From contig CAMYKK010000013.1 in assembly GCA_947258975.1 (NCBI GenBank), positions 73,496 through 126,831 on the forward strand: DNA of 53,336 bases. Reading direction: 5' to 3'. Under the pieces are notes generated by a model. It had not been told where the DNA came from. It saw only the letters and a list, made by a program, of their open reading frames with translations, and searched no databases. Of this stretch, positions 1 through 53,336 are shown piece by piece (position 1 is the stretch's first letter; every line of letters starts with the position of its first letter). This DNA comes from an uncultured Gammaproteobacteria bacterium. GTDB taxonomy: Bacteria > Pseudomonadota > Gammaproteobacteria > Arenicellales > JAANXG01. The position numbers and the translations under genes are program-made.

Positions 1-254
1 CAAAGCCGCTCACAAAATTCCTGCCACCGATCAGCATCGGGGTGCAAACCATGATGGGCGTGCAAGGCGGCTAGCGAAATTTCAGAACAATTTTGAACAG
101 CGGCAAGAAGATGTAACAGAACCACTGAATCCACACCGCCGCTGACGCCGACGTGTATACCGGCATCCTGCGGGATTCGAAGTGTATCAAATAGTGTCCG
201 GTGCAGCGTCTGCGCGTCGATTTTTCGCCGGGTGCTCTCGTGCAGACCAATCAT
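1..254 (-). CDS. tilS: tRNA(Ile)-lysidine synthase TilS, N-terminal part (runs off window)
   Basis: Only the first 84 or so codons are inside the window. The translation has the P-loop [15 protein letters not shown] at about residues 39-53 and then [14 protein letters not shown], the pattern of TilS, which uses ATP to convert C34 of the AUA-reading tRNA-Ile to lysidine. The ATG overlaps the accA stop codon (ATGA, positions 251-254), so the two are translationally coupled. accA followed by tilS is a common gammaproteobacterial order. The rest of the gene lies to the left of base 1. Confidence 0.88.
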
Positions 255-1213
255 CCCTGTTGTTGGAAGCGCCCCTGTTGCATTAAACGGCTGTACCGTT
301 GTTCAATGACTTCATCGATGGACAGCTCCGTCAATTCATCCAATTCTTTGACCAAGGCATTCTGCAAAGATTGCGACATCTTGTCGACGTCCCGGTGCGC
401 GCCGCCCAATGGTTCGGGCACAACCTGGTCTATCAGTCCCAGCTTTTTTAGACGATCGGCGGTTAATCCCATTGCTTCAGCGGCGTCCGCCGCCCGGTCG
501 GCACTCTTCCACAAAATGGACGCACATCCTTCCGGCGAAATGACCGAATAGGTCGCATACTGCAACATCAATAAGCGATCGCAGACCCCGATTGCCAAGG
601 CGCCACCCGAGCCACCCTCGCCGATAACAACGGAGACAATGGGGATTTTCAGTTCCGCCATAACGTAAAGGTTGCGTGCGATGGCTTCGCTTTGCCCGCG
701 CTCCTCGGCTCCCACGCCGGGATAGGCTCCCGGCGTGTCGATCAGCGTGATCAGCGGCAAACGAAATCGCTCTGCCAGGCGCATCAATCGCAGCGCCTTT
801 CTGTAACCCTCGGGTCTTGGCATACCGAAGTTGCGATATACCATTTGATTCGTGTCCCGCCCTTTTTGATGCCCAACCAACACCACCGTTCGCTTCCCGA
901 GACATGCTATTCCACCGACGATTGCATGGTCATCGGCATACATTCGATCGCCGTGCAATTCCTGAAAGCTGTTGAAAACACTGGGAATATAGTCCAGTGG
1001 ATACGGTCGTTGAGGATGGCGTGCCAACTGCGCAATCTGCCAAGACGTCAGTGACGCAAATATACTCTCTGTGAGCTTTTCACTTTTTTTCTGTAAGCGG
1101 GCAATCTCATCGCTGATGTTAATTTCATTACCCACGCCGACATGACGAAGTTCGTCGATCTTCGCAGCCAACTCCGCGATTGGTTGTTCGAAATCGAGAA
1201 AATTCAGGTCCAT
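251..1213 (-). CDS. accA: acetyl-CoA carboxylase carboxyltransferase subunit alpha
   Basis: 320 residues, the normal length for AccA, the alpha half of the carboxyltransferase that moves the carboxyl group from biotin carboxyl carrier protein to acetyl-CoA in the first step of fatty acid synthesis. Recognisable segments include [10 protein letters not shown] near the N terminus, the glycine-rich [20 protein letters not shown], and [18 protein letters not shown], which form the substrate-binding core of the family. It lies 60 bp downstream of dnaE on the same strand and overlaps tilS by 4 bp, so it is probably read in the long lpx-dnaE transcript. Confidence 0.97.
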
Positions 1214-1273
1214 GAAAATAGTTTACCCGTGAATTTGTGATACATACATAGTGACCAGCAGACTTTGCATACA

Positions 1274-4200
1274 CTACGCTGTCGATGCAACCGGCGCAGC
1301 GCCGACAAACGTGATCGGTTTGTAGACCAATCCCACTGCGTTTTCGCCCACCAGTTCCTCGAGATCGCCCAGCAATTGACCGGTGGGATTCACGCGCCAA
1401 CGCTGTCCCGCAGGCAATGTCACCTGTTCTGATGGCGTGACGTATTGAAAAACGACGCGACAGCCCCCCGTTTCGCTGCGCTCCAGTGCATGTTCCAAAC
1501 TCTGATACAATTCCTGGCTAATGTTGTCAGCAGTAAGCCGGATCACCAATTTAGCGGCAAAGATGCTGCGCACTTCTTCGATATCATATATCTGCTCCGC
1601 AGCCATCTTAAACCCGCCGGTATACTCATCAACGCTTACTGATCCCTGCACGATCAACAAGTTGTCTTTTCGCAGTGCATCGCGAGACTTGGAAAATAAC
1701 TCGGAAAACACGGCGATTTCCAGCCTCGCCGTTTTATCGTCCAAGGTAACAAAAGCCATGCGGTCGCCGCGGCGCGTGTTCATCATGCGCAGGCCCACTA
1801 CCAATCCGGCAACAACAACATGTCGGTCTTCCGATGGCCTTAACTCTGATAGGCACGCGTCTGTAAGCTGCGCCAGCTCGGCGCGGTACGCATCCACCGG
1901 GTGTCCACTCAGGTATAGACCGAGAGTTTCCTTCTCTCCAGCGAGCACTTGTTCCTTACTCCATTCCGGCGCTGCGCGATAGGCACGTACCGTTTGTTGC
2001 GGCGCCGACACGCCAAACAGGTCCGTTTGGCCGGCACTACGATTGCTTGACTGTTGACCTGATACACTCAGTGCGGTATTTAAACTCGCGTTCAAGCTCG
2101 CGCGGTGGGCTCCCAATTTGTCAAGGGCGCCGGACTTGATCAATGACTCCATTGCCCGTCGATTAACGCGCTTGACATCGACCCGTTCACAGAGATCAAA
2201 TAAATCACTGAACTCTTCTCCTTGGTTTCTGGCTTCAACAACGGCTTCTATTACCGCGTAGCCAATACCTTTGACTGCGCCCAGACCATACAGGATCTTA
2301 CTGTCCTGGGTGGCTTCAAATGCGAACTTGCAGTGATTGATGTCCGGGCTAAGCACCTCCAAACCCATCTCACGGCACTCGGCAATCAAGGTAACAACTT
2401 TATCCGTGTGTTCCATATCAGCGGACAAAGCGGCGGCCATGAATTGAGCGGGATAATGTGCCTTTAAATATGCGGTCTGATACGTAATCAGCGCATACGC
2501 TGCAGAATGCGATTTATTGAATCCATACCCTGCAAATTTCTCCATTAGATCAAAGATACCGCTGGCAGTGCGCTCTTTCACTCCACGCTCGTGCGCTCCA
2601 TGCAGGAATACTTCGCGCTGGCGGGCCATCTCCTCGTGTTTCTTCTTACCCATCGCCCGCCGAAGTAAATCCGCGGAACCCAACGAATAACCAGCCAGCA
2701 CTCTGGCGATTTCCATGACCTGTTCTTGGTAGAGGATCACTCCGTAGGTGGGTTTGAGAATCGGTTCCAACGCCGGATGCGAATAGGACAATCGCGCACG
2801 ACCATGTTTGCGGTCGATAAAATCTTCGACCATGCCTGATTGCAACGGGCCCGGCCGGTAGAGCGCAACGAGCGCAACGAGATCATCGAAGCAGTCCGGC
2901 TGGAGCCGTTGGATCAAATCCTTCATGCCTCGAGACTCCAACTGGAATAACGCTGTGGTGCGGCAAGACTTGAGTAACTGATAAGACTCCGGATCATCAA
3001 TATTCAACTCGTCCAGAACTATGGGCTCTTCGTCTCGACTTTTCCTTTGTAGATTTACTGTTTTCAAAGTCTTGTCGATTATGGTCAACGTGCGCAGTCC
3101 CAGAAAATCGAACTTTACCAAACCAATCGCCTCCAGATCATCCTTGTCCAGTTGAGTTACTGTCTGATCGCTTCCCTGATCACAATACAAAGCGGTAAAC
3201 TCTGTGAGAGCGGAAGGTGCAATAACAACACCGCCGGCGTGCTTGCCAACATTTCTCGGCAATCCTTCCAGTGCCCTGGCGATTTCCAATAACTGCTTTA
3301 CATCGTCATCCTTGTCGCAGTTTTCTTTCAGTAAGTCCTCTTGTTTGAGCGCCTGATCCAAGGTCATGCCGACCTCGAACGGAATCAACTTGGCGATCTT
3401 GTCTACATGTCCGTACGTCATGCCCATGACCCTACCGACATCGCGCACAACCGCGCGGGCCGCCATCGTACCGTGAGTAATGATCTGCGATACCTTTTCT
3501 CGGCCATAATAGTCCGCGACATAGTCGATGACTCGATCGCGACCTTCAATACAGAAATCGATATCGAAATCAGGTAGCGACACCCGCTCTGGATTAAGAA
3601 ATCTTTCGAACAAGAGGCCGTGTTGTATTGGGTCTAATTCCGTTATCCCCAATGCGTAGGCCACCAGGGAACCCGCGCCGGAGCCACGTCCCGGTCCCAC
3701 CGGAATCCCATTGTTCTTCGCCCATTGGATGAAGTCAGCGACAATTAGGAAGTAGCCGGGGAACCCCATCTGCGCGATTACGTCTAACTCGCGCTCTAAT
3801 CGTTCCCGGTAGGCGTCGATTGCCGCGATATCATTTACCCGCAGTCGCTGCGCCAGGCCGCCATGTGATTTCTCGCGCAGAAATTGTTCAGGGGTGAGGT
3901 TCTCGGGAACAGGAAAATTCGGTAAATAGTAGTCGCCGATCTCAAGAAAAAAATTGCAGCGCTTTGCAATTTCCACAGAGTTTTGGATCGCCTCAGGAAT
4001 GTCTGAAAACAACGCGCTCATCTCAGCCGGCGAGCGAAGATATTGTTGTGGCGTGAACCGCCGCTGGCGGCGCGGGTCATTCAACACCCTGCCTTCGTGA
4101 ATGCACACGCGCACCTCGTGAACACCAAATTCCTGCTCCGAGAGGAAATGTACATCATTTGTTGCCACCACCGGTATCCCGCGGCGTGCGGCCAGGTCCA

Positions 4201-4768
4201 CGGCCGCGTGAATGTGCTCATCTTCGTATTGGCGCCCCACCCGCTGTAGCTCCAGATAGAACCGATCGCCAAATATCTGACGGTATTCTTCGACTAGTTG
4301 ATCTACGCGCGCGCGGCCACCTGACCTCAACGCCTGACCGATATCCCCGTCCTGGGCGCCCGACAGCGCAATTAATCCTTCGTTGGCGTGGTGCAACCAT
4401 TCTTTGACCACACACGCCCGACCGCTGTGCTGGGATTCCTGGTGGGCGCGGCTGATCAGGCTACAGATGTTTCGATACCCTTGTCGATCCTGCACTAACA
4501 GCACCAGCCGGTAAGGGGCGTTGAGGTTGGCGGGATTCACGACCCACACATCGGCGCCCACGATGGGCTTGATGCCGGAATTGACCATCCTGCGATAGAA
4601 CTTGACCATCCCGTACAGATTGACCGGATCGGTGATGGCAACCGCGGGCATTTCGAGTTCCGACACCCTGTTCGCGAGGTCCTTTATCCTTACCACGCTA
4701 TTGGCCAGCGAATACTCGGTATGCAGATGAAGATGTACGAAGGTATCAGTCACCGGCGGGCTCCTCAA
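1274..4768 (-). CDS. dnaE: DNA polymerase III subunit alpha (DnaE)
   Basis: 1164 residues, matching the replicative C-family polymerase of gammaproteobacteria. The N terminus FVHLHLHTEYSL begins the PHP domain. The catalytic palm carries SLPDFDIDFC near residue 400, with the Asp pair that binds magnesium. The fingers and the beta-binding region follow, then an OB-fold (VVVAGLVVGLRMMNTRRG) around residue 985-1000. It overlaps the 3-prime end of rnhB (4746-4768) in another frame, so translation is likely coupled. The order rnhB-dnaE-accA is standard. Confidence 0.98.
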   Translation of the reverse strand: MRSPPVTDTFVHLHLHTEYSLANSVVRIKDLANRVSELEMPAVAITDPVNLYGMVKFYRRMVNSGIKPIVGADVWVVNPANLNAPYRLVLLVQDRQGYRNICSLISRAHQESQHSGRACVVKEWLHHANEGLIALSGAQDGDIGQALRSGGRARVDQLVEEYRQIFGDRFYLELQRVGRQYEDEHIHAAVDLAARRGIPVVATNDVHFLSEQEFGVHEVRVCIHEGRVLNDPRRQRRFTPQQYLRSPAEMSALFSDIPEAIQNSVEIAKRCNFFLEIGDYYLPNFPVPENLTPEQFLREKSHGGLAQRLRVNDIAAIDAYRERLERELDVIAQMGFPGYFLIVADFIQWAKNNGIPVGPGRGSGAGSLVAYALGITELDPIQHGLLFERFLNPERVSLPDFDIDFCIEGRDRVIDYVADYYGREKVSQIITHGTMAARAVVRDVGRVMGMTYGHVDKIAKLIPFEVGMTLDQALKQEDLLKENCDKDDDVKQLLEIARALEGLPRNVGKHAGGVVIAPSALTEFTALYCDQGSDQTVTQLDKDDLEAIGLVKFDFLGLRTLTIIDKTLKTVNLQRKSRDEEPIVLDELNIDDPESYQLLKSCRTTALFQLESRGMKDLIQRLQPDCFDDLVALVALYRPGPLQSGMVEDFIDRKHGRARLSYSHPALEPILKPTYGVILYQEQVMEIARVLAGYSLGSADLLRRAMGKKKHEEMARQREVFLHGAHERGVKERTASGIFDLMEKFAGYGFNKSHSAAYALITYQTAYLKAHYPAQFMAAALSADMEHTDKVVTLIAECREMGLEVLSPDINHCKFAFEATQDSKILYGLGAVKGIGYAVIEAVVEARNQGEEFSDLFDLCERVDVKRVNRRAMESLIKSGALDKLGAHRASLNASLNTALSVSGQQSSNRSAGQTDLFGVSAPQQTVRAYRAAPEWSKEQVLAGEKETLGLYLSGHPVDAYRAELAQLTDACLSELRPSEDRHVVVAGLVVGLRMMNTRRGDRMAFVTLDDKTARLEIAVFSELFSKSRDALRKDNLLIVQGSVSVDEYTGGFKMAAEQIYDIEEVRSIFAAKLVIRLTADNISQELYQSLEHALERSETGGCRVVFQYVTPSEQVTLPAGQRWRVNPTGQLLGDLEELVGENAVGLVYKPITFVGAAPVASTA

Positions 4769-5336
4769 TTTTCGCCGTCACGGCACGGACCGGAGCAAAA
4801 CTTCGACGATGCATATCCGTTGGCCCATGCTGCGCCAGGGCAAGAAGATGCCGGCGGGTTGGATAACCCATATTTGTTGAAAAACCGTATTGAGGGTGTT
4901 GGTGATGAATTTCAAGCATCAATTTGTCTCGGTGCACCTTCGCCAGTATGGAGGCGGCGGATATTGACGGCACGTAGATGTCTCCCCGTACCACGGTTCG
5001 CACTTCACAATCCATGTCCGGTGCATGATTGCCGTCTATCAGGACTATTTCGGGGCGCATGGCCAACGCACTCACCGCGCGAGACATCGCCAGCAACGTC
5101 GCTTGGAGGATATTCAACGCATCGATCTCCGCTACGTCGGCCTCGCCGATTGCCCAGCAAATCGCTTGATCTTTTATCATGTGATCCAAACATTCGCGTT
5201 TCTTTCGACTCAACTGTTTCGAATCGCCCATACCATTCAAGGAATAACGCGCCGGGAGCATCACAGCCGCCGCGACCACCGGCCCCGCAAGGGGCCCGCG
5301 ACCGGCTTCATCCACTCCTGCCGCGCCGGCCCGCAT
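4746..5336 (-). CDS. rnhB: ribonuclease HII
   Basis: 196 residues. It removes RNA from RNA-DNA hybrids, especially single ribonucleotides and primer remnants. The N-terminal GVDEAGRGPLAGPVVAAAV carries the DE motif that starts the active site; LIDGNHAPDMD and the central SIAAASILAKVHRD-like segment (here SISAASILAKVHRDKLM) complete the family pattern. The 284 bp between lpxB and this start hold a dispersed repeat, whereas many relatives have these genes touching. The 3-prime end overlaps dnaE by 23 bp. Confidence 0.95.
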   Translation of the reverse strand: MRAGAAGVDEAGRGPLAGPVVAAAVMLPARYSLNGMGDSKQLSRKKRECLDHMIKDQAICWAIGEADVAEIDALNILQATLLAMSRAVSALAMRPEIVLIDGNHAPDMDCEVRTVVRGDIYVPSISAASILAKVHRDKLMLEIHHQHPQYGFSTNMGYPTRRHLLALAQHGPTDMHRRSFAPVRAVTAKIEEPAGD

Positions 5337-5620
5337 TTCTCACCAGGATCCCGGATACTGGCGCAGGATTCGTGCGGCTGCGCGCCGCACCTGGAACGGG
5401 TCCCACGGCAGGCTATGGGTCGAGTGAAGGCCAAGCGCATAGGCGCGAGAACCAGCCAGGGCCGGAACGGCTCCGCCCCTATTCACGTTCGGAACCGTAA
5501 ACACCTGCGGCGTTGTTTCTATGAAATGACAACATTCGACTCTCCAGACTGCTTGACAAGCATAGAGGCGGGGCGCTTGGTGAGGAATGCCGGCTGGGGT
5601 AGTATGCATTGGTTCTGATC
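5337..5620. other. Intergenic spacer lpxB-rnhB carrying a dispersed repeat
   Basis: No credible gene. A 94-codon frame exists on the minus strand, but its translation resembles the translation of the spacer between lpxB and lpxA read from the opposite strand, which shows that it is a DNA repeat and not a protein. The repeat core is given separately at 5391-5457. Confidence 0.6.
5391..5457 (+). repeat. Dispersed repeat, copy A
   Basis: About 67 bp starting TGGAACGGGTCCCA and containing GGCTATGGGT then GAGTGAA. Read on the plus strand it aligns without large gaps to the minus strand of 6925-6991 (copy B): shared blocks are TGGAACG, GGCTATGGGT, GAGTGAA, GCGCGAGA. It sits in an intergenic spacer, as expected for a palindromic REP-like element. 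Confidence 0.6.
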
Positions 5621-6766
5621 TCACCCCGCGATGTCTAACACAAGGTCGGCCGCCCGTTCGCTGGCGTTCTGTTTCAGCGAATCGTAGATGGTCGCTAACC
5701 GGCTAGAAACGTCGTTGCGCAGTGCTGGATCATCGAGAAATCGGGACACGGCAGTAATGAGATTTTCCGACGTCGCTTCGTGTTGCAGCAATTCTGGGAC
5801 CACGGGCGACTCCAGTAGATTATTAGGCATCGAAAAATAACGCACGTGAGCGAACAGCTTCACCAGCAAGCCGGTTAACCAAGAGACCTTATAGGCGACC
5901 ACCATTGGTTTAGCCAACAACGCGGCTTCCAGAGCGGCGGTTCCCGATGCCAGCAACGCAACATCGCTAGCGGCAATGACCTGCCGTGACATTCCGTTGA
6001 TCACTCGAATGGGTAGGTGTTGTTCGCGCGCCTGGAGAAGACGGTTGAAATAAATTCTCGTCTCATCGTCGGCAAACGGCGCAATGAACTCGATGTCTCG
6101 GTGCTGCTCACAAAGCCTGTTGGCAACGTCAATGAACAGTGATCCAAGGGCCTTTAATTCACTTTTCCGGCTACCCGGGAGTAGCGCCACTAATTGTTTG
6201 GCGTTGACCCCAAAACTCCTGCGCAAGGACAACACATCGACCTTGGGGTCTATTTCATCTGCGATTGGGTGTCCGACAAATGTCACCGGCACCAAGTGCT
6301 TTCGGTAGTATTCGGCTTCGAAGGGAAACAGTGTCAACATGTGACTAACAGCCCGCTGTATCTTACGGATGCGATAACTTCGCCACGCCCAAACTGTGGG
6401 GCTCACATAATGGACCGTGCTGATTCCTTGTTCACGTAATTTTAGCTCAAGCCCGAGATTGAAATCAGGCACATCAATGCCTACGAATACGTCCGGCGGG
6501 TTATTGATAAAATGTTTCGCAAGCCGTTGTCGAGTGCGAATGATTCTCAGTAATCTGGTAGCCAGGTCATCCAGGCCCATCACGGAAATGCTTTCCATTG
6601 GAAACATACTCACGGCCCCGACTGCCGCCATTCTTGGACCACAAATACCGGTGATCATCGCATCGGGACACCGTGCCTTAATGGCGTCAATCAGTCCAGC
6701 ACCGATAAAATCACCCGAGGGCTCCCCCGCGACAATGCCGATCTTCACGACTCGCTGCTTGCGCAT
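5621..6766 (-). CDS. lpxB: lipid-A-disaccharide synthase
   Basis: 381 residues, the usual length. LpxB joins UDP-2,3-diacylglucosamine to lipid X to make the lipid A disaccharide at the inner face of the cytoplasmic membrane. The N terminus VKIGIVAGEPSGDFIGAGL is the family signature; VGIDVPDFNLGLE, YVSPTVWAWR, FVGHPIADEI and LLPGSRKSEL follow in the expected order for this GT-B glycosyltransferase. Downstream of lpxA but separated from it by 310 bp of repeat-containing spacer. Confidence 0.97.
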   Translation of the reverse strand: MRKQRVVKIGIVAGEPSGDFIGAGLIDAIKARCPDAMITGICGPRMAAVGAVSMFPMESISVMGLDDLATRLLRIIRTRQRLAKHFINNPPDVFVGIDVPDFNLGLELKLREQGISTVHYVSPTVWAWRSYRIRKIQRAVSHMLTLFPFEAEYYRKHLVPVTFVGHPIADEIDPKVDVLSLRRSFGVNAKQLVALLPGSRKSELKALGSLFIDVANRLCEQHRDIEFIAPFADDETRIYFNRLLQAREQHLPIRVINGMSRQVIAASDVALLASGTAALEAALLAKPMVVAYKVSWLTGLLVKLFAHVRYFSMPNNLLESPVVPELLQHEATSENLITAVSRFLDDPALRNDVSSRLATIYDSLKQNASERAADLVLDIAG

Positions 6767-7076
6767 GTTGTCAGCGACCGGGTAAATGGAACATCATCTT
6801 CTTCGTTAGCCATCATTTTGCACCAAGGAGGCGAAACAGGACGCTATCAACCTGATCGATAGAGGTATTACAACTAACGGGGGAAGTGACAAATTGTACC
6901 CCGGCCATCGCCCATCCCGGCTATGGATCGATCTCGCGCGTCTGCACTTGCGATTCACTCAACCCATAGCCGGCTATGGGTTTCGTTCCAACACCGCGTT
7001 CTGTCGCCCCACCTTGCGATGATGCGCAGTGCACGTCTCTTCGCCAGCTTCGAGAATCCTTGGTGGATTATCCGGG
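6767..7076. other. Intergenic spacer lpxA-lpxB with dispersed palindromic repeat
   Basis: 310 bp without a gene. It holds copy B of the repeat seen at 5391-5457, in the opposite orientation. In most relatives lpxA and lpxB nearly touch, so the spacer looks like an insertion of repeat DNA. Frames of 64-76 codons on the plus strand here read through the repeat and into lpxA antisense. Confidence 0.6.
6925..6991 (-). repeat. Dispersed repeat, copy B, with perfect 11-bp inverted repeat
   Basis: The centre is a perfect palindrome: AACCCATAGCC (6961-6971) followed directly by GGCTATGGGTT (6972-6982). On the minus strand it is followed by GAGTGAATCGCAAG and GCGCGAGAT. It matches copy A (5391-5457) in inverted orientation and more weakly copy C near 12735-12795. 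Confidence 0.65.
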
Positions 7077-7847
7077 CTAGCGTACGATGCCGCGGTGGGT
7101 GTGTTTCAGAAAGTCAGCGAGTTTCTGCACCTCCGAACTGCGCCATTTGTTGACCTCGAGCTGATTAATCGATGCTTTGAGAGGAAGGCTTCTTCGATAA
7201 ATTATTTTATACGCTTGTTTTAACTCGGAAATATCGGTGTCGGAAAAGCGCCGCTTGCGCAGGCCTTTGACATTGACTCCATGCGGAATCGCGCGGTTTC
7301 CGGCCGCCATGATGTATGGTGGGACATCTTGTAAACACACTGTGCCAATTCCTGTTATGCAATGGGCGCCGATGCGACAGAACTGATGTACCAGGGAAAA
7401 TCCCCCTAATACGGCATAGTCTCCCACCGTCACATGTCCCGCAAGACTGGCGCAGTTTGCGAATATCGTGTTGTCGCCAAGTTGACAGTCATGAGCGACA
7501 TGAACATAGGCCATCAAGAAATTATTATTCCCGATACGAGTAACTCCCTCTATTTCTTCGCTTCCGCGGTTTATCGTACAGTATTCCCGGACGATGTTAC
7601 CGTTTCCAATCTCTAATCTAGTATCCACGCCATGATACGCAAGATGTTGCGGCGCATCCCCGATCGAACTGAATTGATAGAACTGGTTATCGCATCCAAT
7701 AGTGGTCTGACCAGTGATCACGACGTGAGGGCCGATCCAAGTACCATCACCGATAACAACGTTTTCATCTATTATTGAGTAAGGTCCTACACTGACCTTC
7801 TCACCTAACTGCGCGCCAGACGCTATGACCGCACGGTCATCGATCAC
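7077..7847 (-). CDS. lpxA: acyl-ACP--UDP-N-acetylglucosamine O-acyltransferase
   Basis: 256 residues. LpxA performs the first acylation of lipid A synthesis, at the 3-OH of UDP-GlcNAc. The N-terminal two thirds is a run of hexapeptide repeats (VIASGAQLGEKVSVGPYSI, VVIGDGTWIGPHVVI and so on) forming a left-handed beta helix; the segment NNFLMAYVHVAHDCQLGDN contains the catalytic His of the family. It starts on the base next to the fabZ stop, so fabZ and lpxA are coupled. Confidence 0.97.
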   Translation of the reverse strand: MIDDRAVIASGAQLGEKVSVGPYSIIDENVVIGDGTWIGPHVVITGQTTIGCDNQFYQFSSIGDAPQHLAYHGVDTRLEIGNGNIVREYCTINRGSEEIEGVTRIGNNNFLMAYVHVAHDCQLGDNTIFANCASLAGHVTVGDYAVLGGFSLVHQFCRIGAHCITGIGTVCLQDVPPYIMAAGNRAIPHGVNVKGLRKRRFSDTDISELKQAYKIIYRRSLPLKASINQLEVNKWRSSEVQKLADFLKHTHRGIVR

Positions 7848-8291
7848 TTACAGATCCTTATAGGTAAACATCAAGTTCGCACTACAACATAAACTTCCAT
7901 CGACGGTTGCCTCGCCGCCGCAGCGCCACATGTTCTTAATGCGACGCAGAATATTGACATCTATGCGCAGTTGCTCCCCCGGCTCCACGGGCCTTTTGAA
8001 ACGCGCTTTATCAATACCTGTAAGATAATAAACTCGCTGATCGCCACCCGATCTATCCAGACCATAACTTGCCAAGATCGCGCACGCTTGCGCCATCGCC
8101 TCCACGATCAAAACTCCAGGCATTACCGGCCGATTGGGGAAATGGCCGGGGAAAAACGGTTCATTAATAGTTACATTCTTGGTTGCCGTCAGGGTTTTAC
8201 CCGGGTCGAGTTCGACAATACGGTCAACGAGCAAGAATGGATATCGATGCGGGAGATAGTCCCTTATTTGATGAATATCTAATCCTTCCAC
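7848..8291 (-). CDS. fabZ: 3-hydroxyacyl-[acyl-carrier-protein] dehydratase FabZ
   Basis: 147 residues with a GTG start (8289-8291). FabZ dehydrates 3-hydroxyacyl-ACP and so competes with LpxA for 3-hydroxymyristoyl-ACP, which is why it sits in the lipid A cluster. The hot-dog fold signature [13 protein letters not shown] and the active-site segment [23 protein letters not shown], with catalytic His and Glu, are both present. lpxD, usually directly upstream, is missing. Confidence 0.97.
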
Positions 8292-8369
8292 CTACTGTTT
8301 CTCGCTTAACGTATCGGCACCCTCAGAAAGGTGACCTGGCGTGGTGGGGATGAAGGTGTTGGAACTCAT
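8292..8369 (-). other. 25-codon open frame where lpxD is expected
   Basis: Between ompH and fabZ there is only about 79 bp, containing a frame that begins MSSNTFIPTTPGH and ends LSEKQ before a TAG. It does not resemble the start of LpxD. I record it because in most gammaproteobacteria lpxD (about 1 kb) sits exactly here. It may be untranslated spacer. Confidence 0.25.
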
Positions 8370-8370
8370 G

Positions 8371-8928
8371 CTATTTGGAGCCCTGACGTACGGCCGCTAA
8401 TTTTTTCAGTACGTGTTCTGTTATGTCCGTTTGATTGTCGGCATAAACAACCCCTTGATGAATAATCAGGGAATAGTTATCGCTTTTCGCGATCTCAACA
8501 ATAGCTTTGTGAACGATTTTTTCCAACTCGCGCAGCTCTTCATTACGCCGCACACTATAGTCTTCTCTAAATTCTTGAGTTTCACGCTTCAGTTTCCGCT
8601 TGAGATCACGCAGTTGCCGTTCCTTCTCTCTGCGTTCAGATTCCTTTGTTACCAATTCGTTTTTCTCCAATTCATCCTCGAGACTCGCGACATTGCTGCG
8701 TGTAGTTCGCAACTGTCGGTCACGGGGACCGAACTCCGATTCCAGTTTTTTCAAGGCCGCGTCACCTTGGGGAGCCTCCTCAATCACTTTGACCACATTG
8801 ACATACCCGATTTTCAGCTGTTGCGGCCAAGCAATAGAGCCGACACACAACAACGTAATGCCAACTGTACTGACAATAATTCTTTTTAAACACATCACTT
8901 GATTAACCTGCCGTAACGTTACGCCCAA
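8371..8928 (-). CDS. skp: periplasmic chaperone Skp/OmpH family
   Basis: 185 residues as an open frame; the likely start is the internal ATG that gives MCLKRIIVSTVGITLLCVGSIA, a Sec signal peptide with cleavage after about AWPQ. The mature part has LKIGYVNVVKVIEEAPQG followed by a long charged heptad region (SNVASLEDELEKNELVTKESE), the coiled-coil tentacles of Skp, which holds unfolded outer-membrane proteins in the periplasm. It follows bamA after only a few bases, as in most relatives. Confidence 0.92.
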   Translation of the reverse strand: MGVTLRQVNQVMCLKRIIVSTVGITLLCVGSIAWPQQLKIGYVNVVKVIEEAPQGDAALKKLESEFGPRDRQLRTTRSNVASLEDELEKNELVTKESERREKERQLRDLKRKLKRETQEFREDYSVRRNEELRELEKIVHKAIVEIAKSDNYSLIIHQGVVYADNQTDITEHVLKKLAAVRQGSK

Positions 8929-8933
8929 TGATA

Positions 8934-11216
8934 CTAACGAAAAAATCGACCTATCGTAACCTGCACGTTTTCGGTCTCATCTCCGTCTTTCTTATTTAAC
9001 GGTGCACCATAGCTGACGGACAACGGACCCAACGGTGAAAACCAATTGAAAGCAATCCCGGTGGAGAAACGCATATCAGACAGCTCAACGTTCTCATTCG
9101 GCCCATAGACTTGACCGCCATCCACAAAGATACTGAATCGCTTATCTCGCGCCTCGGTGCCAGGTATCGGAAATAACAGTTCCACGTTGGTCAGCACCCG
9201 GCGACTACCACCCAGGGTTTGCGGCGTATCACCGCTGTCTCGGGGCCCCAAGGATCGAGCTTTGTACCCACGGACCGTTCCCGCACCTCCAGCAAAAAAG
9301 TTCTTGAAAAATGGAAGTTCTTGAGTGTCGCCATAACCACTCCCATATCCTAGTTCGCCTGCTGCCTTAAACACGATCTTTTCAGTCGCCGGCTGATACC
9401 AAGCGAGCCGGTAGTTGAATTTGTAATATTCCAAGTCGAGCCCTGGTAATGCCAACTCCCATGATAACCGATTCAGCAATCCAGTTGTCGGATACAGGAG
9501 ACTGTCGCGGGTGTCATGAGCGACGCTACCCTTAAACGGGACAATATCATTAGATGGACTTTGTTCGATAAAACTAAGTATTTCCGGTGGAGTCTCGGGG
9601 GTTTGTTCAAGATCTACACGCTCAAACGAAAGTCCGGCATTTAACGAATTGAACTCACTGAGCGGGAATCGGTAATTGATGCCGAAACCGGTCGTGTCGG
9701 TAACATACTCGGCCGTATTCGCTTCCTCGGCATCAACCTCCCGTCGAAACAAGTTAAAACCACGACTAATGCCGTCAATGGTGTGATACGGATTCAGATA
9801 CTGGAGATTGATGACCCGAGTTACAGACGAATTATCAAAACTCAAGTTCAATTCTCGACCGGTACCGAAGAGATTGCGCTGCGAGACACTCGCCTGAAGC
9901 AGAATTCCGTCGGCGTCCGAAAAGCCGACGCCGAACAACACACTTCCAGTAGCCCGCTCCTTGACTTCGATATTGACATCCACTTGGTCTGGGCTTCCGG
10001 CTACCGTCGGCGTGTCAATTTTCACCTCATCGAAAAAACCGAGTCGTTGCAGACGCACACGTGACCGTTGTATTTTGGACGCCGAGTACCAAGCACCTTC
10101 AAGTTGCCGCATCTCGCGACGGATAACGGAATCTCGCGTAGTCGTGTTGCCGCTAATATTAATACGACGCACATATATGCGCCGGCCTGGATCAACAATA
10201 AAAGTGAATGAAACCGTCCGGGCATCCTTGTCAATTTCTGGTACCGCCCTGACGTTTGTAAACGCATAGCCTTCGTCCGCAAGACGATCGGCGATCACCT
10301 TGCGGCTGGAACTGACCTCCTTCCGCGAATAATTATCACCTGGATTAATCGTGACCAAAGAAATAAGTTCACTTTCCGGAACCACTAATTTCCCTTTTAT
10401 GGAGAAGTCCAAAACCGTGTACTTCTCACCCTCGGCGATATTTATTGTTATATAGATATCTTTTTTGTCGGCGGTAATAGAGACCTGCGTGGATTCGATA
10501 TTAAAGTCCAAGTAGCCCTGATCCTGATAAAAACTTCTCAATGATTCCAGATCCGCGGACAACTTCTGTTTAGAGTATCTGTCTTTCTTGGTTAGAAAAC
10601 TGAAAACTGTTGGGGTGCTGAGCTTAAAACGGTTTTGCAGGTCTTTTTCGGGAAACGCCTCGTTTCCTACAATATTTATCTGCTTTATCTTTGCCGTTTC
10701 ACCTTCGGTGATGTCCACAATGACCGACACCCTGCCTCTATCCAGGGGTTCAACGTTTGTCGTGATCTCCGCGCCATACTTCCCTTGCGCGAAATACTGG
10801 TTTTTTAATTCCTGTACGACCCGATCAAGGATCGACTGATTGAAAACACGGCCTTCGACGAACCCTATCTGTTTCATACCTTCTGTGAGCGTATCCTTGT
10901 CCAAGGCTTTATTCCCTTTAAATTCTATCTTTGCAATAGACGGCCGCTCCTTAACAACCACGATCAACACCGTCCCCTCTTGTTCGAGTTGCACGTCGTC
11001 GAAAAATCCGGTTTGATACAAAGCACGAATCGATTGCTGAGCGGTGTCATCATCGATACGGTCACCGACTTTGATAGGTAAATAATTGAAGACGGTTCCC
11101 GCAGATATGCGTTGTAATCCTTCTACTCGAATATCCGAGACGACAAAATTCTCGATCGCGTTCAGGGGTAAATTTGGTGTGAGCAACGCACACAAGAAAA
11201 CCAATATCTTTTTCAT
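8934..11216 (-). CDS. bamA: outer membrane protein assembly factor BamA
   Basis: 760 residues. BamA inserts beta-barrel proteins into the outer membrane. A signal peptide (MKKILVFLCALLTPNLPLNA) is followed by five POTRA domains over about residues 22-420 (first one FVVSDIRVEGLQRISAGTVF) and a C-terminal 16-strand barrel. The barrel holds the family VRGY motif (GGAGTVRGYKARSLGPRD, around residue 640). The chain ends GRFFR, so one Arg follows the usual terminal aromatic. Between rseP and skp as usual. Confidence 0.97.
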   Translation of the reverse strand: MKKILVFLCALLTPNLPLNAIENFVVSDIRVEGLQRISAGTVFNYLPIKVGDRIDDDTAQQSIRALYQTGFFDDVQLEQEGTVLIVVVKERPSIAKIEFKGNKALDKDTLTEGMKQIGFVEGRVFNQSILDRVVQELKNQYFAQGKYGAEITTNVEPLDRGRVSVIVDITEGETAKIKQINIVGNEAFPEKDLQNRFKLSTPTVFSFLTKKDRYSKQKLSADLESLRSFYQDQGYLDFNIESTQVSITADKKDIYITINIAEGEKYTVLDFSIKGKLVVPESELISLVTINPGDNYSRKEVSSSRKVIADRLADEGYAFTNVRAVPEIDKDARTVSFTFIVDPGRRIYVRRINISGNTTTRDSVIRREMRQLEGAWYSASKIQRSRVRLQRLGFFDEVKIDTPTVAGSPDQVDVNIEVKERATGSVLFGVGFSDADGILLQASVSQRNLFGTGRELNLSFDNSSVTRVINLQYLNPYHTIDGISRGFNLFRREVDAEEANTAEYVTDTTGFGINYRFPLSEFNSLNAGLSFERVDLEQTPETPPEILSFIEQSPSNDIVPFKGSVAHDTRDSLLYPTTGLLNRLSWELALPGLDLEYYKFNYRLAWYQPATEKIVFKAAGELGYGSGYGDTQELPFFKNFFAGGAGTVRGYKARSLGPRDSGDTPQTLGGSRRVLTNVELLFPIPGTEARDKRFSIFVDGGQVYGPNENVELSDMRFSTGIAFNWFSPLGPLSVSYGAPLNKKDGDETENVQVTIGRFFR

Positions 11217-11297
11217 TATTTATACAATATGTTGACTAAAAGATTGGCCTCATTCTCAACGGTAAGCCGAAGGTATTACGACCCAGCGCCACTGACA

Positions 11298-12662
11298 TTA
11301 CTGGAGCAGTCGAACTATATCATTATAAAAAGCCAGGCTCATGAGCGCGAACAACAACACGATGCCCACTTGTTGTCCCCAGGCAAGCATCTGCTTTGAT
11401 AGTGGTCCTCCCTTTATTGCTTCAACCAGATAATAGAGAAGATGTCCACCGTCCAAGATCGGAATAGGCAGCAAATTGAGAACTCCCAAGCTGATGCTGA
11501 CAACAGCCAGAAATACAAGAAACTGGACAAATCCGATACGCACGGTATGTCCAGCGTATTGGGCAATAGTCAGCGGTCCGCTGATATTCTTAGTCGATAC
11601 CTCCAACTGTAGGATCTTAACCAGCATCTTTATCGTCAATATCGACATGGTCCAGGTACTTTGCAGACTGGTTATCATCGCCGCGGCTGGACCGTACCTG
11701 ATTTTCACTCTTAGCTCCTGCGGAATCTCCAGGGATGCCGGTACAATCCCGACACGTCCAATCTCCTTGCCGTCTATCTGTATGCGTTCCGGGACGATAT
11801 CAAACGACATGGACTGCCCCGAACGTACTACTTCTATCGTTACCACCTTGCCAGCAAGTGGTTGAATAAGGTTGACGACTTCTATCCATGAATCGATGGG
11901 CTGGTTATTTATTCCGGCGATACGATCACCTGCGAGCAGGCCCGCTGTGTCAGCCGGTGATTTGGCTTGTACGCGGCCAACGACGGGCTTGACTTCGGGA
12001 ATATAACCCAGCAGTCCAATTCCCCGTTCCAACAATGCCGAGTTTATTTCAGACAAGGGCAACTGTCGGAGGTCCATTTCTCTGTCCTGCCTATCTCCGT
12101 TTGCGTCCACGACCTCAACGGGAATCTGTCGCTGCTTGAATGCCTGATTGAACAAGTAAAGCCGATGCTCATCCCAGCTGCGGTTGGGCTTACCGTCAAT
12201 CATGATGATCTCATCGCCAACCTGAAATCCGCCCTGCTGGGCGATCGAATTTTCAATGACACGGCCAACGACCGGTTTTATTCCGTCGACGCCGGCGACA
12301 AACACCATCCAGTAGGCCAGTATTGCAAATAAAAAATTGAACATCGGACCCGCGAGAACCACAGCCACCCGCTTCCATAGCGGCTGACGATTGAACGCAC
12401 GATGCAATTCCTGCGGTGGCACCTCTTCCTCGTTTTCATCGAGCATTTTCACGTACCCGCCGAGGGGAATCGCCGCAATGACGTATTCGGTGCCATCGTG
12501 CTTGCCGCGCCGAAGCCAAAGTGGCTTTCCAAAACCAACCGAAAACCGCAGCACCTTGACACCCAGGCGCCTGGCGACCCAGAAGTGGCCGAACTCATGA
12601 ACCGTCACAAGTATTCCCAGGGCGACGACAAAACCGCCGATGCTATATAGTATTTCAGACAT
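11298..12662 (-). CDS. rseP: regulator of sigma-E protease RseP (site-2 metalloprotease)
   Basis: About 454 residues from the ATG at 12662 (MSEILYSIGGFVVALGIL); the open frame extends eight codons further upstream. RseP cuts anti-sigma factor RseA within the membrane to release sigma-E. The zinc site HEFGH lies at about residue 22-26 in the first membrane helix, the second site NLLPIPILDGG near residue 395-405. Two PDZ domains lie between (one contains VVGRVQAKSPADTAGLLAGDRI). Neighbour of bamA, one of the sigma-E target genes in E. coli. Confidence 0.96.
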   Translation of the reverse strand: MSEILYSIGGFVVALGILVTVHEFGHFWVARRLGVKVLRFSVGFGKPLWLRRGKHDGTEYVIAAIPLGGYVKMLDENEEEVPPQELHRAFNRQPLWKRVAVVLAGPMFNFLFAILAYWMVFVAGVDGIKPVVGRVIENSIAQQGGFQVGDEIIMIDGKPNRSWDEHRLYLFNQAFKQRQIPVEVVDANGDRQDREMDLRQLPLSEINSALLERGIGLLGYIPEVKPVVGRVQAKSPADTAGLLAGDRIAGINNQPIDSWIEVVNLIQPLAGKVVTIEVVRSGQSMSFDIVPERIQIDGKEIGRVGIVPASLEIPQELRVKIRYGPAAAMITSLQSTWTMSILTIKMLVKILQLEVSTKNISGPLTIAQYAGHTVRIGFVQFLVFLAVVSISLGVLNLLPIPILDGGHLLYYLVEAIKGGPLSKQMLAWGQQVGIVLLFALMSLAFYNDIVRLLQ

Positions 12663-12734
12663 GGCCCCACCCGTGAAGAGCACCAAGAATTCCTATTGAA
12701 GGCGGAGGAATCCGGGAGCTAAACACCGCGCTCG

Positions 12735-12795
12735 AGCGCAATGCGTAGCCATATATTGCGCGGTGAATGAAGCGTAAGCGCAGGCGTTCGCGACC
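12735..12795 (+). repeat. Possible dispersed repeat, copy C
   Basis: In the rseP-dxr spacer. GCGCAAT and ATTGCGC form an inverted repeat around GCGTAGCCATAT, followed by GTGAATGAAGCGTAAGCGCAGGCG, which resembles the GAGTGAATCGCAAGTGCAGACG block of copy B. The arms differ in sequence but keep complementarity, as in a structured repeat family. The similarity is weaker than between copies A and B and could be partly chance. Confidence 0.35.
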
Positions 12796-12912
12796 GGGCC
12801 GGCAGCCGGACAGGTGCACCCCCGAGCACAAGCTGTTACACCGAGGATTGATCGAATTCTTGATGCCAAAACACATTAGCACTTTACTAGTCACCTTGAT
12901 GCGGTGTGCGCG

Positions 12913-14175
12913 TTAAGTGATCGTTGCTCGTCGTTCATCGTTATTACGTCTCCATGATTTGGTGTCGAGTTGCTCAAGCGCAAACGACCGCGCCTGCTCG
13001 TCGGCGAGAAGTACCGAGTGTAAATCGCTGTCATCAACTGCCGCAACGTGTTCCAGTGTCTCGGAGATGAGCCAAGGTATGTCTGTAAATTTGAGCCTCC
13101 CATTCAGGAAGCTATCTACTGCGACTTCGTTGGCGGCATTGGCAATACTCGGTGCCGTACCGCCTTCACCAGCGACTTCTCGCGCGATCCGCAGGCACGG
13201 AAATCGATCTAAAGACGGAAGTTCAAATCCAAGTGCGCCCAAGTTGCATAGTTTCAGTGTCTCCGCACCCGAGGACATGCGCTCCGGCCATGCCAAGGCA
13301 TGGGCGATGGGGATGCGCATGTCGGGATTGGCCAGTTGAGCCAACACCGATCCATCGACATATTCCACCAATGAATGCACAATGCTCTGGGGATGAACCA
13401 CGACATCGACATCCTCCGGGCCGACATTGAACAAACACGTGGCCTCAATGATCTCCAACCCTTTATTCATCATTGTCGCCGAGTCTACTGAGATCTTTTT
13501 CCCCATCACCCAATTGGGGTGCGAACATGCCTGCTTCGGTGTGACGTGCTCTAGCTGCGCCTTACTTGAGTTACGAAACGGGCCACCGGATGCGGTTAAT
13601 ATGATTTTATTAATGCCGTAGCTGCGCGGGGCATCGTGAATCGGTATCCCGCTGCCACACGATGCGGGCAGACACTGGAAGATCGCGTTGTGCTCACTGT
13701 CGATGGGCAATATCGTCGCGCCGGAACGGCGCGCCTCTTTTATGAACAATCCCCCCAGCATCACCAGGGGCTCCTTGTTTGCGATCAGCACCTTTTTCCC
13801 GGCCTTCACCGCGTCCAACGCCGGTAACAGCCCAGCCGCTCCAACAATTGCCGCCATGACCACATCGGCATGTTTTAGGGCCGCAACACGGCGAACACCC
13901 GCCGCGCCGCTCAACACCTCAGTGTCCAGCGCCGCTTGTTTCACCCTTGTGTTCAGCTCATCCGCGGCATCATCGTCGGCTAATACCGCCATCTCAGGCC
14001 GATGCAGCAGGCATTGTTCTAACAACTTGCTGACATTGCGTTGGGCGGCCAAGGCAACAACATGAAAACGCGCTTGATGCCGAGACAGAACATCGAGCGT
14101 GTTGACTCCGATAGTACCGGTCGACCCCAGTACCACTACACCACGTGATCGTGCCACGGTGTTCATCAAATGCAA
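12913..14175 (-). CDS. dxr: 1-deoxy-D-xylulose 5-phosphate reductoisomerase
   Basis: Up to 420 residues; the start is either the ATG at 14175 or the internal ATG giving MNTVARSRGVVVLGSTGTIG. Dxr makes MEP from DXP with NADPH, the committed step of the non-mevalonate isoprenoid pathway. Visible are the nucleotide-binding GSTGTIGVNTLDVL, the metal and substrate segment LPIDSEHNAIFQCL, and NPTLKMG-like NWVMGKKISVDSATMMNKGLEIIEA. Gene order uppS-cdsA-dxr-rseP is standard. Confidence 0.96.
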   Translation of the reverse strand: MHLMNTVARSRGVVVLGSTGTIGVNTLDVLSRHQARFHVVALAAQRNVSKLLEQCLLHRPEMAVLADDDAADELNTRVKQAALDTEVLSGAAGVRRVAALKHADVVMAAIVGAAGLLPALDAVKAGKKVLIANKEPLVMLGGLFIKEARRSGATILPIDSEHNAIFQCLPASCGSGIPIHDAPRSYGINKIILTASGGPFRNSSKAQLEHVTPKQACSHPNWVMGKKISVDSATMMNKGLEIIEATCLFNVGPEDVDVVVHPQSIVHSLVEYVDGSVLAQLANPDMRIPIAHALAWPERMSSGAETLKLCNLGALGFELPSLDRFPCLRIAREVAGEGGTAPSIANAANEVAVDSFLNGRLKFTDIPWLISETLEHVAAVDDSDLHSVLLADEQARSFALEQLDTKSWRRNNDERRATIT

Positions 14176-14182
14176 CCTGTAA

Positions 14183-14928
14183 TCATGTCGTGTTGGGCAT
14201 CAACAGTGCCGGCATCGCTTGTACTCCGATAAAAAAAACCGGTGACGCCGCGCTTACGCTATCTATTCGATCTAGGACACCACCATGTCCCGGCAGCGTG
14301 TTTCCGCTATCCTTGACGCCGGCGCGGCGCTTGATTCGACTCTCAAACAGATCCCCACACACGGAGAACAACGCACTAATCAGAGCCAATATCAACCACC
14401 ACAACAACATCCACCCGGAAAGGTGCAAGTACCAAACCCCTGCTACCGAGGCAAACACGATAACCCCAGCCAGGCCGCCGAGCAATCCTTCGACACTCTT
14501 TCCCGGGCTGATGGTCGGGGCAAGCCGCCGTTTACCCCAAGCGCGGCCCACGAAAAACGCAAAAACATCGGCAATCCATACAATCAACATCAGATCAGCG
14601 GTTTCACCTTAGACCCGACAGGCGATAAAAGTTGCGGCTCATGGAGCAAGCGGTAGGATGCGCCAATCCACCACAGAACACCGATAACCACTATCGGCAC
14701 AATTGACGCCGGAAACTCAAATGCGGCAACACCCAACAGTAGTATAAATCCAGCATAAGCTGATTTGGGTAACGCTGAGCTGACGTCCGCCAGGGCACTC
14801 CACTCCCACGCTGCAAGCACCACGAAGATTCCGAGAAAAAGCGCGAAATATCTCGAAGGCAATGACAAAATTGAGAGAACGAGTAGTGGTGCCAGTAGCG
14901 CTGCGGTGAGCACTCGAGATCTAAGCAT
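14183..14928 (-). pseudogene. cdsA: phosphatidate cytidylyltransferase, interrupted
   Basis: Two consecutive frames encode the two ends of CdsA. The first (14928 to 14590, 112 residues from MLRSRVLTAALLAPLLVL) ends at TGA after SKVKPLI. The second starts at an ATG overlapping that stop (TGATG) with MLIVWIADVFAFFVGRAWGK and continues through SPGKSVEG to the CDP-alcohol signature GVKDSGNTLPGHGGVLDRIDS. Compared with the usual 265-285 residues, roughly 25-35 residues are missing at the junction and the frame changes. CdsA makes CDP-diacylglycerol and is normally essential, so this is a real deletion with another copy elsewhere, a split enzyme made by reinitiation, or an assembly error. Confidence 0.75.
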
Positions 14929-15709
14929 TACGTATGCGGTGCTGTTTAACGATCTGATCGCCTGTCTTACCGAAACGCCTCTCACGTTCGCTAAATGATG
15001 CCAGCGCTTGCTCGAACTCCGTGCGATCGAACGCCGGCCACAGTGTGTCGGTGAAATACAACTCCGTATATGCAAGTTGCCACAGTAGAAAATTACTTAC
15101 CCGCTGCTCGCCACCGGTACGAATGAATAAATCCGGCTCGGGCAAATACGCGGTGGCCAAACGGCGCGCTATGGAATTCTCATCCGCGTCTTCCGCAGCC
15201 ATTCTTCCTGCCGCAACTTCCTGGATAATCTGTTTACATGCCTGTGTCACGTCCCATCGGCCGCCGTAATTGGCTGCGATCGTCAGTCTCAGTCCGTTGT
15301 TTTCCCTGGTCAGGGTCTCGGCGCGTTGAATCAGCATGCGGATCTTTGAGCTAAAGCGTGTCGTGTCCCCAACGATACGTAAGCACACATTATTCTCGTG
15401 TAATCGCCGCGCCTTCTGCTCCAAGGCATTCGCAAACAGGTCCATCAAGAGACCCACTTCCGCGGGCGGCCGTTTCCAATTTTCGCTGCTAAACGCAAAC
15501 AGTGTCAGATACGGAATCTCGTAATCGGCGCACGCCTTCACCATGGTGCGCACAGATTCCAAGCCCCGGCGATGGCCGGCAATACGAGGTAATCCATGAT
15601 GTTTGGCCCAACGGCCGTTACCGTCCATGATAACCGCAATATGCGTCGGTAGACTTTGCAGATTGGCGTCTGCCGTCTTGACACTCGCAGTGTGATTTTT
15701 CTCGGACAT
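14921..15709 (-). CDS. uppS: undecaprenyl diphosphate synthase
   Basis: 262 residues. UppS extends farnesyl diphosphate with eight isoprene units to make the C55 lipid carrier for peptidoglycan and O-antigen. The N-terminal signature HIAVIMDGNGRWAKHHGLPR contains the catalytic Asp; GHRRGLESVRTMVKACADY, FAFSSENWKRP and the C-terminal PEPDLFIRTGGEQRVSNFLLW are all present. It overlaps the start of the cdsA remnant by 8 bp and follows frr. Confidence 0.97.
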   Translation of the reverse strand: MSEKNHTASVKTADANLQSLPTHIAVIMDGNGRWAKHHGLPRIAGHRRGLESVRTMVKACADYEIPYLTLFAFSSENWKRPPAEVGLLMDLFANALEQKARRLHENNVCLRIVGDTTRFSSKIRMLIQRAETLTRENNGLRLTIAANYGGRWDVTQACKQIIQEVAAGRMAAEDADENSIARRLATAYLPEPDLFIRTGGEQRVSNFLLWQLAYTELYFTDTLWPAFDRTEFEQALASFSERERRFGKTGDQIVKQHRIRNA

Positions 15710-15735
15710 CGTAAGGGACTTTAACTTTGGCGAGA

Positions 15736-16293
15736 TCAGACTTCCATTATCTCGTTCTCTTTCTCCGCTATGATCTTGTCGATTTCTTCCACGTAGTGAT
15801 CGGTAAGTTTTTGAACCTCATCCAAAGCCTGTTTCTCTTGGTCCTCCGCCAGCTCTTTTCCCTTCAACATTTCTTTTAGATGATTATTAGCGTCGCGACG
15901 AATATTGCGAATAGCGACTTTTCCATGCTCTCCCTCGGCGCGCACCAGCTTGCTCATTTCGCGGCGACGCTCCTCGGTGAGCGGCGGAATCGGTAGCCGT
16001 ATAGTGTCGCCCGAAGTCACCGGATTGAGCCCAAGTTCTGATTCTTGAATGGCCTTTTCAATCACCGGAATCATGGATTTCTCCCATGGCGTCACTGCCA
16101 GACTTCTGGCGTCCGCTACACTCACGCTCGCGACTTGATTGATAGGCGTGGGGTTTCCATAGTAATCGACCCGCAGATGGTCAAGAATCGCGGTACTGGC
16201 GCGCCCGGTTCGGATCTTCGCCAATTCATGGACGAGCGCTTCGACGCTCTTTTTCATGCGCTTCTCTGCGTCTTTTTTGATTTCTATGGTCAT
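15736..16293 (-). CDS. frr: ribosome recycling factor
   Basis: 185 residues, the exact family length. Frr splits post-termination ribosomes with EF-G. Characteristic segments: KSVEALVHELAKIRTGRAST near residue 15-34, LRVDYYGNPTPINQVASVSV, and VRAEGEHGKVAIRNIRRDANNHLK. It starts 3 bp after pyrH ends. Confidence 0.98.
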   Translation of the reverse strand: MTIEIKKDAEKRMKKSVEALVHELAKIRTGRASTAILDHLRVDYYGNPTPINQVASVSVADARSLAVTPWEKSMIPVIEKAIQESELGLNPVTSGDTIRLPIPPLTEERRREMSKLVRAEGEHGKVAIRNIRRDANNHLKEMLKGKELAEDQEKQALDEVQKLTDHYVEEIDKIIAEKENEIMEV

Positions 16294-16296
16294 AAA

Positions 16297-17028
16297 TCAC
16301 GCCTCGTTCCGGATCAGAGTACCCTCATCTTCGCCATTGATGATTCGCGCCAGGCTGCCGGGTCGAGATATCGCAAACACCCGCAACGGCATATTATGCT
16401 CCCGGCACAGTGTGACGGCGGTCGCATCCATCACCGCTAAACGTTTCTCCAGTACTTCATCATAACTGATCTGCTGATACTTGGTAGCACCTGGATTGCT
16501 CACAGGATCATCACTATAAACCCCGTCGACCTTCGTCGCCTTGAGCATCATGTCGGCACCAACCTCAATTGCCCGCAGGCTGGCTGCGGTGTCGGTTGTA
16601 AAACAAGGGTTTCCGGTCCCGGCTGCGAATATGACGACACAACCGTTCTCCAAATGCTGCAGCGCTCGATCTCGTTGGTACGTTTCGACAATCGGTGACA
16701 TCGGGATGGCTGATTGCACGCTGGCGGCAATCCCCGCCGTCTGCAAACCACTCTGTAGCGCCAGGGCGTTCATCACCGTGGCCAACATGCCCACATAATC
16801 CCCTGTTACCTTATCCAGGCCTATCGCTGCCGCATTGGCCCCGCGAAAAAAATTTCCCCCTCCAATTACGATTGCCAACTGCACGTGGAGTCGCGTAACA
16901 GTTGCAATCTGCGCACAGATATCGTCCATTGTTGAGCGATCAAAAGCGGTCGGACCGTTACCGCTCAATGCCTCTCCACTTAGCTTGAGCAGCACTCTGC
17001 AACGGGAGGCGCCGCCCTGAGCATCCAC
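16297..17028 (-). CDS. pyrH: uridylate kinase
   Basis: 243 residues. PyrH phosphorylates UMP to UDP. The fold belongs to the amino-acid kinase family: [12 protein letters not shown] at the N terminus, [16 protein letters not shown], and the aspartate-bearing segment [18 protein letters not shown]. It lies 6 bp downstream of tsf and 3 bp upstream of frr. Confidence 0.98.
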
Positions 17029-17034
17029 CTTGAC

Positions 17035-17922
17035 TCAGGCTCCTTTTGCCTGCGCCATGACCTCGGCCACAAAATCGTCACTCCGGCGCTCTAAACCCTC
17101 GCCAACCTCAAAACGTACGAATTGTTCTACTGTTGCCTCTTCAGTCTTGAGTAACTTTCCGATGCTCTGGTCCGGGTCCTTAACGAAGGGTTGTCCCACC
17201 AAGGTGATCTCGTTGACATATTTCTGCAATCGGCCGTCAACAATCTTCTCGACGATTTTTTCCGGCTTACCGCTGCCACTTGCTTGCGCGGCATAAATCT
17301 CACGTTCTTTCGCGGCCAATTCCACAGGTATATCGTCCTTGGATAGATAAAGCGGCCGGCTTGCCGCAATGTGCATGGCGATGTCTTTACCCAGGTCTGC
17401 TCGGCCGCCGCGGATCTTTACCAGAACACCGATGCGGTTTCCATGCACGTAGGCGCTAATGCTGCCGGCGTCGTGCACCTCAATGACCTGAAAGCGGCGC
17501 ACGTTGATATTTTCACCGATCTTGGTGATCAGATCGCGTCTTGCCTCTTCGACCGTCGCCTCGACGCCGGGCAAAGATAAGTTACTCAATGCCTCCATCG
17601 AGGTCGGACGCTCCGACATCACAGTTTCGGCCACAGCGTGGGCATACGCAGAGAAATTTTCATCCTTGGCGACGAAATCCGTTTCGCAATTCACCTCGAC
17701 CAACACGCCGGATTTCTTATCCGCGGAGACTAACGCAACGATCAATCCATCAGCAGCGATTCGTCCGGATTTTTTATCCGCCTTCGCTGCGCCCTTTTTG
17801 CGTAACAATTCAACCGCCGCTTCCATGTCGCCGTCGGTTTCTGTAAGCGCACCCTTACATTCCATCATTCCGGCGCCCGTGCGCGAACGCAGTTCTTTCA
17901 CCATTGTGGCAGCAATTGCCAT
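17035..17922 (-). CDS. tsf: translation elongation factor Ts
   Basis: 295 residues. EF-Ts exchanges GDP for GTP on EF-Tu. The N-terminal UBA-like part has VKELRSRTGAGMMECKGALTETDGD; VEVNCETDFVAKDENF is the core EF-Tu contact region. It follows rpsB by 35 bp, the universal rpsB-tsf pair. Confidence 0.98.
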   Translation of the reverse strand: MAIAATMVKELRSRTGAGMMECKGALTETDGDMEAAVELLRKKGAAKADKKSGRIAADGLIVALVSADKKSGVLVEVNCETDFVAKDENFSAYAHAVAETVMSERPTSMEALSNLSLPGVEATVEEARRDLITKIGENINVRRFQVIEVHDAGSISAYVHGNRIGVLVKIRGGRADLGKDIAMHIAASRPLYLSKDDIPVELAAKEREIYAAQASGSGKPEKIVEKIVDGRLQKYVNEITLVGQPFVKDPDQSIGKLLKTEEATVEQFVRFEVGEGLERRSDDFVAEVMAQAKGA

Positions 17923-17957
17923 ATCGCTATCTCCTGAGGATGAGCTTACCGGTTTGC

Positions 17958-19160
17958 TTAGGCCTGTTCTTTGTCAGCAGACTCGGTATCCGGTCGTTCC
18001 GTGACGTGTTGGTCATCGGCCTGCTCGGGCTTGTCCACGGCGCCGCTCTCGGCGGTCGCCGCTGCGGTGGTTTTCTTGTTAACCACGACCTTTTTGGGCG
18101 CGGCTTTTTTGGTAATGGTCTTCTTGGACACCGCTTTTTTGGACGACGCCTTTTTTACCACCTTCTTTTGAGTCTTTGTCTTGGCGAGTTGCGATTCCGT
18201 CTTATCGCCCTCGGGCGCCGCGCTTGGCGCTGTGACGCCGGCGTCGGCGGCCTCGCTGGTGGATTCTTCGGCCGTGGTGTCCGCAACCTGCTCGGTGGTC
18301 TCCGGCATGGACTCACCAACTCCGTATTCTGCGGATTGAACCGGCTCCTGAGCCGGAGATTCCGCCACCGGATCAAGGGCCGCTGCTGCCATCGGCTCCA
18401 GGGCCGCTGATGCCACCGCCTGCCCGCTTTCATCCACTTCAACGTACTCACCGGCTTGCGGTACCAGGCGTTCCGCAGCGACCTGACGGCCGTTGAGGAT
18501 CGCTTCCGCCGCGCTGTTCGCATACAGTCGGATTGCCCGGATCGCATCGTCGTTGCCCGGAATCACATAGTCCACGTTGTCCGGATCACAATTGGTGTCG
18601 ACCACCGCGACGACGGGTATATTCAGCTTCTTCGCTTCTGCCACAGCGATATATTCTTGCTTGACATCAATGACAAACAGGGCATCAGGCAAACCCCCCA
18701 TATCCTTGATGCCGGACAGGCTTCTTTCCAGCTTGGCGCGTTCGCGATTTAGCTGTAGCGCCTCCTTTTTATTCAGTTTTTCCAAATCCCCTTCCGCAAC
18801 CTGCGTATCCAGATCCTTCAGCCGTTTAATTGAGTTCTTGACGGTCTTGAAATTGGTAAGCATGCCACCGAGCCAACGATGATTCACGTGAGGGCACCCG
18901 CACAGGTCAGCGGATTCCTTTATAACTTTGCCTGCCGAACGCTTGGTGCCCACAAACAGCACCTTGCCGCCGTTAGCCGCAAGCTGTCTCAGAAACTCCA
19001 TTGCCTCTCTGAACAGCGGCATTGTATGTTCCAGATTGATGATGTAGATTTTATTGCGCTGCCCATAGATATAGGGGCGCATCTTGGGGGACCAGTATCG
19101 TGTCTGGTGGCCAAAATGAACGCCAGCCTCGAGCATCTGGCGCATGGTTACGTCTGCCAT
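17958..19160 (-). CDS. rpsB: 30S ribosomal protein S2 with long C-terminal tail
   Basis: The S2 body begins at [20 protein letters not shown] (ATG at 19160; the open frame runs 16 codons further upstream) and ends near residue 235. It is followed by about 165 extra residues, giving 400 in place of about 240. The tail has an acidic, Ala/Glu-rich half and then a Lys/Ala-rich half resembling histone H1 or AlgP-like tails ([16 protein letters not shown]), finishing acidic again. S2 binds the 16S rRNA head and S1. Tails of this kind occur in some proteobacterial S2 proteins, but their function is unclear to me. Confidence 0.95.
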
Positions 19161-19399
19161 CGAGTTTTCTCCGTTCGGGTTGAATCTAGCGCAGGTCCCA
19201 GCCGCCAACCCCGGTGTATAATAAGCGAGGCACCCGGGCGGCCGTGTCGATCTGCGTGCGAATTTAAGAAATGACCGCGCTTTATAGCACAGGCCCTTTT
19301 TTCGGGCAATCGCGGTGCCTGGCCGCCCTCTAGTGCCTGCGCCTGGCTTGAAAAATCGTGTAGCATGGGCGCCCCGATACCCATATCGCGCGCTAGTTT

Positions 19400-20167
19400 A
19401 TGGCCATCACCCTGAAAACCCCTGCGGAAATCGAAAAAATGCGCTTAGCCGGCCGTCTCGCCGCTCGGGTCCTGAATGTAATTGGTCCCAGGGTAACGGC
19501 CGGGGTGACGACCGAAACACTCAACCAGATCTGCCACGAATACATAGTCGACGACCTCAGCGCGGTTCCTGCGCCCTTGAACTACCGGGGTTTTCCAAAG
19601 TCTATCTGCACCTCTGTAAATCATGTGGTTTGCCATGGGATCCCCGGGGATAAGAAACTCAAGAATGGAGACATCCTTAACATCGATATCACCGTAATAA
19701 AAGACGGTTATCATGGTGATACGAGTAGAATGTTTTTCGTCGGCAAACCGTCGATTCTGGCGACCCGGCTCGCCCAGGTGAGTCGTGAATGCCTGCTTCG
19801 CGCCATAGATATAGTCCGGCCCGGCACCCGCTTGGGAGACATCGGTCACCTCATCCAAAGCCACGCCGAAGCCCACAATTTCTCGGTAGTACGTGAATAC
19901 TGCGGTCATGGGATCGGCCGCGAGTTTCACGAAGCGCCGCAGGTCTTGCACTACGGTGAAAAAGGGACCGGGATTGAACTCGTGCCCGGTATGACCTTCA
20001 CCATCGAGCCGATGATCAATGCCGGACGCAAGGAGACCAGGCTGCTGTCCGATAACTGGACCGTGGTCACGCGCGACCATAGCCTATCCGCGCAATGGGA
20101 GCATACGATCCTGGTGACCGATGATGGACACGAAGTGCTGACCAATTCATTCGAGGAAACACGTTGA
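19400..20167 (+). CDS. map: type I methionine aminopeptidase
   Basis: 255 residues. Map removes the initiator methionine from nascent proteins. The five metal ligands lie in recognisable segments: GDILNIDITVIKDGYHGDTS (two Asp), GHGIGREFHEAPQVLHY (His), FTIEPMINAG (Glu) and SAQWEHTILV (Glu). It is divergent from rpsB, as in most proteobacteria, and followed by glnD after one base. Confidence 0.98.
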   Translation: MAITLKTPAEIEKMRLAGRLAARVLNVIGPRVTAGVTTETLNQICHEYIVDDLSAVPAPLNYRGFPKSICTSVNHVVCHGIPGDKKLKNGDILNIDITVIKDGYHGDTSRMFFVGKPSILATRLAQVSRECLLRAIDIVRPGTRLGDIGHLIQSHAEAHNFSVVREYCGHGIGREFHEAPQVLHYGEKGTGIELVPGMTFTIEPMINAGRKETRLLSDNWTVVTRDHSLSAQWEHTILVTDDGHEVLTNSFEETR

Positions 20168-20168
20168 C

Positions 20169-22859
20169 GTGTATCTTGCGAAACCCAAGCTGATCGATGT
20201 CCAAGATCTTCAATCTCAGCTTACAGAGGTCGATGACCCCGTAACATTGTTGCGTGCCGCGCTCGCTCAGGCACGCCAAAAACTTCGCGACTACGATATG
20301 CAAGGCGCTCCGTCGCAGGACATTGTGGATCATCACGTGTGGCTGGTTGATCAAGTGCTGCATCTCGCCTGGATCCATCACCAACACCTGCTCCCAAATA
20401 AATTCGAAGTTGCCCTGGTTGCGGTGGGGGGATACGGACGAGGAGAGCTGCATCCCCACTCCGACGTAGATCTCATGCTGCTGGTGCGAAGCCAACGTTA
20501 CGAAAGGGTACGGTCGTTCACCGAGTCTTTACTGAGCTTCCTGTGGGACATCGGGCTCGAAGTCGGTCACAGCGTACGCTCTATCAAGGACTGCGTGCGC
20601 GAAGCCAAAAACGATCTAACCGTTGCCACGAACATCATGGAGGCGCGTCTGCTAGAGGGAAACGAAGATTTAGTGGAGCAAATGAAGAACAAGACGGCCG
20701 CGCCCAAGCTCTGGCCAGCGGACGAGTTCTATAAGGCCAAACTGGAGGAGCAACAAATCCGGCACGATAAGTTTGACGATACGGCTTACAACCTCGAGCC
20801 CAATATCAAGGAAAGCCCCGGAGGATTACGCGATATTCAAACCGTATTATGGGTGGTTCAGCGCCAGTACGGGGCTACGCAACTCAGAGATCTCATTGAG
20901 CATGGATATCTTACCGAAGACGAATACCGATCCCTGGTACGTGGCCGTAACTTCTTATGGAAACTGCGCAATGGCCTGCATTTCATCTCCAATCGACGCG
21001 AGGACCGATTACTGTTTGACCATCAACGCGTACTCGCGGAACGTATGGGATATCGGGATGATGAAAGCCGCCTTGCCGTTGAGCAATTGATGAAGCGTTA
21101 CTATCGCACTGTCAAAGAGCTTCGCCTGTTAAACGAAATTTTGCTGCAACATTATGAAGAAACACATCTATCGTCGAAAGCCGCTCATGTTGAAGCGATT
21201 AGCCGGCGATTCAGGGCATACAATGGGTACTTGGAAACGGTTGAGCAAGATATATTCGAGAAGACCCCGCTTGCGATACTTGAGCTGTTCCTAATCCTGC
21301 AGCAAAATCCCAAACTAAAAGGCGTTCGCGCCGCGACCATTCGGCAGGTTCGTGTCAACCTCCACCGTATCGATCAGGAGTTCCGAAATGACATTCGGAG
21401 CCGCAGTTTGTTCATGGAAATTATGCGGCAGCCACGCGGTCAAACGCATACCCTGCGCAGAATGAACGCCTATGGGGTGCTGGGTGCCTATATTCCGCTA
21501 TTCGGCGCTGTGGTCGGACAGATGCAGTACGACCTGTTTCACGTATATACCGTCGACGCGCATTCTTTGTTCGTTGTGCGCAACCTCCGACGCTTCGCGC
21601 TTCCCGAACACCGGGACGAATTTCCGCGCGCCAGCCAACTCATGTCACAAACATTCAAACCTGAGCGTTTATATCTATCCGGGTTATTTCATGACATCGC
21701 CAAGGGCCGCAAAGGCGACCACTCCATACTTGGAGAAAGGGATGCATTCGACTTCTGCAAGTCTCATGAGATGAGCAACTATGACGCGCACTTCGTTGCC
21801 TGGTTGGTGCGTAATCACTTGCTGATGTCTTGGACTGCACAACGTCAAGACATCACCGACGAGGAAATCGTTCTGGATTTCGCAAAGAAGGTTGGCGACC
21901 AGGAACGCCTGAATAACTTGTACCTGCTGACAATTGCTGACATACGCGCCACCAGCCCTCATGTCTGGAACGCCTGGAAGGGACGGTTGTTGGATGATCT
22001 ATATTTCATTACCACTCAGGTGATGCGACGTGGTCATACTGAGCCGACTCGCGTAGAGCAGCGTATAAAAGACGTAAAAGAGCAGGCCCTGGAATTCATT
22101 GATAAGGAACGCATCGCCCCCGAAGTGATCAGCCAACACTGGGCATCCTTTCCCAATGACTACTTTCTACGCTATACCGCCCGGGAGATTGCCCTGCATG
22201 TCAATATGATCGCGTCCACAGCGGCAATCCAACTCCCCTTGGTCGAGGTGCAGCATGACCCGAATCTGGCCGCCAACGTGTTCCTGGTGTATGCCCCGGA
22301 GACCGCGCACCTGCTCAGCTTGGTGACCGGAGGCCTTGCGCGGATGAATCTAAACATCGTTGATGCCCGCATCCACGCGACGCCCGCCGGATTTGCCCTG
22401 TTTACCTTTATCGCCCTGGAGCAAGGCGATAGGCAAGCGAGTGACCCGGAAACTTTGCAGCGATTAAAACATCGTCTGCGCAACGAGATCGTCAATCCGG
22501 CGGTAGACCGGCCACGCAAACAGGCGCATATCCCGCGCGCGCTCAAGCATTTCCCCATCGAGACTCGAGTAAGCTTTACTCAACCTCCCAGCGGACAACA
22601 TACGATGATGGAGGTGGTAGCCCAAGATCAACCCGGCCTATTGCATGAAGTGGCGCGTTCCCTTTCTGAGTGCAAGGTGAAGTTGGCAACTGCTAAAATT
22701 GTGACCTACGGTGAGCGTGCTGAGGACATTTTTTTTATTACCGACCGCGATGGGAATCTGGTTACCGAACATACGCAACAAACCTGCCTGGCCCATCGGA
22801 TACAACGGGCGTTGTCCCTGGACAATGAGAGCAAATCACCCAAGGCCGCATCTTTGTAG
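20169..22859 (+). CDS. glnD: bifunctional uridylyltransferase/uridylyl-removing enzyme GlnD
   Basis: 896 residues from a GTG start one base after the map stop. GlnD senses glutamine and adds or removes UMP on PII proteins. Order of domains: nucleotidyltransferase with VGGYGRGELHPHSDVDLMLL around residues 84-103, the GlnD helical region, an HD hydrolase (LSGLFHDIAKGRKGDHS, around residue 505-521), and two C-terminal ACT domains (last one MMEVVAQDQPGLLHEVARSL). Its substrate GlnK is encoded at 52346-52684. Confidence 0.97.
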   Translation: MYLAKPKLIDVQDLQSQLTEVDDPVTLLRAALAQARQKLRDYDMQGAPSQDIVDHHVWLVDQVLHLAWIHHQHLLPNKFEVALVAVGGYGRGELHPHSDVDLMLLVRSQRYERVRSFTESLLSFLWDIGLEVGHSVRSIKDCVREAKNDLTVATNIMEARLLEGNEDLVEQMKNKTAAPKLWPADEFYKAKLEEQQIRHDKFDDTAYNLEPNIKESPGGLRDIQTVLWVVQRQYGATQLRDLIEHGYLTEDEYRSLVRGRNFLWKLRNGLHFISNRREDRLLFDHQRVLAERMGYRDDESRLAVEQLMKRYYRTVKELRLLNEILLQHYEETHLSSKAAHVEAISRRFRAYNGYLETVEQDIFEKTPLAILELFLILQQNPKLKGVRAATIRQVRVNLHRIDQEFRNDIRSRSLFMEIMRQPRGQTHTLRRMNAYGVLGAYIPLFGAVVGQMQYDLFHVYTVDAHSLFVVRNLRRFALPEHRDEFPRASQLMSQTFKPERLYLSGLFHDIAKGRKGDHSILGERDAFDFCKSHEMSNYDAHFVAWLVRNHLLMSWTAQRQDITDEEIVLDFAKKVGDQERLNNLYLLTIADIRATSPHVWNAWKGRLLDDLYFITTQVMRRGHTEPTRVEQRIKDVKEQALEFIDKERIAPEVISQHWASFPNDYFLRYTAREIALHVNMIASTAAIQLPLVEVQHDPNLAANVFLVYAPETAHLLSLVTGGLARMNLNIVDARIHATPAGFALFTFIALEQGDRQASDPETLQRLKHRLRNEIVNPAVDRPRKQAHIPRALKHFPIETRVSFTQPPSGQHTMMEVVAQDQPGLLHEVARSLSECKVKLATAKIVTYGERAEDIFFITDRDGNLVTEHTQQTCLAHRIQRALSLDNESKSPKAASL

Positions 22860-22904
22860 CACTCGGCAACTTAACTCAACAATACGATAAACGGAGTAGC
22901 ATTT

Positions 22905-23726
22905 ATGAGCGATATGAATTCGGTGATCGATCGGGCTTTCGAATATCGCGCCGAGATTACGCCACAAAGTGTCACTGCGGAAGTCAAAGACGCGATTTTG
23001 GAGGCGATTGAGGAGCTCGATTCCGGCCGTCAACGCGTGGCAGAGCCCGCGCACGGAAAATGGGTGGTGAACCAATGGCTGAAAAAGGCGGTGTTGCTTT
23101 ATTTCCGTATATCTGACAACGAGCCATTGGCAGGGAACTGGACTCAATACTTTGATAAAGTGCCGCTAAAATTTGCGCATTATCAGCGCGACGATTTCGA
23201 GCACTCAGATGTCCGGGTGGTACCGCCGGCGACAGTTCGCAAAGGCGCGTTCTTGGCCCCCAATGTGGTGTTGATGCCGAGCTATGTCAATATCGGTGCG
23301 TTTGTCGATGCAGGCACCATGGTGGACACCTGGGCCACTGTGGGTTCTTGTGCCCAGATCGGAAAGAACGTTCATTTATCCGGCGGCGTCGGTATCGGTG
23401 GTGTATTGGAGCCGATTCAGGCCGCACCGACCATCATTGAGGACAACTGTTTCATCGGGGCACGCAGTGAGATCGTCGAGGGTGTCATCGTAGAAGCTGG
23501 ATCGGTAATTTCAATGGGCGTGTATATCGGCCAGAGCACTAAGATATTGGATCGTGAAACCGGTGAAATTATTTATGGGCGAATCCCAGCGGGATCCGTC
23601 GTCGTCTCCGGGTCCACGCCAGCGAAGGACGGCACTCATAGTCTCTACTGCGCGGTGATCGTTAAACGGGTCGATGCCAAAACCCGCGCCAAGGTCGGCA
23701 TCAACGAGTTGCTGCGCGCGGACTAG
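22905..23726 (+). CDS. dapD: 2,3,4,5-tetrahydropyridine-2,6-dicarboxylate N-succinyltransferase
   Basis: 273 residues, the normal length. DapD succinylates tetrahydrodipicolinate in the succinylase branch of lysine and diaminopimelate synthesis. An N-terminal helical part is followed by a left-handed beta helix of hexapeptide repeats ([39 protein letters not shown]). Located between glnD and dapE, a common gammaproteobacterial order. Confidence 0.98.
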
Positions 23727-23734
23727 CTACTTGC

Positions 23735-24871
23735 GTGAGAATGGATGACGCCACACTAGAGCTCACCGAGGCGCTGATTCGACGGCCATCGATCACCCCC
23801 AACGATCAGGGATGTCAGAAAATCATAGCCGGGCGATTACAAGCCGTCGGTTTTGGCACCGAGGGGTTGCGATTCGGAGACGTCGACAACCTGTGGGCGC
23901 GCCGCGGCGGTAAGCCTCCGTTATTGGTCTTCGCCGGACATACCGACGTGGTGACCCCCGGAGAACCCAGCGCGTGGAAATTCGATCCGTTTACACCCAC
24001 CATCGATAATGGGTTCTTATATGGACGCGGTGCCGCCGATATGAAGGCGTCTTTGGCGGCGTTCGTGACCGCCGCGGAAAAATTCGTCGCACAACACCCT
24101 GATCATTCAGGCTCGCTGGCGATGTTGATCACCTCTGACGAAGAAGGACCCGCCGTCGATGGGACGGTAAAGGTCATCGAGGCACTGCAGCAGCGCAGCG
24201 AGCATATCGATTACTGTGTCGTGGGTGAACCGACTTCCGGCGAGCGTACCGGCGATACAATCAAAAACGGACGCCGTGGGTCACTGTCCGGCAGCGCGGT
24301 TGTATATGGCATCCAAGGACATGTCGCCTACCCACACCTTGCCGCCAATCCGATTCATCAGGTGGCGCCCGTAATTCAGGTCCTGACGGAAACTGTATGG
24401 GATGCAGGCAACGCTCATTTCCCACCAACCAGCTTTCAGATTTCCAAGCTCCGGTCAGACTCCAGAGCCGTCAATGTCATTCCCGGCAAACTGGAGATGG
24501 AATTCAACTTCCGATTTTCTTCAGGCGTAACCCCAGAGCAACTAATGGCGTTGCTGCGGTCGACGTTTGATGAACATGATCTACACTATGATATCAAATG
24601 GAATTTGTCGGGCCTTCCGTATTTCACCCCGGAAGGCCGGCTAATTGATGTCACGAAACAGGCAGTTCGTGAACAATTGGGCGTCGAGGCACGCCTTTCG
24701 ACAGACGGCGGCACTTCAGACGGCCGATTCATTGCGCCCACCGGAGCACAGGTCGTTGAGCTGGGCCCTATGAACAAGACGATTCACAAAGTAAATGAGT
24801 GTTTGGCGATCCAAGACCCGGATCGGCTGTCGCGAGTCTATTTGCGCATCATGGAAAAAATACTGTCGTAA
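23735..24871 (+). CDS. dapE: succinyl-diaminopimelate desuccinylase
   Basis: 378 residues from a GTG at 23735 (an ATG lies two codons later). DapE removes succinate to give LL-diaminopimelate. It is an M20 metallopeptidase: FAGHTDVVTPGE and GRGAADMKASLAAF give the first zinc ligands, TSDEEGPAVDGT the catalytic Glu, and TDGGTSDGRF a later substrate segment. Eight bases follow dapD. Confidence 0.97.
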   Translation: MRMDDATLELTEALIRRPSITPNDQGCQKIIAGRLQAVGFGTEGLRFGDVDNLWARRGGKPPLLVFAGHTDVVTPGEPSAWKFDPFTPTIDNGFLYGRGAADMKASLAAFVTAAEKFVAQHPDHSGSLAMLITSDEEGPAVDGTVKVIEALQQRSEHIDYCVVGEPTSGERTGDTIKNGRRGSLSGSAVVYGIQGHVAYPHLAANPIHQVAPVIQVLTETVWDAGNAHFPPTSFQISKLRSDSRAVNVIPGKLEMEFNFRFSSGVTPEQLMALLRSTFDEHDLHYDIKWNLSGLPYFTPEGRLIDVTKQAVREQLGVEARLSTDGGTSDGRFIAPTGAQVVELGPMNKTIHKVNECLAIQDPDRLSRVYLRIMEKILS

Positions 24872-24909
24872 TCGCGCACGGCGCACTCGAACCAGGGGTG
24901 TTCGATGTA

Positions 24910-25677
24910 ATGTCAGTTAATAGCATCACCGGTTGGGACATGGCGGCTGGCACGGACGTCGGATTGATACGATCCCGAAACGAAGATGCGCTACGCATTT
25001 TCCCGCATCACGGGATCGTGATACTGTCTGATGGCATGGGGGGACATCGCGCCGGGAACGTCGCCAGCAGCTTGGCGGTAGATGTTATCGCCTCCCTTCT
25101 GGTCCCCGCAAACGGCGAGCAACAGGGCTTTGAGAGAGCGTCCACCAATCCGCAGTTCCTGGCTGACTCAATACACGATGCGAACACCGCGATATTAACC
25201 GCAGCCAGACAAGAACCGGCTTATTCTGGGATGGGCGCTACGGTTGTCGCTGCCAGCTTCCACGAGCAACACTTTACAGCGGCTCATGTCGGGGATTCAC
25301 GCTTGTATCGCTTTTCAAAGGGACGGCTGGAACAGTTGACTGTCGATCACACCTTGGCTGAACGATACATGAGCCACGGCTATATCACGCGGCAACAAGC
25401 CGCTCATTGGAACGCTAAAAACATACTCTTGAAAGCACTCGGTATCGACGAATCCGTTACGCCGGACATTACCGAGGGTTCGGTAGGCAGTGAAGACCTA
25501 TTTTTGTTGTGTTCCGATGGCTTGACCAATGCGGTGGCGGACGTTGAAATCGAGGAATTGCTGCAACCAGGTGCAGGCGATTTGCAGCAGAAGGTCGAGC
25601 AGCTGATCGCCGCCGCCAACAACAACGGTGGTCCGGACAATATATCGGTAATTCTCGTACGCCGATCCAACCCATGA
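24910..25677 (+). CDS. PP2C-family serine/threonine phosphatase
   Basis: About 255 residues. I chose the ATG at 24910 (MSVNSITGWDMAAGTD) because AGGGG lies 11 bases upstream and the preceding frame runs into dapE. The PP2C metal-binding motifs are in order: GLIRSRNEDALRIF, LSDGMGGHRAGNVAS, GMGATVVAASF, AHVGDSRLYRF, LLCSDGLTNAV and NGGPDNISVILV. It probably reverses Ser/Thr phosphorylation; no Hanks-type kinase is present in the window. It is followed by an FHA protein 14 bp on. Confidence 0.92.
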   Translation: MSVNSITGWDMAAGTDVGLIRSRNEDALRIFPHHGIVILSDGMGGHRAGNVASSLAVDVIASLLVPANGEQQGFERASTNPQFLADSIHDANTAILTAARQEPAYSGMGATVVAASFHEQHFTAAHVGDSRLYRFSKGRLEQLTVDHTLAERYMSHGYITRQQAAHWNAKNILLKALGIDESVTPDITEGSVGSEDLFLLCSDGLTNAVADVEIEELLQPGAGDLQQKVEQLIAAANNNGGPDNISVILVRRSNP

Positions 25678-25691
25678 TCTGCTGATTTCTC

Positions 25692-26390
25692 ATGCCGAAA
25701 TTGTTGTTAATCAGACAAGGGGAAGTCATCGCCCAGTTCAGCTTGGCCGAAGGGGGGGTGGGCATCGGCCGTTCCGCGGTGAACGAGATTCAGCTGAAGT
25801 CTCCTTCGGTGAGTGGTCGGCACGCGCGGATATTTACCACTGAGTCCGGCTCCGCAATCAAAGATCTGAGTAGCGCACTGGGGACTTTTGTCAACGATAG
25901 ATCCGTTACTCGTTGTAACCTGCGCAACAACGACGTGATTCTGATTGGCAGCTACAAACTTCAATTTCAACAAAACGGCGGCGGTCGGCAGCCGGCACCC
26001 ACGGTTGACGAGAGCTCACCGGTCCTGGAACCCGATATGGCGCCATCCACCAGAGCTCGACCCGTAGCGCGGCCGAATGCCGCAATGGAGAACAGCGCAA
26101 TAGAGGAGCTTGCACCTAATGCGCAGTTGCTGGTGTTAAATGGAATTAACGAAGGCGCATTTGTGCACTTGGGCCGAGAAAGGCTGGTGTTGGGGATAAA
26201 TCATGGGCGTAGTCTCGTCATTGAGTTGGTGGGGGAGGATTACATGGCCTCACCCCTGACCAATGCCTCTGAAGTGGCGCTCAACAGCGCACCGCTGCGT
26301 GCACCAGCCGCGCTCCGCGAGAACGATGAGTTGCTGATAGCGGATATCAGACTAAGGTTCGTCAGCGATACTGCAAGTATGACGAACTAA
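25692..26390 (+). CDS. FHA domain protein
   Basis: 232 residues. The first 95 or so form a forkhead-associated domain, with GIGRSAVNEIQL (conserved Gly-Arg), VSGRHARIF (Ser-His) and DLSSALGTFVNDR (Asn after Gly-Thr), the phosphothreonine-binding pattern. A linker of about 35 residues leads to a second part (residues about 136-225) that looks like a degenerate FHA fold lacking these residues. No signal peptide. The PP2C-FHA pair suggests a small phospho-Thr signalling module whose kinase is elsewhere. Confidence 0.88.
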   Translation: MPKLLLIRQGEVIAQFSLAEGGVGIGRSAVNEIQLKSPSVSGRHARIFTTESGSAIKDLSSALGTFVNDRSVTRCNLRNNDVILIGSYKLQFQQNGGGRQPAPTVDESSPVLEPDMAPSTRARPVARPNAAMENSAIEELAPNAQLLVLNGINEGAFVHLGRERLVLGINHGRSLVIELVGEDYMASPLTNASEVALNSAPLRAPAALRENDELLIADIRLRFVSDTASMTN

Positions 26391-26399
26391 CCCGGTCCG

Positions 26400-26431
26400 G
26401 TGGGAGCGGTTTCCAACCGCGATGATCGCGG
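26400..26431. repeat. GTGGGAGC REP-like hairpin between convergent genes
   Basis: Begins GTGGGAGCGGTTTCCAACCG and contains two stems: GCGGTT/AACCGC and CCGCGAT/ATCGCGG. It lies between the converging FHA gene and radA and may also act as a terminator. The GTGGGAGCGG..TTCCA start is the same motif as the tandem array at 53093-53214. Confidence 0.6.
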
Positions 26432-26454
26432 CGCTATGCCGGTCCAAGCGACAG

Positions 26455-27819
26455 CTACTCGAACGCATGTGTAATGGCGTCGCCGATACGCGGTGCCGAA
26501 ACTACCATCATTGCGTCGGGTAAATGCCTGGTGGTGTTGGCCTCAGGAATGAGCGCGCGTGTAAATCCCAGCTTCAATGCCTCCCTCACCCGGTCGACAC
26601 CACGCTGAACGGGACGCACTTCTCCGGACAAACCCACTTCTCCGAACACCACCGTGTCCGCGGATAGAGCTTGATTCCTGAGGCTGGAAACCACCGCCAA
26701 ACAGATGGCGAGATCCGCAGCGGGTTCGATGACCCGTACCCCACCGACTACACTGACGAACACGTCCTGGTCATACAACACGCAATCCGCGTGACGATGC
26801 AGGACCGCCAGCAACATCGCCAAACGTGAAGAATCCAGACCCACGGTCAATCGGCGCGGATTCGCCAACGGACTCTTGTCCACTAACGCTTGCACTTCCA
26901 CCAATAACGGCCGTGTCCCTTCCTGGGTCACCAGGGTAACACTGCCCGGCGATTTAGCTCGATCCCGGCTGACGAACATCGCTGACGGGTTGGTTACCTC
27001 TTTTAATCCACGATCGGTCATCGCGAACACGCCAATCTCATTGACCGCGCCAAAACGGTTCTTGAATGATCTAATCAGACGAAAACTGCTGGACCGGTCG
27101 CCTTCAAAGTACAGCACCGTGTCCACCATATGCTCAAGAACGCGCGGGCCGGCAAGCAATCCCTCTTTGGTAACGTGCCCGACTAGAATCATGGCAGTGG
27201 CGGATTGCTTGGCAAATCGCACCAGTTGTGCGGCGGTCTCCCTAACTTGAGCAACACTGCCCGGCGCCGATTGAATATGATTTGTGTACAGGGTTTGAAT
27301 CGAGTCGATAACCAGCACTTGGGGGTTTTCCTGGTTGACGGCCTGGATAATCGTTTCCAGGCAGTTATCGGCCAACAACTTCAAGTCCGGGCTGCCGGCG
27401 CCCAAGCGCTTGGCCCGCAGCGCGATCTGCTGCGCGGATTCCTCGCCGGTCACGTACAAGGCGCCGAGGTGTTGGCTGATCTCAGCGAGACCCTGAAGCA
27501 GCAACGTGGACTTACCGATGCCCGGATCACCACCGAGCAGAACCACCGATCCCACCGTCAGTCCACCGCCCAACACCCGGTCCAGCTCTGACATACCGCT
27601 CGATATCCGCTCAATCCCCTGAATTCCCACTGCTTCCAACCGGCACACCGGCTGCGGGGCGGCAGATCTCGCATAGCGATGTGCGGCATCGGTGCCGGTC
27701 CTGATCACCGTCTCGACCAGGGTGTTCCACGCCTGACATTCCGGACATTGCCCCGCCCATTTGGGCGCTTGTGCCCCGCAATTCGCACAGCTAAAGACCG
27801 GTTTATCGTTGGGTGTCAT
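26455..27819 (-). CDS. radA: DNA repair protein RadA
   Basis: 454 residues. RadA is a RecA-like branch-migration ATPase used in recombination. N-terminal four-Cys zinc finger [20 protein letters not shown] (residues 10-29), Walker [16 protein letters not shown] near residue 95, the RadA motif [13 protein letters not shown] near residue 255, and a C-terminal Lon-protease-like domain ([18 protein letters not shown]). Its first 17 bp overlap the end of the alr stub, which shows where the deletion in alr ended. Confidence 0.97.
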
Positions 27820-27937
27820 GCGTGGGATCGGCCTTGATGACAGCCATGACTTGAGACCCGGGAGGGTGTTCTTTCGCGAGATGGAGGTTGTGGCGCAGCG
27901 CAGCGATATCGATGATCGCGCGAACCGGGCTACTCAT
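27803..27937 (-). pseudogene. alr: alanine racemase, N-terminal stub
   Basis: 44 codons whose ATG overlaps the dnaB stop (ATGA). The translation [19 protein letters not shown] then [11 protein letters not shown] is the typical start of Alr up to and including the Lys that binds pyridoxal phosphate. Directly after this it runs into PTHDTQR, which is read out of frame through the radA start. The remaining roughly 310 residues of Alr are gone. dnaB-alr-radA is a familiar gammaproteobacterial order, so a precise deletion of about 1 kb is the simple explanation. Confidence 0.85.
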
Positions 27938-29331
27938 CCATACAGCCCATCGAAATCCGTGCTGGTGTAGTTCTCGAACCGCGTATACTCACCCATGAAA
28001 GTCAATCGCACCGTTCCCACCGGACCGTTCCGTTGTTTGCCGACGATGATCTCCGCGATGCCCTTGTCCCGGCTTTCGTCGTCATACACCTCATCGCGAT
28101 AAATAAAAAAGATCACATCCGCGTCTTGCTCGATCGCGCCGCTTTCGCGCAGGTCCGACATCACCGGGCGTTTGTTCGGCCGGGTTTCCAGACTGCGATT
28201 CAGCTGCGACAGCGCTACCAGCGGAACCTTGAGCTCCTTGGCGAGGGTCTTCAATGACCGGGTGATACTGGAAATCTCCGTGGCGCGATTTTCCGTGTTC
28301 GAGCTCGCGTTCGACTGCATCAATTGAAGATAATCGACCACGATCAAGCCAAGGCCGTGTTCACGCGCCAGCCGGCGCGCGCGGGTACGCAATTCTAAGG
28401 GCGTGAGTGCCGGCGTGTCGTCGATAAAGATCGGCTTGTCCGCGAGCATGCTCAGGGTGCTGGTCAACCGCGGCCAGTCGTCGTCATCGAGACGGCCGGT
28501 GCGCATCTTTTGCGCATTCACCCGGCTGAGCGACGCCAACATGCGCATCGACAACTGTTGTCCAGGCATCTCCATGCTGAATATCGCCACCGGCAAATTT
28601 TTGTCGATCGCCGCATGCTCAACGAGGTTCATCGCCAACGCAGTCTTTCCCATGGAGGGCCGGCCGGCAACGATGATCAGATCAGATGATTGTAATCCCG
28701 CCGTCATTTCATCAAGATCGACAAAGCCTGTAGCCAAGCCGGTAACCGACTCTTTGGTCGCATACAACTCTTCGATACGTTCCAAAGTTTGCTTCAGCAA
28801 TCCCTTTATGGGTTGAAAACTGCCACCGCGCTGCACGCGGTGCTGTGCGATATCAAAAATAATTTGCTCCGCGTGGTCCAGCACCTCCTCGGGACTTCGT
28901 CCTTCGGTACGGTACGCGTGCCCCACGATATCGTTTCCGGCGTCAATCAAACGCCTCAGTATTGCGCGTTCGTGGACGATTCGCGCATATGCGGCGACGT
29001 TGGCGGTGTTCGGTGTGTTTTGCGCCAAAGATCCAAGATATGCCAAACCCCCAATGGCATCGAGTTCTCCCGCCCGACTCAACCATTCAGATACGGTCAC
29101 CACGTCGGCGGGGTCGTTGTCTTCATTGAGCGCGCAGATCGCGCGAAATATGGCCCGGTGATCGTGACGATAAAAATCATCGGCACCGATGACGCCGCTG
29201 ACATCATCAATCAATTGGTTATCCAACATCAACCCCCCCAACACCGACTGCTCGGCCTCGATGGCCTGTGGCGGCAACCGCAGATGCTCGCTTATCGTCT
29301 CGGCGCGGGGGGAGAGGGTCGGCGCGCTCAT
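27934..29331 (-). CDS. dnaB: replicative DNA helicase DnaB
   Basis: 465 residues. The N-terminal domain ([20 protein letters not shown]) is followed by a linker and the RecA-like motor: Walker [16 protein letters not shown] near residue 205-220, DNA-binding VVDYLQLMQ with the Walker B Asp near residue 320, and [16 protein letters not shown]. DnaB is the hexameric helicase of the replication fork. No intein. It sits downstream of rplI, as in E. coli relatives. Confidence 0.98.
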
Positions 29332-29813
29332 TCAGCTAACCGTGTGACTGGGTAACAACATAGGCAGGACAAATCGACGCACATTTAAAGGCCAAGCCGG
29401 AAATGGCATCCGCTCCCGGAGTATCTCTGCGTCGGCGTGCATCCGCTTACTCCAGATGTTTTATATTGAAGCACCAGTGACTGAATCGACCCAAACACGG
29501 ACGATCTAACGAACGGGCGCCATCACATTTTATCTAGGATTTAATCCATCTACACGCTGGTTAGGCGCCAGACGCCCCACGGGCAGGTTAACGCAAAACT
29601 CACCACATCGGCAACGTGTACTCGTCGGCCCGCTCACCGGCGCCTTGGAGCCAATATTTGCGAAAGATTTCTGACTGAATTTATCGTCAACCGTAACGGC
29701 AAGCCGCGAAATTTTCGATAAACGGCAGGAACATTTACCGCGGATTTACCTCAAGCCACACTGATACTGGTTGTCTCCCGCATCTCTCGCTGCCGGATTC
29801 GGGCTGAGCGCCC
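29332..29813. other. 482-bp spacer between rplI and dnaB without a recognised gene
   Basis: No frame with coding character, no tRNA cloverleaf and no terminator with a clear T-run was found. It contains small palindromes such as GGATTTAATCC (near 29537) and GGCGCC copies. Many gammaproteobacteria have genes touching here or a DUF2232 membrane protein nearby; nothing of that kind is visible. Confidence 0.5.
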
Positions 29814-30263
29814 CTATTCTTCCGCCACGATGACAACCTTCACCGAACAATGCACCTCCGGATGCAAAGTTACCGCGACTTCGTGCTCACCGGTCGTCTT
29901 CAGCGGCCCCTCGGAAAGATGAATCTCGGATTTCTGCAATTCATGACCGCGTTGCTGCATCGCCTCCGCGATATCGCCGGTAGTTACCGACCCGAACAGC
30001 TTGTCCTCCTCGCTCACGCGGCGCGAGAGTTCGACCGTGGTTCCGCCCATGGTTTGCGCACGCCGTTGCGCACGCGCAAACTTTTCATCCGCGGTTATTT
30101 CTAATTCCTTGCGCTGTGCCTCGAATTTTGCCCTGTTTTCGGGAGTCGCAGGCGCTGCCTTGCCCTGCGGCACGAGAAAATTACGCGCATAGCCCGGTCT
30201 CACCTTCACCAGGTCGCCAAGATCACCCAAGTTTTGAATTGTTTCGAGCAGAATAACTTCCAC
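29814..30263 (-). CDS. rplI: 50S ribosomal protein L9
   Basis: 149 residues, exact family length. MEVILLETIQNLGDLGDLVKV and GYARNFLVPQGKA are the L9 N-domain signature, followed by the long connecting helix and the C-terminal rRNA-binding domain. It is 10 bp downstream of rpsR. Confidence 0.98.
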   Translation of the reverse strand: MEVILLETIQNLGDLGDLVKVRPGYARNFLVPQGKAAPATPENRAKFEAQRKELEITADEKFARAQRRAQTMGGTTVELSRRVSEEDKLFGSVTTGDIAEAMQQRGHELQKSEIHLSEGPLKTTGEHEVAVTLHPEVHCSVKVVIVAEE

Positions 30264-30273
30264 GGCAAACCTC

Positions 30274-30507
30274 CTAGTTATGCCCGTCGGTGTAGGGTAT
30301 CAACGCAAGATAACGGGCCCGCTTCACCGCACGCGCGAGTTGCCGTTGATATCGGGCATGGGTCCCGGTATTCCGGCTGGGAATGATGCGCCCGGTCTCG
30401 GTAATGTAATTCTTGAGCGTCGCGAGATCTTTATAATCGATTTCATCGACATCCAGCGCCGTGAACCGGCAGTATTTGCGCCGTCGATAGGGTCTACTAG
30501 CCATCAT
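30274..30507 (-). CDS. rpsR: 30S ribosomal protein S18
   Basis: 77 residues. [20 protein letters not shown] and [22 protein letters not shown] are typical S18. It pairs with S6 on the 30S platform. The start overlaps the rpsF stop by 4 bp, so the two partners are translated together. Confidence 0.98.
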
Positions 30508-31175
30508 TGTTTGTCTCCCTGCTCTGTGTCGGAAATGGGTTCATCGAGTATCTGTGTCGCGTCGGCCGGCAACGCAGCAGTTTGCGGCTCCCCGGGTTCC
30601 TCGGAGTCGGCGGAAGCATCGGCAGACTCGGTCGTTTCGGCAGACGCACCGTCCGCGGTAGGTTCATCGTCCGCAACCTTGATTTCCACTTCGTCATCTC
30701 GAGCCTCATCTTCTCGAGCCTCGTTTTCTCGTGCCTCGTTTTCTCGAGCCTCGTTTTCTCGTGCCTCGTTTTCTCGAGCTTCGTTTTCTCGAGCTTCGTT
30801 TTCTCGTGCCTCGTTTTCTCGAGCCTGGGCTGCAACCTCACGCTCTCTTTCCTCCTCCACCTCTTTCATCATTGGCGACGGTTCGCTGACCGCTTGATCA
30901 CGCCGCAACACCAGGGAGCGCAGCACCGCGTCGTTGAAGCGAAACGCGTTTTCGATTTCGTCCAAGGCCGGTTTTTCACACTCGACATTCATCAACACGT
31001 AATGGGCCTTATGAACCTTGTTTATGGGAAAAGTGAGTTGCCGCCGACCCCAGTCCTCAAGACGGTGGATTGCTCCGCCGTCTTTTTCCAGCATTGCCCG
31101 GTAGCGATCCACCATTGCGGGGACCTGCTCGCTCTGGTCCGGGTGGACCAGAAATACGATCTCGTAGTGACGCAT
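30504..31175 (-). CDS. rpsF: 30S ribosomal protein S6 with repeat-containing tail
   Basis: The S6 fold covers about residues 1-105 ([53 protein letters not shown]). The total of 223 residues is about 90 longer than usual. The extra part contains seven ENEAR pentads and one EDEAR, encoded by 15-bp tandem repeats, and then an acidic tail. E. coli S6 also has an acidic end that receives glutamates, so a charged tail is not foreign to the family, but this one is much longer. The SD GAGGAG precedes the ATG. Confidence 0.96.
30706..30825 (-). repeat. 15-bp tandem repeat inside rpsF (8 units)
   Basis: Eight head-to-tail 15-bp units of the form TCGTTTTCTCGNGCC on the plus strand, with two alternating variants (GAGCC or GTGCC) and a TCATCT variant at the left end. 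They encode ENEAR pentads, so gain or loss of a unit keeps the frame. Confidence 0.95.
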
Positions 31176-31197
31176 GTTAGCTCCTCATGGCATAAAC

Positions 31198-31222
31198 TGC
31201 CTCCCGTCATCGCGGTGAGGCA
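31198..31222 (-). promoter_or_regulatory. Hairpin in rpsF leader, possible S6:S18 autoregulatory element
   Basis: On the minus strand TGCCTC and GAGGCA form a 6-bp stem around ACCG-CGATGA-CGG, which can add a CCG/CGG inner stem. It lies just upstream of the rpsF ribosome-binding site. Leaders of rpsF in several phyla carry a hairpin with a conserved CCG that binds the S6-S18 pair; that this is one is an inference from position and the CCG. Confidence 0.4.
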
Positions 31223-31249
31223 AGGAGAATGTGGTAGTAACGCGGCGCG

Positions 31250-31278
31250 ATTGTAGAGCAAATACAACCCGCGCGCAA
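31250..31278 (-). promoter_or_regulatory. sigma70 promoter of rpsF-rpsR-rplI
   Basis: Minus strand: -35 TTGCGC (31273-31278), 17-bp spacer, -10 TACAAT (31250-31255). An AT-rich stretch lies upstream, as for strong ribosomal promoters. The start of transcription would be near 31243, giving a leader of about 70 nt. Confidence 0.65.
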
Positions 31279-31342
31279 AGGCTTGAGAAACCCGGTCAAT
31301 AATCTCAATTCAGATTTTAATTCAACAGCTTGTGTTGGTATT

Positions 31343-32722
31343 TTACAGCCTTGTATTAGATTTTTTCTGGTTCGGCAATAAACTTCCTTGCACGGTCGCC
31401 GCGCTGTGGGCCAGCAATAACCCCAGCAACACATTCACCGGAAAAAACTCGATGACGTTGGTCGTCAGACTGGCGATACCGATCACTACATACACCGGCC
31501 TGGCCCGGGTATCACTCCATGCGCCGTGGGCCAACAGCGCGTAAAAGCCCACGCAACCCACCACGCCGATCTGGCTGACCAGACATTGCGCGGTCGAGTT
31601 GCTGCCACCGCGCAGCGCCGACAGCGGGACCTCGGCGCCATGTTCCATTGCGTAGCGGAACCAATGCACCGCCACGTTCGTGCCGATTCCCAGTCCTTCG
31701 CCAAACAGTACCGTCATCGGTCCCGTCGCCTCGCTGAAGTACCGTTGCATCCACAGGACGCGTCCAAACATGGACGCGAACACGTCCGGGCGCGCGGTCA
31801 ACCAGGGTAGAGCAAGCAACATCATCAGGCCGATCACGACGAACACCGGCAGCCGCCACCGGCACCGGCACCAGCGTCCACCTTCCGGGGCATATGCGTA
31901 ACCAATCACCAATAGAAACAACAACAGCGCCGATGCCGACCCCGCTGCGATGACCACGATACCGCCCGCGACCACCGTGACGAAACGCATGCGCGGCGGC
32001 GGGTTTCCGAAACACACATAGAACAGCAGCGCGATCACGCAAAACAGGCCGAGCGTCGTTGGTTGCAGGAAGGCGCCGGTCACTCGATCTCCAGGAACCG
32101 GCAACAAGCCCGTACCGGAGAAGATATCCAATCCCCGTGTGATCTCCGGTATCGTCAGAATAAGCTGAAGATATACTAGTCCGATTAGATAGTTAGACAA
32201 TAATGCTAAGCTTCTGGTTGAGGCAAGGTGGGTGACACTGAGGGGGACCGCAACAAACGCGAACAAACGCAGACCCGGCACCAGCAGCAGACCGCCGAAT
32301 CGCAGCCACGACACCAGCGCGGCGAGCACAACCGACGCCGTAAATCCGAGAAGCAGGGGCTGCCTCGACACCACCGGCCGGTAACCCGCGCGCCAACCCA
32401 CCCATAGCGAAACACCAACGATGAGTACCACCAACCCATACTTGACGAGCTTGGTGATGGTTTGGGCGCCGCTGACCGCGTACAGCCGGCGCATCTCCCG
32501 CCGATGGAAACTCTGTACCTCCGCATAGGCCGGATCGAGCCGTGACGAGACCCGGAAATTGGACTTTTGGACACGGTGGGCATGGTAGGCGTCGGGCTCG
32601 AGCCAGCCGGTCCGCTTCAACCAGAACGTCGCGCCATTGGCCACCACCGCAACGCACAACAACACCCCGATGACGTGAATCCATCCACAGCGTCCGCCTA
32701 GATGCCGGCGTTCCCGCATCAA
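31343..32722 (-). CDS. O-antigen ligase/polymerase-like polytopic membrane protein in lasso cassette
   Basis: 459 residues with about ten to eleven hydrophobic helices. The region SGTGLLPVPGDRVTGAFLQPTTLG, followed by helices and a large extracytoplasmic loop (about residues 310-385), resembles the Wzy_C/WaaL family, which moves undecaprenyl-linked glycans. Its ATG overlaps the stop of the upstream HPr-kinase-like gene (ATGA), so it is in the lasso operon. Its role there is unknown to me. It could be a tailoring glycosyl transferase, an exporter substitute (no ABC transporter is near), or a passenger. Family assignment is moderate, function open. Confidence 0.65.
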   Translation of the reverse strand: MMRERRHLGGRCGWIHVIGVLLCVAVVANGATFWLKRTGWLEPDAYHAHRVQKSNFRVSSRLDPAYAEVQSFHRREMRRLYAVSGAQTITKLVKYGLVVLIVGVSLWVGWRAGYRPVVSRQPLLLGFTASVVLAALVSWLRFGGLLLVPGLRLFAFVAVPLSVTHLASTRSLALLSNYLIGLVYLQLILTIPEITRGLDIFSGTGLLPVPGDRVTGAFLQPTTLGLFCVIALLFYVCFGNPPPRMRFVTVVAGGIVVIAAGSASALLLFLLVIGYAYAPEGGRWCRCRWRLPVFVVIGLMMLLALPWLTARPDVFASMFGRVLWMQRYFSEATGPMTVLFGEGLGIGTNVAVHWFRYAMEHGAEVPLSALRGGSNSTAQCLVSQIGVVGCVGFYALLAHGAWSDTRARPVYVVIGIASLTTNVIEFFPVNVLLGLLLAHSAATVQGSLLPNQKKSNTRL

Positions 32723-33633
32723 TCGCGCTCAATGATCCGTTGCAGCGTGTCCAAGGATTGCTGGCGATGCGGATACTCCAAGGTCGTGATTTGAGTCGAA
32801 TCCGCGACTTGCGCGCAAAACTCAAGATGTCGTTCCAGTACAGAATCCGGAAATAGGCGCGCTGACAGCGTGTGCCGCGCCACTGCCAACGCGGCAGCAC
32901 CCGCAGACAGCACATCGGTCACCGCAGGCCTATCGGACCCGGATTTGAGCACAAATATTTTTTTTACGGCGATCGGCGCAAAGTCCGCATACTGTTGCTC
33001 AGCCGGGAGGCTACATTGTGGAAACGGCGTTAGGCTGTGCAGTATCCGGTTCATGGCAACGGCGACGATATCGTCGGCGAGACGCTGCATGGCGGCGCGC
33101 GGCGCCGACAACCAAGCGGCAATGGTGGATTTCCCGAGACCCGATTCACCGAGGAACAATATCGCGGCACCCTGATGAATTACGGCGCTACCATGCAGGC
33201 ACCATCGCCGCTGCAACGCCAACGCCAACGCCAACACCGGACCCAGCAACAGGTCCGTCACGCCTGAACTCCGTGCGGGTGGGTCCAGCAACTCAATCCA
33301 CTTTCCGTCATCGCGCACGAAAAACCGGGACGCGCCCATACGGACAACATAACCGTCCGCAACTCGTCTGCACTGGACAACCTGGCGGGCACCGCCGATC
33401 CAACCGTCCGACTGCCGCTCAGTGGAGTATTGTGTATCATCCACCGCACGTCCGGGCATAACTTGCGACGACAAACGCGTCGTGTGTACGCGCTGCTCGC
33501 GAAACGCCTCGAGCGCGGTCACGCGCGCATCGATCCAGAAGCGGCACCCGGCGACGCGGTACGCGCGGACCAGCATGTCAGGATTTTCCTGGGAAGTCGT
33601 TAAGCGCACGAAAATGGCGGGTTTGGACCCCAC
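32719..33633 (-). CDS. HPr-kinase-like protein of lasso cassette 1
   Basis: 304 residues. The C-terminal half has CLHGSAVIHQGAAILFLGESGLGKSTIAAWL in two adjoining pieces: HGSAV, then the P-loop GESGLGKST near residue 178-186, and ADDIV as Walker B. This is the HprK/P fold found beside lasso peptide precursors, where studied relatives phosphorylate the C-terminal residue of the precursor. The N-terminal half is variable. It follows the precursor by 16 bp and overlaps the membrane protein gene by 4 bp. Confidence 0.75.
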   Translation of the reverse strand: MGSKPAIFVRLTTSQENPDMLVRAYRVAGCRFWIDARVTALEAFREQRVHTTRLSSQVMPGRAVDDTQYSTERQSDGWIGGARQVVQCRRVADGYVVRMGASRFFVRDDGKWIELLDPPARSSGVTDLLLGPVLALALALQRRWCLHGSAVIHQGAAILFLGESGLGKSTIAAWLSAPRAAMQRLADDIVAVAMNRILHSLTPFPQCSLPAEQQYADFAPIAVKKIFVLKSGSDRPAVTDVLSAGAAALAVARHTLSARLFPDSVLERHLEFCAQVADSTQITTLEYPHRQQSLDTLQRIIERD

Positions 33634-33649
33634 GGACCGTAACTGTACG

Positions 33650-33835
33650 CTAGTCCTTAAATGACGTTGGATTCCCGCTCTCGAGATTCCCTGGCGAGGG
33701 GCCGAGGGTGATGTCGCGGACGTCGCCGTACACGGCTAAAGTCGGACGCTGGTAGCGTTTCTTCGTCCTTACACGCCGATCATCGCCAGTTGACGTGTTT
33801 ACTACGCGGTTTTCTTTGTGTCGGCCGTGTTTCAC
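33650..33835 (-). CDS. Lasso peptide precursor 1
   Basis: Small gene, 61 residues from the GTG at 33835 (an ATG at 33871 in the same frame would give 73 and overlap the cyclase gene). The leader has KRYQRPTLAVYGDVRDITL: the YxxP motif bound by B1 proteins and Thr at the penultimate leader position. The predicted core is GPSPGNLESGNPTSFKD, 17 residues. Gly1 to Glu8 would close an eight-residue ring, with Phe15 and Lys16 as candidate plugs. It lies between cyclase 1 and kinase 1 on the same strand. Neither start has a strong ribosome-binding site. Confidence 0.82.
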   Translation of the reverse strand: MKHGRHKENRVVNTSTGDDRRVRTKKRYQRPTLAVYGDVRDITLGPSPGNLESGNPTSFKD

Positions 33836-33851
33836 AGTTCTGTCTGAATGT

Positions 33852-35705
33852 TTATGGCAGATTGTACGCATCGCGAAACGCGGCGCCGGGCGCAGTATAC
33901 CTGCTCCACATTTCAAGCGAAATACACAGCCAACGAACATATCCACTCACGCCGTCGCATTCGCCGTTTACGCGCAACCAATCCCGATCCACGTATTGGG
34001 ACCAAATATTATCAGGGGAATGCAACCATTGCTGCACGCGGGTTAACTCTTTTTCACTCAGACCAAGCGTATACAACGATTGAAATGAAGTCTTGTTCGG
34101 CCGCGTCAGGATCGCCGCCGGTACTATGCCTCGCAGTGCGCGGCGCACGATGGGCCGTTTGGTGCCGCGGGAATACAATTGCCGGGTGGGAATCTGCAGC
34201 ATGAAATCCACCAGCCGACGGTCGCGGAACGGATAGCGCAATTCAACGCCATAACGCCCGGCAAAGAAGCGCTCGATGTATCCCAGCCCGGTAACGAGTT
34301 CCAACACCCGAAAGTATTGATTCGGTCGCCGAGCGCGCGTGGACTCGTGGGGCCAGGCACCGCCGTTATCGAGATGTTCGCGCGCGAAGGGCGTCAACCA
34401 TTCGGGTACCGGCCGTGGCCGCAATTTTTGATACGCGCCATGGGTAAACAGGCCGCGTAACAATCCTTGTGTTATAAACGTCCGCCACCCATGTTCCTTG
34501 CGGTACCAGATACTATCCCCGATCGCGGTCGCGAGGCGGCGCTCGACCAGCAGGTCGCCGAGCCAGCGCTCGGTGCCGCTGTATAGATGATCTCCCATCA
34601 GTCCACTCAGCAATACCCGCACACCGTGTCGCTCGAGCTCCCGGTATAGATTCTCATGTAAACGCCGGTACGGATTTTGAAACGGTGCAAAGGGGTGTAT
34701 GGGCCAAGTTTCAAAATCGCTCAACGGCCATGCCGCATCGCAATTGACCTGCAGTGGTATTAAGCGATGGGCGTGATACATCTGCTGCAGGTACTCACGC
34801 TCATCGCATTCGGTGCGCCGGTCGAACACCCACGAGGCCGCCGTCAACCGGCGGCCTTGCGTCGTCAAGTGGCGCGCCGCCACCGCGGCAATCGGCGCGG
34901 AATCGAGTCCGCCGCTCATGGCGACCGCCGGCTCGCCCGTGGCCCGCAAACGGCATGCGACACTCTGGCTCAATAACTCGAGAAAATGCTCGGCGTAATC
35001 CTCGTCCTTGCGGTAACGAAGACGGGTGTCGGGCGCAAATGGCCAATATGATTCGTTGGCCACGGTGTCCATCCCTACACGCATCACCTGCGCCGGTAGC
35101 AGCATCTTGACCCCGCGAAACAGCGTCGCCGCCGCAGTCTGCTCTGTATAGGCGAAGAACATCGCCATCGCGCCATGATCGGGCGCAACGGCAAGGCCGG
35201 GATGCGCAAGCACACCGCCCGGTTCCGAGGCCGCAACGAGCGTGCGGTCCGACAGCCAATAAAATAGCTTACGCCCGCCCATGGGATCGCAACCCAGCAC
35301 CACTTCGCGCCGTGAATGGTCGTATACCGCCAATGCAAACGGCCCCAGCAAGCGCCGCACACAAGCGCTGCCCCAGCGAGCGTAGGCGTGCAGAACCAGG
35401 CGCGCATCCGACAATGCCGAAAGCCGCGGCAGGCGCCCGGGTAGTTGCTGATACACATCTTGGCGATTATCCAACCGCCCGTCCCACAACAAAATGAGCG
35501 TCGCCTCGGGATGCGATATGGGTTGACGTTCCCCGATATCCTCGGGCGTCGTATGACAGTGCCGATGACCCAACACTGCGGATCCTTTGGTCACGACACG
35601 CTTGCCGTCAGGACCGAGATACTTCATCACGGAAAGCATCTTCTCAACGAGGCGCGGCGACGCCGGGCGTTCGTCGCGGTAGAACAACAACGCAAGTCCA
35701 CTCAC
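33852..35705 (-). CDS. Lasso cyclase 1 (asparagine synthetase B homologue)
   Basis: 617 residues from a GTG (35705). Two domains: a class II glutaminase-like N-terminal part (LGPDGKRVV, WDGRLDN) and a synthetase part with the ATP-binding SGGLDSAPIAAVA near residue 262-275. True asparagine synthetases begin Met-Cys; here it is MSGL, so the glutamine-splitting Cys is absent. This is expected for lasso cyclases, which activate the Asp or Glu side chain with ATP and need no ammonia. Immediately followed by precursor 1. Confidence 0.85.
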   Translation of the reverse strand: MSGLALLFYRDERPASPRLVEKMLSVMKYLGPDGKRVVTKGSAVLGHRHCHTTPEDIGERQPISHPEATLILLWDGRLDNRQDVYQQLPGRLPRLSALSDARLVLHAYARWGSACVRRLLGPFALAVYDHSRREVVLGCDPMGGRKLFYWLSDRTLVAASEPGGVLAHPGLAVAPDHGAMAMFFAYTEQTAAATLFRGVKMLLPAQVMRVGMDTVANESYWPFAPDTRLRYRKDEDYAEHFLELLSQSVACRLRATGEPAVAMSGGLDSAPIAAVAARHLTTQGRRLTAASWVFDRRTECDEREYLQQMYHAHRLIPLQVNCDAAWPLSDFETWPIHPFAPFQNPYRRLHENLYRELERHGVRVLLSGLMGDHLYSGTERWLGDLLVERRLATAIGDSIWYRKEHGWRTFITQGLLRGLFTHGAYQKLRPRPVPEWLTPFAREHLDNGGAWPHESTRARRPNQYFRVLELVTGLGYIERFFAGRYGVELRYPFRDRRLVDFMLQIPTRQLYSRGTKRPIVRRALRGIVPAAILTRPNKTSFQSLYTLGLSEKELTRVQQWLHSPDNIWSQYVDRDWLRVNGECDGVSGYVRWLCISLEMWSRYTAPGAAFRDAYNLP

Positions 35706-35739
35706 AACTTCGGGTACCTAAACTTTTCTAAATGTTTGT

Positions 35740-35770
35740 TGTCAATAATCAGCACCGGCATATTGCCGGT
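35740..35770 (-). promoter_or_regulatory. Possible promoter and operator of lasso cassette 1
   Basis: On the minus strand TTGACA lies at 35740-35745, about 35 bp ahead of the cyclase GTG, with a poor -10 (TTTAGG after 17 bp). Eight bases further upstream is a 7-bp inverted repeat, ACCGGCA (35754-35760) TAT TGCCGGT (35764-35770), well placed for a regulator. Confidence 0.4.
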
Positions 35771-35803
35771 AGTGGTTGATACACTTCGTTGAGGTGCACT
35801 GAG

Positions 35804-35864
35804 ATGCGTGACTTAGTCACACAAACTCAAAAATTTAGTTATCAGATTGCACCATGCGTGACTT
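35804..35864. repeat. Direct repeat ATGCGTGACTT, 50 bp apart
   Basis: ATGCGTGACTT occurs at 35804-35814 and again at 35854-35864 in the divergent region between cassette 1 and the giant secreted protein. The first copy is part of a GTGAC-TTA-GTCAC inverted repeat. The spacing and position suggest binding sites, but no regulator is identified. Confidence 0.4.
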
Positions 35865-35992
35865 TTGCGTTATCTTTCTGAGAACACGAAGAGTACAATT
35901 GTACAGAACGGGCCGATGACCGGCACGTTAAAGCCGACTAACCAGCATCTGAGGTAACTGGGTGGTCGGCGACATGGATGACTTAAGTGGGG

Positions 35993-36082
35993 GTTGCTGG
36001 TAAAAGCCAAACCTGTCGTCAGACGGGTACGGAAAGCCGCGGATCTTACGTACCATCAAGACTGCCGGGCCGCCAAGGCAAC
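35993..36082 (+). ncRNA. Cyclic-di-GMP-I (GEMM) riboswitch aptamer
   Basis: About 90 nt. Outer stem GUUGCU (35993-35998) with GGCAAC (36077-36082). Then AAAAGCCAAACC leading into a 7-bp hairpin ACCUGUC-GUCA-GACGGGU, the conserved ACGGAAAGCC, a variable arm with UCUU/AAGA, and UGCCGGGCCGCC. This is the GEMM layout: AAACC hairpin, ACGCAAAGCC, then GCCGGG-UUGCC. Two changes from consensus fall at positions that pair with each other (G-C replaced by C-G in GCCAAACC and ACGGAAAGCC), which supports a real structure; the ligand-contacting G just before is retained. It lies about 90 nt ahead of the giant protein start, so c-di-GMP probably controls that gene. The switch mechanism is not obvious, since no T-run terminator follows. 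Confidence 0.75.
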
Positions 36083-36170
36083 AGGGCTGGTTGATCTGGT
36101 TTGTTCGCGTTATTGGACCAGAACAACTAGTCATTTCGAGTCTTATCACTACATGTGGGGTGTACGTAAG

Positions 36171-39100
36171 ATGAAATTCCTAGCACAGATTTGCCCTAAT
36201 CTGGGTAAGCCCAATAATAATTTATCGGCAACGGTTCGCGCCAGTCGATTGCGCTATCTGCTGGTGGCGCTCGCGGCGTGGACGGCCTTGAGCGTTCCAA
36301 GCGGCGCTATGGCCCAGCTGGTATCCAATTGCCTGCCGAGCTGCGATAAGGCGGACGGGCGGTTTCTTTCCATACCGGGCTCCGGCTTATTCACCTTGAC
36401 CGCGCAAGACATCAACATTCGCATCGCGGTTCCCAGTGATATCGGCCAGTTCCAGGTCGAGATCTTTGACGGCGACACCAATGTGACCGGCGGTCCCGGC
36501 TCGCACTGGGATTTGAACTTTTCGCCCGCACAAGATTTGAATTTTCAGATTTTTTACGGCGACGGCTCCGGAGATCCGATCAATGATCCGGCGTGGCCGT
36601 TGACCGGCAACGCCATGCCGGATAACGATTGGTTCACGGCCCCGGCGGTCAGCACCGAAGCACGCGCCCAGGATACGGACGGCCTTTACCGCTATCGCTT
36701 GCGGATCAGGTTGGCGGATCCCGAGAGCAGTTCGATCTCCAACTTCAAATTGCGCATTACGCCGGACTCGGTCTTGGCCACCATCGGTGAGCCGTTCGGA
36801 TTCCAAGCCCCGATCTACAGTTTTGCCGACGCCGAGACCATCTATCCCGACTGGCCGAATAACGTGGGCGATCCGAATCACGAGTATCCCTTTGGATATG
36901 GAGACACGTTGACTCCCGCGGAGCCCGACTATTCTCCCAACACCACTTATGACGGCACCTTCACCTTCTTTGCCCGCAACGGCGTGCCGGGCATTGGTGG
37001 CGTCGATCCCGATGAGTTCGTGGCCTGGGATGGGGATCTGGACCACGGCTCGTTTAACGGCACCATGCTCGATACCGATGATCCCGACACCCCCAACGAC
37101 CTGCTCCCGGTGTGGGCGGTTCCCGACACCGTGTTCGAGAAAGCACAGCCGGTCGCGGCAGACAACCCGCCAGACGACGTTGATTCGCCGGAAGCCCTAG
37201 TCTTCACCAAACGCGCCATCGTGCGCACACCCTCGGTGGCGTACGAGGTATTTCCGGCCGACGATACCGGATTGCCCGGCGGAACATCTTTCGCCAATGA
37301 CAACCCCTCCGGAAACCAGGAATGGGAACAGTTTCGTTTAACCGAGGCCAACGAGGACGCCTCCACCGCGGACTATTGGGGCATTGACGACCTCAAGCCG
37401 GGAATCTACAAAGTGGTGCTACGCGGTATGGATCTGCAGAACTTCAATGCGTGGCGGGTACCAGCGATCTGCACCGACACCAACGGCAACCCCTGTCCCG
37501 AGCCCCAATCGGTGAGTATCGGCGACCGCGTGTGGCAGGATTTGGACGGCGACATGCAGGGTGGCGGCCTCGGCGCCGCGGACGATGGCGAGCCCGGCAT
37601 CCCCGGTGTACTCATGAACGTGTTCAGCCGGGGCAACCTCATTAATCAGACGATCACCGACACCGACGGCCGTTATCTGTTCCGCGTGACCGAGGGCGAC
37701 CAGGGGGCCGCCACGGCATATACGGTTCAAGTCGCACCCGAAAACTTCAGCGACCTCGGCCCCCAGGGCTCCATCGGATGTTGCGTGTATCTCGATGCCA
37801 ACGGTAATGGGACCCGCGATCCGGACGAAGCCGGGCTCGGGAATATCAGGGTCGTCCTTCGCGACACCAGTCTTAATGCGCTCGACGTGGCACTCACCGA
37901 CGCCAACGGATTGTACCGCTTCAACAACCTTCCGCCCGGCGATTATGTTGTCGACGTGGTAGACGCAACACTGCCCCCGGGTTTGGCCATCTCTGGCGGT
38001 ACCGATCCCAGTCCGCTGCTCACCATTACCGGCACTGAAAGTCTCGGCGCCACGTTCGGATACCGGAACGCTGCCGGCGCCATCATCGGCAACCTGATCT
38101 GGACCGACGTGGACAACAACGGCATGCGCGACGCGGACGAGCCGGGATTCAACGGCGTTACCGTGGCGTTGATCGATTTGGGCGACGACAACGCCATTGG
38201 CGGCATGAACGGCAACGCCGACACGGTGGTGGCGACCGCGGACACCATCGGTGGTCGCTACCTGTTCACCAATGTTCCCGACGGCACTTACATAGTGGAA
38301 ATCACGGATCTACGTGCCCGCCTGAGCGGTTACGACTGGGTGTTCGGGCCCAATGGCACCGTATTGCCGACCGACCGCACCGAGCCGTTCGCGGTGGTCG
38401 CGGGTGATACCTTGCTCGAAAAGGACTTTGGGTATCTGCGCGACGGCCTGCCGACGATTACGGATTCCGTGTGGTTGGACGTCGATCGCGACGGCGTGCG
38501 TGACGCGGATGAAATAGGCTTTCCGAACGTGACCGTGAGTCTCAATGAAAGTCAGGGCATCTTCGGCGACGACATTTCGGTGGCGGTAGCCACCACCGAC
38601 GCGAATGGCGTGTTCCGTTTCGCGGGCGTACCGGACGGGGATTATCGATTGGTGTTAACGGGGGTCAACGGTGTGTTGGCGGGTCTGCTGCCAACTACCC
38701 CAGCCGGTTTGACGCAACTTCCCGTGACGGTTTCGGGGCTCGACATCACTGGTAATCACTTCGGATTCAATACTCAAGGACAACTGGCCAACGCCCTCAA
38801 CACGACGCCCGGCGGCGCGCCGCCGCAGGAGATTGCGGATTCGGTACAAGACCAGAATGTACTCACCTATGACTTCGGGTATCAATTGAACCCCGTGATC
38901 ATCGGCGATGATGTGTTCGAAGATCTGGATCAGAGCGGCCTGCCACCAGGGGCCGGGGAACCGGGGATCCCCGCGGTGTGCGTGAATCTGCGCAACGCCG
39001 ACGGGACTTCGATCGGCCGAACCGTCACCGATGGCAACGGTAAATACGAGTTTCCGGTGCTCCCGGGCACCTATACCATCGAGGTGTGTCCCGAGAGCCT

Positions 39101-40997
39101 GTCTCCCGCACCGCTCGGTAGCGTCGGTGACCGCGTGTGGCTGGACGTCAACGGCAATGGCAGCGACGACGGCGAACCCGGCATTCCCAACGTCAGCGTC
39201 GTTCTGTTTGACGCGGACACGGGTACCGCCCTGGCGGCCACCGCGACCGACGGCAACGGCGCGTATAGCTTCAATAACCTGCCGCCCGGCAATTACTACA
39301 CGAGCGTAGTCGGCAGCAGTCTGCCCGCCGGATTGTCGCTCACCGGCGGCACCGATCCCAGCGCCACGCGCACCATCCCCGCGACCGGTGGCGCGTTCTT
39401 GGACCTCGATTTCGGGTACGCGAGTGCACCCACCAAAGCGGCCATCGGTGATTTCGTGTGGTATGACAGCGACGGCTCCACGACCCAAGAGCCAGGCGAG
39501 CCGGGAATCGGCGGCGTCATCGTGAATCTGCTCGATAGCGACGGCACGGTCATCGCCACGACCACGACCGTCGGCGGTTATTACCTGTTCGCCGGCCTGG
39601 AGCCCGACACCGGCCCCTACAGCGTGGAGATCGACTCCAGCAACTTTGATCCAGGCGGTGTGCTGGAAGGCCATTCGGCATCCGGTGTCCCCACGCTGCC
39701 GATCCCGGTCGGCGCCGGTGAGGTCAACCTGACTGCGGACTTCGGCTTTCGTACCCCGGCAATCCTGCATTCGATCTCAGATCGGGTGTGGCTGGATGAC
39801 AACCGCAACATGACTCAGGATGGCACCGAGGCCGGCGTGCCCGGCGTCACCGTGGTCCTCATCGGGCCTGGGGGCAAGGTGATCGCCCAAACCACCACCG
39901 ACGCAAACGGTGACTTTAGCTTCTTGGGTCTGCCCGACGGCGAATACCGGCTGGCGGTTACCGACGTCACCGGGCAACTGACCGACCTGTTACCGACTAC
40001 CGCCGCCGCGGTGAGCGGACAACCGGTGTCTCTGGCCGGCGCCGATGTCAGCGGCATCAACTTCGGTTATGCCCCGACCGGTCAGCTGGAGGGTCAAGAC
40101 AACACCACCGGCGGCACGTCGATCACGCGCAGCGTGACATCCGACGACGATACTTTCGACTTTGGATTCTTCTCCGGACAACAACCCTGCGGGAAATGCG
40201 AGGGCAAGGTCACCAAGCTCACTCTCGAGTACCTGGGTCACAAGACCAATGCTCATATCAAGGTGAAGCAGAAGAAAGACGGAGCAGTGGTGTTTGCCGG
40301 TGTGGTGCAGCCCGGTGAGAGCTTCAGCTTCATGGGCACCTACAAAGGCACCTTGGGTACGGAGATATCGGTATACGTCAACTGGCACCTCAATACCAAG
40401 ATCCATACCAGTTGCTCGCAACCCATCGGGCCGGGACTGGTGTTCGGCGACTTCGAAGTCATCGCCGGGGAAAGCCGCACGGGCGGTCCATTGTGCCCGG
40501 TGGACTGTGTCATAGACGACGATAGCAGTAGCGATGACAGCGGCAGCGCAAGTAGATCCGGCGACAGCGATTCCGGTGACAGCGATTCCGGCGATAGTAA
40601 ATCCGGTGACAGCAATTCCGGCGATGACAAATCCGATGACAGCGATTCCGATGACAACAGCTCCGACGATCATGGCAGTGGCAATAAGAATCCCTGTGGT
40701 TGCCCGGATGGGGCCGACGACGCCAGCAGCGACGGCGACGACAGCAGCGGTGATGGCGCCAGCCGGAGCAGTTATTATCATCGCTTCGACGACGCCAGCA
40801 GCGACGACGACGACAGCAGCCGTGACGGTGCCAGCAGCGACTATCACCCCAACGCGCTCTGCGGACCGGGTGAGGACGATGCCAGCAGCGACGACGACGA
40901 CAGCAGCAGCGACGGCGCCAGCAAAGACCACAGCAGCGACGATAGGTCCGGCAAAAAGCACCGCGGCGGCAAACGGTTCAGCTGGTCGGGCTGGTAA
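36171..40997 (+). CDS. Giant exported SdrD-B/Cna-B repeat protein with Ser/Asp-rich tail
   Basis: 1608 residues from the ATG at 36171 (MKFLAQICPNLG); TGGGG lies about 10 bases ahead. A signal peptide (RYLLVALAAWTALSVPSGAMA) ends near residue 45. Residues about 46-440 form an unrecognised domain. About eight repeats follow, starting near residues 448, 533, 637, 762, 910, 983, 1090 and 1201, each with a pattern like IGDRVWLDVNGNGSDDGEPG and later DANGxYxFxNLPPGxY, the calcium-binding SdrD-B type. Residues about 1340-1450 are a Cys-containing domain (CGKCEGKVTKLTLEYLG), and the last 155 are Ser/Asp repeats ending in a basic KKHRGGKRFSWSGW. No LPXTG or transmembrane anchor. Likely an extracellular or surface structural protein. 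Confidence 0.85.
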   Translation: MKFLAQICPNLGKPNNNLSATVRASRLRYLLVALAAWTALSVPSGAMAQLVSNCLPSCDKADGRFLSIPGSGLFTLTAQDINIRIAVPSDIGQFQVEIFDGDTNVTGGPGSHWDLNFSPAQDLNFQIFYGDGSGDPINDPAWPLTGNAMPDNDWFTAPAVSTEARAQDTDGLYRYRLRIRLADPESSSISNFKLRITPDSVLATIGEPFGFQAPIYSFADAETIYPDWPNNVGDPNHEYPFGYGDTLTPAEPDYSPNTTYDGTFTFFARNGVPGIGGVDPDEFVAWDGDLDHGSFNGTMLDTDDPDTPNDLLPVWAVPDTVFEKAQPVAADNPPDDVDSPEALVFTKRAIVRTPSVAYEVFPADDTGLPGGTSFANDNPSGNQEWEQFRLTEANEDASTADYWGIDDLKPGIYKVVLRGMDLQNFNAWRVPAICTDTNGNPCPEPQSVSIGDRVWQDLDGDMQGGGLGAADDGEPGIPGVLMNVFSRGNLINQTITDTDGRYLFRVTEGDQGAATAYTVQVAPENFSDLGPQGSIGCCVYLDANGNGTRDPDEAGLGNIRVVLRDTSLNALDVALTDANGLYRFNNLPPGDYVVDVVDATLPPGLAISGGTDPSPLLTITGTESLGATFGYRNAAGAIIGNLIWTDVDNNGMRDADEPGFNGVTVALIDLGDDNAIGGMNGNADTVVATADTIGGRYLFTNVPDGTYIVEITDLRARLSGYDWVFGPNGTVLPTDRTEPFAVVAGDTLLEKDFGYLRDGLPTITDSVWLDVDRDGVRDADEIGFPNVTVSLNESQGIFGDDISVAVATTDANGVFRFAGVPDGDYRLVLTGVNGVLAGLLPTTPAGLTQLPVTVSGLDITGNHFGFNTQGQLANALNTTPGGAPPQEIADSVQDQNVLTYDFGYQLNPVIIGDDVFEDLDQSGLPPGAGEPGIPAVCVNLRNADGTSIGRTVTDGNGKYEFPVLPGTYTIEVCPESLSPAPLGSVGDRVWLDVNGNGSDDGEPGIPNVSVVLFDADTGTALAATATDGNGAYSFNNLPPGNYYTSVVGSSLPAGLSLTGGTDPSATRTIPATGGAFLDLDFGYASAPTKAAIGDFVWYDSDGSTTQEPGEPGIGGVIVNLLDSDGTVIATTTTVGGYYLFAGLEPDTGPYSVEIDSSNFDPGGVLEGHSASGVPTLPIPVGAGEVNLTADFGFRTPAILHSISDRVWLDDNRNMTQDGTEAGVPGVTVVLIGPGGKVIAQTTTDANGDFSFLGLPDGEYRLAVTDVTGQLTDLLPTTAAAVSGQPVSLAGADVSGINFGYAPTGQLEGQDNTTGGTSITRSVTSDDDTFDFGFFSGQQPCGKCEGKVTKLTLEYLGHKTNAHIKVKQKKDGAVVFAGVVQPGESFSFMGTYKGTLGTEISVYVNWHLNTKIHTSCSQPIGPGLVFGDFEVIAGESRTGGPLCPVDCVIDDDSSSDDSGSASRSGDSDSGDSDSGDSKSGDSNSGDDKSDDSDSDDNSSDDHGSGNKNPCGCPDGADDASSDGDDSSGDGASRSSYYHRFDDASSDDDDSSRDGASSDYHPNALCGPGEDDASSDDDDSSSDGASKDHSSDDRSGKKHRGGKRFSWSGW

Positions 40998-41036
40998 TTG
41001 CTGGCGGTTTCCTTAGGTTCACACCCCACTGAACCT

Positions 41037-41066
41037 CCCCCCGGGACCATCCCGGGGGGCTTTTTG
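41037..41066 (+). terminator. Rho-independent terminator after the giant gene
   Basis: Perfect 10-bp stem CCCCCCGGGA (41037-41046), loop CCA, TCCCGGGGGG (41050-41059), followed by C and a TTTTT run. It lies 40 bp after the stop codon. Confidence 0.88.
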
Positions 41067-41076
41067 TTGTGGAAGT

Positions 41077-41122
41077 AAAAAAAGGGGTCAGACCCCCAGG
41101 CGGGGGTCTGACCCCTTTTTTT
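41077..41122. terminator. Long perfect inverted repeat with A/T flanks (bidirectional terminator shape)
   Basis: Seven A, then GGGGTCAGACCCCC (41084-41097), a 4-base AGGC loop, GGGGGTCTGACCCC (41102-41115), then seven T: 21 paired bases in all. It separates the giant gene from lasso cassette 2. The motif GGGGTCTGACCCC recurs twice at 53231-53256, so it is also a repeat family. Confidence 0.7.
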
Positions 41123-41127
41123 CTTCT

Positions 41128-41156
41128 ATCTCAACATAATCCACGCATGTTGAGAT
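41128..41156 (+). promoter_or_regulatory. 10-bp perfect inverted repeat upstream of cassette 2
   Basis: ATCTCAACAT (41128-41137), 9-base spacer, ATGTTGAGAT (41147-41156). About 90 bp ahead of the cyclase 2 start. The symmetry and spacing are those of a dimeric regulator site; there is no T-run to suggest a terminator. Confidence 0.5.
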
Positions 41157-41245
41157 GGGCAGGTCAAAACATTATGGCTAGCCCGTTGTTGCCGATACGA
41201 TGACCGTGTCCTAGACTCCCGGGACCCAACTTTCGATCTGACACC

Positions 41246-43144
41246 GTGGCCGGCATCGCAGGCATTGTACATTTCGACGGGTCCCCGGTTGACCAGGATT
41301 CCCTGCGCGCGGTGGCCGAGAGCGCCACGCATCGCGGACCGGATGGCATCTTCTATCAACACACCGCCGACTGCGCCTTTGCGCATCTGGCGCTGCGCGT
41401 CCTTCCCGCCATTAACAACACCTCACAACCGCTGCGGCACCAACAAGATGGCCGCGTCTGGTTGATTACCGCGGACGCACGCATTGATAATCGCACGGAG
41501 TTGCGGTCCTCCCTGGGTATCGAGGACGAACGCATCGAGGACGAAGATTGCAGGCTGATTCTTTTCGCCTTCCTGAAATGGCGGGCCGCATGCGTGCAAC
41601 ATCTGATCGGTGATTTTGCCTTTGCCATTTGGGACACCAAAAACCAGACCTTGTTTTGCGCCCGCGATGCCCTGGGCCTGAAATCCCTGCATTACGCGAG
41701 AATATCGCACGGCCTATGCGTGGCCTCGGAGGCGCAGCAAATCTTGCGGCATGCGGAGGTCTCGCCGCGTTTGAACGAAGGCATGGCCGGCGAGTACCTC
41801 GCGGGCGCCTGCGAGGATCTGCAGGAGACGTTTTTCGACGGTATCTATAGCCTTGCAGCCGGCCACACACTGGTAGCCGGCCGTCATGGAATACAGGTGC
41901 AGCGTTATTGGTATCCCGAGAACCTGCCGCTCATTCGCTACGCGGATTCAAGCTCATACGCCGAACATTTTCGGGAATTGTTTACCAGCGCAGTGACCGA
42001 TCGGATACGCGGTCTTGACCGTGCGGCGATAACTGTCAGCGGCGGGCTCGACTCGGGTTCGATCGCTGCGGTGGCACAGCAATGTGGTGCCGGTACCAAG
42101 ATACGCGGTTTCACCCAGACTTATGACCAGCTGGCGGAATGCGATGAACGCGAGTTCAGCCACCACTTGTCCAGCGAACTGGGTTTGGCCATCGAGCCTG
42201 TGTCCACGGAACGGTTTTGGTTGTTCGCAGACGAAGAGGCCTTTCGTCCCCGGCTGGAATCGCCGTTTCAGATCTTCACGAGTTGCGAGCGGCATATCTA
42301 CCAACGATGCCAAGCATTGGGGATCAAGGTATTACTCACCGGCCATGGTGGCGATAGCCTGTTGACCGGCAGCGGACTGGCATATTTTGATCGCCTCCTG
42401 CGCGGCGATCCGCGCGTGTTTCGGGATATGCGTGCCCACGCCGCGCTCCACCACTATTCGATGACGACGCTACTGAACCGCTATCTTCTGCGTCCGCTCA
42501 TCCCCAATGCGATCAAGGCATCCCTACGGGCGCGATCCCCATGGCAGGATCCGGCTTTCCCCGCATGGATGGAGTCCGAGTTTGCCGCTCGCATCGGGTT
42601 GAGCCACCGTCTTAGAACGCACCCACGCTTACCGCGTTTAACCGGCCGCGGCCGGCGGGCACGCATCACCGAGATGCGGCACCTCGGGAGCATCGCCAGA
42701 GCTGTCTATTACCTCGACCGAACTACCTCAGAGTTTGGTCTCGAATGCCGGCACCCGTTCCTGGATCGGCGCCTGGTCGAGTACGCGCTTGCCCTGCCTG
42801 ACGAGCAGTTATTCAAAGCAGGTCAAACCAAATTGGTCTTGCGTGGCGCGTTGCGCGGAATATTACCCGAAGCAATTCGTAACCGCCCGGACAAGACCTA
42901 TTCGACTGCGTTCATCGACTTCAGCCTTCGAAAAATCTCGGCGCACCGGATCTCGGCGTTGTTTGCCGATCCTGTCTGTGCCGCACTGGGTTTCGTCAAC
43001 AGCGCCGAGCTGTGCCGGGCGTGGGAGGGTTTCTGTAGCGGCAGCATACCAATAAGAGGCGCAATGTTCTGGTTCCCATTGACTCTGGAGGCCTGGTTGC
43101 GCCGCTATCACCGGGAATTGAACATTACCGAGCGGATTCGATAG
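41246..43144 (+). CDS. Lasso cyclase 2 (asparagine synthetase B homologue)
   Basis: 632 residues from a GTG. The glutaminase-like domain (ATHRGPDGIFYQ, TADARIDNR) begins MAGIAG, with Ala where asparagine synthetase needs Cys2. The synthetase domain has VSGGLDSGSIAAVAQQ near residue 263-278, and later LECRHPFLDRRLVEYALALP. Same architecture as cyclase 1 but clearly diverged from it. Precursor 2 follows after 70 bp on the same strand. Confidence 0.87.
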   Translation: MAGIAGIVHFDGSPVDQDSLRAVAESATHRGPDGIFYQHTADCAFAHLALRVLPAINNTSQPLRHQQDGRVWLITADARIDNRTELRSSLGIEDERIEDEDCRLILFAFLKWRAACVQHLIGDFAFAIWDTKNQTLFCARDALGLKSLHYARISHGLCVASEAQQILRHAEVSPRLNEGMAGEYLAGACEDLQETFFDGIYSLAAGHTLVAGRHGIQVQRYWYPENLPLIRYADSSSYAEHFRELFTSAVTDRIRGLDRAAITVSGGLDSGSIAAVAQQCGAGTKIRGFTQTYDQLAECDEREFSHHLSSELGLAIEPVSTERFWLFADEEAFRPRLESPFQIFTSCERHIYQRCQALGIKVLLTGHGGDSLLTGSGLAYFDRLLRGDPRVFRDMRAHAALHHYSMTTLLNRYLLRPLIPNAIKASLRARSPWQDPAFPAWMESEFAARIGLSHRLRTHPRLPRLTGRGRRARITEMRHLGSIARAVYYLDRTTSEFGLECRHPFLDRRLVEYALALPDEQLFKAGQTKLVLRGALRGILPEAIRNRPDKTYSTAFIDFSLRKISAHRISALFADPVCAALGFVNSAELCRAWEGFCSGSIPIRGAMFWFPLTLEAWLRRYHRELNITERIR

Positions 43145-43214
43145 GGCAATCCGATGATGATCTAAGTGGCGGTTTTGGTTACAATATCGGGTCTTCGATC
43201 TGGAGGGTCTAGCT

Positions 43215-43379
43215 TTGAAACCGAAACGCCATGGCGGGGAACACAGGCGGATGCGATCAGGCAAGGATAAGAAAAAATATTCTCGACCGGCGTTGATCCG
43301 CTGGGGTCGCGTCAAGGACATCACCCAAGGCCCTGTGGGTGGGACAGCGGATGGACTGACAGGCACGGGCGGCACGTGA
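43215..43379 (+). CDS. Lasso peptide precursor 2
   Basis: 54 residues from a TTG at 43215, with GGAGGG (43202-43207) seven bases upstream, which decides the start. The leader contains KKYSRPALIRWGRVKDITQ: YxxP, hydrophobic positions and a penultimate Thr, close to precursor 1. The predicted core is GPVGGTADGLTGTGGT, 16 residues; Gly1 and Asp8 would form the ring. The tail GLTGTGGT has no bulky side chain to act as a plug, which is odd for a lasso fold. The last residue is Thr, a possible site for the neighbouring kinase. Confidence 0.85.
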   Translation: MKPKRHGGEHRRMRSGKDKKKYSRPALIRWGRVKDITQGPVGGTADGLTGTGGT

Positions 43380-43515
43380 ACCTTCGATTCTGCGGCGCGT
43401 TCGTTCTTCATTGTTCCGCCTGGACTGCGTTGTCAGTCACACTTTATGATCCAGCGCTGACAACATCGCACCGCTAGCGGCACCGTACCGCCGCTTTTGT
43501 CCATCTTGGTTCTAG

Positions 43516-44487
43516 GTGACAAGAGGATTGCACAAATATTCTGTATACGGCTTTATTTGGGAATCGGATCTGTGCCTTAGCTCCTGTTTGATCCCGGCTC
43601 GAGGCGGGACCGACGTCGAACTTCGGCGCGTCCACAAGCTGTCGGAACCTCCGACAAACTGCCTTTTTTCCAGCCCCCTGATCCGCAACGGTTCACCGCT
43701 GCTGAAAACATACGGAACGAGTGAGGAAATCCTGCTACGTTACCCGGGGCTCGTGGACATTCTGGTAACGCCGCGGGAAATTCAGTATGTCCCGGAGACG
43801 AATAGCGACATGGCGTTCATCGAGGCCCAATGCCTGGGCCCGGCATCGGCACTGTGGTTGGAATTAAATAACACGCTCGCGTTGCATACGTCGGCGGTGG
43901 TTGTGGACGACGCAGCGATTATGTTGGTGGAACACAGCGGTAGTGGGAAATCAACGCTCGCGGCAACTTTTCTGCGCCATCAACATGCGTTGCTGACCGA
44001 CGATATCCTTCCCTTGAACGTCACGCCGCACGCGGTGTGGGGTCAACCGGGATACCCGCAAATACGGTTATTAGCGGACGTCGCGAGACAATTCATCTCC
44101 GGCGCCGACACCCTTCCGAGCACACACCCGAAGATTGGCAAAAAAATGATCCCCGTTGGCGTGTCGGGTTTCGGGACATTTCGCGACAGACCGGTGACAA
44201 TTTCTTCCGTCTATGTTCTCGATCGGGTGGCCGACGACACGGCACGCATCGCTATTCAAGACCTGACACCAACGGAAGGGTTGCATGCCTTGATCCGCGG
44301 CTCTTCCGGCGCCAATACCTTACAGGCCCTGGGACTGCAACCGAGCCGCCTGCCGCGCCTTGCACAAATAGTGGAAACGCTGCGTGTGCGCCGTCTCACT
44401 TATCCTGATGGGCTGCATCATCTCAACGACGTCTACGATGCCATTGTGAACGACGTTGACACAAGACATACATCGAATTGGCACTAA
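43516..44487 (+). CDS. HPr-kinase-like protein of lasso cassette 2
   Basis: 323 residues from a GTG. P-loop VEHSGSGKSTLAATFL near residue 137-152, preceded by LALHTSAVVVDDAAI, and LLTDDILPL as Walker B. Same family as the 32719-33633 protein. Characterised relatives in lasso clusters modify the precursor C terminus by phosphorylation; whether this one does so is inference. Eight bases precede the B1 gene. Confidence 0.77.
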   Translation: MTRGLHKYSVYGFIWESDLCLSSCLIPARGGTDVELRRVHKLSEPPTNCLFSSPLIRNGSPLLKTYGTSEEILLRYPGLVDILVTPREIQYVPETNSDMAFIEAQCLGPASALWLELNNTLALHTSAVVVDDAAIMLVEHSGSGKSTLAATFLRHQHALLTDDILPLNVTPHAVWGQPGYPQIRLLADVARQFISGADTLPSTHPKIGKKMIPVGVSGFGTFRDRPVTISSVYVLDRVADDTARIAIQDLTPTEGLHALIRGSSGANTLQALGLQPSRLPRLAQIVETLRVRRLTYPDGLHHLNDVYDAIVNDVDTRHTSNWH

Positions 44488-44494
44488 ACGGGCG

Positions 44495-44767
44495 ATGCCA
44501 CAGATCGTATTCAAACTCTCCGCGGATATACTGTTGCAGGAAGTCGCCAACGAGATGGTGATCCTCAATCTCGCTGACGGCCAGTATTACGGCTTGAACG
44601 AGATCGGTGCGCGCATTGTTCAGCTCATGTCACGTGGCGAAGATATTTCCTCCATCACCCAAAATTTACTGGGCGAGTTCGATGTCGAGCAATCCGTTCT
44701 CGAACGAGATATCCAGGACCTGATTGAGAAGTTGCAGCAACATGCGCTTATCGAAATTGCTGGTTAG
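44495..44767 (+). CDS. PqqD-like leader-binding protein (lasso B1)
   Basis: 90 residues from the ATG at 44495 (MPQIVFKLSADILLQEVANE). The winged-helix RRE fold of PqqD proteins is visible in VILNLADGQYYGLNEIGARI then helices ending in LIEKLQQHALIEI. B1 binds the YxxP part of the leader and delivers the precursor to B2. It is the only B1 in the window, so it probably serves both precursors. Its end overlaps B2 by 26 bp. Confidence 0.87.
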   Translation: MPQIVFKLSADILLQEVANEMVILNLADGQYYGLNEIGARIVQLMSRGEDISSITQNLLGEFDVEQSVLERDIQDLIEKLQQHALIEIAG

Positions 44768-45230
44768 GAAATTGCGTACCGCCGCGACACTGCCGGTCGG
44801 GCGATTCCGGTGTATTGCGCACGCGTGGTACACGTTAACGGTGGTGCAGTGTGCGCTCGACGTTTTACCGTACCGGTACTGGGAAAAACCCCTCAACAGC
44901 GCCATGAACTCTGACCCCGACGGGGACGGGTCAGCTGGCGCAGCCTCGCATCAGGCATGTAATGAAATCGCTCAGGATATTGCGATTGCGGCACGCAACC
45001 ACTTTTTGAAAGTGAACTGCCTGGGCAGGAGCTTAGCACTGCACAGATTATGCCGTCGCGCGGGTTTTTCCACTCAGATCGCCATCGGAATCCGCAAAAA
45101 CCGTGGCAATATTGAGGGACATGCCTGGTTGGAGGCTGGCGGAGTGGTGGTGAACGACACCTTAGAGTGCATCAGCGCGTTTACCAAGCTGGACCGCGTG
45201 CCGTCGCTTCGACCTGCGTTCGTGACTTAG
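44742..45230 (+). CDS. Transglutaminase-like leader peptidase (lasso B2)
   Basis: 162 residues from the internal ATG at 44742 (MRLSKLLVRKLRTAATLPVG). The catalytic triad is Cys93 (VNCLGRSLALHRLCRRAG), His127 (IEGHAWLE) and Asp139 (VVNDTLE), as in lasso B2 proteins that cut the leader after the residue following the conserved Thr. Overlaps B1 upstream and, by 4 bp, the convergent gene downstream. Only copy in the window. Confidence 0.88.
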   Translation: MRLSKLLVRKLRTAATLPVGRFRCIAHAWYTLTVVQCALDVLPYRYWEKPLNSAMNSDPDGDGSAGAASHQACNEIAQDIAIAARNHFLKVNCLGRSLALHRLCRRAGFSTQIAIGIRKNRGNIEGHAWLEAGGVVVNDTLECISAFTKLDRVPSLRPAFVT

Positions 45231-46096
45231 ACCCCAGGCCGATGGGCCGGTAACGGCAATTTACGGTAGGCCTGGTAACCCGCCATTATGTCGCGCGCTA
45301 TTCTTTCTTTGGACACCCGTTGCAGAATCAGATCCGTACTGTTGGTGGCCGGTTCCAGGTACTTAATCGTTACCGGAATACCCTGTGCCAAATCGAGCAC
45401 AAATCGTGGGATCAAGCGTGCCCCAATCGCCGTCGTGGTGGCGATTTCCTTCCCAACACGATGCATCTGCTCGAGCACCGACCAATCATCAGCATCGATA
45501 TTGAGATCCGTATAGTTCGTAGTGCAGAGCTCCCTGAGCTTCCTTTGCTCCAAGAGCACGTCCGTTCGCGTGCAAGAATAGGCTCCGCTACGATCCGGTT
45601 TTCCGGTAGCGCGGTACTGCGCGAGCCGGGGACGGGCCCCATACAAACGCTGTTCCAAGGTATCAGCAAAACTTCTGATCTTTTCATGATCCTTCGGCGG
45701 CGATTTTCCTAATCTTTCGTCCCGATCCTGTTGTAACCGTTGCCGGCCTGCTTCTGTCTCAGAAAAAGTGGCAGGCGACACTTCAAAGACCCCTTTGTGG
45801 GAACGCTCCAGCACATGGAACGTGTCGTCAGCGCTGTTGAACCAGACGGAATACTCGCGTCCAGACCGCCCCGTGCCCGATAACAATACGCGACCGTGCG
45901 CAACAAAGATATCGAGATTACCGCGCAACGGCGGGGCATCCAGCGGTTGCGTGGCGATTGGCCCGCCAGCCTGGGACGGGGCCGAACGCTTCGCGATGTC
46001 GGAAGGCAAATAACGGATGAACAGATCCGCATCCGCGTGTGGCGCAAACCCGAAACAAGTCACCACCAACAAGACCTGTATCGTATTTACCGACAT
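45227..46096 (-). CDS. Exported protein of unknown function
   Basis: 289 residues with a signal peptide (MSVNTIQVLLVVTCFGFAPHADA). I do not recognise the family with confidence. The first part, VLLSGTGRSGREYSVWFNSADDTFHVLER, is beta-rich; the middle is charged (GRQRLQQDRDERLGK); two Cys at SCTRTD and LCTTNY could form a disulfide. Convergent with B2, overlapping it by 4 bp, and 108 bp downstream of the GspC-like gene, with which it may form an operon. Confidence 0.65.
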   Translation of the reverse strand: MSVNTIQVLLVVTCFGFAPHADADLFIRYLPSDIAKRSAPSQAGGPIATQPLDAPPLRGNLDIFVAHGRVLLSGTGRSGREYSVWFNSADDTFHVLERSHKGVFEVSPATFSETEAGRQRLQQDRDERLGKSPPKDHEKIRSFADTLEQRLYGARPRLAQYRATGKPDRSGAYSCTRTDVLLEQRKLRELCTTNYTDLNIDADDWSVLEQMHRVGKEIATTTAIGARLIPRFVLDLAQGIPVTIKYLEPATNSTDLILQRVSKERIARDIMAGYQAYRKLPLPAHRPGV

Positions 46097-46204
46097 ATGC
46101 GATTCCCCACCTGATTTACAGCCAAGAGAACATACCCAAATCGCGAAACATACTAACGCGTCACGAACTCCTTGTGCGAACGGAATGATATCAGGGAGTG
46201 TAGA

Positions 46205-46891
46205 CTAAAAAGGTATACGCGGCATATCGGGACGGCGGTTGCCGTCGGGGTTCGGTTTCAGCAACTGCCGCCGCCGCGCTTGCCGTGCCTGGCGTTCCGC
46301 GTCTTTACGCCGATCGCCCTGGGCCTGTTGCTCGGTCTCCCGAGGTTGGGGGCTGCGGCGCTCTCGCGCCGGGTGGCGGCCAGGAGACGCCGGCGAAGCC
46401 GGCGAAGATAGCGAAGATGGCGCCGATTCGAGATCCGGCCGTTCCAGGCTCAGCTTTTCCAGACGTTTGCCGCGCTCGATGATCACGCGATCCGTTTCGA
46501 TCGCGTACAACTTGGCATCGGTGCCATCGATGCGGTCACCGATGGAATAACTGCGATCAGGCACGGCATCCGAGGCAATCACAGCGCGTGCATTATCGTC
46601 AAGGTCGCTGGCCATGACTCCCAACAGCGTCAGTCGCAACCGGGTTTCCGGGGCCTGTTGCACCACGGGTTGCTGTTTCGGGGCGACGCCGAACAAGTGA
46701 GCGGCGATTATCTGATTCAAGCGATAGTCCTCAGCGGGTGTTTCGGCCGCCGGTTTCGCCGCGACGGGCGCCGCATCACCGGGGGACGACAATGCCGGGA
46801 TGAATCGCTGGCCGACAGCGTACAGCACCCAAACCAGAATCATGATCGCAGCCAACAACGTGGCAGTCGGTAAGTAATTTCTATGGGTCAT
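46205..46891 (-). CDS. GspC-like protein (type II secretion C homology region)
   Basis: 228 residues. One N-terminal membrane helix (LLAAIMILVWVLYAVGQ), a Pro/Ala linker, and at residues about 58-150 the GspC homology region: IIAAHLFGVAP, TRLRLTLLGVMAS, YSIGDRIDGTDAKLYAIETDRVIIER. GspC joins the inner-membrane platform to the GspD secretin. Unlike full GspC there is no PDZ domain; a Ser/Pro and Arg/Gln-rich tail follows. No other type II secretion gene is visible here. Confidence 0.75.
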   Translation of the reverse strand: MTHRNYLPTATLLAAIMILVWVLYAVGQRFIPALSSPGDAAPVAAKPAAETPAEDYRLNQIIAAHLFGVAPKQQPVVQQAPETRLRLTLLGVMASDLDDNARAVIASDAVPDRSYSIGDRIDGTDAKLYAIETDRVIIERGKRLEKLSLERPDLESAPSSLSSPASPASPGRHPARERRSPQPRETEQQAQGDRRKDAERQARQARRRQLLKPNPDGNRRPDMPRIPF

Positions 46892-47035
46892 TGTATGATA
46901 GGCAGTCGTTCCACCCTAACGGTCGCGACGCACACCCGTGCTCACATCGGTAACATAAAGAAATATATCAGAATTTCGTGACATTGTTTGGTTTTCAACG
47001 GCCATTTATGGCCCTGCCTGGCCCCGCGTCCTGGT

Positions 47036-48175
47036 ATGCGCCCTGATACCGATGACGAACTTCGCGCCGCGTGCGCGCGGGCGCTCATGGACGACCCCGC
47101 ACAGCTGGTCGCGTGTGTGGGCACTACGTCAGCAAAACGACTAACAGATTTTTTCGTTAAACACGGCATCCACGGTTTGCTTTATGACAAGTTATCGCGC
47201 TCGCGCGTGGCCTCCAATCACTCGGAGCTGTACACAGCAGTTAGACGGTTGGCCCATTCAGAAGCCAGCCGAAGCTTGCTTCAAGAGCAAGAGTTGAAAC
47301 GCATCGATGCGGCGTTACAGCGCGACGAAATACGTTGTTTGGCACTCAAGGGAACACCCCTTGCCTATACAATCTATCCATCCCCTGCCCTGCGACCGCG
47401 CGCGGATATCGACTTGTTGTTCGCCGCCACCGACATTGCCGCCGCCCGTGAGTTACTGGCCGGGCTCGGCTACCGGTGTCAGCCGCTCGTGACGCCCTTG
47501 GAACGCTCGGTATTCTTGACCACCCAGTTCACGTGCATCCGCCAGGTTCGCGGGCAACCAAACCGTGTCGTCGATGCCCACTGGCGCATCAGCAACTCAT
47601 TATTGTTTGCGCGTATGTTGCGCTTTGAGGAGTTATATCGCGCCGCCGCCCCGCTCCACCCGCCAACGGCGGTAATCAAGTTCCCTAATCCGGCGCACAG
47701 CCTGCTGATCGCGTGCTTACATCGTGTCACCGAGCCGCACAGGGACCGGTTGATCTGGATCTACGATATTCATCTGCTGGTGCAACAATCCGCCGCCAAA
47801 CAGCTGGCGCACGCGGCCGAAACTGCCGTGCACCGCGGTATGGCGTGCGTATTGTTGGAGGGCCTGGTGATGGCCCGCGACGGATTCGGCACCAGTGTCG
47901 ATCCGGCCTTGCTGCACATGCTTATGGAGGCCACATCAAACCATGCGGAACCCGCCGCGCGCCTGTTGCACGCCGAGAGTATGCTGGCACGCCGGTTCGC
48001 CGAACTACGCGCCGCGACGGGTTGGCGTCAGCGCCTGCGCATGCTGTCGGCGAGCCTTTTTCCACCCAAGTCCTATCTTGTTCTGCAGGGCCTGTCGCCC
48101 GGCCGCGCACCGTGGATTTGGTCCTATGTGAAGCGTTTGGTCTGTGCCCTAAGGCCGCAGCGGCGGCGCATCTAA
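47036..48175 (+). CDS. Nucleotidyltransferase-family protein associated with lasso locus
   Basis: About 379 residues from the ATG at 47036 (an ATG at 46988 would add 16). CLALKGTPLAYTIYP followed by PALRPRADIDLLFA near residue 120-133 is the pattern of the NTP_transf_5 family (GTxLxxxxY then R-x-x-x-D-x-D-L). Proteins of this family accompany lasso and other RiPP clusters that also carry HPr-kinase-like genes, so it may tailor the peptide. It is separated from B2 by two minus-strand genes, so membership in the pathway is inference. Confidence 0.72.
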   Translation: MRPDTDDELRAACARALMDDPAQLVACVGTTSAKRLTDFFVKHGIHGLLYDKLSRSRVASNHSELYTAVRRLAHSEASRSLLQEQELKRIDAALQRDEIRCLALKGTPLAYTIYPSPALRPRADIDLLFAATDIAAARELLAGLGYRCQPLVTPLERSVFLTTQFTCIRQVRGQPNRVVDAHWRISNSLLFARMLRFEELYRAAAPLHPPTAVIKFPNPAHSLLIACLHRVTEPHRDRLIWIYDIHLLVQQSAAKQLAHAAETAVHRGMACVLLEGLVMARDGFGTSVDPALLHMLMEATSNHAEPAARLLHAESMLARRFAELRAATGWRQRLRMLSASLFPPKSYLVLQGLSPGRAPWIWSYVKRLVCALRPQRRRI

Positions 48176-48289
48176 CGCCGCCATAGGGCATCAGCGGGGC
48201 GATTCACGGAACCGTCGTCCCCGCCCCCCCCCGCGCGGGATGCTGGCGCCGCGCCCACAGCGACGATTCACCAGCGCCCTTAGAATTCG

Positions 48290-49120
48290 TCACTCGGTAC
48301 CAAGTTGGGGCGGAAACCACGCTTCCGGCACCCGTACCACCTTAGTATCGAACGTACCATCCTGATATAACGTGAAGACCCGGTATCCCGGTGCGAGCGC
48401 GTCCACTTCCATATGACGGCTGCCGGGGGTGAATTGAAAGCACGTAGCGGGCGCGGCTAGCAAGCACACGCCACCGCGCCGATCTTCAAATGCCTGGTGA
48501 TTGTGACCCCACGCAAGCACCCGCACCTGCGCCCTCGCCGCGACCAGATCAAACAATCGTTGCGCATCACGCAGTCCCATGGCATCCATCCACTTACTGC
48601 CGATCTCCACCGGTGGATGGTGTAAGAACACCAGCGTCGGGTGATCCGTGTGGGACAGCAGATCCACGTCCAGCCGCTGCAATTCCGACCCGGACAAGCG
48701 CCCATACTCCGCATTCGACACCAAGGTATCCAAGGCCACCACCAACCAGCTGCCGACACGTGCACTGCAAGAGCGGTGCACGGTAGTGGACACCAGGCCC
48801 TGCGACATCGCCTTGCGGTCGTCGTGGTTACCCGGAACGCACACCACCGGGACATCGAGATCACGCACCAGTGCGGCCAGATGACGGTAACTGTCCGGGT
48901 GGCCATCGTCAGCGATGTCACCGCTATGAACAATCAAGTCGGTGTGGGGATAGTCGCGGCGAATGCCCGCCAACACGCGCCGCAACGCCTCCCGGGTCGG
49001 CACACCCAATACCGCACCGTCGGCGTCTTGCCGCAAGTGGGAGTCGGTAATCTGAATTACGGTGACGCAGGACGGGTCGCCCACCTCCACCTCTAAGACT
49101 CCGGTCCCATCAGCCCGCAT
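48290..49120 (-). CDS. CpdA-like metallophosphoesterase
   Basis: About 276 residues from the ATG at 49120 (MRADGTGVLEVEV); the open frame extends to 49180. Metal ligands appear in the calcineurin-like order: QITDSHL, VHSGDIADDG, CVPGNHDDRKA, LVFLHHPPVEIG and LAWGHNHQAF. This is the class III cyclic nucleotide phosphodiesterase pattern (CpdA, 3-prime,5-prime-cAMP). Substrate not proven. Confidence 0.85.
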   Translation of the reverse strand: MRADGTGVLEVEVGDPSCVTVIQITDSHLRQDADGAVLGVPTREALRRVLAGIRRDYPHTDLIVHSGDIADDGHPDSYRHLAALVRDLDVPVVCVPGNHDDRKAMSQGLVSTTVHRSCSARVGSWLVVALDTLVSNAEYGRLSGSELQRLDVDLLSHTDHPTLVFLHHPPVEIGSKWMDAMGLRDAQRLFDLVAARAQVRVLAWGHNHQAFEDRRGGVCLLAAPATCFQFTPGSRHMEVDALAPGYRVFTLYQDGTFDTKVVRVPEAWFPPQLGTE

Positions 49121-49446
49121 ATTGCACCGATGATCCCGGACGATGTCGACGGGAACGCACGGCTGGACGCAGCGGCGCACACGACACGAAGCATCGAACA
49201 GTTTGCGAATGCGTTACCGCAAGCAAGCTGTTCGCCGCGCATTGCGCAAAAGCGTGGCAAGATGCGGATCCCACAATCCGGGCTAGCGGCCGGTCGGACC
49301 TAGGATCAATCTACTGCGGCGGCGGGATAGTCGGCCCACTGTAATGATGGCTCTCGTTAAAAAGCTCACTATGCGCCCCAATAAATCGTCAAACTGGTCT
49401 CGATTTCCCACCGGCCCCGCTAGGATCTCCTAAGCTCGACAGACCG

Positions 49447-50883
49447 CTAGCGTCGTGCTTGGTAATCTTGCAGATAATCGACGGCGCGTTTGTCGTCGCC
49501 GTCAGCGGCATTTTGTATCCAATACAGGCCGAGCCCCTTGTTTTTATCCACCCCGCGTCCCTCCATGTATAACCGTCCGAGATTGAACTGGGCCTTGGTG
49601 TGTCCTTGATCTGCGGCAGACTGATACCACCGTGCGGCTTCTTGATCGTGACGCGCCACACCCCATCCGCTCTCATACATGAATCCGAGATTGTATTGTG
49701 CGATCGAGACTCCGCGCACGGCGAGCGGCCGCCAGATCTTGAGGGCCTGCGCGTAGTTCTGAGAATTAAACGCCGCTTGTCCATGCCGAATCTGCACGTC
49801 GTCGGCACCCGCGCTCGTGTCGCGCCGCCATCTGTGCCTGGCGGCAGCGGTGTGTTTCGGCGCTGGTGCCTCGTCAACATCCGCACCACCGGCGCTGGGT
49901 TTCGCCGCGCTCGGTTCCGGGCGGCTGATCTCCGCGTGGACCGCCGCGAATGGCCTGATCCATGGATCTTGCTTCTTGACTACCGCCGGCAAGGCGTCGC
50001 GCGCCGCCTTGGCCTGTTGGGCGCTCTTGAACGCGCCGTAGATCAGTTTGTACTGGTGCCGCGTTCCCTTCCGGGTGTGGAAGTAAGCCAGGGGATGTTC
50101 GCTGAGCGGATGCTTGGCGATGAACTGCTGCAAGGTGCGCTCGTTCGAATACACCGCGAGTTGGATGGTGACGTGTTGCGGGTCCTGGCTCCGAATCCAA
50201 GGTTCCCGGCGCGCGCCCCCCGGCACTTCCCGCGGCGGGGTTGCCTGCGTCGCTCCGGCCGTGGCCGCTGCAGAAGCCGCGGGAGGAGAAGACTCCGGCG
50301 CAACTATTTCGGTAGCCGCCGCAGCGCGTGGCGGCTCGGCTTCCGTGGCCGGCGGCGCGGTACCTTGCGCGGTTGCCTGTTTGTCAACTAGCGGGGTGGC
50401 CTGCTTGCTCAACTGGTCAACCATGTTTTTCGCGCGCGTATCGCCTTGCTCCGCGGCTTGACGGTAAAGTGCAAGGGCCTTGGCCTCATCTACCTCCACC
50501 CCTTCGCCTTGCAGGTACAAGGTCGCAAGATTGAACTGGGATTGCGGATGATTCTGCGCCGCGGCCTTGCTCCACCAAGCAAATGCCTCGCGCTTGTCCG
50601 CGGTGACGCCATTGCCATCGAGGTAGGCCGACCCGAGATTGAATTGGGCCGGCGCGTAGCCGGCCTCGGCCGCGCGTTGATACCAACGGGCGGCCTGCTG
50701 CACATCCTTTTCGGCGCCTCTGCCCTCCGCATGCAGCACGCCGATATTGAACATCGCCACTTTGTCACCGCCGTCGGCAAGCGGCTTCCAGATCATGTAG
50801 GCCTGTCGATACTCGCCCGCCAGATAGGCATCCAAGCCGCGATCAAAGTTTTCCTGGGCCCACGAGTCGAGCGGTGCCAGCAC
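49447..50883 (-). CDS. Sel1-repeat and SPOR-domain protein
   Basis: 478 residues from a GTG at 50883, but the frame stays open upstream and encodes LKGLIILCIGAVLAPLDSWA, a convincing signal peptide, so the true start is earlier (perhaps CTG at 50916). Four Sel1/TPR-like repeats lie at residues about 10-155 (AEGRGAEKDVQQAARWYQRA), a SPOR-like domain at about 226-315 (VTIQLAVYSNERTLQQF), and further Sel1 repeats at 365-470. SPOR domains bind denuded peptidoglycan, so a periplasmic cell-wall role is likely. Confidence 0.85.
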   Translation of the reverse strand: MLAPLDSWAQENFDRGLDAYLAGEYRQAYMIWKPLADGGDKVAMFNIGVLHAEGRGAEKDVQQAARWYQRAAEAGYAPAQFNLGSAYLDGNGVTADKREAFAWWSKAAAQNHPQSQFNLATLYLQGEGVEVDEAKALALYRQAAEQGDTRAKNMVDQLSKQATPLVDKQATAQGTAPPATEAEPPRAAAATEIVAPESSPPAASAAATAGATQATPPREVPGGARREPWIRSQDPQHVTIQLAVYSNERTLQQFIAKHPLSEHPLAYFHTRKGTRHQYKLIYGAFKSAQQAKAARDALPAVVKKQDPWIRPFAAVHAEISRPEPSAAKPSAGGADVDEAPAPKHTAAARHRWRRDTSAGADDVQIRHGQAAFNSQNYAQALKIWRPLAVRGVSIAQYNLGFMYESGWGVARHDQEAARWYQSAADQGHTKAQFNLGRLYMEGRGVDKNKGLGLYWIQNAADGDDKRAVDYLQDYQARR

Positions 50884-50979
50884 GGCACCGATGCATAGGA
50901 TAATTAATCCTTTCAGATAGTTAATAGCGATACCTCGACAAACTCGAGAACAATGAATCCCTGCCCTGCGACGCGCGTA

Positions 50980-52284
50980 TCAGATGTCGTAACCCCGTTC
51001 CTCGTGCAGCACGATATCCAAGCCTTGTTGTTCCTCTTCTTCGCTCACGCGCAACGTTACCATCGCGTCCACCACCTTCAATATAACGAAGGTCCACCCC
51101 CCGCACCACACCATCGTGACGACGACGCCAACGATCTGGATCATCACCTGTGCCCCGATACCCACTCCGTCGGGCAGGCCTAAACCGCCAAGACTCGTCG
51201 CCGCGAATATCCCCGTGGCCACCGTCCCGATGACACCGCCCACGCCATGCACCGGAAACACATCCAGCGAATCGTCGATCTGCAACACGCGCTTGACGTA
51301 CTGGGTGGCCGCAAAACACGCCACTCCGGCAATCAAGCCGATACACAGGGCCCCCACCGGGCCCACGAAACCGGACGCCGGGGTGATCGTTCCCAATCCA
51401 GCGACCATTCCAGTCACGATGCCCAACACGCTGGGCTTACCGAAACGCACCCACTCGCTGAACATCCACGCCAACGAGCCCGCGGACGCACCGATGTGGG
51501 TCACCAACATCGCCATGCCCGCAGAACCGTTGGCGGCCACGGCCGAACCGGCATTGAACCCGAACCAACCGACCCACAGCATTGCGGCACCGGTAACGGT
51601 GATGGTCATATTGTGGGGCGGCATTGGCGTGGATGGAAACCCCCTTCTCGTTCCCATGACGAGCGCCGCGACGAGCGCCGCGACCCCGGCATTGACGTGT
51701 ACGACCGTGCCCCCGGCGAAGTCCATCACTCCCAAGTCCGCCAGCCACCCGCCGCCCCATACCCAGTGACAGATGGGCAGGTAAACCAATACCAACCACA
51801 ACACCGAAAACAGCAACATCGCGGAAAACCGCATTCGCTCCGCAAACGCACCGACAATCAGGGCCGGCGTGATAATTGCGAACGTCATTTGAAACATCAC
51901 AAACACGGTCTCGGGGATCGAACCGCTGACACTGTCCACGGTTACTCCGGCGAGAAACGACTTGGCCAACCCGCCAATGATTTTCTGTACGCTTCCCCCG
52001 TCGCCGAATGCGAGGCTGTAGCCAAACAGCAACCACACAATGGACACCACGCAGGTGATCGAAAAGCACTGCATCAGCACCGACAATACGTTGCGGTTCC
52101 GCACCAAACCGCCGTAAAACAGCGCCAGGCCGGGGATCGTCATGAACAACACCAAGGCTGTCGACGTCAACAACCACGCGGTATCGCCCGCATTTACCTG
52201 ATCATTCGCCAACGCCGAGTCCGGCACCCAGAGTGCGAACCCCAAAAACAATGCGCTGGACATGCATTTAATCAAAGAAATCAT
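50980..52284 (-). CDS. amtB: ammonium transporter
   Basis: 434 residues from the ATG at 52284, which has a strong AGAGGAAGGA directly upstream; the open frame runs to 52338. A signal peptide (MISLIKCMSSALFLGFALW...ALA) precedes the transporter, as in E. coli AmtB. Eleven helices; motifs DTAWLLTSTALVLFMTIPGLALFYGGLVR and FAGGTVVHVNAG are family signatures. The C-terminal tail contains LDIVLHEERGYDI, the region that meets the PII protein. Operon with glnK. Confidence 0.96.
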   Translation of the reverse strand: MISLIKCMSSALFLGFALWVPDSALANDQVNAGDTAWLLTSTALVLFMTIPGLALFYGGLVRNRNVLSVLMQCFSITCVVSIVWLLFGYSLAFGDGGSVQKIIGGLAKSFLAGVTVDSVSGSIPETVFVMFQMTFAIITPALIVGAFAERMRFSAMLLFSVLWLVLVYLPICHWVWGGGWLADLGVMDFAGGTVVHVNAGVAALVAALVMGTRRGFPSTPMPPHNMTITVTGAAMLWVGWFGFNAGSAVAANGSAGMAMLVTHIGASAGSLAWMFSEWVRFGKPSVLGIVTGMVAGLGTITPASGFVGPVGALCIGLIAGVACFAATQYVKRVLQIDDSLDVFPVHGVGGVIGTVATGIFAATSLGGLGLPDGVGIGAQVMIQIVGVVVTMVWCGGWTFVILKVVDAMVTLRVSEEEEQQGLDIVLHEERGYDI

Positions 52285-52345
52285 TCCTTCCTCTCCCGTG
52301 CGTGGTCGTTGGTCGCGCCGCTTTGCCCCACGCTGCATCGGTTGG

Positions 52346-52711
<366 letters not shown>

Positions 52712-53092
52712 TCATTCTTGTTGTTGGGGATGTGGGTGCCTAACAGCCTCCACGGCGCTTGGCGCGGTTGTGACGCCGTGATCGAACGGCGGGTCATTCT
52801 ACGCCATTGCGGGGAAATTTTGCGAAACTGTTTTGATGACCGACCGTCCGCCATGATTCATGGCGACAACCCGTTGACAAAACCGTTTGTCCCCTCGAAG
52901 TATCCGACTCCTGCCTGACAGCTGCGGATATGAAGTGTTTGATTATTAATAAGTTATAAATGTCTTTACAGGCGACGTATTAGATACGTTCGTTGATTGA
53001 GACCGGCAGTTTCCGCGATCTGACCTCGATTCCAACCATGGATGTAAGCCGCTCCAACGTGCATAGACGCCACCGACACAATCCACACAGCC

Positions 53093-53214
53093 GTGGGAGC
53101 ATCTTTCAGGGGGAGCACCCCACCCGTGGGAGCGCCTTCCAGTAGGAGCGCCTTCCAGAGGGAGCACCTTCCAGTGGGGGCACCTTCCAGTGGGGGCACC
53201 TTCCAGGCGCGATG
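53093..53214. repeat. Degenerate tandem array of GTGGGAGC..CCTTCCAG
   Basis: About seven units of 14-19 bp: GTGGGAGCATCTTTCAG, GGAGCACCCCACCC, GTGGGAGCGCCTTCCAG, TAGGAGCGCCTTCCAG, AGGGAGCACCTTCCAG, and two TGGGGGCACCTTCCAG, ending in GCGCGATG. A single copy of the related motif, with its hairpin, is at 26400-26431. Confidence 0.85.
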
Positions 53215-53230
53215 TTCCGGTCGCGTAGCC

Positions 53231-53256
53231 GGGGTCTGACCCCGGGGTCTGACCCC
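53231..53256. repeat. Doubled palindrome GGGGTCTGACCCC
   Basis: Two perfect tandem copies, 53231-53243 and 53244-53256. The same 13 bp forms part of the long inverted repeat at 41077-41122. Confidence 0.85.
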
Positions 53257-53274
53257 TATGTTGGTTCTTGCGGG

Positions 53275-53336
53275 TTAGTGCGCCTGAATCACCAACGCCG
53301 GGTCGCCGAGTTGGGTCCAGCCGAGGATCACGTCCA
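53275..53336 (-). CDS. 3-prime end of an unidentified gene
   Basis: On the minus strand the window edge reads DVILGWTQLGDPALVIQAH and then TAA. The GDPAL ending is reminiscent of C25-type peptidases, but 19 residues are too few to name the family. It is reported because the frame is open to the edge and reads like protein. Confidence 0.4.
   Translation of the reverse strand, partial: DVILGWTQLGDPALVIQAH

Follow-up and report, generated by a model that had tools for sequence, protein, structure and literature searches.

The DNA analyzed here, a 53,336-nucleotide stretch (the window) from an uncultured gammaproteobacterium of the order Arenicellales, carries two divergently arranged lasso peptide cassettes with a gene for a giant secreted-type protein between them. 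The left cassette is on the reverse strand in the order C-A-K, the order given in the first-pass annotation of this DNA. Its first gene, C_L (33852-35705, − strand), codes for a lasso macrolactam cyclase; the protein begins MSGL and includes SGGLDS, is above the cut-off for Pfam Asn_synthase, and has the lasso cyclase model NF033535 as its top NCBIfam match (338.8 bits, under the cut-off of 525). The precursor gene A_L (33650-33835, − strand) codes for the leader YQRPTLAVYGDVRDITL and the core GPSPGNLESGNPTSFKD (33653-33703, − strand), for which an 8-residue G1-E8 ring is predicted. A_L is over the curated threshold for the lasso leader domain NF033521 (21.9 bits against 19), its start is likely the GTG at 33835, judging from the portion common to its relatives, and its leader and E8 are conserved across genomes G001-G006. 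The third gene, K_L (32719-33633, − strand), codes for an HPr-kinase-like protein, below cut-off for the HPr kinase models, and is the predicted precursor kinase.

The right cassette has the same C-A-K order on the forward strand, again as first annotated. NF033535 is also the best NCBIfam match of the lasso macrolactam cyclase encoded by C_R (41246-43144, + strand), although at 388.8 bits it is under the cut-off; the protein begins MAGI and includes SGGLDS, a motif invariant among eight cyclases at the C_R site. Lasso cyclases are not known to carry Cys2, and with these starts neither C_L nor C_R has it. A_R (43215-43379, + strand), with a TTG start, codes for the leader YSRPALIRWGRVKDITQ and the core GPVGGTADGLTGTGGT (43329-43376, + strand), with a predicted 8-residue G1-D8 ring, and scores 20.7 bits against NF033521 (cut-off 19); D8 is present in all seven right precursors of relatives. 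Both precursors have the YxxPxL leader, Thr(-2), Gly1, and an Asp or Glu within positions 7-9 that characterize lasso precursors, and their leaders and ring acid are conserved in relatives, so they are not chance frames, a point on which the earlier reading had asked for a check. With the cores assigned by the -2 rule, the dehydrated products would have [M+H]+ values of 1685.7765 (left; 1765.7429 with one phosphate) and 1299.6175 (right; 1379.5838 with phosphate). K_R (43516-44487, + strand) is HPr-kinase-like by the HPr kinase models; among 16 K proteins the Walker A GKS, one His, and a DD are invariant, the Pfam HPr kinase matches fall short of the gathering score, and the K profile matches PDB 1ko7 (E 7e-7). 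Two further genes follow: B1 (44495-44767, + strand), a PqqD-like leader-binding protein (RRE; PF05402, 61.9 bits, cut-off 23.4), and B2 (44724-45230, + strand), a transglutaminase-like leader peptidase (NF033537, 65 bits, cut-off 33; PF13471, 68.7 bits), with the start of the B2 gene overlapping the end of the B1 gene. Within the two cassettes B1 and B2 occur in the right one only, and a Pfam scan of 15 window proteins identified no ABC exporter; the first-pass annotation had claimed both, and both hold at this locus.

The giant (1608 amino acids; ATG 36171-40997, + strand) consists of a hydrophobic N-terminal segment, a GN domain, SdrD_B repeats (PF17210, 380 bits), DUF7467, and a Ser/Asp-rich tail; it scores 203.7 with the full-length MSCRAMM SdrD model NF012181, short of the cut-off of 2500. 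The GN region, taken as the alignment stretch 36168-37553 (+ strand), is 37-81% identical to the window row in a 9-row alignment. GN has no match in Pfam, NCBIfam, PHROG, or PDB and none in 72,556 plasmid records, a set in which C_R has matches in 375 records; an AlphaFold prediction from two input sequences only has a pLDDT of 30. Upstream of the giant is a c-di-GMP-I-GGC riboswitch (35997-36078, + strand; RF03167), which, like the 1608-residue SdrD-B protein itself, was already on the first map and is just over the gathering score (59.5 bits against 59). It is likewise placed at five of the eight other giant loci (L040, L044, L046, L048, and L050; 62-73 bits) and is not found above the gathering score in L042, L052, and L053. 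A hairpin scan identified two terminator-like hairpins between the giant and C_R (41037-41121, + strand); such hairpins are present in this gap in four of seven relatives, and thus in five genus members (the window, L040, L042, L044, and L046), whereas the scan found none in L049, L050, and L053. A single transcript is therefore improbable in those five, which weakens the idea that the giant and C_R form one c-di-GMP-controlled operon.

At the left end, a polytopic membrane protein (31343-32722, − strand; 10 hydrophobic segments) overlaps the end of K_L, with which it is probably co-transcribed in the window. It had been described as O-antigen-ligase-like and as a part of the left cassette only. 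It does adjoin K_L, but the label is unconfirmed, because none of eight homologues of the membrane protein has an O-antigen ligase or Wzy_C match in Pfam at E ≤ 1; a PDB search gave just one weak match (E 0.19). In G007 and G040 a homologue adjoins the giant with no left cassette at that place, and the linkage of the membrane protein would appear to be with the giant rather than with the left cassette. At the other end, next to the B genes, a protein of 45227-46096 (− strand) has no family match in Pfam, NCBIfam, or PHROG (where the membrane protein also has none), and its homologues are near lasso cassettes in g1, g2, g3, L058, and family f3. It is followed by a GspC-like protein (46205-46891, − strand; PF11356, 93.6 bits), the sole one found in the host genome, and by an NTP_transf_5 nucleotidyltransferase (46988-48175, + strand; PF14907, 124 bits, cut-off 31.2) that is syntenic in relatives and is a possible tailoring enzyme. 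GspC often adjoins B2 in other genomes: it is beside B2 in four of the ten family f2 B2 matches by tblastn (L221, L226, L227, and L235), in L229 by eye only, and not in the other five.

The whole island is syntenic in five genomes of the same genus (in one of them it is divided between two contigs) and in one genome of another genus, so that the co-occurrence of both cassettes with the repeat protein, proposed at the outset as a check, is borne out. The parallel gene order had been attributed to duplication followed by divergence, and here the evidence points the other way. The identical order and similar leaders are what a locally duplicated C-A-K cassette would leave, but C-then-K on the same strand is the usual order (63 of the 78 loci found with C_R), C_L and C_R are only 29% identical, and K_L and K_R 22%. 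In a quick cyclase tree C_L and C_R are in different clades, C_L in a separate one and C_R in a fork with L057, L058, and L052 (support 89), whereas the tandem cyclase pairs of L060, L067, and L072 do form sisters in that tree. This tree holds 72 of 126 rows (124 searched and two added), with 54 rows left out by name as repeats of one gene or as closely related to rows that were retained. An AU test against a single C_L plus C_R clade gave p = 7e-18 (14 rows), and p = 3.5e-41 once the nearest relatives of C_R were included. Given this model and sampling, local duplication is ruled out by the tree, the AU test, and the usual C-then-K order, and we give it next to no credence; on this phylogenetic evidence the cassettes are not duplicates and are independently descended.

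Cassettes of separate descent could nonetheless share their processing enzymes, as the first-pass annotation proposed, and several observations agree with this. Each of G001-G007 has at least two lasso cyclases and exactly one B2 (Transglut_core3) gene, these being draft genomes that could each miss another B2. The congener G003 has a right cassette divergent from that of the window (C 30%, K 27%, B1 46%, and B2 36% identical), with a cyclase that groups in the tree with archaeal and Desulfobacterales cyclases, and both of its precursors, left and right, have Ile(-2) rather than Thr(-2). We scanned 85 loci for precursors with T, I, V, A, S, L, or M at -2; an earlier pattern, run without L014 and L015, had allowed Thr or Ser only. 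Of 58 pattern matches, two with an internal stop and one without a lasso-like core were set aside, leaving 55 plausible precursors in 48 of the loci, 53 with Thr (including many near-identical ones) and two with Ile, the Ile pair being that of G003; roughly twelve of the 55 are Mesorhizobium rows that hardly differ from one another. Outside these 85 loci, L211 of G040 has Ile(-2) at standard spacing, a third such precursor, so Ile(-2) occurs beyond G003; the adjoining cassette L175 has Ile at -2 only if its core starts with Gln, and G040 yielded no B2. At the level of sequence, residue -2 thus co-varies with B1/B2, G003 counting as a single evolutionary event. In a published Ile(-2) lasso system, B1/B2 are described as having new substrate selectivity (PMC10368454).

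The B1/B2 pair is single at this locus and not genome-wide, because the host has a third lasso locus on contig C26 with a fused B1-B2, its own cyclase, and its own precursor (read by hand); the pair is thus ruled out as the only one in the host. The fused protein could conceivably process the left precursor, leaving B1/B2 to the right one. We regard such a division as improbable: the left cassette is retained at the site in G001-G006 and no second B2 was found in G001-G007, the left leader has, of its 17 positions, 9 in common with the right leader and 4 with that of the third locus, and the two G003 precursors have changed to Ile(-2) together. Family f2, too, has C-A pairs of the left type that lack a B close by, with B2 elsewhere. 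We consider the sharing of one B1/B2 pair by both cassettes well supported by these comparisons, and the left precursor would then be processed in trans.

The right cassette appears to have a further association, with the giant. GN is rare, in 12 of 109 genomes of the host's order and in 2 of 369 of its class, host included, and 12 of the 16 GN matches in the order are beside a lasso cyclase, in three families. In a Chloroflexi metagenome-assembled genome GN adjoins a cyclase 38% identical to C_R. A GN search of genomes with other lasso loci, which took in 50 of 79 loci, found it in two of 50, and these are the two nearest C_R relatives of that set; in the second of them, G475, GN lies on one contig and the cyclase on another, each at a contig end. 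In G003, the congener with the divergent right cassette, GN is also different, being 27% identical over part of the domain with the rest of the giant at 54-75%; GN therefore co-varies with the right cassette, and this supports a joint function of the right peptide and the giant. The tail of the right core, [FL][TS]G[TS]xG[TV], recurs in seven family f1 genomes (the window counted) and in the Chloroflexi genome. It is absent in G003 and missing in the GN-linked precursors of family f3, G040, and L058, and so the peptide differs between GN loci.

These neighbors could instead be two ordinary kinase-type lasso clusters that happen to lie in one insertion site between gspC and the rpsF operon, with the giant an unrelated surface protein. 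The site between gspC and rpsF is kept in the family, G012 has B1-B2 there with the giant and right cassette not found, the terminator-like hairpins part the giant from C_R, and there are GN copies with no lasso genes in view (G006:C2, G041:C21, two short G040 contigs, and G334, at a contig end). A common site, however, does not account for the adjacency of GN and cyclase in three families and in the Chloroflexi genome, in which no gspC/rpsF context was seen, or for G003, in which GN and the right cassette have both changed and their neighbors have not; we think this explanation unlikely. The proposal that the locus is one functional island thus stands in part: the giant goes with the right cassette by linkage and by the G003 change in GN, with co-function of peptide and giant the inference that these support, and the membrane protein is linked to the giant rather than to the left cassette.

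We therefore favor, as the rather more probable reading, two independently descended kinase-type cassettes that use one leader-processing pair, with the right peptide a partner of the giant. B1 would bind the YxxPxL leaders of both precursors, and B2 would cleave after residue -1, recognizing Thr(-2); each precursor would have its own cyclase, joining G1 to E8 (left) or to D8 (right). The HPr-like kinase of each cassette would phosphorylate Ser/Thr of its peptide, and the downstream nucleotidyltransferase may phosphorylate or glycosylate Ser/Thr as well. The giant, presumably secreted and under c-di-GMP control, would belong with the right cassette, and the right peptide and GN would share their inheritance, their moves, and their replacement. 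Lasso topology, phosphorylation, secretion, and peptide-giant binding are all predicted steps here, and we speculate that the likeliest reason for the linkage is that the right peptide acts with GN outside the cell, as a bound ligand, a cargo, or an anchored warhead. More tentatively, and with somewhat less than even confidence, the giant may be a c-di-GMP-switched protein whose GN domain carries or binds a dedicated lasso peptide, the combination being mobile across phyla, with B1/B2 an order-wide shared maturase for cassettes linked to it or not.

To our knowledge, a partner or a role in the producing organism is known for few lasso peptides, and a recurring, co-exchanged domain adjoining the peptide gene is a concrete candidate partner. 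The linkage of giant and lasso genes across distant bacteria hints at joint work at the cell surface. The shared B1/B2 and the natural swap at -2 suggest that leader recognition may constrain several pathways simultaneously, and they offer a rule for genome mining, to seek cassettes lacking B together with a B in trans.

In the open-licence PMC literature we found nothing on lasso peptides with SdrD or with c-di-GMP and a riboswitch, nothing by title or abstract on lasso peptides with O-antigen ligase, a surface protein or adhesin, type II secretion, or an unlinked B2, and no title on a two-cyclase lasso locus; the words 'two cyclases' do occur in PMC9096227. The giant has SdrD_B repeats in common with the staphylococcal SdrD adhesin but is far below the full-length MSCRAMM SdrD cut-off. 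Opitutia (L060), Pleurocapsa (L067), and Scytonema (L072) also have two cyclases per locus; theirs are sisters, consistent with duplication, unlike the divergently arranged window cyclases of different clades. Family f2 resembles the left cassette in its precursors, with a left-type leader containing [YH]GDVRD[VI]T and a core with E8-S9-G10, and in having no B beside C-A; the neighbors found for those pairs include no K, giant, or membrane protein, and a phosphofructokinase gene adjoins them in seven of seven loci.

Paeninodin and pseudomycoidin clusters (PMC8498205) also have an HPr-like kinase, and some have a nucleotidyltransferase gene near B2; there, however, the acceptor is the C-terminal Ser and a D transporter gene is described, whereas the window cores end in Asp and Thr and no D gene is seen at the locus. 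The bsf-type cluster of Bradymonadales, as set out in the available sections of PMC10368454, has one precursor per cluster, with no mention there of a giant SdrD_B protein or a second cassette, and its K phosphorylates Ser3 of the core; the left core has Ser3 and the right core Val3, and position 3 varies in relatives. It resembles the window in its split B1/B2, HPr-like K, YxxPxL leader, and G1-D8 ring, and its Ile(-2) resembles the G003 precursors rather than the Thr(-2) of the window.

The window comes from contig C13 of a draft genome of 5.49 Mb and carries, between about 31 and 48 kb, two divergently arranged lasso peptide cassettes. The left cassette is on the minus strand, with a cyclase (C_L, 33852-35705), a precursor (A_L, 33650-33835), and an HPr-kinase-like gene (K_L, 32719-33633) that is overlapped by a membrane protein gene (31343-32722, minus strand). 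The right cassette, on the plus strand, has the counterparts C_R (41246-43144), A_R (43215-43379), and K_R (43516-44487), followed by B1 (44495-44767) and B2 (44724-45230), coding for a PqqD-like leader-binding protein and a transglutaminase-like leader peptidase, respectively. Between the cassettes is the gene (ATG at 36171) for a giant secreted-type protein of 1,608 residues with SdrD_B repeats, DUF7467, and a Ser/Asp-rich tail, preceded by a c-di-GMP-I-GGC riboswitch (35997-36078); downstream of B2 are genes for an uncharacterised protein, a GspC-like protein, and an NTP_transf_5 nucleotidyltransferase. The C-terminus of ribosomal protein S6 (30504-31175) runs on into a long tail that is acidic and repetitive (ARENE repeats), and the S6 tails of relatives are also repetitive at this place, but different. 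The palindrome GGGGTCAGACCCC, at 41084-41115 and 53231-53256, may be a repeat element (eight matches on both strands versus 0.01 expected), and a t44 RNA is at 19179-19278 (minus strand, 50.3 bits).

The locus is real and conserved. Using C_L, we searched 13 genomes of the family and read the matching loci. The order rpsF–membrane protein–K–A–C (left), giant–C–A–K–B1–B2 (right), and unknown–GspC–nucleotidyltransferase is kept on one contig in each of four other genomes of the genus (G001, G003, G004, and G005), is split across two contigs in another (G002), and recurs in G006, from another genus, with an insertion between the giant and the left cassette. The inserted frame (L050, 13023-19997), open for at least 2,324 aa, codes for an extra protein that combines SdrD_B repeats with a peptidase C25 domain. 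The two cassettes and the repeat protein thus occur together in G001–G006, the co-occurrence that the first-pass annotation had proposed to look for. G007, from a third genus, lacks a left cassette at the site but keeps the right one, together with the giant and the membrane protein, and its left-type cassette is on a different contig; its single B2 is between the membrane protein and rpsF. At E 1e-40, G008–G011 gave no C_L matches, and G012 a left-type match only. The riboswitch before the giant reaches the gathering score at L040, L044, L046, L048, and L050, but does not do so at L042, L052, or L053.

Both A_L and A_R score above the curated cut-off of the lasso leader domain, and they are real genes. 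Their frames are conserved, with E8 of the left core, GPSPGNLESGNPTSFKD, kept in all six left precursors read (G001–G006), and D8 of the right core, GPVGGTADGLTGTGGT, in 7/7 right precursors (G001–G007); some relatives' precursors were missed by tblastn and recovered via motif or reading frames.

The parallel gene order had been taken to reflect duplication followed by divergence. However, K follows C in the same orientation at 63 of the 78 loci found using C_R, so the order needs no duplication. C_L and C_R are 29% identical, and K_L and K_R 22%. A quick tree built from 72 cyclases places C_L with cyclases from f2, f4, and other families (support 100), and C_R with those of L057 (a Chloroflexi MAG), L058, and L052 (support 89); forcing C_L and C_R into one clade is rejected (p 7e-18), also with these C_R relatives added (p 3.5e-41). 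Under the model and sampling used here, the cassettes are not duplicates. Other two-cyclase loci are L060, L067, L072, and L133, with the cyclases being sisters in all except L133.

Most likely, one B1/B2 pair serves both cassettes, as first proposed, and a shared maturase is well supported. Each of G001–G007 has exactly one Transglut_core3 match; among these and the window's own genome, a second is found only in the latter, on contig C26, where it is fused to a PqqD-like N-terminus and adjoins its own cyclase and precursor. At this third locus (L014, 5323-8049), the precursor has the leader YDAPEIVRLGAALELTA and a core beginning GNPDEILSDGSPKPNGYKD, with a predicted G1-D9 ring. The best evidence for sharing comes from G003, which amounts to a natural experiment. 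Its right cassette is divergent from the window's (cyclase 30%, K 27%, B1 46%, and B2 36% identity), and the right cyclase groups in the tree with cyclases from a Methanospirillaceae archaeon and a Desulfobacterales bacterium; the left cyclase is still 65% identical to C_L. The second-last leader residue (position -2) is Ile in both G003 precursors, and Thr in both precursors of the window, G001, G004, and G005; in G002 and G006, the left and the right precursor likewise have Thr. A scan of 85 loci gave 55 plausible precursors, in 48 loci; 53 have Thr(-2), and the other two are the G003 pair. In Bradymonas, Ile(-2) is described together with B1/B2 of new selectivity (PMC10368454). As a single event, this is strong evidence but not an independent replicate. 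A left-type precursor of G040 (L211) also has Ile(-2), and a Transglut_core3 search found no B2 in G040 for comparison. The G003 right cassette also codes for an extra protein (L046, 4975-5658) whose C-terminus is a PqqD domain (26.5 bits) and whose N-terminus is, by eye, phosphoribosyltransferase-like.

Putative action of B in trans is not peculiar to this island. Family f2 has left-type C-A pairs without K or B in view, with YGDVRD leaders (HGDVRD in one) and E8-S9-G10 cores in 7/7 loci; all seven adjoin a phosphofructokinase gene, and two a TonB receptor. B2 is elsewhere in the genome in the six f2 genomes searched, and by tblastn 4/10 B2 matches adjoin a GspC gene. In G012, where we found no giant or right cassette, GspC, B1, B2, and rpsF are consecutive. 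Across families of the order, lasso B2 genes repeatedly have GspC close by (window 46205-46891, L221, L226, L227, L235, L223, and L058).

GN, the N-terminal ~450 residues of the giant, has no family match in Pfam, NCBIfam, PHROG, or PDB. It is present in 12/109 genomes of the order; a sample of 369 genomes from the class gave two with GN, one of them the window's own. Twelve of the 16 matches in the order adjoin a lasso cyclase (the window's genome, G001–G005, G006 twice, G007, G035, G036, and G040:C267); in G002 the giant is in two pieces, with the N-terminal part adjoining C_L and the remainder, on a different contig, adjoining C_R. Of the other four, those at G006:C2 and G041:C21 lie more than about 20 kb from any lasso gene in view, and two are on short G040 contigs; the other class match, G334, has no lasso gene in view but is at a contig end. 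In a set of 50 genomes chosen for other lasso loci, only those of L057 and L058, which have that set's nearest C_R relatives, contain GN. At L057, whose cyclase is 38% identical to C_R, GN-SdrD_B, A, and K are consecutive, with B1 and C on the opposite strand; in the L058 genome, GN and the cyclase are at the ends of different contigs. The G003 GN is only 27% identical to the window's, over part of its length (SdrD_B 54%, DUF7467 75%), compared with 54% for G002, 46% for G006, and 40% for G007, and is closest to those of G334 and G040 (about 40% and 39%, respectively). The right-core tail motif [FL][TS]G[TS]xG[TV] is found in the window, in all of G001–G007 except G003, and in one Chloroflexi precursor; it is absent from GN-linked precursors of family f3, G040, and L058. 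Because GN is repeatedly paired with lasso cassettes, and because both changed together in G003, the giant and the right peptide may interact. Of the single functional island first envisaged, the linkage of giant to right cassette is supported; the partnership that we infer is the interesting part.

The membrane protein had been assigned to the left cassette. Its homologues in G007 and G040 adjoin the giant with no left cassette there, and linkage thus places it with the giant, although its gene overlaps K_L in the window. Its label as O-antigen-ligase-like has no profile match behind it. The riboswitch would be expected to place the giant under c-di-GMP dependence. In most of this genus, terminator-like hairpins point to transcription of C_R apart from the giant. 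A PilZ-domain protein (L057, 15718-16077) adjoins the Chloroflexi giant, a possible second c-di-GMP link.

By analogy with split-B lasso systems as described (PMC8498205, PMC10368454), B1 would bind the leader, B2 would cleave it, C would cyclise the core, and K would phosphorylate the peptide. The phosphate acceptors described for such systems are a C-terminal Ser or Ser3 (PMC8498205, PMC10368454); neither core here has a C-terminal Ser, and Ser3 is present in the left core and not in the right. The resemblance of the nucleotidyltransferase to that of pseudomycoidin is noted here at the level of name. Overall, the locus is known chemistry in a new arrangement.
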